A stretch of DNA of 64,000 nucleotides from Hyaloscypha bicolor E (Eukaryota; Ascomycota; Leotiomycetes; Helotiales; Hyaloscyphaceae): the NCBI RefSeq assembly GCF_002865645.1, contig NW_020194512.1, forward strand, positions 1,089,119 to 1,153,118, in the 5' to 3' direction. Positions 1-64,000 of the stretch are shown here, piece by piece (the first letter of the stretch is position 1; the number at the start of each line of letters is the position of its first letter). A program made the translations under genes and the position numbers. Under the pieces are notes generated by a model, which ran no database searches, had not been told where the DNA came from, and worked only from the letters and a program-made list of their open reading frames with translations.

Positions 1-1961
1 GCTATTACTAAGAAATATTAATAATAAAACTAAATTATATAGATTTGGGCTTATCTTTTAGTTATATAAGTCTATATCTTCTATAATTAATTAGAATATT
101 AATAAATATAACCTATTTTTCATTAAAAATAATATTATAATTTCTAAAATTTATAATAATTATATATATATTAATATTTTATTTATTAATTAGAAATAGA
201 ACTTTTATATATTTTTTTAATAAATTTAGCTAACTTTTTATTAAAACTATATATAATATAGAATAAAAGAAGGAATTATAGTTTTATTTCTCAAAATTAC
301 TTTATTAGCTAAATAAGCCTTATATTAATAAAAGTATAATTATTTATTTTAGTATTAATAAGAAAAAAGCACTTAATTTCTAATTTATTTATATTAATAA
401 TATAGGATATTATAAGAATATTTCCTTTTATTAGATAAGTTAAGTTAATCTCTATTAAATTTATATTATAAGCTCCTAAATTAAAAACTTTTTTTAGAAA
501 TATTTGTTTTCCGGTTTTATACTAGAATTAGAACCTAAATTCTTTAAATACTTTACTAGAATAAAAAATAGATATTCTAGTAAAATAAAAACTAAATTTA
601 GCTTAATTCTAGAAAAACTATCTTGGTTTTTTTATTATATCTAATTAGATAATACTTAATATAATAGCTAAACTCATTATAATTATAGTATTTAATAGCC
701 GAGAAATCTTTAATTTTTATAGAATATTATTTATATTTATAAAAAGATATATATTTAATAAAAGTAATTAATATAGATTTCTTAGATTTTTTCTTAGAAA
801 TATAAAAGAATATAGAACTAGAAATAAACTTAACTAAAATAGCTTTTATTTTCATATACTTTTTAGTCTTTTTATATATAGCTTTAATTTATTAATTATT
901 AGTAATATAATACTAAATAAAATAAATAGTATTAATAAAAGAATTCTTATAATATATATATACTAATTTCTAGAACTTTAATAAAAGCTTTTTATTTAGT
1001 TTATATTTAATATTTTAAAAACTAATATTACTTTCTATAAATAATTATGAGAAGAAAGTATAGAACTTCTAAAATATTTAACTAGAATATATTTAAAGCT
1101 TATTAAAATTATAATAAGTATTTTATATTTTATTAGAATTAAAATATAGCTTCTTTAAATAAAAATATAACTCTAAAAACTAGTAGTACTAATTCAAATT
1201 ATCTTTATTTATATAAGAGTTAATTAGGGTAAGAATATTATTTATAAATCTATTAGAAATATAAATAATTTTAAAATTCTCTAAAAAAATATAAAGTAAT
1301 ATTTCCTTATAGCTTATTCTTAATCTAAATTAGCTAGTTATTAAAGATAATATAATCTCTAATAAAGAGAATTAGATCTGGAAATTTAGTAATTCTAGTA
1401 TTTCTAAAAGAAATATAAAATATAGGGAATTCTAGATAAAAATAAATAAGAAATAGTTCGGAATTCTTTAAAGAAGATTTAAAATAACCGGAATTATAGA
1501 TATAATAGAGGCAAATAAAATAGAAATAGTTAGAGCTATTATAAACTAATTTACTATAGCTATATAGTATTTAATATTCTTTTTAAGTTTAATATTATAA
1601 AGCTTATTATTTTCGAGAATAGCTTTATTATAATTATAAATATTTTTATATAAAAGAGCTTTTTAAATATTTTTCTAGTAATTTTTTATAATAATAATAA
1701 TATTTAAAGGCAAGATATTAGGCTTTCTGGCTTATTTATATAATTCTTTAATAATAATATAATTATTAGTTTCTAAAAGCTTTATAATAAAAATAAAGAA
1801 TTCTATTTTTATAAACTTATTTATAAATTCTTTAGAAATATTAATAGAATATTTAATTCGGGAAAGGCTATTAATAAAATAACTTAAATTAGTAAAAGTT
1901 TTAAAAACCTTAATAAAAGTTAATATAGTTTCTAGTTATATAATATTCTAGAAAATTAATC

Positions 1962-2070
1962 TATTATATTTTTTCTTTATTATATTTTTTCTTTATTATA
2001 TTTTTTCTTTATTATATTTTTTCTTTATTATATTTTTTCTTTATTATATTTTTTCTTTATTATATTTTTC
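1962..2070. repeat. 16-bp minisatellite inside A1
   Basis: About six full tandem copies of TTATATTTTTTCTTTA plus a partial copy. At the same place A4 (near 61985-62015, reverse complement) has only about two units, and A2 and A3 have one or two diverged units. The array is therefore an expansion specific to A1, lying between its 5' LTR and gag. Confidence 0.85.
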
Positions 2071-2443
2071 CTAATAATCTTATTACTAATATATATATAG
2101 GACCTATAAGGTTATAAAATAGGGCTTAAGGGTAATAGTTAGATTACTAGCCTATAAATATCTATTATTCTAGAACTTAATTAAAGAATAGCCTTTATAT
2201 AATATTTTTTAATTTTCGGAGTTTTTGAAAAAATGTCTAATATATTACTAACTATATATTTATAAAGATATAAAAACCTGATTTCTCTAAGAATTTTAAA
2301 AGCTTTTTACCTTTATTAATCTGGAATTTATATTACTTATATTTCTGAGATTTCGTTATTTTAATAATACTTATATTTTTAAAGGTTTAAATTAATTTAT
2401 TTGAAATTTACTATAGAATTAAAAAAAAAGTAAGCTTTAAAAC

Positions 2444-2778
2444 TATTATATAGATATATAGTATTTAGGGCTTAAAAATAAAATAGAACATTTCTTATAA
2501 AAATAATTTAAAGCTAAGAAAAAGAAAACTAGAATATAGAAAGTTATAGAAAATATATATGTTTTATAATATATTACTTCTAAAAAGGCTTAGCTTTCTA
2601 AATATTTCTAGTATATTCTAAGTATATTTCTCTAATAAAGCAGCTATATTATATATATTTAGGAAATAACGGGAGATAAAGTAATAAAATTATAAGTAAT
2701 AGAATATAAGTAATAGAATATAAATAATAGGATATAGTAATTATATTAGCTAATAAGATTAAAAGCTAAATTATAATA
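2444..2778 (-). repeat. A1 5' LTR
   Basis: It starts TATTATATAG and ends AAATTATAATA on the plus strand, in the same positions as the A2 and A4 LTR ends. About 335 bp. It contains short 14-bp tandem units of the type AAGTAATAGAATAT near 2690-2740, which vary in number between copies. Confidence 0.75.
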
Positions 2779-2985
2779 ATAAAAGCCCAGAGTTTTTATT
2801 ATATAATCTATTTCTTTAAATTAATAAAATAATTATATATTATTTAGAAAACTCAAATACTTTAAAGAATATAATTTTGTTTTTCTTTATTTTTCTTTAT
2901 TTTTCTTTTAAGAGAATTCTATTTAGTTAATTAAACTACTAGTTTTCTTTATATAAAGACTTAGCTTATATATTTCTTTAATTTA

Positions 2986-3142
2986 TTTATTTTTTATAAT
3001 TTCTTATTTTTTATAATTTCTTATTTTTATAATTTCTTATTTTTTATAATTTCTTATTTTTTATAATTTCTTATTTTTTATAATTTCTTATTTTTTATAA
3101 TTTCTTATTTTTTATAATTTCTTATTTTTTATAATTTCTTAT
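2986..3142. repeat. 17-bp minisatellite
   Basis: About nine tandem copies of TTATTTTTTATAATTTC, one of them a base shorter. It lies inside D1 close to the A1 junction. No equivalent array was seen in the D2 copy. Confidence 0.85.
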
Positions 3143-4989
3143 TATTTATATATTTAATAAAAGTATATTATATTAATTATTAGATATTTCTCTTTAGTAA
3201 TACCTAATTTAATAAGGCATTAATATAATAACTTTGAAGTTATATAAATAATTAATAATAGTTTTATTTCTAGTATTTCATTAATTATAAATTCAATTAA
3301 AATATTTCTAGTAACTCTTTTATATTTAATAAAGAACTAATAAATAATATTAGTATATTTAGTTCTATTTATTAGAACTAAAATATATTTAATTTAAAAA
3401 GAGAAATCTTTATTATTTATAAATAAAGTATTTATAAAAATAATTAAATATAAGAATTTCTTTATTAGCTTTACAAATTTTAATTCTTTAATAGTATTTT
3501 TGATTTATTATTAAATATATTTATTAAATGCCTTTATATTAGTTTTTAATAATTTAAATAATAATTAATAAGTTATATAAAGCTTCTAGTTAATAAATTA
3601 ATATAATATATATTTCTCTAATATATTAAATAATATATTAATTCTTAATAAAAAAATCTCAATATATAATTCTTTTATTATTTATAATAGTAATATTCTT
3701 AACTAAAATAATTTAAAGGTTTTTATATTAGTATTTTTATATAAAAATAATTCTAGTAATATTTATATAAACAATACCTTTATTATATTTGAGATTATAA
3801 TTAAAAATAGGGCTTTTATATTTCTTATTAAAAACTTAGTTTTTTAGAGCTTTAATTACTTTATTTTTATAAAATTATTAATTCTAATAAATAAAATATT
3901 ATTAATTTAAAAGCTAATAATTTCAAAGAATTATTTATTATAAAAGAAGTAAGAGTTATGAGTTAATTATTTTATAAAAGGCTTATTAATATAATAGAAA
4001 TAATAAATCTTAAATTAGTAATTTCTAGCTTTTAATATATTATATAGTAATTTTATAACTTTTAAAACCGAATTATTATTTAGATTTAGTTATTTAGTAA
4101 ATTTATAAAATAAATTAATATAGAAATTATAATTAAATATTATTATTAATTAAATTAATATAATATATTTCTGTTTATTATTATAAGCTTAAATAATAAG
4201 TTTTAACTTCTTTAGCTTCTTTTTAGTACTTTTATTTTTAATTCTATTAACGAATTTAAAATTTAAAATATATATTTCTTCTAATATTTAAGATCTAAAA
4301 GTAATCTCTAATATTTTTTTTAAAAGATTAATAACTTTAGTTTAATAAAAGTTATTATATTAAATATTATCTCATAAAAATATTATAATATTAGAATTCT
4401 TATAAGATTATTTTCTATTATATTTTAATAAAGAAGTATTTATATAAGTATTATTAGATTTAGTTTTAGATTAATTAGAATTATTAAAATTATTCGGTAT
4501 TTCTTTTATATTATATAAAAATATTCGAATTTAGAAAAAGTTTATAAATATTATTAATACTAGAATTATTTCAAGTATTTAAAATATTTATAATTTAATA
4601 TTTAGCTTAAAGCTTCTAAATTTCTATTATTGCCTTTTTAAATACTATTAATTACTATAATATAATAAGTAATAAAGTATTAAATTCGATTATTTAAAAT
4701 AATTCTATTAGGTTTTATAAAATTATTAATAGTTTTAAAAATTATTTAAAATATAATATTTTTATTAATTGTATTAATTTTGGCTATAATAATAAAATAA
4801 ATATATTAAATCGGGCTATAATTGTATTTTATAATTTAAATTTAAATTCTTATAATATTTATAAGCTAAATAAACTTTTTATTAATAAACTGCTTTTTAG
4901 TATTTATTATAATCTAATTAAAAGAGCCTAAATAAATATTAATTTAATGTTACTTTAAAGTATTTTAAATATATATTATATTAATATTT

Positions 4990-5112
4990 TAAAGGTATTA
5001 ATTAGCTAAAAAAGAGCTTAAATAAAATATAAAGCTTTAGGAAATAAATATATAAATCCTAATTAAATAAAATAATTTTACTAGCCCTAATTTCGTAATT
5101 CTTATTATAATA
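4990..5112 (-). repeat. Truncated family B copia LTR
   Basis: The segment reads as the reverse complement of the family B LTR (compare 18000-18120 and 38425-38547), ending in the shared terminus ..AATTCTTATTATAATA. The portion corresponding to the 3' end of the LTR is missing or too diverged to align. D1 sequence resumes on both sides, so this is an LTR remnant inserted in D1. Confidence 0.65.
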
Positions 5113-5242
5113 TTAGTCTAATATTAAATGCCTTTATTAATAATATAAAGTATAAACTTATTAGAAATATAAAAAATAATAATAATAAAGTAATTAAATT
5201 TAAATTATTTAAATAAATATTCGAATTTTTAATATTATTTAT

Positions 5243-5588
5243 TATTATAAATATAGTATTTAGGGCTTGGAAAGTAAGATAAAAAGTTCTTTATAAAGAC
5301 GATTTAAAGCTGAAAAAGAGAAAACTAGAATATAAAAGATTATAAGAAAATATATATATTCTATAATATATTAGTTTATAAAAAGCTTAGTTTTTTTTTA
5401 AATATTTCTAATATATTTCAAGTATACTTTTTTAATAAAATAGCTATATTATATATATTTAAGAAATAATAGAAAATAAATAATAAAATATAAATAATAA
5501 AATATAAATAATAAAATATAAATAATAAAATATAAATAATTATTAGATAATTATATTAGCTAATAAAATTAAAGGCTAAATTATAATA
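5243..5588 (-). repeat. A2 3' LTR with 14-bp internal tandem repeat
   Basis: It begins TATTATAAATATAG and ends ..TTATAATA. At 5480-5540 it carries four tandem copies of AATAATAAAATATA, more than in the A2 5' LTR or in A1. The purine-rich tract expected next to a 3' LTR has been obscured by transitions: the equivalent in A3, at 27353-27365, is a run of pyrimidines on the plus strand. Confidence 0.75.
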
Positions 5589-8500
5589 TTATTTGCTCTT
5601 TTAAAATAAGCTTATTTTCGAGCTTTATAAAAGCTATTAATTTATCTAATTTCGTATTATTTTCTTTTCTAAAATAAACTAGTATTTTATATATAAATAT
5701 TATATATTAAAAATAAGTACCTTTAATATATAACTTAAAAAAGTTTATTATTATATTTATATAATTTCAAATAAATATTATTTTCTATATAATTTAGCTA
5801 ATATTATAGGTTTTATAGAAATTCTAGTATATTAATATTATTATTATAAAAGTATTATAAAACTAAAAAGCTATTATTTAATACTAAAGCTAGATATTAT
5901 ACTAGATCTTTATTTTAACTAATTTATTAAATTCTATATTTTAGTTTATTTCTTATTAGCTTAATTATAATAATTCATTTAATACTATACTTTTATTTAT
6001 TATTCTCTAATATTAATAAATATAGTTCCGGATTTATTTAATTTAATAAAGAATTCTATGAATTCTTTTATAGCTTCTTTATATAAAAGACTAAATATAT
6101 CTTTATAGTTTCTAATAATTTTAGAAGAAATAAGTAATTATATTTTTCTAGAATCTCAAATAAATTCTTTATTTAGTTCCTTAGCTTCTAGTTTAAATAA
6201 TTAGATTTCTAGTACTTTATAATAATTTATATTATATTTCTAACTTTAAAATTAATTAAATAATAGTATTTATTAGCTTAGATTATATATTATTCCTATA
6301 TTTGCTTTATATAACCTTAAATAAATTATTATAATTCATATAATTAATTTATTAAGGCCTTAGATTTATTTTTATATAGCTTTTCCTTAAATAAGCTAGC
6401 TTTAATAAGGGAATTTTAATTAAAAGCTATATAAGATTTATAGCTCTTTTTAGTTATAAATAGAGACTAGCTAATAGTTTTATATTAAAGAAAGACTTAT
6501 TAATAATTAATTATAGCTATTTATTTATTTTAGTTATTTTAATAATAATTAATATATAAATATAATCTCTAATTAAAATACTAATTAATAATCTCTATTT
6601 ATTTATTTATTTAAGAATAATTAGCTGTTAAAAGCTTAAGCTTAGTACTAATTCTTATATAAAATTCGCTCTAAATTCGGATATAAATTAGGGTTCTTAA
6701 TCTAATATAATTATTTTTAAAATATTTATTTAATATATTATATAAAGTAAAAATAGAAATACTAGCTATTTAACTATAATTATATCTTATATAGGAATTA
6801 TAATTAGATATTTAAATAAGTAATTTATAAATATAATAATTATATTATAGTTTACTTTATTTTCTAAATAGCTTTTAAAGTTTATAATAATATATTATTA
6901 GAAGTAATTAGAAACTAAAAAGAAATAAAGCAAACCAGGCTTTTTATTTTTTAATATATATAATTCTTCTAGATCTAATAATATATAATTATTTTATAGA
7001 ATCTTATTTACTAATTAGAAGCTATTATATTTAATAAAAGCTTTTAATTATACTTTTATAGAAATATCTATAATAAAGGCTATTAGTAAAGCTTCTAAAA
7101 AAATACTTTTCTCTAAAGAAATTATATTTTTAATAGAAATATAATTCTCTAAAAAGTTTTTAATATATATTTAGTTTTTAGAACCGAATTCCGGATTAAA
7201 TAAGCCGATTTTATAAAGTATTATTATAAGCTATAAATTATAAATAATCTCTAAATTAATTTTATTTCTAGAGAAAAGCATTTAGGTTTATAGCTTTTTC
7301 TTAATCTCGCCTTAAATATTTACTTTATTTTATTTTTATAATAAAATATCTATTTATTTATACGATTTTCTCAAATAATATATAAGCTTAAAATAATAGT
7401 AAAATAAGAATTTAGCTTATTTAATTTATTAAAAAGAAAACTTTTTAATAGTTATAAAGTACTTTAAAATATAATAATTAAAATAGATCTTAAAGAAAGT
7501 ATTTTAAAGGCTTTTTGTCTTTATTTTCTATTTTTTTAATACTTGTATTATAGTAAGTATTTTCTTATTATATATATTATAATTAAGTTTTATTAAAAGT
7601 ATAGTTTAAAAAAATAAGCTAGTAATTATTTCTTTAAATATATTTATTTCTATAATTATAGGCAAATTTAAATTATAATATTATAGAACTAAATTAAATA
7701 TTATAGCTTTCTTTAAGTAATTAAAAGCATTTTTAATGTTATTCGAATTATTTAAAAGAAATATTCTTTTTTATAAATAAGGTAAAAGATCTAGTAATTT
7801 GTTTATACTTTTTAATAAAATATTTATAAGAATTATAAATTCTTAATTATCTTTAGAAATTACTAGTTATATATTATTTCGACTTTATTAGAATTTATTT
7901 TAATATTAGATATAAAAATAATAAAGCTCAAGTATTTTATATATATAATTTTGAATTCCGATTTCTTAATCTTTATTTAAAGGCTAATAAAATATAAGTA
8001 GTTTAATACTTTTTATATATACTATTTATATTTTACTAAATTCTTTAAATAAATAAGAATATTATTTAGATATATTATATAAAAATTATTTAATTATTTA
8101 AAGAATATATTATTTATATAATATTAATATATAGCCAGGCTATTTATAAAGCCTTTCTAAAAAATATTATATTTATATATTCTATAATAAATATAAAATA
8201 TTATTAGCTTCTAAGAATTCGGGTTTATAGCTATATAATAGAAAGCTTAGTAAATATCTAATTTAATATAAATCTTGGATTTAGATAATTAATTTAAAGT
8301 TTTATTAATAAGTAAAAATAATATTATTTAAATAGCAGAAATTAATATAAAAATATAAAGCTTTATTTATTTTCTTTATAAAAGAACTAGTAAAATAAAA
8401 AGAGCTTAACTAGCTTTAATAAAGCCTTTAGCTAGATTCTTTTTTTAAGAAATATTTGATTTCCAGAAGCTTTTAAATAAACTATTACTAGAGAGATTAA

Positions 8501-11315
8501 TATCTAATACTTTTAGTTCTTTTTAGGCCTTTAATTTAAATCTTATAATTATATAATTTATTAAAAAAAAATATTAGATTTCTTTTTAGAGAAAATAGAA
8601 ATATATTTTTTAAATTCCGGAAATAATATTCTCTAGAATTATTAAAGCTTTATTTTTTCCGGTTATTAATTCTTTAAACTAGAAATAGCTTTTTTTCGAA
8701 CTTTAAGCTTTTTATTAATCTTATAAATAGAGATTTAACTAATAATATTTTCTTTTCTTTTAATTATATAATTAAATACTATAAAAATAAAAATAGTAAA
8801 ATCTAATATTTACTTTTTATTAAAAATCTCTTTTTACTTCTTTAGCTTTTACTTAAGTATTATATTTTAATTAGATTATAAAAGCTTCTTTTTTATAATA
8901 TTATATAATTCCCTTTAATTAATTCAAAAAGAGAAAGATTATTTAAAAATAATAAGTTTCTAGAAATAGCTTATAATAATATTTTATTAATTAGGATCTT
9001 TTTAATACTTTTTATTAAATTACTTCTTTAGCTATTATTAAGAAATACTAATAATATAACTGAATTATATAAATTTGAGCTTGTTATATTTTGGCTATAT
9101 AAGCCTATATCTTTTATAATTAACTAGAATATTAATATAAGCGGCCTATTTTTTACTAAAAATAATATTATAATTTCTAATATTTAAAATAATTATAAAT
9201 ATATTAATGTTTTATTTATTAATTAAAAATAAAACTTTTATATATTTCTTAATAAACTTAGCTAGCTTTTTATTAAAATTATATATAATATAGAATAAAA
9301 AAGAAATTATAATTCTATTTCTAAGTATTATTTTATAAACTAAATAAGCTTTATATTAATAAAAGAAAAAAAACTTGATTTCTAATTTACTTATATTAAT
9401 AATATAAAATATTATAAAAGTATTTCTTTCTATTAAATAAATCAAGTTAATCTTTACTAAATTCATATTATAAGTACTTAAAATAAAGACTTTATTTTAG
9501 AAATATTCGTTTTTCGGATTTATATAAGAATTAGAGTTTAAATTTTCTAAATATTTTAATAAAACAGGAATTAGGCTCTATTTAATTCTAGGAAGAGCTA
9601 CCTTAATTTCCTTATTATATATAAATAAATAATACTTAATATAATAGCCGAACTTATTATAATTAAAGTATTTAATAATTAAGAGATTTTTAATTTTTAT
9701 AAAATATTATTTATATTTATAAAAAGTATATATTTAATAAAAGTAATAAATATAGGCTTTTTGGGCTCTTTTTTTTAAAAGCATAAGAAAGTATAATACT
9801 AGAAATAAACTTGGCTAAATTAGTTTCTATTTTCTTACATTTCTTAGTCTTTTTATATATAGCCTTTATTTAGTAATTATTAGTAATATAATATTAAATA
9901 AAGTAAATAGTATTAATAGAAAGATTATTATAATATATATATATATCGACCTTTAAAGCTTTAATAAAAACTTCTTATTTAATTTATATTTAATATTTTA
10001 AAAACTAATATTTTCTTTTATAAATAATTATAAAAAGGAAATATAAAACTTCTAAAATATCTAATTAAAATATATTTAAAGCTTACTAAAATCGCAGTAA
10101 CTATTTTATATTTTATTAGAATTAAAATATAGCTCTTTTAAATAAAAATATAATTTAAAAAGCTAATAATATTAATTCGAATTATTTTTACTTATATAAG
10201 AATTAGTTAAAATAAAAGTATTATTTATAAACTTACTAGAAATATAATTAATATTTCCTTATAGCTTATTCTTAATTTGAACTAGCTAGTTATTAAAAAT
10301 AATATAATCTCTAATAAAAAGAATTAGATCGGGAAACTTAGTAACTTTAATATCTCTAAAAGAAATATGAAAATAGGGAATTCTAGATAGAAATAAGTAA
10401 GAAATAATTCGGAATTCTTTAAAATGAAATTCAAAACAGCCAAAATTATAGAAATAATAAAAGCAAATAAAGTAAAAATAACTAGAGCTATTATAAATTA
10501 ATTTACTAAGGCTATATAGTATTTAATATTCTCCTCGAGTTTAATATTATAAAGCTTAATATTTTCGAGAATAGCTTTATTATAACTATAAGTATTTTTA
10601 TATATAGGGGCTTTCTAGATATTCTTCTAATAGCTCTTTATAATAATATTAATATCTAAAAGTAAAATATTGGGTTTTCTAGTCTATTTATATAGCTCTT
10701 TAGTAATAATAGAGTTATTAGTTTCTAGAAGCTTTATAATAAAAGTAGAAGATTCTATATCTATAAACTTATTTATAAATTCTTTAGAAATATTAATATA
10801 ATATTTAATTTAGAAAAGGCTATTAATAAAATAATTTAAACTAGTAAAAGCTTCAAAAGCCTTAGTAAATATTAATATAGTTCCGGATTATATAGTATTT
10901 TATTTTAGAAAATCGATCTATTGAATTTTTTTTTATTATATTCTTTTTAGTAATCTTATTATTAATATATATATAAGACTTATAAGATTATAAAATAAGG
11001 CTTAAGAATAGTAATTAGGTTATTAACCTATAAGGACTTATTATTTTAGGATTTAATTAAAGAATAGCCTTTATATAAAGTTTTTCGATTTTCGGGATTC
11101 TTAAAAGAATTTCTAATATATTATTAATATATATTTATAAAAAAATAAATATTTGATTTCTCTAAGAATTCTAAAGCTTTTTGCTTTTATTATTCTGGAA
11201 TCTATTACTTATATTTCTAAGATTTTATTATTTTAATAGTGCCTATATTTCTAATAATTCTAAATTAGTTTATTTAAAATTCTCTATAAAATTAAAGGAA
11301 ATAAGCTTTAAATAC

Positions 11316-11616
11316 TATTATAGATATAATATTTAGGGCTTAAAAAGCAAAATAAAAGATTTCTTATAAAGATAATTTAAAGCTAAGGAAAAGAAAACTA
11401 GAATATAAGAAGCTATAAAAAAGTATATATATCCTATAATATACTAGTTTATAAGAGGTTTAGTATTTTAACTATTTCTAGTATATTTCAAATATATTTC
11501 TTTAATAAAACAGCCGTATTATATGTATTTAGAAAGTAATAGGAAATAAGTAAAAAGATATAAATAATTATTAAATAATTATATTAGCTAATAAGATTAA
11601 AATCTAAATTATAATA
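11316..11616 (-). repeat. A2 5' LTR
   Basis: It begins TATTATAGATATAATATT and ends ..AAATTATAATA, matching the other family A LTR termini. About 301 bp, shorter than the 3' LTR mainly because it has fewer copies of the 14-bp internal repeat. Confidence 0.75.
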
Positions 11617-13433
11617 ATACTTTTTATAAATTCTTATAAAAGTATTTTGAAATCCTTAATTTTAATTAAAAAAAGCTTATTATAAATTTTAATAATCTAA
11701 ATAATAAATACTTTAATAACCTTAATTATAACTAAGTCTAACTTTAAAATAATATTAAAAATACTAATTATTATAATAATATTAAGGAATTTTCTATTAT
11801 TAAATAATATTATAAAATATTTAATTCTAAATTATATAAAATCTTATATTTAAGAAATATAATCTAGTTTATAATTAAAATTACCTTTAAATATTATAAA
11901 AGTACTAATAAAAACTCCAAGCTATAAGTTTAGTTCTTTTTTTTATTATTAATCTTATTAATTATAATATATAATATAATATTTCTTTTTATTAAAAAAA
12001 GCTTTTTATTTTTTATTTAATTACTTATATTATAACTATTATATTTCGAAATAATATAATTTAAATAAATAATTATTTTATAAATATAAATTCTTTCTTT
12101 ATTATAAACTTAAAAGACTTTATAAAATAATAAAAATAATAAAAATATTATTAAATACTATTAAAGTTAAAAGTTCTAATCTTTTAATAAGTTATATGAA
12201 TTACTAATAGGTTATAAACCTCAAAATATAAAACCTTTTATTACTTGATTTATATATATTATTTAAATTATTCCGAGTAAAAAGCTAGCTTAAAATTAAA
12301 GCTAATTAATTATTATATATACTAATATATAAGAAATATTATAAATAATAAATATATTTTATTTTCTTATTTTTTCTTTTTTTATAAGCTTTATAAAAGG
12401 CTATTATAATAACTATTTATAACTAAATTATAAAATATAAATAAGACTTAATAATTTTTAATAAAATATATTTTAATATTTAATTAGTAATAATAAAGCA
12501 ATTATTTATTAATAAGCTTATATATAATTAATGTATTTTAAGAAATATTTTTTCTTATAATTCGAAAATTAAAAAAAGAATAAAAAGCCCTTTATATTAA
12601 AATATAAAGCTAATATAAATTCTTATATTAAATAAAGAAAATAAAGAAAGGCAAGAATTATTAAATATTTATTTAAAAGAATAATAATATAATTAGAAAA
12701 TAGAAGAAAAATATTAAAAAAAATGTTTTAGTAATAATATTTTTATTTCATTTATAATAAAGAATTATAAAAGTAACTAAATAAAATTAAAATTACTAAT
12801 TATATAAAACTAGTTATATATTACTAATTTTTCAAATAAGTTTAACTATAAGAAATTCTTTATTACTTTTCTTAAAACTAAATTTTATAAAATATTATCT
12901 AATACTAAATTTATATAATTAATTTAATAATAATATTCTATTTTTAGTAAGAAATATTAGAGCTTAAACCTTATTTAATTTCGAGTATTAAATATTCTAA
13001 TAATTATTATAATAATTATTTTATTAATAAAGTATTATTCTTAAAATAGATTTTAAATAAATTATTTTCAAATCTAAATTTTTTCTTCTTTATTTATAAG
13101 AAAACTTAATATATATTTTTTTATACTAGTAAAATAAAAAAAAAGATCTTTTTCTAGCTTATAAAAATAATAAATTATATTAAAAGCTATTTATATAAGA
13201 AACTAGAACTAATAATTACTTATTATTATTTAATATATAAGACTATTAAGCTAGTTTTTAAAACTATAAATAAGTTTAAATATTATATAAAAAAAATATA
13301 ATATTATATTTTAAAACTTATAATAAATATATTAGAGAAAAAGAAACTAGTTTATATTTTATAAATATATATTATTTAAATTTTAATAACTAACTTTAGA
13401 AAAGCTTATAAGGTTTTTAATATATTATTAAAA
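11617..13433. other. AT-rich degraded sequence, not assigned
   Basis: No open frame, RNA gene or repeat terminus could be supported here. On the plus strand between about 12790 and 13400 a frame with many TAA/TAG codons at plausible Gln or Trp positions can be followed, which suggests an old RIP-mutated coding region. I could not match it to a family. It may belong to the sequence into which B2 and A2 were inserted. Confidence 0.5.
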
Positions 13434-16400
13434 TATATATATATAAAGATTATAAAATAGGAAGTTATATTAAAATAATAAAAGAGTTAATTAAACTAAT
13501 TAAAAAATAGCTTAAATAAAATAAGAAACTTCAGGAAATAAATATATAGATTCTAATTAAATAAAGTAATTATACTAGCCCCAAATTAGTAATTCTTATT
13601 ATAATATATTTCCTAGAAAAGTATAATATTATATTATATCTATTTTATTTAATTAGAGAGCTTTAAAATAGCGAAAATCGTCTAATATATAAATTTTATA
13701 AAGGTATATTAATATTTTAAACCAAATAGACTTAATATATATTATTTTCTCAAATTACTAAATTTTAGAAAAGCTTTATATAAAGCTTACTTTTCTATTA
13801 ATACTAGAACCTCTAATTAAATTGCTTTTCTTTAATATTCTTTTAGAATTCTAAAAGAGTTCCCTCTTTAAGCTTCTAATTATTACAAATATAGCTTATA
13901 TTAGTTTTATTTCTTTTTATATTATTATTAAATTAATTCTGGCTTATAAATCCAAGATATTTTTAATTCAAAATATATTCTTATTTTATCTTTTACTAAT
14001 TTTAAATAATATTAAATAGCTTTTAATTATTAATATAAAGCTTATATTTAATAGAATATTAAGATTTAGATTCGTATTATATCTTCTAATACTTCTAGTA
14101 CTTTTTTACTAAAAATAAAAAAAGCTATAAAGAAATCTTATGCTTTTTATTTTATTTATACTAGTTTTAGAGAAATTTCTTATATAGATTACTATAAGTT
14201 CTCTATATTATTTAAAAGCTCGTTTTAACTTAATATAGTTTCTTTTATTCTAAAAAATAAAAGTAATAATTCTTATTATAATATTATTAATAGAAGTTTT
14301 TATTACTAAATATATACTTTTAGTTATTCTTATATTACTATTCCGATTTCTTATATCTCTATTATATAGCTTTTTCTTATTAAACTTCTAATTACTAGAA
14401 ATACTATAAGCTTCTTTTTCTTAATTCTTTTAAAACATTTATTTATTCTTAGATATTTTATTTATATTATATTTAAAATTACTGAATCTAATAAAGAAAA
14501 TAGTAATAAATACTTTTCTATTAATACTTAGACTAAAAAGAAAAAGTAATTTAATTAAATAATAGGCCTTTTATATAAGCTTATTAATACTATAATAGAA
14601 TGCCTTTAGATCTTTTACTATTAGCTTTTAAGCTTTATTATTTTAATAGATTTTATAAATAAAAACTATAAATAAAAGCCTCTTTTTATATTATGTAATT
14701 ATTTTAATCTTTATTTTAATATTCTAAAGATTTAATAAAGCTTTAAAGTTCTTGAATTTAAATCGGAATAGATTTTTTATAAGTTTATTTATAAATATAC
14801 TATTTATTTAAAGATAAATAATTTAAAAGATATCTTTATTATATTTTTAATATAGCTATATATTCTAAATATTAATATAATAGAGCTTTATAGTAATTCT
14901 TTTATTTTATCTAATAATTAGTTTAATAGTTTATTTATTATTATAGAATATAATTTAGAGCTTTCTAAGATCTAAGTATAGATTTCTAAATAATTTCTAG
15001 AAAGCTATAGTTTTCTTTATTATATAAATAATTCTATATATTTCTAATTTAGTTCAAGAAATAGTTATAGTATTTTATTAAATAGCTTTCTATAATATTA
15101 AATCTCTTAATAAAGAAATTATATATTTATAGTTTAATTATTATATATCTAGATTATTTATATATAAAATATTAGATATAATCTATAATTATATTTCTTT
15201 ATATTTTCTATTATATTAAAATACTAAAAACCGGGTTTTAAATAAGTATTAAAAAGCCTAATCTATAGTTATAAAGTATTCTAGAGCTGGGTTTATTAAG
15301 AACTAAAAGAATATTAAAGTAGTAAAAGCTATATTTAATCTAATTATAATTATAATATAAAATAATAATCTAATTTTCTTTTAATATATTTTAATTTAAT
15401 ATAAATAAGCCTAATTATTATATTTCTAAAAATTAATTCCGGGTAATAAAATACTAGAATACTTTCTATTTACTATCCTAAACCTTTTAATAATCTTCTT
15501 AATATAAATATTATAAACTAGATAAAGCTTTTTAGCTTTCTAATCTTTAATTATATAAATCCCTAGAAATTATTTTATATCTCGTATATTATAAAGCTCG
15601 TAAATTCTCTTAATCTAAATAATAATTAATTAAATATATATTTTATTATTCTTATAATAAAGAATTTAAAAGTTATTTATATAGAAAATAATAAAGATTT
15701 TATAATTTATATTTATATAAATATAGCGCTTTTTATTAAGTCTAAAGAATTTAATTCTTTTAAAAGTATTTATCTAATACTTATATTATTAAATAGAAGA
15801 GTCTTATAGCTTATATAGAGCTTGATTTACTTCTATTATATAGCTTAATACTTTAAAGCTATCTAATAGCTTATATATTATTATAGGCTTATTAAAATCT
15901 TTTTCTATATTAATAAATATATTTATAATATTAAATTACTTTATTTCTAGATTAAAATAAGCTATATTTATACTAGTTATTTAAAAGGCCTTATTACGAA
16001 TATAGTAGTATATATAAATCGAAATAATATCTTTTTTTAAAGATTTCTATAAACTATTAGCCTTTAGTAATACTAAGTAATATATTTATTAGAATTAATT
16101 TTATATATAAATATCTATTTTAAAGAAATTAGAAATATATTTGCTTTATTATTAGAAATAATTCTTTAGTAATTTCGAGCTCTAAAGTTATTAATTTCTA
16201 GTTTAATATTTGATTTAAAATACTTTTTAACTAGATATTTCTTTAGATTATTTTATATTTTTAGAACTTTTAGAAAATTATTAATATAAATTTTTCTATT
16301 ATTATATTATCTAGAGCTTTCTATTCTAGATATACTCTTAATTAAACAACTATTATAATTATAGTATAAATAGTTTTATAATTAAATTTCTTTTTATAAT

Positions 16401-17996
16401 TCTTTAATTAATTAGGCTAAAGAGATTCTAAAAAAACTTTAAGTAATTAATCTAATTTAATCTATTTATTATTTATAATAGTATATTTACTATAATAATT
16501 ATATTATTACTAGCTTTACCTGAATTACTATTTTAATTATTTCTTTTATATAAGTATATTTGAATTAGTTTATTTCTAGTTCTAATAATTACCTTTTTTA
16601 TTTATTTTCTTTTTAGCTTTACTATTTAATCTTCTATTTTAATTAAGCTATTTGCTTTTTTTTTATAAAGAATTCTTCTATTTCTATTAAACCTTTTACT
16701 TGTTCTATAAATAAGCTTTTTATTTTATTTATAAAAGCTTTTAGTAAACCTTATTATTAGTTCTAAGAAAGAATTTTCTTGCTTTTATTAGTTTAATATA
16801 TTTCCCTAATAGTTCTAATATATTCTATTATATTTCTTTCTATTATATTAAACCTTTTTAAAAGCTTAGTATTTTTATTTCTATTATTTCTAAGTTTTAG
16901 TATACTTTCTAGTTCTAAAATACTTTATAAAATTATAAGTTCTATTTCTAGTAAAGCTATAAAGCTTTTTATTTCTGAGTTATAATTTATTATTATACTT
17001 ATAAGCGCTTTTAATTATTAGTGTATTTATTTATTATTTTTTAGTTCAAGCTTATTTTCTATTTACTTTAATAAGCTATTATATTATAATTTCTTATTAT
17101 TAAAAATTAATTTAATATTTTAAATTTTATTTTCTAGAAATGATTCTATTATATTCTTTATAATTTCTATATAATAGCCTTTTATATATTTTAATTCTTT
17201 TTATAAAGAATATTTTTATTAAATATAATATTATATATAATAATTATTTAATTAAATATAAGAATCCAGATTTTATAAATATTAGATATAATATATCTAA
17301 TTAGATATCTAATATACTTTTTTATTCTATTTTACTTTATAGTTCTTAATTATTAAATATATTCTAGAATTATATATATAAATCTTATTTTAATTAGGTC
17401 TGAGATTAATTATTATTTATATTATAAGCTTTGAGTTATATTAATAGAAATAATTACGAAATTATAAATTAAATATTTTATTTAATGTTTTCTAGTTATA
17501 TATATATAAGAAATTCCGATTATATAAATAAATTATAGTTATAAAGCTTTCTAATTATAGCTTTTTAGGTAAATTAACTATTAAATATATTATAATAGTT
17601 TTATTTATAATTTCCTGTTTTATTTATTTAATACCATTATTTAGCTTATATATATATAAAGAAAAAAGTTTGATTTTAATATTTTACTTCTTTATTTAAA
17701 TCTAATAAACTAATATTTCTTAGATTAAAATAATAACTTTTTTTTAATTATATTTAATATAAGTAATTAAAAGATTATATTACTTATATATCTATTATTT
17801 AAAATCTCCAATTATATTAAATACTAGTAAAAAGAATTTATTTAGTAAAAGATATCAAAAGAACTTTTTATTAAATTCGTTTTTAATAATTAGAATCTAG
17901 CTCGAACTATTATAGCTATTTAAATAATTAAATAAGTTCTATAAGATTCTATAAAATAGTTAAATAAATTTTCTTTTAATTAGCCTATATAAGATT
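13434..17996 (-). mobile_element. Family B Ty1/copia copy B2, segment 1 (3' LTR and 3' two thirds)
   Basis: This is the left part of an old family B element on the minus strand. It opens with the 3' LTR (13434-13606), about 172 bp and matching the B1 LTRs in reverse complement. The interior is the reverse complement of B1 from about 24780 back to 20336. The reverse transcriptase YVDD box lies at 15672-15683 on the minus strand and reads YINN. The segment ends at 17996 with AGATT (17992-17996), the duplicated target of the B1 insertion; the element resumes at 24954. Summed over its four pieces, B2 is about 6.9 kb, close to the 6957 bp of B1. Confidence 0.85.
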
Positions 17997-18167
17997 TATT
18001 ACAGTGAGAATTACTGAATTGGGGCTAGTGCAATCGCTCCGCTTAATCAGGATCTGTATACTTACTTCCTAAAGCTTTATACTTCACTCAAGCTCTTTTC
18101 TAGCTAGTTTAATTAATTCTTTTACTATTTAATACAACTCCCTACTCTGTAATCTTTATATATATTA
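17997..18167 (+). repeat. B1 5' LTR
   Basis: 171 bp, starting TATTACAGTGAGAATTACTG and ending TTTATATATATTA. It differs from the 3' LTR at about ten positions, all of them transitions. The sequence right after it, GTTATAAGCCCGGCC, is in the primer-binding position; I could not identify the priming tRNA. Confidence 0.9.
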
Positions 18168-18359
18168 GTTATAAGCCCGGCCTCGTACTAATAAGCTTCC
18201 TAATTAGTATACTATAGAGAGTATTTAAGAACTTATTTAATTCATTTCTTCGAAAATCACACTTCAGTTTGCATTTCCGTTACTAACTAATTAATAGAAA
18301 CTATTCCTATAGTTCCTATAGTTTCCAAAGCTCAATTACAATTATATTAGAAGCTATAG

Positions 18360-21300
18360 TAAAGATTATTATCCTAAAGAACTGTAATTTCTGGGCGGAC
18401 TAGTTTAATACTCTCTGTAAAATAGCTAGTAATAAGAGTATCTGGGATAAGATTAATCCATTTAATAATAAAGTAATTAAAACGAATATAGCAGCTCTTC
18501 CCAGGCCTCTTCCTATAATTAATGAGCTTATACTAAAGGAAACAGAGAATTACTATACCAGATATTAAGTTAATACGGAAAATTAAGACAAAGATACTCG
18601 ACCTATAGTTAAGAAAGGATTAAAACCAGTATCTCTATAGCCTATAATATTCGGGGATATTAGAGATTACTATTCGGTACTCTTATAGAGCTATAAGATC
18701 AAGAAACTAGACTAGATAAATAAGCTAGTATATTACTATATAATTAGGTAGTAGCTCTATTAAATAGTTAATATAGAGATCCTTATAAACTCTACTCTAG
18801 AACTTAAAGAAAGTAAGCAAAGCTCTATTTATAAGGTTCTCAAAACATTATTAATAAAATATAGTTCTATAGATATAGTATAAATTACTACTGCTCGGAG
18901 AGTATATAGCTCGGTTTTACTATAAGTAAGCAAAGAAAAAATAAGTCCAAAGTACTAGTTTACTAATTAGGAAAAGGTATTTAATAAAGCCAGAACTCTT
19001 AAAATTGCCGAAATTAAAAGTACTCTAGTAGTAATTAAGTTCTTAATAGTCCTCTAGTAGAAACTCATACTAATCTGGGTAATAAAATAACTTAGTAATT
19101 TGTATAGTAAAAACGAATTAGGGCTTCTAATTCTTATATTTGAATAATATAGCCAGGTATTTAATCGGATTATTTTGGAAAACCAGAATACTAAATACTC
19201 AAGAGCTCCTATAATCTTTACTATATTCGGGAATCGAATTAGTAAAGAATTAGATAGCAAGCTTAATTCGGATAAGTATAAGTACTATAAGTACTCTTAT
19301 AAGAGTTCCAAAATCTATAAGTATAAATAAGACCTACTTAGCTATACTACTATAGAAATTACAATTACCGGATTAAATAAGACTTAAATAAAATTCAAGC
19401 CTAATAAGAAATAGATCAGAAAAATCCGGGAAAGGATCTTAACTAAATATTAGAAAGATCTAAAACCTTAGCTAAAAGAGAAATATAATATGAAAATTAC
19501 TAGTAGACGAGCTATAGAAAAGCTAATACCCGGTACTAGTTCCAAAAAGAAGCCTAAAATATCCGGAACCCAATTCCCTAGAAACTTTAATACTACTTTA
19601 GTAAATCCTATATTTATAATTCAGAACCCAGGTTAGGAGATATATATAATACTTGATTTCTTAAGATATCCGCTTTTTTAAAATACCTTATTAGATAACT
19701 ATAGTACTATATACCTGGTTAATAGTAAGAATCTAATTAATTCTAGTACTTTTATTAAAGCAAAAATTAATAATTATATAGAAGTAAGAATAACTAGTTT
19801 TCTAATTATTAGATATAGTACTTATATAATTAAAAACATAGTTAATAGACCTATAGAACTATATATTCAAGATCTAATTCTCTATAATATAATAGTTATT
19901 AAGGAGTTCTATATAAATATTATTTCCGAAGCTTGTCTAATAAAAAAGAAAGCTTAGTATTATAAATATAATCTTATAGTTAGACTAAGAGTTATAAAGA
20001 GAATATAGTATTAATATAATTAAAATATAGGTTTAATTTAGTTTTTCTTAAATATAAGCCGTTCTCTACTTATTTTAATATTCCGTTCAAAATTCCTACT
20101 AGTACTAGAAATATACTTATATTTCTAATACTCGAATATTTAATTAGAGCTCGATATAAGAGATTAAGGAAATATCTCAAACCAAGAAGTAATTCAGAAG
20201 AAAAATAGTATGCGAGAGTAAGGCATTTAGCCTATAAAGCTCTATAAAAGCTTATTAATTATATATATAATATAAAAATTAATAAACTAATAAGAATTAT
20301 ATACGAATTTTGTATTTAGGTATATACTAGGCAAGTAATCTCATATAGGCTAACTAAGAGAAAGTTTATTTAACTATTTTAGAGGATCTTATAGGACTTA
20401 TTTAATTACCTAAATAGCTATAATATTTCGAGTTGAATTCTAATAATTAAGAATAAATTTAGTAAAAAGCTCTTTAGATACCTTCTACTAAGTAAGGAGG
20501 ATTTAGTAGTATTTAATATAATTAGAAATTTTAAGTACTAGATATATAAGTAATATAACTTTTTAATTATTTATATTAAGTATAATTAGAAGAAAACAAT
20601 TATTCTAATCTAAGAAATATTAGCCTATTAGATCTGAGTAAAAGAAAAAGGCATTAAAATCGAGCTTTCTCTTTTATATATATATAAGCCAAATAGTAAT
20701 ATTAAGTAAATAAAACAGGAGATTATAAATAAGGCTATTATAATATACTTAATAGCTAATTTGCCTGAAAAGCTATAGCCAGAGAGCTCTATAGCCATAA
20801 TCTATCTCTATAATCAGAGCCCCTTATATATAAATTACTAGAGAATACTAAATAAAGTACTCGATTTATAATTCTATAATTATTTCTATTAATATAACCC
20901 AGAACTTATAGCTCAAATAATAATTAATCTTAGGCCTAATTAAAATGAAATCTATATATAGTTCTAGGGCATATTTAATAATTAAGAACTATAAAGCAAG
21001 ACGAAATAAGAGAGTATTTAAGGTTATATTATATAGATATATTAGATATTTAATTAGATATATTATATCTAATATTTATAAAATCTGGGTTTCTATATTT
21101 AATAAAATAATTATTATATATAATATTATATTTAATAAGAATATTCTCTATAAAAAGAATTATAAATATACTAAAGGCTATAGTATAGAGATTATAAAGG
21201 ATATAGTAAAATTACTTCTAGAGAATAAGATTTAGGATACTAAATTAATTTTTAAAAATAAGGAATTATAATATAATAGTTTATTAGAACAAACAGAAAA

Positions 21301-23640
21301 TGAGCCTAAACTAGGAAGTAATAAGTAACTGAACTAATAATTAAAAGAGCTTACAAATATACTAATAGGTTATAACTCGGGAATAGAGAGTTCTATAACC
21401 TTACTAGAAATAGGACTTATAACTTTATAAAGTATTTCAGAGCCAGAAAGTATACCAGAGCCTAGAAATAATAGAAATAAAGGTACTAAGCTCTTAAGAA
21501 GGCTTAGTACTATAGAGAAAGATATAATAGAATATATTAGAATTATTAGAGAAATATACTAAACTAATAAAAGCAGAAAAGAATCTTCTTAAGACTAGTA
21601 ATAAGGTTTACTAATAACTCCTATAAGTAAAGCAGGAAGCTTACTTATAGAATAAGCAGATAGCTTAATAGAAATAAGAGAATTCTCTATAAAAAGAATA
21701 AATAGCTTAGCTAAAATAGAAGATTAAATAGTAAAACCAAAGAGAAAATAAATAAAAAAGCCAATTATTAAAACCAGAGATAGGCTAATCTAAATATACT
21801 TATATAAGGGAAATAATTAGAATAGAGATCCAGATAAAGCTAGTAGTAATATAATTACTATAATAAGTATACTACTATAAATAATAAATAAATTAAATCA
21901 GATTAACTACTTAAAGTCTCTTTTAGAATCTCTCTGGCCTAATTAGCTAGAGAATTATAAGAAGGGATTTAATTACAAGACTATATATACTATAATTATA
22001 ATAATAGTTTAATTAAGAATATATCCAGAATAAAGTATTTCGAATAGTATAATAATAAGAAAAATTCATATTAATAATCTTCCGAAAGCTTTAAAGACAT
22101 GAAATAATCTAGAGAAATATTTAGTTAAAAAATACTTTAAATCAGATACTAAACTAGAGATTAATAATTTTAAAGCTTGAAATTACTAGAGAATTATTTC
22201 TAGTAATAAAGTAAGTATATTTCTAATTTCTTTAAAATAGGTATTTATATATAAAATCAATTCTAATAGATATATTACTTAGTACTATTTAAGGCTAATA
22301 GTTTATAAAGATTTCTAAAAGAAGATATTACTTTTGTCTATATATACTGCTATATTTATAGTAAAGTCTTTTCGAGTAGCTAGTATAATTATGGCTTATT
22401 TCAATCTAGAAATAAAGTAATTCAATATTATAAATATATTTATTAATATAGAAAAAAATTCTAATAGGCCTATAGTAATATATAAGCTATCGGACGGTTT
22501 TAAGATACCAGGCTATATAGTAGAGGTAAATCGAGCTCTATATAAGCTATAAGACTCTTTTACTCTATAGTATAAATACTAGACAAATACTCTTAAGAGA
22601 ATTAGATTCTCGGGACTTAATAAAGAGCCCTATATTTATATAAATATAGATTATGAAATCTTTATTATTTTCTATATAAATAACTTTTAAGTACTTTATT
22701 ATAAAGATAATAAAGCGCGTATTTAATTAATTATTACTCAGATTAAGATAATTTATAAGCTTTATAATATACGGGATATAGAATAGTTTCTAGGGATTTA
22801 TATAATTAGAGATTAGAAAGCTAAAAAGCTCTAGCTAGTTTATAATACCTATATTAAGAAGATTACCAAGAAGTTTAAAATAGTAAATAGGAAGTATTCT
22901 AATATTCTATTACCTGGAATTAATTTTCGAAGATATAGTAATTAAGCTTATCTATATTAAATTAAGGTATATTAAAAGAAAGTTAGATTACTACTTTATA
23001 CTATAATTATAATTAGACCGGATATAGCTTTTACTACTTTAGTACTCTTATAGTTTTTAATAAACCCTGCTCCAGAGTACTTTATAGCTATAGATTAGGC
23101 TCTTTAATACCTGTTTAAAACCCGGTTTCTAGTAATTTAGTATAATAGGAAATATAGAGAAATATAGCTATAGATTATATCTAATACTTTATATATAAAT
23201 AACCTAAATATATAATAATTAAGCCATAAATATATAATCTCCTTATTTAGAGGTTTAATATTATAAAAAGCCGCTTAATAAAGCTCTATAACTATCTCCT
23301 TAATTAAATCAGAAATATATAAGATTATTTATATAATAAAGGAAACTATAGCTCTCTAGAGGCTATTTAGGGATCTAAGCTTAGATCTTAGAGAGCTCTA
23401 GACTATATTCTATAATAATAAATAAACTATTTGACTAATTATTAGAGAGAATAAAAGAATTACTATAAAGCTTTATTATATTAATATCCAGAATATATAG
23501 CTATATTAAGAATATAATAAAGATATATTTCAAGTTATATATCTTTAAATAAGTAGTATACCTATAAACAGACTTATAAAAAATCTATTCCGATTTAAAT
23601 TCAAGAACTTTAGAACTTTATTAAATCTCTAAGATATTAG
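18360..23640 (+). pseudogene. B1 copia gag-pol polyprotein remnant
   Basis: On the plus strand a Ty1/copia polyprotein can be followed through many in-frame TAA/TAG codons. In order: a gag-like segment (about 18360-19600); a protease-like motif DNYSTIYLVN near 19694-19726, resembling the Asp-Asn-Gly-Ser-Thr protease site of fungal copia elements; the integrase and linker region, including the longest open stretch (20945-21235) with a motif of the type GYLVGYD..NIFRIW; then the reverse transcriptase with LYKLQDSF (about 22536) and the YVDD box as YINN (22673-22684). The RNase H region follows. The Asp-to-Asn changes and the stops make it non-functional. The start is approximate because the initiating Met was not fixed. 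Confidence 0.8.
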
Positions 23641-24782
23641 AATAAAAATAAAAATAATTAAATAATATAAAAAGAGGCTTTTATTTATGTCTTTTATTTA
23701 TAAAATCTATTAAAATAATAGAGCTTAAGAGCTAATAATAAGAGATCTAAAGGCGCTTTACTATAGTATTAATAAGCTTATATAAAAGGCCCTTTACCCG
23801 ATTAGACTACTTCTCATTTCTATTAATAGCCTCTTAAATCTTATTAGAAGAGCTCTTATTACTATTTTCTTTATTAGATTTAGTAATCTTAAGTATAGTA
23901 TAAATAGAGTATCTAAGAACAGATAAATGCTTTAAAATAGTCAGAATCTATAAAAAAGAATTAAGAAAAGAGAGCTTATAATATCTTTAGTAATCGGAAG
24001 TTCTATAAAAAAAAGCTATATAATAGAAATATAAGAGATTAGAATAGTTAAATAAGAATAACCAGAAGTATACTTCTAGTAACGAGAACCTCTATTAATA
24101 GTATTATAGCAAGAACTATTACTCTTGTCCTTTAGAGCAAATAAGACTATATTAAGTCAAAACGAGCTTTGAAATAGTATAAAGAACTTATAATAACCCA
24201 TATAAGGGATCTCTCTAAGACTAGTATAAGTAGAACAAGAAATATAAGGCTTTAGAATAGACTTCTTTATTTTTAGTAAAAAGGTACTAGAAGTATTAGA
24301 AAACGTTATAGAAATCTAAACCTTAATATTTTATTAAAAGTAAGCTTTATATTAATAGTTAAGAGCTATACTTACAGCGGACTTGCAAGCTACTTAATAC
24401 TATTTAAAAGTTAATAAAAAATAAAGCAAGAATATATTTTGGATTAAAAATATCTTAGATTTGCAAGCCGTAATTAACTTAATAGTAGTATAAGAAGAGG
24501 TAGAAGCCATATTTATAATAATCAGAAGCTTAGGAAGGGATCTCTAGAAAGATATTAAAAAAAAGCATTTAATTAAAGGCTCTAGAATTAGTAAAAAAGG
24601 GGGTTTTATATAGGATTCCCCTGGAATTCGGTAATCTGAGTAAATAATATATACTAAGCCTATTTGGATTAGAATATTAATACGGCTTTATAAAACCCAT
24701 ATATTAAATGAATTTCGCTATTTCAAAGCTCTCTAATTAGGTAGAACGGGTAGAATATAATATTATACCTTCCTGGGGAATA

Positions 24783-24953
24783 TATTACAGTGAGAATTAC
24801 TGAATTAGGGCTAGTATAATTGCTCCGCTTAGTCAGAATCTATATACTTACTTCCTAAAGCTTTATACTTTACTCAAGCTCTTTTCTAGCTAGTTTAATT
24901 AACTCTTTTACTATTTAATACAACTCCCTATTCTGTAATCTTTATATATATTA
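24783..24953 (+). repeat. B1 3' LTR
   Basis: 171 bp, same length and termini as the 5' LTR. A purine-biased stretch containing CTGGGGAATATA lies immediately upstream and is the likely polypurine tract. AGATT follows at 24954-24958. Confidence 0.9.
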
Positions 24954-25287
24954 AGATTACTTGCCTAATATATATCTAAATATAAAATTCATATATAATT
25001 CTTATTAATTTATTAATTTTCATATTATATATATAATTAATAAGCTTTTATATAGCTTTATAGGCTAAATACTTTACTTTATATATTATTATTTTTTGAA
25101 TTATTTCTTAGCTTGAAATATTTCTTTAATTTGTTATACTAAGCTCTAATTAAATATTTGAATATTAGAAATATAAGTATATTATTAGTATTAATAGGAA
25201 TTTTAAACGGAATATTAGAATAAATAAAAAGCGGCTTATATTTAAAAAAACTAAATTAAACCTATATTCTAATTATATTAATACTAT
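24954..25287 (-). mobile_element. Family B copy B2, segment 2
   Basis: Continuation of B2 after the B1 insertion. It is the reverse complement of B1 from about 20335 back to about 20010 (gag-pol interior). It ends in ACTAT (25283-25287), which recurs at 25457-25461 after the solo LTR insertion. Confidence 0.85.
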
Positions 25288-25457
25288 TATAGTAGGGAAT
25301 TAGGTAACGGGTCACGTGACTAGTTAGATACTCTCGGCTATTTATTACTTCTATATATAGCTTTCTTCTTTTTTCCTTTTCTTTTTTCTATTAAAATAAT
25401 ATATTCCGAATATTTAAGTTTTTAATATATTTTAATATTCCTATATATCTCTCTTTA
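25288..25457. mobile_element. Solo LTR of an otherwise unseen retrotransposon
   Basis: An insert of about 170 bp that interrupts B2, which is co-linear on both sides. It starts TATAGTAGGGAATTAGG and ends ..CTCTCTTTA, and is flanked by ACTAT (25283-25287 and 25457-25461; the outermost A is shared, so the duplication is 4 or 5 bp). It contains GGGTCACGTGAC, a palindromic CACGTG site. The length, TA..TA termini (from TG..CA) and short duplication fit a solo LTR left by recombination. No full-length relative is present in the window. Confidence 0.7.
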
Positions 25458-26673
25458 CTATATTTTCTTTATAATCTCCTAGTCTAATTATAAGATTATA
25501 TTTATAATACTAAGCTTTTTTATTTATTTAGTAAACTTCGAAAATAATATTTATATAGAATTCTTTAATAATTATAATATTATAAAGAATTAAATTTTTA
25601 GAATATAGTCTTATAAATCTATTAATTATATAAATATTATATAAATATTATATTTAATAATCGGAAAACTAGTTATTTTTATTTTTATTTTTATTTTTAT
25701 ATAATTATTAATTTTCGCTTTAATAAAAGTACTAGAATTAATTAGATTCTTACTATTAACTAGAAATATAATATTATAATTATTTAATAAGGTATTCTAA
25801 AAAATCAAATATTTTAAAAAATCAAGTATTATATAGATTTCTTAATTCGAGCTCTAAATTATAAATATTAGATTTATTAAAATAATATTAAAATTTCTAG
25901 AATATTAGATTCCGGATATTTTAGGCTTTTTTTTGAAACTAGTACCGGATATTAGTTTCTCTATAGCTTATTTACTAGTAATTTTTATATTATATTTCTT
26001 TTCTAGCTAAGGTTTTAGATTCTTCTAATATTTAGTTAAGAGTCTTTTCCGGATCTTTCTAATCTAAATCTTATTAGGCTTGAATTTTATTTAAGTTTTA
26101 CTTAATTCAGTAATTATAATTTCTATAATAGTATAGTTAAGTAAATTCTAGTAATATTTAAAGTTTTTGGAATTCTTATAAAAATACTTATAATATTTAT
26201 ACTTATTTAAATCGGATTTATTATCTAATTCTTTACTAATTTAATTCTTAAATATAGTAAAGATTATAGAAGCTTCTAAATACTTAATATTCTGATTTTC
26301 TAAAATAATTTAATTAAATACCTGGTTATATTACTCGAGTATAAGAATTAAAAGCCCTAGTTTATTTTTATTATATAAATTACTAAGCTATTTTATTACT
26401 CAAATTAGTATAAGTTTTTACTAGAATACTATTAAGAACTCGATTATTACTAGAATATCCTTAATTTTGGCGATTTTAAAAGCTCTAGTATAATTAAGTA
26501 TCTTTTTCTAATTAATAAACTAATATCTTGGGCTTATTTCTTCTTTACTTATTTATAATAGAACCGAGCTATATATTCTTCAAATAATAGTAATTTGTAT
26601 TATATTTATAGAACTATATTTCATTAATAAAGCTTTAAGAACCTTATAAATAAAATTCTATTTATTCTTTTTA
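25458..26673 (-). mobile_element. Family B copy B2, segment 3
   Basis: Reverse complement of B1 from about 20000 back to about 18830 (gag and protease region). It is interrupted at 26673/26674 by the pogo-like element; B2 resumes at 37738. Confidence 0.85.
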
Positions 26674-26757
26674 ATAGCTAATATCCCTCTTATATACTTT
26701 ACTTATAGTCAGAATAAGCAAGTATCTCGTTTAATCAAGTATCCTATTAAGAAAATA
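26674..26757 (+). repeat. pogo-like element left terminal inverted repeat
   Basis: It reads outward to inward ATAGCTAATATCCCTC.. then GTCAGAATAAGCAAGTATC... It pairs with the right repeat with many C/T and G/A differences, this side being the more AT-rich. Confidence 0.85.
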
Positions 26758-27085
26758 CAGGCCCTAAAATTTACATATAATTCTTATTAAAAAACACGTT
26801 TTATAATTATGTATTTGGCCTAACTTATTAACTAATTTATTATTTAATTCATATATAAAGATTCCAAAAATAGATATATCTTTATTTAATTTTACTAGAA
26901 TTAGAGAGATATCCTGGAAGTATTTCTATTATTTATATACTACGGAAGCTAATTACTACTATATCTTTAATAAGGTCTGCAAATAGTACCTTAAAAATAA
27001 TAATAATTCAGTAATTACTACTACTAGAATATATTATATTAAAGAAGCTTCTTTGCGAAAATTAGTATTCCGCAAGTATAATAAG

Positions 27086-27352
27086 TATTACGGGTACGGT
27101 ATTTAGGGCTTAGAAAGCAAGATAGAAGGTCTCTTACGAAGACGATTCAAAGCTAAAGAAGAGAAAACTAGAATACAAGAGGCTGCGAGGGAGTATATAC
27201 ACCCCATAGTATACTAGTCCCGAAGGGGCTTAGCCTTCTAAATATCTCCAGTATATTCCAAGCATGCTTTCCTAGCGAGGCGGCCGCATTATATATATCT
27301 AGGAGGCATCTGGGGAGGCATCTCAGATGCCGGATATCTGGGAATCGTAATA
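27086..27352 (-). repeat. A3 3' LTR (GC-rich, little mutated)
   Basis: 267 bp. It contains GC-rich stretches such as GAGGCGGCCGC and the palindrome GGCATCTCAGATGCC. It is much less AT-rich than its partner at 33508-33774, with which it differs almost only by transitions. Confidence 0.9.
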
Positions 27353-27419
27353 TTACTTCCCCCTTCGGAATAAGCTCGTCCCCGAGCTTTGTAAAAGCCA
27401 TTAATCTATCTAATTTCGT

Positions 27420-30400
27420 ATTATTCTCCTTCCCAAAGTAAAACTAGTATCTCGGATATAGATATTATATACGAAAGGCCGGCACCTTTACTATATGACC
27501 TAGAAGGATTTATTATTATTTCCGTATAATTCTGGACAAGTATTATTTTTTATATAGTCTAGCCAGTATTACAGGTTTTATAGAGATCCTGATATATTAA
27601 TATTATTATTATAGAAACTCTATAAAACCAGGGGGCTATTACTTAGTACCGAAGCTAGATATTATACTAGATCTTTATTCTAACTAACCTATTGAATTCT
27701 ATACTTTAGCCTATTTCTTATTGGCTTAACTATAATAACCCGTTTAATGCCGTACTCTTATTTACTATCCTCTAGTATTAATAGAAGCGGTTCCGGATTC
27801 GCTTGACCTAGTAAAGGATTCTGGGAGTCTTTTCATAGCTTCTCTATATAGAAAACTAGGTATATCTTTATGGTTTCTGGTAGTTTTAGGAGAAATGAAT
27901 AGCTATACTATTCTAGAATCTCAAATAGGTTCTCTATTTAGTTTCCTAGCTTCCGGCTCGGATAATCGGATTTCTAGTACTTTATAGTAACCTATATTTT
28001 ATTCCTAACTTTGAAATTAATTAGATAGTAGTATTTATTAACTTATATTATATATTATTTCTATATGTATTCTATATAGCCTTAGGCAAGTTACTATAAT
28101 TTATATAATTAATTTACTAATACTTTAGCTTTATTTCTATTTAGTTTCTTTTTAGGTAAGTTAGCTTTAATAAAAGAGTTCTAGTCTAGAGAAATATAAG
28201 GTTTATAGCCCTTTTTAGTTATAAATAGGGACTAGCTAATAGTTTTATACTAAAGAGAGGCTTATTAATAATTAATTATAATAATCTATTTGTTCTAGTT
28301 ATCCTAGTAATAGTTAATATATAAGTATAATCTCTAATTAAAATACTAATTAATAATCTCTATTTATCCGTCTATTTAGAGATAATTAGCTATAGAGAGC
28401 TTGAGCTTTATACTAATTCTCGTATAGAATTCGCTCTAAAAATCAGATATAAATTAGGGTCTCTAATCTAATATAATTATTTCTGGAATACTTACTTGAT
28501 ATATTATATAGAATAAAAATAGAGGTATTAGCTACTTGGCTATAATTATATCTTATACGGGAATTATAATTAGGTACTTAGATAAGTAATCTATAAATAT
28601 AATAATTATATTATGGCCCAATTTATTTTCTAGATAGCTCTTAAAATCTATAATAATATATTATTATAGGTAATTAGAAACTAGAAAGAAATAAAGCAAA
28701 CCAGGCTTCTTATCTCTAGATATATATAATCTTTTATAAATATAGTAATTATTATAGTATTAATTAATATCCTTATTTATAGATAGCTAGTAATATTACT
28801 TCTTTAATAGCTAATAGAGCTTTATATATCCAAGATATCTAGAAAGGGATTTATTATATACTTTATAGATTAGGGCAATTCATAAAGGTAATCCGGGAGT
28901 TATTTTATTCTCTATAATATAAAGTCTTTTATAATATAAAAAGAGGCCGTCTTATAATATCCAGATATTATTTTTGGCTTGGGCTATTATATATAGCTCT
29001 TCTAGATCTAGTAATATATAATTATCCTATAAGGTCTTATTTATAAGTTATAAACTACTATATTCGGCGGGAGCCTCTAATAATACTTCTATAAGGGCTA
29101 TTATAGCAAAGTTTACTAATAAAGCTTCTAAGAAAATACCTTTTTCTAGAGGAATTATATCTCTAATAGGAATATTCTCTTTCGGAAAGTCTTTAGTATA
29201 TACTTGGTTTTTAGGACCAAATTCCGGATTAAGTAAGCTAACCTTATAGAATATTACTATAAACTATAAGTTATAAATAATCTCCGGATTAATCTTATCT
29301 TTAAAGAGAAGTATTTGAGTTTATAGCTTCTTCTTAATTTAGCCCTAAATATTTACTTTGTTTTATTTTTATAATAAAGTATTTATTTACTTATTTAATT
29401 TTCTAGAATAATATATAAACTTAAAGTAATAATAGGATAAGAGCTTAGCCTATCTAGCTTATTAAGAAGAGAGCTTCTTAGTAATTATAAAGTACTTCAA
29501 GATATAGTAATTAGAATAGACCTTAAAGGAAATATCCTAAAAGCCTTCTAGCTTAGCTTTCTATTCCTCTAATACTCGTATTATAATAAGTATTTCCTTA
29601 TTATATATATTATAATTAAGTTTTACTAGAAGTATGGTTTTAGAAAAATAAGCTATAGGATATTAAAGACCTATTTCTGGGTCTTATTAAGAGAGTAAGC
29701 TAGTAATTATTTCTTTAAATATATCTGTTTTTACTATTATAGGCAGATCTGGATTATAGTATTATAAAACTAGAATAGAAATCATAGCTTTCTTTAAGTA
29801 AATAAAAGCCTCTTGGTATTACTTAAACTATTTAAAGGAAATATCCTTTTTTATAAATAAGATAAGAGGTCTAGTAATTCGTTTATATTCTTTAATAAAG
29901 TATCTATAAAAGTTATAGAAGCTGAGAAAGAACTATATACCCTTAACTATTTTTGGGAATTACTAGTTATATATTATTTTGACTCTATTAGAATCTACTT
30001 TAATACCAGATATAGAAATAATAAAGCCCAAGTACTTTATATATATAACTTTAAATTCCGATTTCTTAATATTTATTTAGAGGCCAGTAAGATATAAGTA
30101 GTCTAATATCTTTTATATATACTATTTGTACTTTACTAGATTCTCTAAATAAATGAGAATATTATTAAAATATATTATATAAAAGTTATTTAGATACTTA
30201 AAAAATATATTATTTATATAATATTAATATATAGCCGGGCTATTTATAAGGCCTTTTTAGAGAATATTATATTTATATACTTTATAGTAAATACGGAATA
30301 TTATTAGTTCCTAAAAGTCCGGGTCTATAGCTATATAATAGAAGGTTTAACGGATATTTAATTTAGTATAGATCTTGGCTTTAGATAATTAATTTAAAGT

Positions 30401-33400
30401 CTTATTAATAAGTAAAAGGAAATATTAATCTTTCCGGGTAATATTATTTAAATAGTAGAAATTAATATAAAAGTATAAACCTCTATTTGCTTTCTTTATA
30501 AAAAGAACTAGTAAAATAAAGAGAGCCTAACCAGGTTTAATAAAGCCTTTAGCTAGATTATTTTCTAAGAAATACTTAATTTCTAGAAGCTCTTAAATAG
30601 ACTACTACCGGAGGAATTAGTATCTAATATTCTTAGTTTCTTTTAGGCCTTTAATCTAAATCTTATAATTATATAATTTATAGAGGGAAAGAGTATTAGA
30701 TTTCTTTTTAGAGAAAACAGAAGTATATTTCTTAAATTCCGAAAATAATATTCTTTATAGCTATTAAAGCTCTATTTCTTCCGATTATTAATTCTCTAGG
30801 CTAGAAATAGCTTCTCTTTTCCGAGCTTTAAGCTTTTTATTAATCTTATAAATAGAGATTTAACTAATAATATTATCTTCTTTCTTGGCTATATAATTAA
30901 ATACTATAGAAGTAAGAATAGCTAGGTTTAATATTTACTTTCTATTAAGGATCTCTTTCTATTTCTTTAGCTTTTACTTAGGTATTATATCTTAATTAGG
31001 CTATAAAAGCTTCTTTTTTATAGTCTTATATAATTTCCTCTAATTAGTCCAAAAGAAGAAAGATTACTTAAGAATAGAAGGTTTCTAGAAATAGCTTATA
31101 ATAAAATCTCGTTAATTAGTATCTTTTTAATATTTCTTATTAGGTTATTTCTCTAGCTATTACTAAAAAGTACTAATAATATAATTGAATTATATAGATT
31201 TAGGCTTATTCTTTAGCTATATAAGCCTATATCTTCTATAGTTAACTAGAATATTAATATATACTAGTTATTTTCTATTAAGGATAATATTATAATTTCT
31301 AAGATTTAGGATAATTATAAATATATTAATACTTTATCTATTAATTAGAAATAAGACTTCTATATATTTCTTAGTAAACTTAGCTAGCTTTCTATTAAAA
31401 CCGTATATAGTATAGGATAAGAAAAGGAATTATAGTTCTATTTCTAAGAATTACTTTATAAGCTAAATAAGCTTTATATTAATAAAAATATAACTATTAG
31501 CTCTAGTATTAATAAGGGAAGAAGACTTGATTTCTAATTTATTTATACTAATAGTATAGGATATTATAAGAGTATTTTCTCTAATTAGACAAATTAAATT
31601 AATTTCTACCAAATCTATATTACAAGTTTCTAAAATAAAGACTTTCTTTAGAGATACTTATTTCCCGGTTCTATACCAGAATTAGAACTCGAATTCTCCG
31701 AATACTTTATTAGAATAATATATTCTAATAAAATAGAAACTAAGTCCGGCTTAATTCTAGAAAGAGCTACCTTAATTTCTTTACTATATAGAACCGGATA
31801 ATATCTAATATAATAGCTAAATTTGTTATAGTTAAAATACTTAATAATTAAGAGATTTTTAGTTTTTATAGGATATTACTTATACTTATAAGGAAATATA
31901 TACTTAATAAAAGTAATTAATATAGGCTCCTTAAGCTTCTCTTTAGAAATATACTTCTTAGAAATATATAGAAATATAGTATTAGAAGTAAACTTGGCTA
32001 GAATAGCTCTTGCCTTTTTATATTCCTTAGTCTTCTTATATATAGCCTTAATTTACTAATTATTAGTAGTATAGTACTAAGTAAAGCAACTAGTATTAAT
32101 AGAAGAATTATTATAATATATATATACTAATTCCTAAAGCTTTAATAAGAGCTTCTTATTTAATTTATATTTAATATCTTAAAGACTAATACTACCTTCT
32201 ATAGATAATTATAAGAAGAAAATATAGAACTCCTGAAATATTTAACTAGAATATATTTAAAGTTTACTAAAGTTATAATAAGTATTCTATATCTTATTAG
32301 AATTAGAATATAGCTTCTTTAAATAAAAGTAGAATTCTGAGAGCTAATAATACTAATTCGGACTATCTTTATTTATATAAGAGTTAGTTAGGACAAGAGT
32401 ATTACTGGTAAGTTTATTAAAAATATAAATAATCTTGAGATTCTCTAAAAAATATAAATTAGTATTTCTTTATAGCTTATTATTAATCTAAACTAGCCAG
32501 TTATTAAAGATAGTATAATTTCTAGTAAAGAAAGTTAGATCTGGGAGCTTAGTAACTCTAGTATTTCTAAAGAAAATATAAAATATAAGAGATCCTAGAT
32601 AGAAATAAGCAGGAGATAATTCGGAATTCTTTTAAGAGAAATTTAGAATAGCTAAACAGGTAAAGCAGAAATAGTTAGAGCTACTATAAGCCGATCTACT
32701 ATAGCTATATAGTATTTGAGATTATCCTCGAGCTTAGTATTATAGAGCTTAGTATTCTCGAGAATAGCTTTATTATAACTATAGGTATTCTTATATAAAA
32801 TAGCTTTTTAGATATTTTCCTAGTAGCTTTTTATAATAATATTAATATCTAAAAGCAAGGTATTAGGTTTCTTAGCCTATTTATATAACTCTTCTATAGT
32901 AATATAGTTATTAGTTTCTAGAAGCTTTATAATAAAAGCAGAGAGTTCTATTTCTATAAACTCGTCTATAAATTCTCTAGGAATACTAATAGGATATTTG
33001 GTTCGGAAAGAGCTACTAATGAAATGACCTGAACTAGTAAGAGCTTTATTAGAAGCCTTAGCAGAAGTTAATATAGTTCCTGGTTATATAGTATTTTGAG
33101 AAATTAATCTATTATACTTTTTCTCTATTATATTCTCTCTAGTAATCTTATTACCGGTATATATATAGGGCCTATAAGGTTATAGGATAGGGCTTGAGGA
33201 TAGTAGTTAGGTTACTGGCCTATATATACCTATTACTTTAGAACTTAGTTAAAGAATAGCCTTTATTTGAGGTTCTTTAATTTTCGGGTTTTCGGAAAGG
33301 GTTTCTAATATACTACTAGTATATATTTATAAAGATATAAATACCTGGTTTTTCTGAGGATTCTAAAGCTTTTTGCTTTTATTATTCTGGAATCTATTAC
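27420..33400 (-). pseudogene. A3 Ty3/gypsy gag-pol remnant
   Basis: On the minus strand, gag lies to the right (about 31000-33400) and pol to the left. A degraded zinc-knuckle is readable near 31800-31850, with Cys and His replaced by Tyr or Phe. The reverse transcriptase YLDD box is at 30161-30172 and now reads YFNN, followed by ILIY as expected for the motif. Integrase should lie between about 27500 and 29500 but was not resolved motif by motif. No frame is open for more than a few dozen codons, so the protein is not made. Confidence 0.75.
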
Positions 33401-33507
33401 TCGTATTTCTGAGGTTCCGTTATCTTAATAGTACCTATATTACTAATAGTTCTAAATTAGTTTATTTGAAATCCTTTATAGGATTAAAGAAAGTAAGCTT
33501 TAAATAT

Positions 33508-33774
33508 TATTATAGGTATAGTATTTAGGGCTTGGAAAGTAAGATAAAAGGTTCCTTATAAAGACAATTTAAAGTTAAGGAAGGGAAAACTAGAATACAG
33601 AATACTATAAGGAAATATATATATCCTATAGTATATTAGTTTTAAAGAGGCTTAGCCTTCTAAATATCTCTAGTATATTTCAAGTATACTTCCCTAGTAA
33701 GGCGGCTGTATTATATGTATCTAGGAGACATCTAATAAGGTATCTCAGATACCGGGTATCTGGGAATTATAATA
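33508..33774 (-). repeat. A3 5' LTR
   Basis: 267 bp, the same length as the 3' LTR, more AT-rich. It is followed by ATAAG at 33775-33779. Confidence 0.9.
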
Positions 33775-35311
33775 ATAAGAAAAGGAATTTCTAAGAACTC
33801 TATAATATATATAATAGTAATAATAAGATCCTAAATAAGGTATAGGAAAAAGCAATTAGGTAATATTACTATAAGTAGTAAAAGGCTAGTTTAGGGGCTA
33901 TATATTAGATAATTTAAGCTATAATTATATATTTAAAAGCTATAAATATACCTTCTAAATTAAATTATTTAGCTAATATAAATAGGCTAAATCTCTTTTA
34001 AAACTACTACTTTTAGCTAGCTAGTTTAGTATATAGATACGGAATTATAAGATATTTTATATAATTAAAATAAAGCTAATTATATATATATAACTCGAAT
34101 CTTATATAAAAAAGAATATTAGAATATAATTTTAGAAATATTATAATATTCTAGAGAAGCTTTATATTATAAAGGAAAAGAATATTTTGAATATAAACGA
34201 GTTAGAAGTATATATTAGTTACCTTATTAGTAAGTATATAATTATATTTATAGAAGTAAAAGAGCTATATATAGCTAGCCCTGAGAATTATAAATTAGTT
34301 ATAATAATTGAAACTATTTATATAGATAGTTATAAATCTCTTTTACTATTTATAATTGTTTCTAGAAAGAAGATTATAAATAATTAGGTATTAGAAAACC
34401 TAATTGAAATAGAATATATTAAATATATATCTATCGGATATATAAATAATAATATAGCTATAAAATACCTCGATTATTTAATTAAGTATTTAAGAGCTAG
34501 GCTAGATAAATCTTAGAAAATTCTCTTTTTAGATAGTTACGAATCGCACGTCTATAAACTATTTTAATTAAAGGCCGGGGAATATAATATTAAGCTATTC
34601 TAGTTTCCCTCTCACTTAATATATATTCTTTAATTACTTAATATTAGTATATTCTGCTTCTAGAAATACTATTATAAAATAGCGATTTATATAGCTCTCT
34701 GTTTCCTTAATTTTGAATATATAATTACTTCCTTTTTCCGTGATTTTACTCTAATTCATATATAAATAATATAAAAATATATAATTAAGAATACCTTTAA
34801 GAGCTCTAGTATATAGCCCGTTAGTTATAAAGCTAGAATTAAAAAGATGCGATTATATGAAAAGAAGAGATTAATTAAGGAGGTTAAGGTAAAGGAGAGT
34901 TTAGATCTTCTCCCTTTATTACTTATTTGCCCTAATAAAGTATAGAATATAGCTATAATCCTTAGAGTACTTGCAGATTATAATTCTACTATATTTTCAG
35001 AAAATTCGAAGGAAACTTGGATAGCTATAGTTAAAAAGATTAATATCTAACTATAAAAGAGTTATCTCCAGATAATAAAATACCAGGCTCTCTAAATAAA
35101 GCTTTATAAAGAATATAATTATAAGGCGAAGTCTCATAAAAGCTTATATAAAGGAGGGCTATCTGCTAGTATAATAGAGCTTTGTATAGAGATTAAAGTG
35201 AAGAAGGAGAAAGATAATAGAAAAGCTCTTTATAAGGCTAAAAAGAAGCTCGCTAGTACTATAAATCGAGCTAAAAATTAGCTCAAGGACGCCGGGATTT
35301 AAGCTTGCAAG

Positions 35312-35493
35312 TGTCACGATACCGGGCTCTGGGCTTGGAAAGCAAAGTAAAGTGGCTCTTAATCCGACGATTCTAAACTAAGGAAGGAAGCTCGTAAGTA
35401 CGGGAGCTTGGTGTTCTAAATACTAGCCCCAGCCGCATGCGTTATCGCGATCACGTGACGCTAAATTTACTAGTAAAGCGGCAGAGCGTAATA
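35312..35493 (-). repeat. Gag-only element 3' LTR
   Basis: 182 bp, with a CACGTG motif (in GATCACGTGACGC). It differs from the other LTR at about nine positions, nearly all transitions. Confidence 0.92.
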
Positions 35494-35578
35494 TTACTCC
35501 CCCCTTCAGGAAAGCTCGTCCCGAGCGCTCGAAAATAAGCCCCCTATAGCTTCTACAAATCATACAATCTCGTATGCC

Positions 35579-36788
35579 CTACTTCCGGCGTCCCCTATCC
35601 ATGCGATCCACTAGTTCCTGATATGCCAGTTCCTCCAAATCTGAATCTGAATCTGAATCAGGGCCATAGGGTCCAATTAAGTAATCAGAATCGTAGCCAC
35701 CATCAGAATCATAGCTACTATTAGAATCATTAACCATACAGATTCTGACTTTTCTACCGTTCTCACTTACTATAACCTTTGGTCCTGGCGAAGGCATCTT
35801 CTTTCCTGTTTCCTTGTATGGTTAAATATCATAGTCCTGTACCTAGTATTCACTACTGCCATAGCATACACACTTGCCCTGCTTGCGAAGCAATTGGCGC
35901 TCTGCCGGGGATATAGATCGTGCTCGACTGTTCGTATGGAAGGGAGAGGATGGTCGTGGAGGAAAGCATCGTGGAGAGGAGGGTCTCGGTTTCGTAGAAG
36001 GAGAGGAGGGTCGCGGAGGCTTGGTAATCGCACTAATGAATGGTATTAATAGTTAATATGTCCATGGTATCGTGTGAATAGTAAGGCTTCTTCTCAGAGT
36101 CGCGAACTAGATATTCGTATATACTAGAGCGTCCAGCCAGCTATTATACTATCTCGATGAACTTGGTATAGGTTCGAGGGAGGTTTAATTACTATACTAG
36201 TCTGTTCTTGATCGTAGTATTGAGTCCTTAACAAAAGGCTGTAATCTTATTAATATTGTTCTAGTCTTGTCTACGTGCCTCGTACAGAATTCGCTCAAAC
36301 TTAGCTATAAAAGCATGAAGCGAATTAGTGCCTTGCTTAAGAGAGTATAGCTTGTCCTCTGCTTCCTGCATCTTATTCGGATTCGAGTAAACGCGAGAGA
36401 GTTAGTCGAGAATCGAGAGGTAGGACCAGGTTTGATCGTCTTTAGCCTGGGAAAGCTAAGGAAGAACCATGGCTTGAACGTAAGATTCGAGATTCAGGTA
36501 GATATAGTAAAACTGAGCAGTGGCATCGCTAATAGCCTCGCAATTGACTCGTAGCTTGGCTTGAATTGAGGGGAGCCAGGTGTTAAACTTGTGGACTTGG
36601 CCATTGAATTTTTCGGGATGTGGAAGGGAGGGTTTCGGCTTTGCGTTTGTAGAAGAGGAAGGGGAGGAGTGAGTTCGTAAGAGGACAAGCTTATTGCCTT
36701 GTTACTAAATAATCTCAGCCTGTCTTCGTACCTCCGTTTAAAGCTCGGCAATCGCAGTGGCGATCTGAATCTGCGAAGGTTACTCCAT
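35579..36788 (-). pseudogene. Ty3/gypsy gag remnant of the non-autonomous element
   Basis: Starting at an ATG (36786-36788, minus strand), a gag polyprotein can be read through about ten TAA/TAG codons that sit where Gln or Trp is expected. The central part contains PEKFNGQVHKFNTWL and, further on, LYSLKQGTNSLHAFIAKFE, which is the usual retrotransposon gag pattern of a capsid domain with Trp-containing helices. Near 35830-35880 the frame shifts, and a degraded CCHC zinc knuckle is visible (GKCVCYGSSEY). The C-terminus (35579-35730) is an Asp/Ser-rich acidic tail, SDSDSDLEEL, that is still open. No protease, reverse transcriptase or integrase motif follows before the LTR. Confidence 0.8.
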
Positions 36789-36965
36789 AGTAAAAACTTG
36801 AAGTAAGAGAGAGCCCAACAAGCTCTTGATCTCTCTGGTGGGTAGTGGTTCCGTAACCATGTATATCGACAGTACTATCGTCAAATTGCCGTGAAATCGC
36901 ACTTGTATGCAAGACGTGAGAGTGGTTTTACTTCCTCTGCAGGAACAAGAATAAGTTTAGAATAA

Positions 36966-37147
36966 TGTTACGATACCAGGTTCTGGGCTTGGAAAGCAAA
37001 GTAGAGTGACTCTTAATCCGAGGATTCTAAACTAAGGAAGGAAGCTCGTAAGTACGGGAGCTTGGTGTTCTAAATACTAGCCCCAGCCACATGCGTTATC
37101 GCGATCACGTGACGCTAAATTTACTAGTGAAGCGGCAGAGCATAATA
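36966..37147 (-). repeat. Gag-only element 5' LTR
   Basis: 182 bp, starting TGTTACGATACC on the plus strand and ending GCATAATA, followed by GCAAG. It also carries the CACGTG motif. Confidence 0.92.
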
Positions 37148-37652
37148 GCAAGGATGAGAAAGCTAGACTAGTTAGAATCATAGAGTATTAACTAAAGGAT
37201 AAGCTAATTCTAGTAGAGGATATGGTATTAATTCGCAAACCTAATAAATACCCTATAATTATTAAACGAGCTTGCTATAAGGACTTTTACCCTGATTTAT
37301 AGCTTATAGTTCGCCAGCTTACGGCATCCCTTAGTAATCTAGCCCCCGATTGGCTAGACGCACTAAATACCTTTATTAATATTAACGGGGATAAGGATAT
37401 AGTAATTAATACTACTAAACGGAAGCATTAAAAGAAGAGAATAGGAGAATATATAGACTCAAGTTTGCTTTCCCTTATTATTTCAGACTCTTCAGATATG
37501 GAGAGTAATACAGGCTTAATTAATAGTATATAAGCGAATGCCGATTTTGTATAATTCTAGATAGCTTTGTATTTTTTGTAACTAGTATCCTTAAATTCCA
37601 TTGCAAATATGCTTGATTTTGTATGCAATGCGTACCAAAAATCAAGAATCGG

Positions 37653-37737
37653 CTAAAATCTCGATGGGATACTTGGTTAAACGAGACACTTGCTTATCCC
37701 GACTACAAGCAAAGCACATGGGAGGGGCACCGGCTAT
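37653..37737 (+). repeat. pogo-like element right terminal inverted repeat
   Basis: The less mutated of the two ends: inward to outward ..TCGATGGGATACTTGG.. GCTTATCCCGACTACAAG.. GGCACCGGCTAT. It pairs with 26674-26757. Confidence 0.85.
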
Positions 37738-38547
37738 TAAGTCTTAAAGTAAAATTCATAAGAATTTCTATATTAACTATTTAATAGAGCTACTATCTAA
37801 TTATATAGTAATATACTAGCTTATTTATCTAGTCTAGTTTCTTAATCTTATAATCTTATAAAAATACTAAATAGTAACTTCTAATATCTCCGAATATTAT
37901 AGGCTATAGAAATACTAGTTTTAATTTTTTCTTAATTATAAATCAAATATTCTTATTTTAATTCTTTATTTTAGCTTGGTATCTAATATAGTAATCTTCT
38001 GTTTTCTTTAGTATAAGCTTATTAATTATAGGAGAAGGCCTAGAAGAAGCTATTATATTTGTTTTAGTTACTTTATTATTAAATAAATTAATTTTATTTC
38101 AGATATCTTTATTACTAACTGCTTTATAGAAAGTATTAAACTAGTTTGCCTAGAAACTATAGTTCTTTAGAATAATAATCTTAACTATAGCTTCTAATAT
38201 AATTGCAATTAAGCTTATAGAAATTATAAAAGCTATAGAAATAATTCCTATTAGTTAGTTAATAATAGAAATATAAACTAAAGTATAATTTTTGAAGAAA
38301 TAATTAAATAAGCTTTAAATACTCTTTATAGTATACTAATTAGAAAGCTTATTAGTATAAGGCCGGGCTTATAACTAATATATATAAAGATTATAAAATA
38401 GAAAGTTATATTAAAATAATAAAAGAATTAATTAAACTAGCTAAAAAAGAGCTTAAATAAAGTATAAAGCTTTAGGAAATAAATATATAGATCCTGACTA
38501 AGTAAAGCGATTATACTAGCCCCAAATTAGTAATTTATACTATAATA
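37738..38547 (-). mobile_element. Family B copy B2, segment 4 with 5' LTR
   Basis: Reverse complement of the first 800 bp of B1 (about 17997-18800), resuming B2 exactly after the pogo-like element. The 5' LTR occupies 38376-38547 (172 bp). The TTATAAGCCCGGCC primer-site position of B1 is also present here in reverse complement, at about 38361-38375. Confidence 0.88.
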
Positions 38548-39100
38548 AAAAATATCCGGAATTAAAAGTCTCTAATTTTTTATTTTTTATTTTTTTATAT
38601 ATTATATTATTATTTTCCTTATTATATATAAGTAAATAAAGTAATCCGGAATTCTAGATTAATCTTATATAGCTAATATTAAAAAGTAATACTATATATA
38701 TAAAAATTCTTATTTGCTTTTATTATTTTTTATAATTTATTATATATATATATATTAAGCTATAATTTTATTTGCTTTCTTTAATTAATTAATAAAATAA
38801 ATATAAAAAGAAATAAAAAAATTATAAAAAAGTTATAAATTAGTTTTATTTAATCTAGTATTATAAAGACTAATATATTTTAGTATTATTTATATTATAT
38901 ATTATTAGAGAAAAATAAATAAGACTAGAAAATAAAATATATATTATATTTTATTTATATTCTAGTAATAATAATAATATAATATATTTTACTTATGAAA
39001 TTCTTTTTAATTATTACTATATTACTATATATAATTCTATATAATTTTCGACTAATATAATATATTATTTTCCTGAACTCAATATTAAGATATATATCTC
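38548..39100. other. AT-rich spacer
   Basis: Low-complexity A/T sequence with no recognisable coding frame or repeat terminus. It lies just outside the right end of B2 and may be older degraded repeat sequence. Confidence 0.5.
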
Positions 39101-39954
39101 TAAATACCTTTCTTTCTTTCTTTCTCTTTCTCTTCTCCTATTCTAATCTCTTAATTCTCTTTCCTAATTTGCTTAGCCAACTTCCCGATATACTTTTCAC
39201 GAGCTCTCTTTCTATATACCAAGAATACCTCGGGTAATATTATTGATCTCTTTTAGAAAACTTCCTTATTCAAGTCAAGAATATAATTCTAGAGAAAAAT
39301 AATAATGTGGCCTTAGAAGATTATAAAAGGCAATAGAAGAAGGGTAAGATAGTAACTCATACTTGTTTTCCTAAAAAGGATACAAGAGATACTAATACCG
39401 GATTTAGTAAATCCAAATAAAAACCTTGCCCAGACTAGATAATTGCCTAGATAAACAAATCAATAATATCAGATAACAGGGATTCGTGGTTGCACGAACT
39501 AGCGAAACTCAGCCTTACTTGTCTAAAACAACTGCCTCTCACAAGGCAGCTGCAAAGTAAGTATATTGAGGGTAAGGCACGCTAGCATGGAAAGCACTCT
39601 TGGCAAAGCTCAAGAGTAGAACATTAAAGGGCCCCATTTTATCGAAGCAATTATGCGTTACAAAACACACTCTAGAATATTCCATTACAGTGGCTCAAAT
39701 AAAGGCCGGTATAGCAGAATGTTACAGTAATTCACATGACAAAAGACAATAATTACTTAACCCTGACGCCTTGTTTCCCGAAGCCTGGGACAAGAAAAAG
39801 TATTCGTGTAAGCGCCATTACAGTCTGTTTACAGTGCAACCCGCATTGGCGGAATGTTCCTCCCAGAGTAAAAGAGATATACTTTCGGGTTTGAATTGCC
39901 GCTGTGTTTTCCCAAGTATCCAAGGCCACCTTCCCTATATATGGCCCAGTTACA
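39101..39954. other. Intergenic sequence of near-normal composition
   Basis: It opens with a CT-rich microsatellite-like tract (39107-39135), then becomes mixed-composition DNA without a gene I can support. Open frames on both strands at 39753-39983 overlap each other and match nothing I recognise. No tRNA cloverleaf could be drawn. It is apparently spared the heavy AT bias of the flanks. Confidence 0.45.
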
Positions 39955-40569
39955 AGATCCACCCAGTATGTCAAATAATTTAATTAATTATAATTATTGG
40001 CCGGTAATCAAATTAAATTAAGTCAGAATCGTAGTAATCAAATTATAATTAATTACTGGGTCACGTGTTACTACACGTGACTATAAAGATAATATAAGCT
40101 TTATAGCGCAAAAGTAAAGCGTATTTTGCTATAATTTAGATATCGCCTTACTATTATAGGCTTAATAGCTAGTGTCCCGCCTTTACTCGCTTTATTTATC
40201 TTTATAAATAAGTACTATAGTAGGGGTTTTGACTTCTCTAGTCACGTGGGTGCTGTTATGTAATATCCAGAGCAAATAATTCACATATATATTACCTTGC
40301 TCTCTTTCTCTCTTTTTTGGAAATTAATTAATATTTATTTTCTTTATACTTTAGTTATATATTATTTAAAGAAAAAAAAGAGAATTTATTACTTATATAA
40401 CTTTTATATAAGTTTCATATAATAATTAGAAATAATTAATTATAATTTTTCTAATAATTAATTTTTTTTTGAAAGTCAATAATTAAATTATAATTAATTA
40501 ATTATTTAATTTAATTAAATATAATTAATTACTTTAATTATTTTTTTAATATACTAGATCCACCCAGTA
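39955..40569. mobile_element. Possible insertion flanked by 14-bp direct repeats
   Basis: AGATCCACCCAGTA occurs at 39955-39968 and again at 40556-40569, enclosing 587 bp. The enclosed segment starts TGTCAAATAATTT, has CACGTG motifs near 40062-40078 and 40242-40247, and ends in about 250 bp of A/T-rich sequence. A 14-bp duplication is longer than that of LTR elements or most DNA transposons; it would fit a LINE- or SINE-type insertion with an A/T-rich tail, but no coding or tRNA-derived part was recognised. Confidence 0.4.
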
Positions 40570-41023
40570 ATAAGGAATTATAAGCAGTATATAATTATCT
40601 AGGTAATTCAGGGAGTATTATTCTAATAGCTATAACTACTTTCCTAGTATCTATATTAAATAAGGGATATAATACAAGCAAAATCATGGTCTATATTTCT
40701 TATACTAATTATCTGTTTGTACTAATTACTTCCTGGTACTACTGGGATTACAGTACTAATAAATTGTTTATACTAATAATTTAATAGTACTACTAATTAA
40801 AAAATATAATATATTTATTATATTATTATTATAAAAAAATTTATTAAATAAAAGATATATATAATAATATATATAATAATTAAGAATAAAAAAGGTATAA
40901 AGAAAACTAAGTAAAATAAGTGCACAGCATGTAACCTGCTTGAACCCTATTACAATAGTATATAATTGGTTAAAGGATTACGAGATATAAGAGTGCCGTG
41001 GAATTAAGGTTTACGCTTAACGA
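40570..41023. other. Intergenic, AT-rich, no feature seen
   Basis: A mix of unique-looking and A/T low-complexity sequence. I see no gene, terminus or RNA. Confidence 0.5.
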
Positions 41024-41297
41024 GCCTAACGAGCCTGCAGACAAAAGTCCGTATTTTTAGGGCATTTCGCTAAGAAACGAGTCCCATAACTATTTTGGAC
41101 CCTTTCATTTTATATTCAGAATTAGGTTTAAAGGCCTTCTAAACTCAATCTATCCTTTTTTATTGTGTGCGCTTAAAATATACGAGGTTTTAATCTGTAG
41201 TTGTGAAGAAACTGCGAAGTGAAGTGGGCGACTTTGGTTTTGTGACGCCTGAAAACCTCGCTAAAAACACGGACTTTTGTCAGCAGGTTCGTAAGGC
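41024..41297. mobile_element. MITE-like element with 37-bp terminal inverted repeats
   Basis: The ends 41024-41060 and 41261-41297 are inverted copies with about four mismatches; the core is CTGC(A/T)GACAAAAGTCCGT. The interior of about 200 bp has no coding potential. No confident target-site duplication was found, so the outermost bases are uncertain. It sits about 240 bp upstream of the hydrolase gene start and appears unaffected by RIP. Confidence 0.7.
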
Positions 41298-41536
41298 AGA
41301 ACATGCCAAAATCGGGCATTGATGGTTTTAGCCGCTACTGTGTAGCAGACTATTAGTCATTGCTAGCAAGCTAATCAAGACTCGAAGCCAGTCTCGTCTC
41401 CACGGCCGCAGGAGCCGCCTGTTCCAGCCACGTCATCAGTGACCTGAGGGATTTAAATTGCTTCCTCGCTCGGATTTTCGATTGCAGCCGCGACCATTCC
41501 TACATCCAGTATTCCCACAAATTCGCCGGAAGAATC
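41298..41536 (+). promoter_or_regulatory. Upstream region of the hydrolase gene
   Basis: Normal-composition 5' flank between the MITE-like element and the proposed ATG. It should contain the promoter and 5' leader, but no TATA box or defined binding site could be singled out with confidence. Confidence 0.3.
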
Positions 41537-42793
41537 ATGGCTCAGCCAAATAACCAAGATGTAGGGTCGAGTCAAGGAATCAACACCCTGCCATCGAGCC
41601 AGGTCGAACTGGGATACAAACCATCACGCCTGGCTCGGAACCTGTCACAGCAGAGTGAGGATCTCTACTGAGCAATAATTAACCTAGCTGACTGAAGTCT
41701 CCAATCAGTGTTGTGTTCGTTCATGGGCTGCAAGGCGATCCAGTAAACTCATGGACCTATACACCTCCTGCGATACAGTCCCAAGCTTGTACTATCCGAT
41801 CTCGCCTCCAAAAATTGAGTCTGTTTCCTAAGCGCCAGCCCAGCGAAGTACCACCAGCAAAACCCGAGCACGCACCGGTCTTCTGGCCAGGGGATCTACT
41901 GGCGGTTGATAAGGACCTGAGCAACGTTCGACTGCTCACTTTTGGGTACAATTCAGACGTTTTGCGCATATTCGGTGCCACCGGGAGGAACAACATCTCA
42001 CAGCATGCTAAGAACTTAGTGGGAGACCTACTCGGAGAGAGGGAGGTAGGAAACCGATTAACGAATCCCTCTTGACAATAGCCATGCTAATGCACAGATT
42101 CATAGGGAACCGCACGGCCAATCATCTTCGTATGCCATAGTCTAGGAGGAATAATAGTTAAAGAGGTATATTATCCTTATCGTCAATCTCATCCACTTCC
42201 CAGCCTTAATACGGACCAGGCATTGAGACTCTCGTCAGTGGCGCAGTTCCGGCCCAGAGAGCAGAGATTATATCAGGATACCTTCGGAATAGTCTTTCTT
42301 GGCACTCCACACCGTGGTTCCTCGTGGGCTTCATGGGGTAGTCTCTGCAGCAACCTTGCGAAACTAGCTCTCCAGTCAACAACGTCGACGCTATTACAAC
42401 AGATCCAGGTCGACAGCGCTGTTCTACAGATTATCGCCCACAACTTTAGCAACATGATCAGAGACGACATCAAGATCCACTCATTTCGAGAAGAGCGGGG
42501 CATGAGTGGTCTATACGGCTTCGATGCTAAGGTAGCGTAGTAAGTTTCATTCTACCCTATGATTTGCTGACTGTTGAGAATAGGTCGTGGACGATTTCTC
42601 TTCCATAGTCGGAGATGCTGCTGAGGGACAGGAGGGAATCGACGCCAATCATCTCCAGATGTGCAGGTTCACTTCAGCAGACGACCCGGGCTATAAGAAA
42701 GTTCGCAGGATCATCGTTTTCTATGCTAAGGATTCCCAGAAGAAAGACGGCCAGAGTCAAGGAAGTGTTAACGACCAATTAGAATCAGGTTAA
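41537..42793 (+). CDS. SesB-like alpha/beta hydrolase (serine esterase domain), multi-exon
   Basis: The protein has the layout of fungal SesB/DUF676-type esterase domains, known as N-terminal effector modules of NLR-like and incompatibility proteins. Exons: 41537-41654, 41709-42045, 42106-42165, 42220-42531, and 42584 to about 42788. Introns are 52-60 bp, GT..AG. Visible motifs: FVHGLQGDPVNSWTY (oxyanion region), RPIIFVCHSLGGIIVK with the nucleophilic Ser, FLGTPHRGS, then VVDDFSSIVGDA and DANHLQMCRF with the candidate catalytic His. Joining the first exon (MAQPNNQDVG..) to the second by the obvious intron is out of frame by one base, so that exon, or the start, is uncertain, or there is a frameshift. 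The last exon reaches a stop at 42791-42793 or splices at 42788 into the next ORF. Codon use is normal, with no RIP. Confidence 0.75.
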
Positions 42794-42864
42794 TCGAAAA
42801 CTCAGCATTCTACTGCTATCTATTGGTCCGTAAGTTCTCTGCTGACTTTTTTCAACGGAGATAG

Positions 42865-44066
42865 AGCTGCGGAAACTCGAACGGTCAGTAAGCCATAAAT
42901 TACGAATGGATATGGATTTCAACAAGCTCCAAATCTCTGGACAACCACCGCGGCTTACGGTAGAGTTACCAGTTTTTCGGGCATCTGCTTTTGAAGCCAG
43001 TCCGGAACAGCTGCTTCAGCATTCCCAGAGGACATTTGGCAGCTCTGCCTTTGAGCTAGCAGATATGCTCCAACTACTGCCTGATCAAACTCGCTCTAGT
43101 GTACTCGAGATGGAAACCAAGAACTTGCAGGACTTAGTATACGATGACCACACCTACTACTGCACGTGCTCCCGGACAGACCTTCTGCGTTTTGTCAATC
43201 AGCATTTCTCCCGCGTTCGTGAAACTTCTGGGAGAGTCATTGTCGAAACGGATGTCGGCCTTTTCACTTTCATCCACACAGACAGACACCTGATTGTCAG
43301 GTTCAATGGAAACGAGAAGGCCCCCGAAGCCATCGCACCTGCGAGTCAGGACTACGATTCTCTAAGGAAATGTGCTTCAGGGTTGTGGTGCATCCGGGAC
43401 GACGACGACATTGTCCGTCCTGGAAAAACACAGCATTGGCAACGCCTCGACGATGTGGACGACTTGCTTCTGTCTCTCCGCATCGAGCACAAGAACTCCA
43501 TATACTTTCTGAGCCAGAGGACATACCAAGACATCGAGCTACGTGTACGGTTTGCAAGGGATCTTGGCGAGGCACTGCAGAAAGTATGTGCACGGATTCG
43601 GGACACATTTGCAACTCCAGAATTGGAATTATCCTTTGATATGTTCACCACGACCTGCCAGAGGTCCTACAGTAATCCCGAAGGCCTTGGCGTTATTACA
43701 GCAGGATTCTCTCTAATATTGAATGATGCATTCCACTTGATCTACCGTCAAAGAGCTGATCAACTATCGCAAAGTCAGAGCCCATCCCAGGACAAGCTAG
43801 ACAGGGACAAGACGGATTTCATGACGCAGTGTCTCAGCCTCCGTCAGGATCTTTTCAGCGTCTACGAGGCAACACCATCCATCCTTAGTCTTCAAAATCG
43901 TTTGATAGAGGTTGTGAAGGATGCACCAGCTCTTGTTTTTGGCCAATGTGGGTTGTCTTTGAAGCTCAAGGCCTGTGGGCAAATTATTCTTCATCGTTCT
44001 GTGGGCGTACCAGAGGAATGGCTCGTTATTCTCCGTGGAGGAGATGGGAATGTCCTGGTTGGGTAA
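42865..44066 (+). CDS. Unrecognised protein, 386 codons from ATG; possible C-terminal part of the hydrolase gene
   Basis: An intact frame runs from ATG 42906 to a TAA at 44064-44066; the same frame is open upstream to 42846. An intron 42789-42864 (GT..AG, with a CTGAC branch-like motif at 42842-42846) would join it in phase to the hydrolase, giving one protein of roughly 730 residues; otherwise it is a separate gene. The sequence is soluble-looking, without signal peptide or membrane segments. It includes an Asp-rich loop (RDDDDIVRPG, about residue 165) and a long helical middle (RVRFARDLGEALQKVCARI). I see no NACHT, NB-ARC, TPR, ankyrin or WD repeats. The position after a SesB domain suggests a sensor or effector partner module, but no function is claimed. 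Confidence 0.6.
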
Positions 44067-44230
44067 TGTCCATTGCGTTACCGTATACAGCATATTATGT
44101 TGGTATCATGTGGGCGCGTCATGGTGACTTGAGGTTGATTCGGACGCACATCTAATGCCTTGTAGGCCATGTTCATGCCAGAACTGGTCTGTTAACAGAC
44201 AAAGGGTTTAATGAGTCTAGAAGAGGTTTA
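44067..44230 (+). other. 3' flank of the gene and edge of the normal-composition island
   Basis: Presumably 3' untranslated sequence. Composition turns abruptly AT-rich at about 44220. No defined polyadenylation signal was chosen. Confidence 0.4.
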
Positions 44231-47200
44231 TTAATAAAGTAATTAAAATAATTATATTAAAAGTTGTTTTTAGTATAAAAAATAATATAAAAAAGAAAAG
44301 TATATATAAAACTTTTAAAAAAAACTAAATTTAATATAATATTTTAATAATATTAGCAGAGGATCTTGCTATTACATATATATTCTTAGTTTTTACTAAA
44401 ATGCAGCCAATGTTTTGGTTAGTATAAATTCTTGTAAAAAGTGAATCCAAGAGAGAGTAATTTGAATATTAATATAGCTTGGAAATTATATTATAATAAA
44501 GTAATAAAGACCAGATATTAAATAAATAAATAATGTATAAGACTAGTTACTTTATTATATACCAGATACCATAAGTATAAGGGTTTGAATTCAGATATAT
44601 ATTAATTTTAGATATAAGACATAGTATAAGAGATTAAAAAAAAGAATAATTTCTCGCGTTTTATAGAATTTACCCGAGATTATATAATATTAAAATATAT
44701 AATCCCGTAATAATAAGTTGCATTTGCCTCGACTTTATATAATACAAAACCTAAAACAATTATTCTATTATAAGTAATTAAGTAAAATATTATTTCTATA
44801 ACTAGGAAAGTTCTAGTATATTAAATATATTAAATAAGTAATTTTAACCGAGAATTTATTTTGGGCTATTTATTTTAGAATAGATTATTTAGATTAAATA
44901 ATTATTTAAAGCAGCTTTTATTATAAAAGACATATTTTATAACTTGTATTTTATAATAAATTCTTTCTTATAATTAAGAAAAGCCTAAAATAGTCTAAAA
45001 GCTAAATAAAAAGTTCTAAATAATAATTAAAGCTAGAAGCTCTTAATAAGAACTAATTTATATTTAAAGTAAATTATTAAGTATTTCTAGAAATCTGGAA
45101 TTTTAGCTTCGAGAAATAATACTTTTTTAAAAGATATATATTACTAAAAAACTTCTTTAAAATATTATAATTTCTTATAATTTACTTTTAAGAAAACTAT
45201 AGCTTTTAAAAGAAATTTTCTAAGAACTAGCTATTCTCGAAAATTCTTTTATATAATAGATATTTCTCGAATATTACTTTTAAATATATTTATTTTTTTA
45301 AAGAATTCTTTTATACTTTTTTCTTTCTTTAAAATTTTCTTTTAGTACTTTAAACTTTCTAAATATAATACTTTTTCAAAAGATATTTTTTAATTTTTTA
45401 ATTTTTCTAGTATTTCTTATATTAAAATAATACTTTTAGCTTATAAATTATTATAGGCTTAAGATTAGGCTTTTTTTTTTAAAAAAAAGTAATACTTAAT
45501 TATTAATTTTTATTATATTACCTTATTAATAATATATTATATTATAAATTATTATATAATAATTTATAATAACTTATTTTTTATTTTATTATATATTATA
45601 ATTTTAATAAAATAATATTAATTTACTTAATTAAAAATAAAAATATTAAGAATAAAAATATCTGAAATAAAACTAGCTAAAATTATAAATATAAATAAAA
45701 TATATAAATCAAATATTATATAAAAATTAAGTAATATAGAAAAACCAAATAATATATAAATATTATATAAATTACTCTATTTTTCAAATATTTTTTATAA
45801 ATAATTCCTTTAATCTTTATTTAATAAGCTTATTAAATATTATTACTTGAGGTTTTATTTACTTGATTTTATTTAATAGTTTTTATATATTTATTTAAAT
45901 AATTAGTTTCTTTATAGAATTAGTTTTTATTTTAGTAATTAGTTTCCCGGTATATTATTATATAATAAAAAATATTTGCTTAATATATAATTAGTTTTTA
46001 TATAAAACAAAGTATTAGATTTAACTAGTTTAATTTAAATAACTAGTTTTATTTAAATAACTAGTTTTATTTAAATAACTAATTTTATTTAAATAACTAG
46101 TTTCTTTTAAAAAGAATTATTAATAATTAGTCTTATTTAAATAACTTAATTTACTTATAAATTTATAATAATAATTGAAGTTTTAATTAAATATATAATA
46201 AAAATAATTCTTGAGCTTTAAATAAAAGAAAGATTATTTATATTATTTAGTAATTAATTTCTATTACTTTATTATAATATAATAATTAAATATTAGTTAT
46301 ATTTTAATAAAATATATATATAATAAAATGATTTTTTACTAATATTATTAATATATTTTAAGAAAACCTCGGGTTTTAAAGAACTTAAATTAATGATTTT
46401 AAATATATTTTATTTACTAATTATTAGTATAGCTATTTCTTTAGGAATTATATATATAGTTACGGATTTCGGGATATGAAATATAAGTAATAAAATATAA
46501 GTAATAAAATATGGAATATGAGATATAATTATATAACCTCGCGTTTTATAAGTAATTTAACTAATAATTAGTTTTTATTAGGCTTAATAAATTTGGGAAT
46601 TATATATTAATACTATAATTTGTAATTCTTACTTTTAAATATTAATTACTTTATTAATTTAATATACTTTTATTTTATATATATTATATAATAATATTAT
46701 ATATTACTAGTAAACTAATACTAATTAGTTTATATATATAGATTAAAAAAGATTTTAGATTAGTTCTAAAAGCATTTAATAGCCTAAAATAAAGCTAGTC
46801 TATTTTATATTAAAGGAGAAAACTATTTATTAATTTTATAAAAGTATTTAATAGCTTATAAAAAATATATCTAGCTGTTACTAATTAATAAGAGATTAGT
46901 TATTTGACTATCTGTTTATTTAACTTCTATTATTATTTAAAACTAATTTCTTTTAACCCCAAAATTACTTTCTTGGAAATTATCTTTTCTATTTATATAA
47001 TACTCGAATTTATAGAACCCTTTTTCCGGAATATATATCCTATAATATCCTTAAAGCTCTTTAATTATAATTTCGATTTTATTATTAAATCGAGCCTTTC
47101 AAGCTTTAGACTTTCTTGGAATTATAATATTTTATTTCCTAAATTTCTTATTATAACCGAAATTTTTAGAAGCGAAATATTTATTTTAATATCTTTATTA

Positions 47201-47299
47201 TTAAATTATTTTTACAAATCTATTATAAACTATTTTACTTTTAAACCTCTTTTATTATGAATTATATATATATATATATTAGGAAAAAGCTAAACTCGG
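44231..47299. other. AT-rich degraded sequence
   Basis: Long A/T-rich stretch. A few islands (44360-44460, 44640-44760) are less extreme. An open frame of 118 codons at 46904-47260 has Ile/Phe/Leu/Asn-dominated composition typical of chance frames in such DNA, and is not called as a gene. The 5' end of copia copy D2 should lie near the right end of this stretch, but no LTR pair could be defined. Confidence 0.5.
46022..46104. repeat. 18-bp minisatellite
   Basis: About four copies of TTTTATTTAAATAACTAG in tandem, with one or two base changes between units. Confidence 0.8.
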
Positions 47300-50200
47300 T
47301 TTAATATAAATATTAATAAAGGAAAAAAGCTAATTAAGAAATAAGAGAACGATATTAATTCAATAATTATAATAAAAAATAATTTTTAGAAATATCTAAT
47401 TACTAAAATATATTAATATATCTTATATAGAAAGAATAATAATAATTTATAGAATTTGTTTTAGAATAACTTTAAAAACTTTAATACTATAGTATTTAGT
47501 TAAATTACTTATATATTATTATAAAGTCTTTAAGCCTAATTTTAATATAATAGTATTTATATTAAATAAAGTTATAAGAGCCTTATTATTATATAATTCC
47601 TTATTAATCTTATTTAAAAGAAAATAAAATATATATAAAATAAAACTAATATTATTAAAAGTAGTCTAATTAGATTAGATCTTTTTTAGAGACCTATTAT
47701 ATTAGTTTATTTTACTTTAAATAGAGCTATATATAAGGAAATTAGATATTTTTAATTAAGAAATCAAGCTATTTATTATTTTTACTTATATAATTACTAT
47801 TATTATTACCGAGCCCGAAAATCTATTAGTTAATATCTATTATTATTACTAAAAGCTTATTAGAAAAATAGTAAAAATATATTTCGAGATATAAAAATAC
47901 AATAAATCTAATAATAGTTTTAATTATAAAATTATTATTTTTCTTAATATTTACTAATATATAAAGCTTTTAGAAAAGATACTAATAAAGGCTTTTTTAT
48001 TATATTAAAGAAACTAATATAAAACTACTTTTATAATAACTAGTTCTCTTAATATATATATAAAGAGGCCTATATAAATATTTATAGCTTTTTTAAAGCC
48101 TCTAATTTATATAATTAAAATTTAGATAAATAAATACTATTATTTTAGTTATTATAATAATTAAATATTCTAAAAAAACAATATTCGAGCTTGTCTAAAT
48201 ATTAATTAATAACTTATATTAATTATAATATAGCCTTGCTTTTATTTTATAAAATACCGAATTCCTTTATAATAAAATTATTATTTCTTATTAAAGCTTA
48301 TTAATATATTAATATATAATTTCGAACTCTTTTAATAAACTCAGCTAGTTTATTAATAAACTTTAATTATTTATTACTATTTATAAGAAAAAGTAAAAAA
48401 TTAATACTAAAACTTTTTTTATTAATTAATAATATTATTTTTAAAATTCTTTAAGTTATTATTTATCCGGAAATTATTAATATAGATCTAGTTATAATTT
48501 TGGAACTTGTAATAATTATTTCAAGTTCTATAATTATAATAGTTATATTCTAAAGTTATATTTTATATATAGGAGACCCGAATACTATTTATAGAAATAA
48601 GAGACTAAAAAGGCTTAATTTAAGAATAAAAATATTTATTAATTTAGATTTCGAAATTCCTATAATTTTAATAAATATTTTAATAATATTTATATATAGT
48701 ATATTACCGGAATTAAAAGAGAAAAGAATAATAAAAGTAGTAAGAATAAATTAGAAAATAATACTTTTAAAGCTTTATTAATAGAAATAAATAAAGAAAA
48801 GAAATATTATTTAAATTTCTATTTTATTTTAATTAAAAGCTTTTTAATTACTATTATTACTTTTATTTTTATTATTTCTATAACTAATACTTTTATAAAT
48901 AATCTTATTTTTCTTTCTTTTATATATTAAATAATAATTGAAAACCACGCTTTAGAATTTATTAAATAAATAAAAAATACTTAAATATTTATAATTAATA
49001 ATATATTAAAATATAATACTTATTACTTTTACGAAATTATAATTAATATTAGAGCCTTTAGATTTTTAATTACTAGTTCTAACTAATTCCAAGCTTTATA
49101 GCAGACTAATAATAGTATTAAACTTAATAAAACTATTAAAAAATAAGTTAATATTTAGTTTAGTATTAGATTTATATTCTTTATTAGATCTATAATAATA
49201 AGAATATTAATTAAACAAGTATAATTCTATATTATATCTATAAAAACTTTATTTTTATTTAGTTTAGCTAATATAAATAAGCTAGAAGTTTATTTTAATA
49301 ATTTTATTAATTATCTTATTATTTTTATTAAATATAATATTTTAAATACTTTTTATTATTTTAGAATATTATATTATAAAGCTTTATTTCCGAATTCTTT
49401 ATTTATAATCCTTGCTTTTTTATAGAGATTAAATTATAATATTTATATTACTATTTTAATTATTTATTTATTAGTAAGCTCCCAAATATATTAGAATAAA
49501 TAAGCTATAATATTAATATAAAAGCCTTTAAATACCTTATAAAATATTATAAGTAATACTAGAAATATAGCTAATTATTTAAATAATTCAAGTTTAATTT
49601 AAGAAATAATATTAGTTTTAATTATTTTATTATTATTAATATTTTCTATATTTCTAATAAGTTTATATTTTATATTATTAATAAAGGCACTTAATATTAA
49701 GCCAGCTAATAACTTTAAAATATTAGTATATTATATACTTGAGATATTCTAAAATAATATTAAATTAATACTTATTTAGGTTCTTTGAATTAGATTATAG
49801 TAGATATTAGAAAGTAGTTTACTAATAAAAAGTTTATTTAGTTTATAAATACTATAAGAACTAAGATTAAAATTATTTCTATAAAAGCTTATAATTTTAT
49901 TAGAATTATAAAATACTATTATAGCCCGATTTAATATATTTATTTTATTATTATAGCCAAAATTAATAGAATTAATAAGAATACCGTATTTTAAATAGCT
50001 TTTAAGGCTATTAATAACTTTATAGAATCTAATAGTATTATTTTAAATAACTAAATATAATACTTTATTATTAATTATATTATAGTAATTAGTAATATTT
50101 AAAAAAGTAATAATAGAAATTCAAAAGCTTTAAACTAAATATTAAATCGCAAATACTTTAAATACTCTAAATAATTCTAATATTACTAATATTTATAAAT

Positions 50201-50919
50201 TTCTCCTGAATTCAAATATTCTTATATAATATAAAGGAAATATGAGCTAATTTAGTAATTATAATAAGCTATATAAGCTAGTAGCTATTAATAAAAAGAA
50301 CTATATACTAGCTCTATTATATAATAATATTATCTTTTATTTAATCTTTATAAAGCTCTTTTATATAGGGAATATTAAAGTTAATATATCTAAATCTAAA
50401 TATAATTCCGAATTTTATAATAAAATTAAAAGTAATATAAGTATAATTTCTTCTATTATTCCCGCTATTTTATTAAAGTATAATAAAGAATATCCTTATA
50501 AAAACCCGAATATTATAATATTCTTATAAGATAATAATTTATATAAGGATTTCTATTAAGTTAAATTTACTAGTTTTTTAAAAAAGAATATATTTAAAGT
50601 TATTTCTAAATCTTAGATATTAAAGGAAATATATATCTTTAATTCCCGGTTTATTAATAAGATTAAGAATAAGAATATGGAAAGAGAACTTAAGAAATCG
50701 AGACTAGTTATTTAAGCTTATAAAAATAATAATAAATATATAATATTAATATAATTATTTATTATTTAATATATTAGCTAAAGAATTATTATTAATATTA
50801 TAACTATAATAATAAATATTATGTAATTATATTTATATAATATTTTAAAAGCTTATATCTAATTAATAATTTTATTTAATTATAATTTTTATATTAACTT
50901 ATTTTATAAACTTATTAAA
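47300..50919 (+). mobile_element. Family D Ty1/copia copy D2, left segment (RIP-degraded)
   Basis: On the plus strand a copia polyprotein can be followed through many stops. The clearest part is the start of the reverse transcriptase (about 50520-50919), containing IFNSRFINKIKNK and KSRLVIQAYKNNNK, which correspond to the SRxVxxIKxK and KARLVxQGY blocks of Ty1/copia enzymes. The section 49600-50190 matches D1 in reverse complement. Upstream (about 47480-48950) is probably gag, at low certainty. The element is cut at 50919 by the family C chromovirus, with TTAAA (50915-50919) duplicated at 60782-60786, and resumes there. Confidence 0.65.
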
Positions 50920-51217
50920 TATAATATATATAGAGTTATATATAACTTAAGGGCATATAACGAACCTCGGATATTATAGGTATTAATTAGGGAAATTAAA
51001 GGCCCTTTAATATTATAACTAACTACTATTTATATTATAAATATTAGGCTTATAAATTACTAATTATATATATATTATTAGGGCCTCTTATTTAGGGAGA
51101 GCTTCCCTGAACCTTATAGGAGAAATAGAGATTAATTCTATATTAAATTTAATACTATAGTTTTATAACTTACTAATTCATTCTATTATCTTATTACCTA
51201 TTAATAAATACCTTATA
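50920..51217 (+). repeat. Family C 5' LTR
   Basis: 298 bp, TATAATATATATAGAG.. to ..ATAAATACCTTATA. The differences from the 3' LTR that I saw are transitions. Confidence 0.92.
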
Positions 51218-51307
51218 AGCTAATCTCTCTATTCTTAAAAAAGATAGTTTAATAAGTAATTATATCTCGAAATCTGCGAAATATATAATTTCTCGCCGGA
51301 GCTATTC
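51218..51307 (+). other. Family C leader next to the piggyBac-like insert
   Basis: Immediately after the LTR (AGCTAATCTCTCTATTC) is the expected primer-binding position; the priming tRNA was not identified. A TTAA at 51249-51252 and another at 53350-53353 bracket the piggyBac-like element and could be its target duplication. However, the sequence between the left TTAA and the inverted repeat does not match the right end. Confidence 0.4.
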
Positions 51308-53344
51308 CTATCCGTTCCGCTACCGCCAGGGACGAATTTCCGGGGCCGGAATAACTATTATTCCGGAGGAATACCAAAACTACGCTTTGATATTTACATA
51401 TAAATAAACCACCAAATTGATTAATTATACTACAACTACGATACCGGATACTACTGTATTCGATTCCACTAATAAAGGGACCCTTCGGCCTAATGAGGAT
51501 CCACTGCAAAAGCAGGGGAGTGCTTTTAAGCCTATACAATTACCCTAATTCGGCTGGGAAATTACCTTACCTGAAGATATCTCTCCAGGTGATCCTATTA
51601 CTTTATTTACTATGTATTATACCCCTGAAATCATTAATTTAATAATCAAGAAGACAAACGATTATATACAAAAACCTCAAGACGAATCCTGCCCTTATAT
51701 ACGAGCAAACGAATAGTATCTAATATATTATAGAGAGATTTATATCTACCTTGCGATTCGGATATATATAAGCTTATATATAGATAATGAGATTATAGAC
51801 TATTGGAATATAAAGGATATAATGCCTGAGTATCCAATTACGAAGTATTTAAGTAGGAATCGGTTTCAGGAGCTCTATATACGTATGCAATTCCATAGAA
51901 ATCAAGAACAAGGCCCGTACGAGAAGGTAACCTTTATTTTCCTGTCTATTTTACCTGAAACTAGCTAATAAATTACCGAGCAGGTTAAAGCCTTAAGTAT
52001 ATATATTCAAGCAATTAATTTGAGCGTTTGGAAGCCTGGACGGGACTTGGCAGTAGACGAGATAATCGTACGATTTGAAGGTCGATTAAAGGAAACGACT
52101 ACTGTTCCAAATAAGCCTATACCTACTGGATATAAGGTTTGGGGGGCAGCCCAGAGGGGGTTCTTACTCGTATAGAACTGGCATATTCCTGGATAAAAAA
52201 ATAGACCTTTAGGAGTATATACTCCAAGGGAGCTTGGTAGGACGATTAAGGCTAGAAATAGGGGAAATAAGATATAAGCAGTAGTTCTATACCTGATTCA
52301 AAGATTGCCCAAGCCTCCTAAGGGGTCTGGCTACTACGTTTACCTTAATAATCTCTTTATTTCTACTCGCTTTATCTAATATACTCGTTTCCAGGGAGTT
52401 GCAATTACTAGGACTTACAGGACTACTAGTAGGGTTATTAAGAAGCTTCTTGACCTTTAGAAATCAGACAAAAAGGATATAATTCCTTAGGGAAAGACCT
52501 ATTCTATATATACGCCTAATAGAGAGGTGTATTATATTGGGTGGAAAGATCAAGCCTTTGTTTTAATAATGTCTTCCTTTATATTAGGTGATAAGCGAGT
52601 TAAGAGGCTAAGGAAAAGGCCTAAGGAGACTTCTTCTAAAGCAAAGACTATACGAAAGCCCTTTAGTAAAGAGCCTGTCAAAGTACTCTCGATTCCTATA
52701 ATTACGGACGGATATAATTATTATATAGGAGTAGTTAACGAGTTTGATTACTTGACTGCTCAGAATTCTGGTTTATGGTACGTAGAACGTAGAGGGTACC
52801 AAGTACTTGAGTACTGGCTACTTCGTACGGTTCTAATTAACTGCTATTTACTTGCTTTATATAGTAATATTCCAGAGCCTCGGCAAGTAAGCTTTAGAAG
52901 TCAATAGGACTTCAGAATACAGCTAGTTAGTACTTTACTAGCTAAAGCCCAGGACAGTGAGATCTGCCCAAAGAGAAGAATATTACAGATTAGCCAGGAA
53001 GCTAGTAAGGTGCCTGTAAGAAAGTACAAGCAAATAAAGCTTAGTAAAATTGGGAAGTATATATGTTATAAGGGACTGAGATATAGGGATTGGTTATAAA
53101 AACGAGTTGTACTAGCTCAAATTGCAGCTAATCAGGGGCGAGAGAGCTATAGGAGAGATAGCTTCTATAGATATAAACAGTATAATATTCACTTATGTAA
53201 AAATCGTAGGTATTTTGATATATTTCATAGAGAGAGGTAGAATTGAAGCGATTGAGGGGGAAATCCAGCCCTCTAATTGGCCAGAATTAAGCGAAAACCA
53301 GTGTGTACGGACCAATTCGTCCCTGGCGGCAGCGGAACGGATAG
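51308..53344 (+). mobile_element. piggyBac-like DNA transposon
   Basis: Bounded by 31-bp inverted repeats (51308-51338 and 53314-53344) that differ at one base, with core CCGTTCCGCT(A/G)CCGCC. Between them is a piggyBac-type transposase remnant on the plus strand. The composition is clearly less AT-rich than that of the surrounding chromovirus, so it was hit less hard by RIP or arrived later. The true ends may extend beyond the 31-bp repeats to flanking TTAA sites. Confidence 0.8.
51410..53240 (+). pseudogene. piggyBac-type transposase remnant (DDE_Tnp_1_7)
   Basis: One frame can be followed with about a dozen TAA/TAG interruptions (the first at 51546-51548, before FGWE). It contains the piggyBac signature in order. 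AVDEIIVRFEGR has the first catalytic Asp intact (52056-52058), followed by KPIPTGYKVWGAA. VYLNNLFISTRF has Asn at 52347-52349 in place of the second catalytic Asp. After WKDQAFVLIMSS, YNYYIGVVNEFDYLTAQNS has Asn (52737-52739) where the family has the Asp of GGVD. The stretch 52527-52907 is still open. A Cys-rich C-terminal finger typical of the family is reduced to CPKRR and CYKG near 52960-53080. Two lost catalytic residues make it inactive. Confidence 0.82.
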
Positions 53345-53359
53345 AGGAAGTTAACTAGA

Positions 53360-54850
53360 TTAATCCCGATACGGGTAATAGTAAAGGCTTATCTAATACT
53401 TTTAATAGGGCTCTTTAGGAGCCTCTAAGAGCCAGTAATAATAACAGAAATAATTCCGGTAATAATTAAAATACCGAGATTAATACCCAAGTTACTATTA
53501 CCCAAGCTATAAAATAGAAATTATATACTAATATTAAAGCACTTTAATAAAAGCAAGAATTAGTAAATGTAATTAACTAATATATCCTATAGTTAGAGTA
53601 ATATAAGAGTGCCTTTAGGAATATCTTATAATTTATTATATCTTATAGAAACTCTATTTATAAGTCTATTTTATCTTTTTTAGTAATTCCTACTAGGGAA
53701 CTTCCTAAAATAGAATTAGAATCCACTTTTTTTCCTAATATAATAAGCTTTAAAAGTAATCTTAATACTATTTATTAGAAGCTATTATATAATATCCTAA
53801 AAATATATTTAAACTAAGAAAAGCTTTTTAAGGTCCGGATACCTGACTTATATTATAGAAAGTCTTTTAAGAAATAGAGAATATTTATATTTTCCTAGAA
53901 AATAATCTTTAGGACCTAACCTTAAACTTATAATAGATACTTTTCTAGAGTTAATTCTATTATAAATGCCCTTAGGAATAAATCTTATAATATTTGGGAG
54001 GCTATAATAAAGTAAAGCCTACTATTATATAAAGTTTATTAGAAGTAATTTAAGGCCTATTTAACTAATATACTCTAAATACCTTAAATCCGTTAATAAG
54101 ATATTTTTAAAAAGTTCTAAGATCTTTATTAGAAAGATAATAAAATAGTTACTAAGTTATATACTTAAATAATTAGTTTTAAAGTTAACTAGAACCTATA
54201 TCCTAAAAGAAACCAGATCTGGACTTTTAATACTACTTTATCTAACTATAAGACTTATTAGATACTTATATCTATTTTCTTAAGAAATAAGGCAATATTT
54301 ATTTCCGAATAACTTAAGAAAGCTCAGAAAACAGAATATACTACTTATCCTAAATTAAGAAAAATAAAAGCAGGAAAGTCTAGTAAAAGTAATTCTATTT
54401 TTAAGAACTCTGACTTAGTAAATTCTAATTTATAAGGCTATTAAAAAAAAAGAATAAGTTCTGAAAATTATATAAGAAACCCTTAGGTAATGCTTTAGTT
54501 CTTTTAAGGCCTTAATAAAATACTAGTTCTATTTCAGGTATAATTTATTAAACTTATAAATAAAAAGAATACTTTTTAGAAAATATAAAATATTTCAAAT
54601 ATACTAAATAGGCTCGATAGAACTCTAATAAGGCCAAAACTATAGAAGAGTTAAGGTATTTATAAAAGCAGGTTAATACTATTACTATAGAGAAATACTC
54701 TAAAGAAAACTCTCTTAAGAAATAGGGAAAAGAAAAGGCTAAATCTTAAATATTAATAATTTTGGTTATAATAAAAAAGGTATATTACTTTATATAACTA
54801 TTTAAGTAAGATTAATATAGCCAGAAATAAGTGCCTTAGAAATATATAGC
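53360..54850 (+). pseudogene. Family C gag remnant
   Basis: A plus-strand frame begins just after the piggyBac-like insert and continues through many TAA/TAG codons at likely Gln positions (for example the run NNNRNNSGNNxNTEINTQ near 53440-53480). It has the hydrophilic, Gln/Asn-rich start and helix-rich middle expected of a chromovirus gag. No intact zinc knuckle was found. The insert lies upstream of, or in, its 5' end. Confidence 0.6.
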
Positions 54851-57800
54851 AGACTTAATAATACTAGGTCAGACTATAACTTCTTTAATAATAATTAGGC
54901 TTAAAGCCAGGGCTTTACTATCTTAGCTAAATATAACTAAGAATTTATAATCTTTTATAGAAATAGGTTTAAGGTCTATTAAACCTATAATCTTAAGATA
55001 TTTATTATAAATAATTATAGTAAAATATATTCTTTTAAGCTCTAGTTCTATAAATATAAGAATATTAGCTCTTATAGCCTTATTTTTAGTATAGAATTTT
55101 ATAAAGTAATTCTTATATAATATATAGACTATATTAAGAAATAATAGATATATATACCTATATAGCCTAATAATATTAAAATCTTAATATTAAAAGAATT
55201 TAATAAGGAGCTTAACTAGTATCCTGAGCTAGTATTTCAAGTCTTATTCTTAACTAAAGGCAAATATAACTATTCTAGATAATAGGCTTTATATATTTAT
55301 AATAATTATTAGACTTCTATTTTATTATATAGTTCTAGTAATACTAAATAAGAGTTTTTAATATAATAAATTAATACTTTTTAGAAAGAGGCTTTAGAAA
55401 TACCTATCTATTTCCGAAATAATAAATATAAAGACTTCTTAAAGGTTTTTAACCCTAATAAAGTTTCGGAACTTCCTAATCTTAGTAATATTAAATATTC
55501 TATTAATATAAATAATATAGTCTTATATTAGCCTTTATATAATCTATTAGAGACCTAATTAGAAGTATTATATCTATATTTATAGGATATACTTTATAAA
55601 TATTAGATAAGGCCTAATAAAAGCCTAATAAAAGTATTTATTCTTTTTATTTCTAAAAAGAATAGAGGGCTATATCTTTATATTAATTATTATAGATTTA
55701 ATTAAGTTATAATTAAGAATTGACATTTGCTTTCTCTTATTAATAAGACCCTTAACTAGCTCCGAGAAGCCAAGATCTTTATAAAGCTAAATCTTAAAAA
55801 TATATATTATTAAATAAGAATTCATAAAGAATATAAGTAGAAAACGGCTTTTAGGACCTATTATAGCTATTTTAAATATCTTATAATATCTTTTAGGCTA
55901 GCTAATATACTAGCTATATTTCAAGTATATATTAATACTATATTTATAGGATTCTTGAATTATTTTATAGTTATTTATTTAAATAATATTCTTATTTATT
56001 CCCGAAATAAAAGTAAATACTATAATTATATTTGCCAGGTATTTACTAGGCTATATAAAAATAATCTGTTTTATAAACTTAATAAATATAAGTTTAATAT
56101 TAAGGAAGTCAAATTTTTAGGCTTCTTTATTAGAATAGAAAGTATTTATATAAATTCTAAATAGGTCTATAGTATTATTAAATAGCTAGAACTAGAATTA
56201 TTTTATAATATTTAAGTATTTCTTGGATTTACTAATTTCTATTATAAGTTTATCTATTATTACTCTTAGGTAACTATAGGCTTAATAGATTTCTTAAAAG
56301 AAATAGAAAAGGGCCGGAAATCCGGTTCCTTTATATAAATAAATAAAGTAGCTAAAAGCTTTAAAACTTTAAAAAAAGCTTTTATTATAATATCTATTCT
56401 AGTCTATTTTAATTTTTCTAAGAAAATTTATATTAAAACTAATATATTAAAATTTATAATTACTAGTATTATTTTATAATAAGTTAATTCTAGTAATAGC
56501 CTAAAAAAATACTAGTATCTAGTAATATTCTAGTTCCAGAAACTTTCCGAAACCAAATATAACTATAATATCTATAATAGGGAGCTATTTATAATTATTA
56601 AAGCCTTTAAATATTAGTACTATTATTTTAAAAAGTTCAGGTTTATAATTAAGGTTATTATAGACTATAATAATCTCTAATACTTTATAGAAATAAAGTA
56701 TCTAGAAAGCTATTAAATATATTAGATAATATATCTTATAATATATAATTTTAATATTATTTATTATAGAGGCGCTTTAAATCTAGTAAATAGATCTAGT
56801 AAAAGACCTAATTATAAAGAAGATTCTATTAATAAACTTGGCTTCTAACTTTTTAGAATAAGTTAAAGAAAGCTTTTATAATTATAATTTAGAGGTTCTT
56901 ATAAATATCTAAAGAGTTCTTTCTTTGAAATAAGTATTATTTAATACTTACTATATCTATAATAGCTAAAAAGAAATATTTACTATAAGATAAGTAAATA
57001 GATTATTTTATAGATTTTTTAATTATAGAATTAGTTAAGAAATAAGATATAGGGAAATGCCTTAAAGGCTTTATTATTATAGCTAAGGTAATAGAAGTAT
57101 CTATAACCATATTATTTAATAGAACTAAAGACTTCTTAGTCTCTCGAGTTTTTAAATTAGATAATTATAAATATCTAATTTCTTATATATAAATATATAT
57201 AATTACTAAAAGAGCCATAATACTAGCTTTTTTATCTAAATTTTTTCTAGATATTATCTAGGTAATTTAGAGAAATAATTCTTAATATTAGAATATTATA
57301 AAATAGAAGCTTAATAAAAAAGATACTAAGGAAAAAGAAATCTAGAAAAATAATTCGGGCCTATTTAAATACTATTCTAGAATTATTATATCTAATAATC
57401 CTGCTTTATATTAAGAAGTTATAAAGCTTTATTATAATAACCTAATAACCAGATATTATAGAATAAAGAAAACTTTCGAGCTTCTTAGAAGATCTTAGTA
57501 TTAGGAGAATATAAAAGGAAATATTTATAATTATTATTAAGAATATAATATTTACTAAAGAATTAAGATAAAGAAGTATTTATTATATAATTTGCTTAGT
57601 AGTTTACTATAGCCTAAAAGACCCTCAAATAAGATCTCTATGGATTTTATTATAGGTCTACTACTATATAAGAACCTAGTAAAAGGTCTCGATTTTAATA
57701 TAATTCTTATAGTTATTAACTAGTATTCTAAAATAATAAGATATATTATATATTATAAAACTATTAATTTTCTAGAGCTTACTAAGATTATATAAGAATA

Positions 57801-58760
57801 TATTTTCTTAATCTTTAGCTTTTCTAATAGAATTATTTCTAATTAAGAAATAATATTTACTAGCTAGTTCTAGTTTATTTTCTGCTTCTATTTAATATAT
57901 AAATAGTATTTAAATATAGCTTATTATTTTTAGATAAATAATTAGATAAAAAGATAGAACTAGGCCCTAAAATACTATTTAAAATATTATTATAATATCT
58001 AAAAAAAATAACTAGTTTAAAAAGTTATTTTTTATAGAATTTATATATAATAACTCAAAATATTAGATTTTATAAAATATATTTTTCTATATATATTATA
58101 AATATTATTTTTAATTTCTATAAAATTCTAAGAATAAAATTATAAGAAAGATACTAATTATATATAAGAAGCTAGAAACCCTTAAAATAGAATAAAAAAA
58201 GCTCGAGGATTTATAATATTATATATAAAATAACCGGGAAATCTATTATAATAAATACTAGTTAGCTAAATATTATTTTAAAAAAGCCTAAGTAATACTA
58301 TTAATAAAGAATATTAAACTTAAGATAAGAAAGCTTAAGTTAAAATTTATAGATCTATTTAGAATTCTTAAATATATTAGTAATTTAGTATATAAATTAG
58401 AATTACTAAGTATATATAATTATTTATATCTAACTTTTTATATTTCTTTTTTTAAAAAATATATAATAAAAAAAAGTTAGAAACTATATTTATATTTTTC
58501 TAGAGAATTTCCGGAATTAGTAAATAATAATAAAAAATAAGAATAGAAAATAAAAGCTATTATTAATTACTAATAAGATAATAAAAATAAAAAATAATAG
58601 TATTTAATTAAATAAAAAATCTAATCTAAAGATTATAATATCTAGTTATTTACTTTCCCTAATCTTAAAAATTCTAAGAAATTTCTAAAATTATATAACC
58701 GAAATTATAGCTTTGAATTTAAAACTATTTTTTAATAATTTTTTAAAATTAAAAAGAATT
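54850..58760 (+). pseudogene. Family C pol remnant with chromodomain
   Basis: Domains in order on the plus strand. Reverse transcriptase (about 55570-56160): KNRGLYLYINYYRFN, AKIFIKLNLKNIYYQIRI (LDL become LNL), KTAFRTYYSYFKYL, then the YLDD box as YLNN (55976-55987) followed by ILIYS. RNase H (about 56300-56800). Integrase (about 57400-58130), with the zinc-binding start now Tyr-rich (RYYRIKKTFELLRR) and MDFIIGLL. A chromodomain-like end (about 58550-58710) of the type QYLIKxK..NIQLFTFPNLKNSKKFLKLY. The segment 55955-56164 is still open. Conversion of catalytic Asp and zinc-ligand Cys/His residues makes it inactive. Confidence 0.82.
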
Positions 58761-58839
58761 CTGGACTATTAAAAAAAAGGCTATTTAAAAGAAAAAGAAA
58801 ACCTAAATAGCTAAGAAAAGGCCTAGAATAATAATAGAA

Positions 58840-60467
58840 ATACTTTTTTCCTGGATTTTTTTATTTATAAAGATTTTCTAGGATTTTATTAAAGCTTATA
58901 AGAATTATATTTAAATTATTAGAAAAAGATTTAGAATTAAAAAAGATTTATTATAGATAGACTAGCTATAAGTATCTTAAATAAATAAATTCTAATTTCT
59001 ATAAATTCCTAATTCCTAAAATAAGAATACTAAATACTAGTTCTATTTAGAACTTAATAAAAAATTAGCTAATACTTTCCGGAATTTACTTATTTCTTAA
59101 TAAGATATAATTATACTATAATAATATTAGTATTAAAAATATTAAAAGAAGTAAATAAGGAATTTATAATAGCTATATATATTTTATAAAAGGCCTGAAT
59201 TTCTAAAATTAGGTCCCGAATAGCTATAAATATTATATTATTAGTATTTAAAATACTAGTAATAAACTATTTAATAATCTTAATAATAAGCTTAATAATA
59301 AGATTAATATCTTAAAAATAGATATTATAGTATTTCTTTAAAGAATTAGTAAATACCTAAGTATATTAGAAAAAACTTATTTTTAGAATACTAACTTAAG
59401 TAATATTATTATTTATCTTATTAAAATAGAAAAAAGAATTCCAAAGCTTATTAGTATTCTTTTAGTTTTTAAAAACCTAATTAATAGTATTATTCTTATT
59501 AATATAATACTATTTAGAATATATTTTAAGAAATTTCTTAAAAATTATAATAGTATTTTCCTAGAACTAGTAAGCCTTTAATAAATAATAAGAAATCTGA
59601 AATTATATTAGTTTTAATAAATATTAAAGCTAAAGAACTTACTAATATATAAGATTTAGAACCCTTATTATAATAGTTATAATTCTTCTTATTAGGTATT
59701 ATAGTATATAAGGTAAAGGAATTAATAAATAAATACTTGAAATATTTCAAGTATCTACTAGTAATAGGAAAAGAGACTATAAGATTACCTTTATACTTAT
59801 TATTATATAAATAAATAATAAAGCCAGAAGAAGATATTATAGAATTAATTAAAAATAATTAAAGAAAACTTAAAAAAGAATAGAAAAAAAGGCTAGAAAG
59901 TAATAATAGAAAAAGTTATTATATATATAATTATTAGAAAAGAAGAAAATATATAGTAATATAAAGAGGTTCTTTTATAAAAGTAAAGAATTACCTGAAT
60001 TAATTACTAGTTTTCGAGCTAGTCCTAATCGGAAATTAATATAACTAATTAATATATATTTCCAGAAGCCTATAAATAATCTCTAGGACCTCAGAAATAT
60101 TCATATAGGTTTCTTATATAAATACTTATTAAATTCTTTCTATATAGCTATTTAGATTATTCTAATATAAGATCTAATAAGTAATATTAATTTCGTAAAA
60201 TAGTACCTTAGTATTTTGGATTGAGCTAATTAGAATACTCAGATCCCAAATAAAATCATAATTACCGGCTAGCCCCTATATCTGAGGTATAATTACTCTT
60301 TTTTCTTATTTACTTAGCCCTAATCTAATTAGATGATTTTTATGTCTATTACCCAGATTATATTAGTAAATCTATTTCCCAAGATACTAGAAGTTTATCT
60401 CAATTAAATATATAATTAATTAAATATTTTACTAGGATAGATTAATAAATCTTAGGAATAAGATTCT
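58840..60467 (+). other. Unassigned 3' region of family C
   Basis: About 1.6 kb lies between the chromodomain and the polypurine tract. Plus-strand frames with stops at plausible RIP positions can be followed (about 59390-59570 and 60190-60470), suggesting an additional degraded ORF or another nested insert. The overlapping minus-strand open frame 59538-59750 has chance-like composition. No family was recognised. Confidence 0.45.
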
Positions 60468-60483
60468 AGAAAAGAAGTATAGT

Positions 60484-60781
60484 TATAATATATATAGAGT
60501 TATATATAACTTAAGGGCATATAATAAACCTCGGATATTACGGGTATTAATTAGGGAGATTAAAGGCCTTTTAATATTATAACTAACTACTATTTATATT
60601 ATAAGTATTAGGCTTATAAATTACTAATTATATATATGTTATTAGGGCCTCCTATTTAGGGAAGGCTTCCCTGGACCTTATAGGAGAAATAGAGATTAGT
60701 TCTATACTAAATTTAATATTATGGTTTTATAACTTACTAATTTATTCTATTATCTTATTACTTATTAATAAATACCTTATA
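60484..60781 (+). repeat. Family C 3' LTR
   Basis: 298 bp, co-linear with 50920-51217, followed by TTAAA (60782-60786). Confidence 0.92.
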
Positions 60782-60786
60782 TTAAA

Positions 60787-61320
60787 AAGCTAAATTTAAA
60801 AAATAATTCTATTTTAAAGATTATAAAACTATTATATAGTATATTAAAAGTTAGAAATTACTAGTTTAAAATTTATTATTTCTATTATATTAATAAGCTT
60901 TTTATAAAATAATTAATTTATAATTCTTGTCTCTTTTATAATAAATAATTTTTCGGAATTATTAGCTTTTAAACTAATAATACTTTATTTATTAGAACTA
61001 ATAATTAAAGTTTCAAGAAGTTAAGTTCTTAACTAAGAAATATAAATACTTTATTTTTAATTATAATCTTAAGTTTAATAAAGATATTATTTATATAAAT
61101 ATTACTAGTATAAAAATCTTTAAATTATTTCTATAAAAAATACTATTATTATAAATAATAGAAGTACTATTTATTAAGATCTCTTTATTAAAAATTAATA
61201 AATTATTTAATATATTAAAGAAATATATATTATATTAGTTTATTAACTAAAAGCTTTATATAATTAATTAATTACTATTTAAGCTATTAAATCCTTAGAA
61301 ACTAATATAAAAATATTTAA
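60787..61320 (+). mobile_element. Family D copia copy D2, right segment
   Basis: Continues the D2 reverse transcriptase after the family C insertion: LYSILKVRNYQFKIYY corresponds to the LYGxxxAG..W block, and TNNTLFI (60973-60993) to the catalytic TDDTLF block, with Asp-Asp changed to Asn-Asn (60976-60981). The segment 61190-61320 matches D1 at 3515-3660 in reverse complement. It is cut at 61320 by A4. Confidence 0.75.
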
Positions 61321-61613
61321 TAAATATTATAATTTGGCTTCTAATCTTATTAGCTAATATAGTTACCTAATATTATTACTTATATTCTATTATCTCCTAA
61401 ATATATATAATATAACTACTTTATTAAAGAAATATATTTGAAATATACTAGAAATATTTAAAAGGCTAGGCTTTTTATAAAATAGTATATTATAAGATAT
61501 ATATATTTTCTTATAGCCTTTTATATTCTAGTTTTTCCTTTTTTAGCTTTAAATCGTTTTTATAAGAGACTTTTTACTTTATTTTTTAAGTCCTAAATAT
61601 TATATTTATAATA
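61321..61613 (+). repeat. A4 5' LTR
   Basis: About 293 bp, starting TATTATAATTTGG and ending ..TATATTTATAATA, the reverse complement of the A1 and A2 LTR termini. Confidence 0.78.
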
Positions 61614-64000
61614 ATATTTAAAGTTTATTTCTTTTAATTCTATAAAGAATTTTAAATAAACTAATTTAGAACTATTAGAAATATAAATACTATTAAGATA
61701 ATAGAATCTCAGAAATACAAGTAATAGATTTTAGAATAATAAAAGTAAAAAGCTTTAGAATCTTTAGAAAAATCAGGTATTTATATCTTTATAAATATAT
61801 ATTAATAATATATTAGAAATTCTTTAAAAACTTTAAAAATTAAAAAAACCTTATATAAAGGCTATTCTTTAATTAAATTCTAGAGTAATAGATATTTGTA
61901 AACTAATAATTTAATTACTATTTTTAAGCTCTATCCTATAATTTTATAGGCCCTATATATATACTAGTAATAAAATTATTAGAAAAAATATAATAAAGAA
62001 AAAATATAATAAATTAATTTCCCAGAATATTATATAATTAGAACCTATATTAATTTTTACTAAGGCTTTTAAAGCTTTTACTAGTTTAGGTTATTTTATT
62101 AATAGCTCTTTTTAAACCAAATATCTTATTAGTATTTTTTAGAGAATTTATAAATAAGTTTATAGAAATACAATTCTTTATTTTTATTATAAAGCTTTTA
62201 GAAACAAATAAGTATATTATTATTAAAGAATTATATAAATAAGCTAAAAAACCTAAAACTTTATTTTTAAATATTAATATTATTATAAAAAGCTATTTTA
62301 TATAAGAATATCTATAATTATAATAAAGCTATTTTCGAGAATACTAAGCTTTATAATATTAAATTCGAAGAAAATATTAAATATTATATAGCTATAATAA
62401 ATCAGTTTAGAATAATTCTAACTATTTCTATTCTATTTACTTTTATTATTTTTATAGTTCCGGCTATTTTAAATTTCTTTTTAAAGAATTTCGAATTATT
62501 TCTTATTTATTTATATTTAGAATTTCTTATATCTTATATTTCTTTTAGAGATATTAGAATTATTAAGCTTTTGAATTTAATTCTTTTTATTAAAAATTTA
62601 ATTATTTTTAATAACTAGCTAGTTTAGATTAAAAATAAATTATAAGAAAATACTAATTTATATTTCTTAGAGAATTTCAAGATTATTTATATTTCTAGTA
62701 AACTTATAAGTAATATTCTTATTCTAACTAATCTTTATATAAATGAAAATAGTTTAAATTAGTATTATTAGCTTTTAAAGTTATGTTTTTATCTAAAAGA
62801 GCTATATTCTAATTAAGTATTTTAGAAGTTTTATACTTTTTTCTTATAACTATTTATAAAAGGCAATATTAATTTTTAAGATATTAAATATAAACTAAAT
62901 AAAAAGCTTTTATTAAAGCTTTAGAAATTAGAATATATATATTATAATAATTTTTTTATTAATATTACTTGTTTTATTTAATATTATATTACTAATAATT
63001 AATAAATTAAAGCTATATATAAGAAAACTAAAGAATATAAGAAAATAGAAACTATTTTAGTTAAGTTTACTTTTAGTACTATATTTTTTTATATTTTTAA
63101 GAAATATATTTCTAAAAAGAAATTTAAGAAACCTATATTTATTATTCTTATTAAATATATATCTTTTTATAAATATAAATAATATCCTATAAAAATTAAA
63201 AATCTTTTAGCTATTAAATATTATAACTATAATAAATTCGGCTATTATATCTATTATTATCTAATTAAATATAATAAGAAAACCAAGATAACTCTTTCTA
63301 GAATTAAATTAGGCTTAGTTTCTATTTTACTAAAATATCTAGTTTTTATTCTAGTAAAATATTTAAAGAATTTAGATTCTAATTCTAATATAAAACCAGA
63401 AAATAAGTATTTTTAAAAAAAGTTTTTATTTTAGAGACTTATAATATAGATTTAGTAAATATTAAATTAATTTATCTAATAAAAGAAAATACTTTTATAA
63501 TACCCTATATTATTAATATAAATAAATTAGAAATTAAATATTTTTTCTTATTAATATTAGAATAAATAATTATACTTTTATTAATATAAAACTTATTTAA
63601 TTTATAAAGCGAGTTTTAGAAATAAAACTATAAATCTTTCTTTTATTTTATATTATATATAGTTTTAATAAAAAGCTAGCTAAGTTTACTAAGAAATATA
63701 TAAAAGTCTTATTTCTAAATAATAAATAAAGTATTAATATATTTATAATTATTCTAATTTTAGAAATTATAATAATATTTTTAGTAAAAAATAAACTATA
63801 TATATTAATATCCTAATTAATTATTAAAGATATAGGCTTATATAATCAAAAAATAAGCCCAAATCTATATAATTTAATTATATTATTAGTATTTATAATA
63901 ATAGCTAGAGAAGTAATTTAATAAGAAATATTAAAAGAATATTAATTAATAAAATAGTATTATAAGATATTTCTAGAAATTTATTATTTTAAATAATTCT
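61321..64000 (+). mobile_element. Family A Ty3/gypsy copy A4 (5' part, RIP-degraded)
   Basis: Plus-strand copy beginning with its 5' LTR and continuing through the leader and gag to the window edge. It is the reverse complement of A1 (1-2778), A2 (from 9031) and A3 (from 31150). A gag zinc knuckle at 63216-63263 reads KYYNYNKFGYYIYYYL: with Tyr restored to Cys/His at the ligand positions the spacing is C-x2-C-x4-H-x4-C. Inserted into D2. Confidence 0.85.

What the first reader, a model, noticed from the sequence alone, without database searches (positions are those of the whole stretch)
13434..38547. Transposon nest resolved to base level: retroelements inside a pogo element inside a copia
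B2 (copia, minus) is interrupted by B1 (TSD AGATT), by a solo LTR (TSD ACTAT) and by a pogo-like element. The pogo element is in turn interrupted by A3 (TSD ATAAG) and by a gag-only LTR element (TSD GCAAG). Removing the inserts restores a B2 of about 6.9 kb and a pogo of about 2.5 kb. This gives a relative insertion order independent of RIP-distorted divergence.
Basis: seen in the sequence. Interest (0 to 1): 0.75.

Follow-up and report, generated by a model that had tools for sequence, protein, structure and literature searches.

The report
Nested transposons in a mycorrhizal fungus

Summary
The window lies on contig C1 of an 82.0-Mb assembly; contig length and a partial protein identify it as Hyaloscypha (Meliniomyces) bicolor E, Helotiales. 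A 6.9-kb copia element (B2) is split by B1 (5-bp TSD AGATT), a 169-bp solo LTR (ACTAT) and a pogo-like element (TA). The pogo is split by gypsy-type A3 (ATAAG) and by a 1.8-kb gag-only LTR element (GCAAG). Aligned piece by piece, with no splicing, the B2 pieces are co-linear with B1 and with 7 other B copies. The pogo pieces run on in 15 of 15 near-complete copies. LTR identity gives the wrong order (A3 79.8%, B2 87.8%). Transversions agree with nesting (B2 5/172; A3 2/267; gag-only 1/182; B1 0/171), though B2 against A3 alone is not significant. Nesting gives only a partial order. Added here: C-to-T/G-to-A loss along the pogo falls from about 0.4 to 0.07 and runs on across the gag-only site, while the insert shows little, so it probably arrived after the pogo was mutated. 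Nested TE clusters and RIP are known in fungi: a new locus of a known kind.

The parts
13434..17996 (-). B2 copia, 3' portion (left LTR to B1 insertion site)
   Evidence: 82.3% to B1, co-linear 3-4617
17997..24953 (+). B1, copia of the same family inserted in B2; LTRs about 17997-18167 and 24780-24953; TSD AGATT
   Evidence: RVT_2 homology at 22216-22891
24954..25287 (-). B2 second piece (begins with TSD copy AGATT)
   Evidence: 87.8% to B1 4613-4949
25288..25456 (.). solo LTR, TSD ACTAT, of a short (1.8 kb) LTR-element family
   Evidence: 22 genomic matches, two pairs about 1.64 kb apart; matches both LTRs of L069 at 81% and 79%
25457..26673 (-). B2 third piece (begins with TSD copy ACTAT; ends with TA)
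   Evidence: 82.3% to B1 4945-6128; continues at the last piece in 7 B copies
26674..27085 (+). pogo-like element, 5' piece with left TIR
27086..33774 (-). A3, gypsy-type LTR element inserted in the pogo; LTRs about 27086-27355 and 33505-33774; TSD ATAAG
   Evidence: RVT_1 homology at 30017-30496
33775..35311 (+). pogo-like element, middle piece (begins with TSD copy ATAAG), transposase-coding remnant
   Evidence: 15 near-complete relatives; protein relatives with PF03184
35312..37147 (-). gag-only LTR element inserted in the pogo; LTRs 35312-35493 and 36966-37147; TSD GCAAG
36459..36701 (-). in-frame gag-like piece of the gag-only element (81 aa)
   Evidence: 98% over 77% of the query to a partial protein annotated in Hyaloscypha bicolor E; Pfam DUF4939 only at E 0.18
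37148..37737 (+). pogo-like element, 3' piece with right TIR (begins with TSD copy GCAAG)
37738..38547 (-). B2 last piece: 5' part and right-hand LTR (begins with TSD copy TA)
   Evidence: 83.6% to B1 6148-6957

Best explanation
This is a stack of ordinary transposition events, each cutting into the one below, in a genome with strong RIP-type C-to-T mutation. A copia element (B2) inserted first and was heavily mutated. Later a second copia of the same family (B1), a short LTR element that recombined to a solo LTR, and a pogo/Fot1-like cut-and-paste element each entered B2. A gypsy-type element (A3) and a 1.8-kb gag-only LTR element entered the pogo. Shown: all five insertions, their TSDs, the continuity of the interrupted elements, and the order B2 before B1, solo LTR and pogo, and pogo before A3 and gag-only. 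Inferred: B2 had been mutated before the pogo arrived; the pogo was mutated before the gag-only element arrived; the gag-only element depends on another element's enzymes. Not resolved: the order of B1, solo LTR and pogo, and whether A3 came before or after the pogo was mutated.
For: TSDs and ends. Pieces run on in relatives. Transversions in LTR pairs: B2 5/172, A3 2/267, gag-only 1/182, B1 0/171; B2 against the other three pooled 5/172 v 3/620, Fisher p 0.014. GC by layer: B2 pieces 0.146-0.197, B1 0.242, pogo pieces 0.228/0.235/0.351, A3 0.253, gag-only 0.449. Pogo loss in 300-bp bins .38 .39 .43 .35 .27 .21 .15 .11 .07, running on across the gag-only site, while the first 400 bp of the gag-only insert lost 4 of 168 against 28 of 141 in the 400 bp of pogo to its left (p 3e-7) and 17 of 140 to its right (p 0.001). 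The pogo end beside B2d lost 4 of 60 although B2d has GC 0.198 against 0.299 in the matching part of B1.
Against: B2 v A3 transversions alone are not significant (p 0.12). The gag-only loss is measured against 8 relatives that are themselves mutated, which biases it low; its later bins reach 0.16. Part of the pogo's 3' decline may be a property of the family: 2 of 12 other copies show a significant decline, 10 do not, and the two most mutated copies, L010 and L019, also fall at the 3' end. Across 12 copies asymmetry does not correlate with flank GC (rho -0.27, p 0.40). A3's left 0.9 kb is less mutated than its right part, which simple spreading from A3 does not explain. B2's own TSD is not clean.
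Confidence: 0.95

Rival explanations
1. Part of the nest was copied or joined by ectopic recombination or an assembly error rather than built by successive insertions.
For: The families are multi-copy here. In the junction search two other places align across the B2/pogo boundary at 76-79% (C48:180090 and C1:3462269; not followed up).
Against: Every junction has a TSD of the right length and the pieces continue in relatives at the expected base or within a few bases. Of 40 scored matches to the B2/pogo junction (of 52 candidates) only the window matches 1-120; 35 stop at or just past the boundary on the B side and 2 cover only the TIR side. The contig is 4.49 Mb.
Confidence: 0.03
2. The gag-only element is as old as A3 or older and simply escaped mutation, so no order between them or against the pogo's mutation can be drawn.
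For: Transversion counts do not separate A3 and gag-only (2/267 v 1/182). Patchy mutation is seen in A3 itself, whose left LTR kept most C/G (8 v 44 AT-ward changes).
Against: The pogo on both sides of the insert carries more loss than the near end of the insert, and the gradient runs on across the site. The insert's interior GC (0.44) is equalled by L042 (a partial copy) and exceeded only by L041 (0.46) among the 22 family loci listed, the window's own included.
Confidence: 0.3

Closest known systems
Nested TE clusters of Mycosphaerella graminicola (Zymoseptoria tritici), PMC4522978 (abstract excerpt and passages seen)
   Same: LTR element as base, primary insertions with 5-bp TSDs, lowered GC and RIP; 78 putative clusters, 7.5-63 kb
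   Different: Here the DNA-transposon layer itself carries two LTR inserts, and the order is checked with transversions and a loss gradient
Copia families of Meliniomyces bicolor, PMC5445492 (passages seen)
   Same: Same species; the paper names it as enriched in both FunCo1 and GalEa copia clades
   Different: The clade of B was not determined. Directly after the B 5' LTR neither the FunCo1 PBS nor the GalEa 9-bp motif quoted in the paper is present; the GalEa-type string CTAATTAGT occurs 32 bases further on in B1 but reads CCAATTAGT in the B-like locus L090, so it is probably chance
Fot1/pogo DNA transposons (name recalled)
   Same: TA TSD, TIRs, relatives with DDE_1 (PF03184)
   Different: Coding region broken in the window; Pfam did not hit the fragments tested
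TR-GAG non-autonomous LTR elements of plants (search listing only)
   Same: LTRs plus a gag-type ORF, no room for pol
   Different: Fungal; gag ORF broken here; mobilising partner not shown

Membership tests
Ty1/copia (B1, B2) | RVT_2 reverse transcriptase in the element | tested here: met
   L070 and L071 (2 of 3 fetched RVT_2 hits, of 84) match B1 22216-22891 at 89% and 88% and B2 15466-16141 at 86% and 82%
Ty1/copia (B1, B2) | paired LTRs and 5-bp TSD | tested here: met
   B1 LTR pair 94%, AGATT; B2 LTR pair 88% but its TSD is not clean
Ty1/copia (B1, B2) | integrase upstream of reverse transcriptase | not tested
   no integrase search was run on B
Ty3/gypsy (A3) | RVT_1 reverse transcriptase in an element with LTRs and TSD | tested here: met
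   L077 matches A3 30017-30496 at 71% DNA and 66% translated; TSD ATAAG. Domain order not tested, so gypsy type rather than a placed clade
pogo/Fot1 | TA target duplication and terminal inverted repeats | tested here: met
   window ends; TA next to the TIR at both ends of 12 of the 14 copies printed, read by eye (L011 3' end and L019 5' end did not resolve)
pogo/Fot1 | DDE_1 transposase | tested here: inconclusive
   no DDE hit in Pfam on the fragments scanned and no relative in the PDB, but 29 of the 76 protein relatives of the 193-aa piece carry PF03184
TR-GAG-like non-autonomous LTR element | LTRs, TSD, interior too short for pol, replicated as such | tested here: met
   interior 1,472 bp and TSD GCAAG in the window; LTRs bracket interiors of 1,412-1,515 bp at 14 of 22 family loci, the window among them; TSDs could be read by eye at only 3 of those (L039, L040, L045)
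TR-GAG-like non-autonomous LTR element | gag domain | tested here: inconclusive
   DUF4939 E 0.18, below cut-off; gag-like wording and a zinc-knuckle-like stretch read by eye

The most novel reading that the evidence does not exclude
The gag-only element belongs to a replicating, pol-less LTR lineage in Helotiales that borrows a gypsy-type partner. Parts of its LTR and its LTR end with the polypurine region resemble those of family A. Its little-mutated copy caps a nest whose lower layers were mutated earlier, so nests like this could date RIP episodes relative to single insertions.
Probability: 0.4. Interest if true: 0.45.

Novelty: new member of a known kind. Interest (0 to 1): 0.3.

Why it matters
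In genomes with RIP, LTR identity is a poor clock. Here it would place A3 before B2, in which A3 is twice nested. The locus is a compact worked example of how nesting, transversions and the spatial pattern of mutation can be combined to order insertions and mutation episodes.

Tried and rejected
Family scans of single open pieces gave no DDE, RVT or gag hit above cut-off (Pfam; NCBIfam), and the PDB search gave only an unrelated E 0.77 match; class was settled through genome-wide family searches and relatives instead. A half-tRNA-Met primer site for B was considered because the post-LTR sequence looked like one (recalled); 31 exact matches to the motif were found, some of them beside listed B copies, but none of the 5 loci given to ARAGORN held a tRNA gene, so it is dropped. 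Flank composition as the cause of asymmetric loss in pogo copies: no correlation. A TSD for the two-LTR relatives of the solo LTR was not clear at either of two places. Spreading from A3 as the sole source of the pogo gradient was weakened by the plateau that runs on across the A3 site and by L010 and L019. For the loss counts 12 pogo copies were the yardstick; L010 and L019, the most mutated of the 14 aligned, were left out, and putting them back with a 50% threshold gave nearly the same gradient; L026 was not used. Literature: no paper with all of the terms LTR retrotransposon, gag only, non-autonomous and fungi.
Full report
What the window is. The window is C1:1089119-1153118 of an unnamed 82.0-Mb, 76-contig assembly. 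C1 is 4,491,146 bases. An 81-aa gag-like piece of the window matches, at 98% over 77% of the query, a partial protein annotated in Hyaloscypha bicolor E whose contig has the same length. The genome is therefore almost certainly H. bicolor E (Meliniomyces bicolor), Leotiomycetes, Helotiales.

Observation. Self-alignment of the window shows the B1/B2 relation, the A copies and the LTR pairs. Five insertions have perfect TSDs at exact element ends: B1 AGATT, solo LTR ACTAT, pogo TA, A3 ATAAG, gag-only GCAAG. Two random 5-mers of this region match with frequency 0.0049. B2 minus its inserts is about 6.91 kb and the pogo about 2.53 kb.

Continuity. Instead of splicing out the inserts, each piece was aligned on its own. 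The four B2 pieces fall on B1 at 3-4617, 4613-4949, 4945-6128 and 6148-6957. In 7 other B copies the pieces are likewise next to each other (exceptions by best piece are listed in the observation check). Of 29 pogo loci examined 15 match nearly all of the middle piece; in these the three pieces are contiguous to within 5 bp at both sites in 15 of 15, with an overlap of exactly the 5-bp TSD at the A3 site in 12 and at the gag-only site in 10. The other 14 loci are partial or broken copies and bridge the sites only in part. A 120-base query over the B2/pogo junction matched in full only at the window. Of the other 39 scored matches 35 stop at or just past the boundary on the B side, 2 cover only the TIR side, and 2 cross it at 76-79% (those two were not followed up).

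What the parts are. Of 84 RVT_2 matches in the genome three were fetched; two match B1 and B2 over practically their whole length and the third does not match the window. B is copia. Five RVT_1 matches were fetched of 150 scored. One (L077) matches A3 and another A copy, three match a different element at 55.6-56.1 kb best, and one (L074) matches A3 and that element only at protein level. The pogo has TA next to its TIRs at both ends of 12 of 14 printed copies. Its 76 protein relatives include 29 with PF03184 and named ones from Golovinomyces, Rhynchosporium and Choiromyces. Pfam itself did not hit the pogo fragments. The solo LTR has 22 genomic matches, including two pairs about 1.64 kb apart; the pair fetched (L069) has LTRs 85% alike. 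The gag-only family has LTRs bracketing interiors of 1,412-1,515 bp at 14 of 22 loci examined, the window included. Of 40 listed matches to its LTR eight without a listed interior beside them were fetched; 7 of the 8 are solo LTRs with perfect 5-bp TSDs (L079 is the exception). Parts of its LTR and the LTR end with the polypurine region resemble those of A3 (75% over 56 and 88% over 42 bases).

Order. Raw LTR identity is 94% (B1), 88% (B2), 80% (A3) and 95% (gag-only); taken as a clock it would make A3 older than the B2 that contains it. Most differences are transitions. In A3 44 of 52 transitions are AT-ward in the right LTR, and in the pogo TIR pair 18 of 18 are AT-ward in the left TIR. Transversions are 0/171, 5/172, 2/267 and 1/182, which agrees with nesting, though B2 against A3 alone is not significant (p 0.12; against the other three pooled p 0.014).

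A gradient in the pogo. At 848 sites where at least 60% of 12 other copies hold C or G, the window has lost 229 by transition. Counted along the uninterrupted pogo coordinate the loss is .38 .39 .43 .35 .27 .21 .15 .11 .07 per 300 bp. The difference between the first and last 850 bp, 0.27, exceeds that of all 12 other copies (-0.04 to 0.13). The curve runs on across the gag-only site, yet the insert itself lost 46 of 683, and 4 of 168 in its first 400 bp. The simplest reading is that the pogo was mutated before the gag-only element came. That the 8 gag-only relatives used are mutated themselves lowers its count. The curve also runs on across the A3 site, so whether A3 came before or after the pogo's mutation is open. 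Two of the 12 other copies show a weaker decline in the same direction, and the two most mutated copies, L010 and L019, also fall at the 3' end, so part of the decline may belong to the family. The pogo's right end is nearly clean although it abuts heavily mutated B2, which suggests that B2 had been mutated before the pogo arrived.

Literature. Nested clusters with LTR bases and 5-bp TSDs are described in M. graminicola (PMC4522978, abstract excerpt and passages seen). RIP leaking from repeats into neighbours, in proportion to proximity and to at least 930 bp in Neurospora, is discussed in PMC2973834 (passages seen), and leakage in Cladosporium fulvum in PMC9453070 (passages seen). M. bicolor is named as enriched in copia clades in PMC5445492 (passages seen). 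None of the passages seen describes this locus. The searches that name the species were made; their listings were seen, and of the papers listed only PMC5445492 was opened.

Verdict. The finding is right and carefully made. It is a good example of a known kind of structure, with a modest addition on relative timing.

Noticed in passing
window 27086-27950 against 33505-33774: A3 is unevenly mutated: its left LTR and the next 0.6 kb keep more C/G than its right part (8 v 44 AT-ward changes in the LTR pair; GC profile).
   Followed up: partly
window 41000-44100: An island of 47-49% GC with broken open frames reading like an alpha/beta-hydrolase N-terminal protein (by eye) and a 386-aa open frame; no Pfam hit to any of the three frames scanned there.
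   Followed up: partly
window 50920-60781: Probably another LTR element: direct repeats 50920-51217 and 60484-60781 (94%) around an RVT_1 region at 55649-56125 that is 87-92% identical to three other genomic RVT_1 hits.
   Followed up: no
L050 and L052 (C70:2400605-2403622): Two gag-only-family interiors in tandem, separated by one LTR-sized stretch, as expected from LTR-LTR recombination.
   Followed up: no
window 35312-37147: A partial protein model of H. bicolor E (P0077) matches this gag-only element: a transposon fragment annotated as a gene.
   Followed up: partly
window 11942-12155 and 45383-45737: Inverted self-matches (imperfect palindromes of about 0.2 and 0.36 kb, 66-71% identity) in very AT-rich DNA.
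   Followed up: no
L010 (C62:2086799): The pogo copy closest to the window's (90%) has a dome of mutation with spared ends and no insert between its three pieces.
   Followed up: partly
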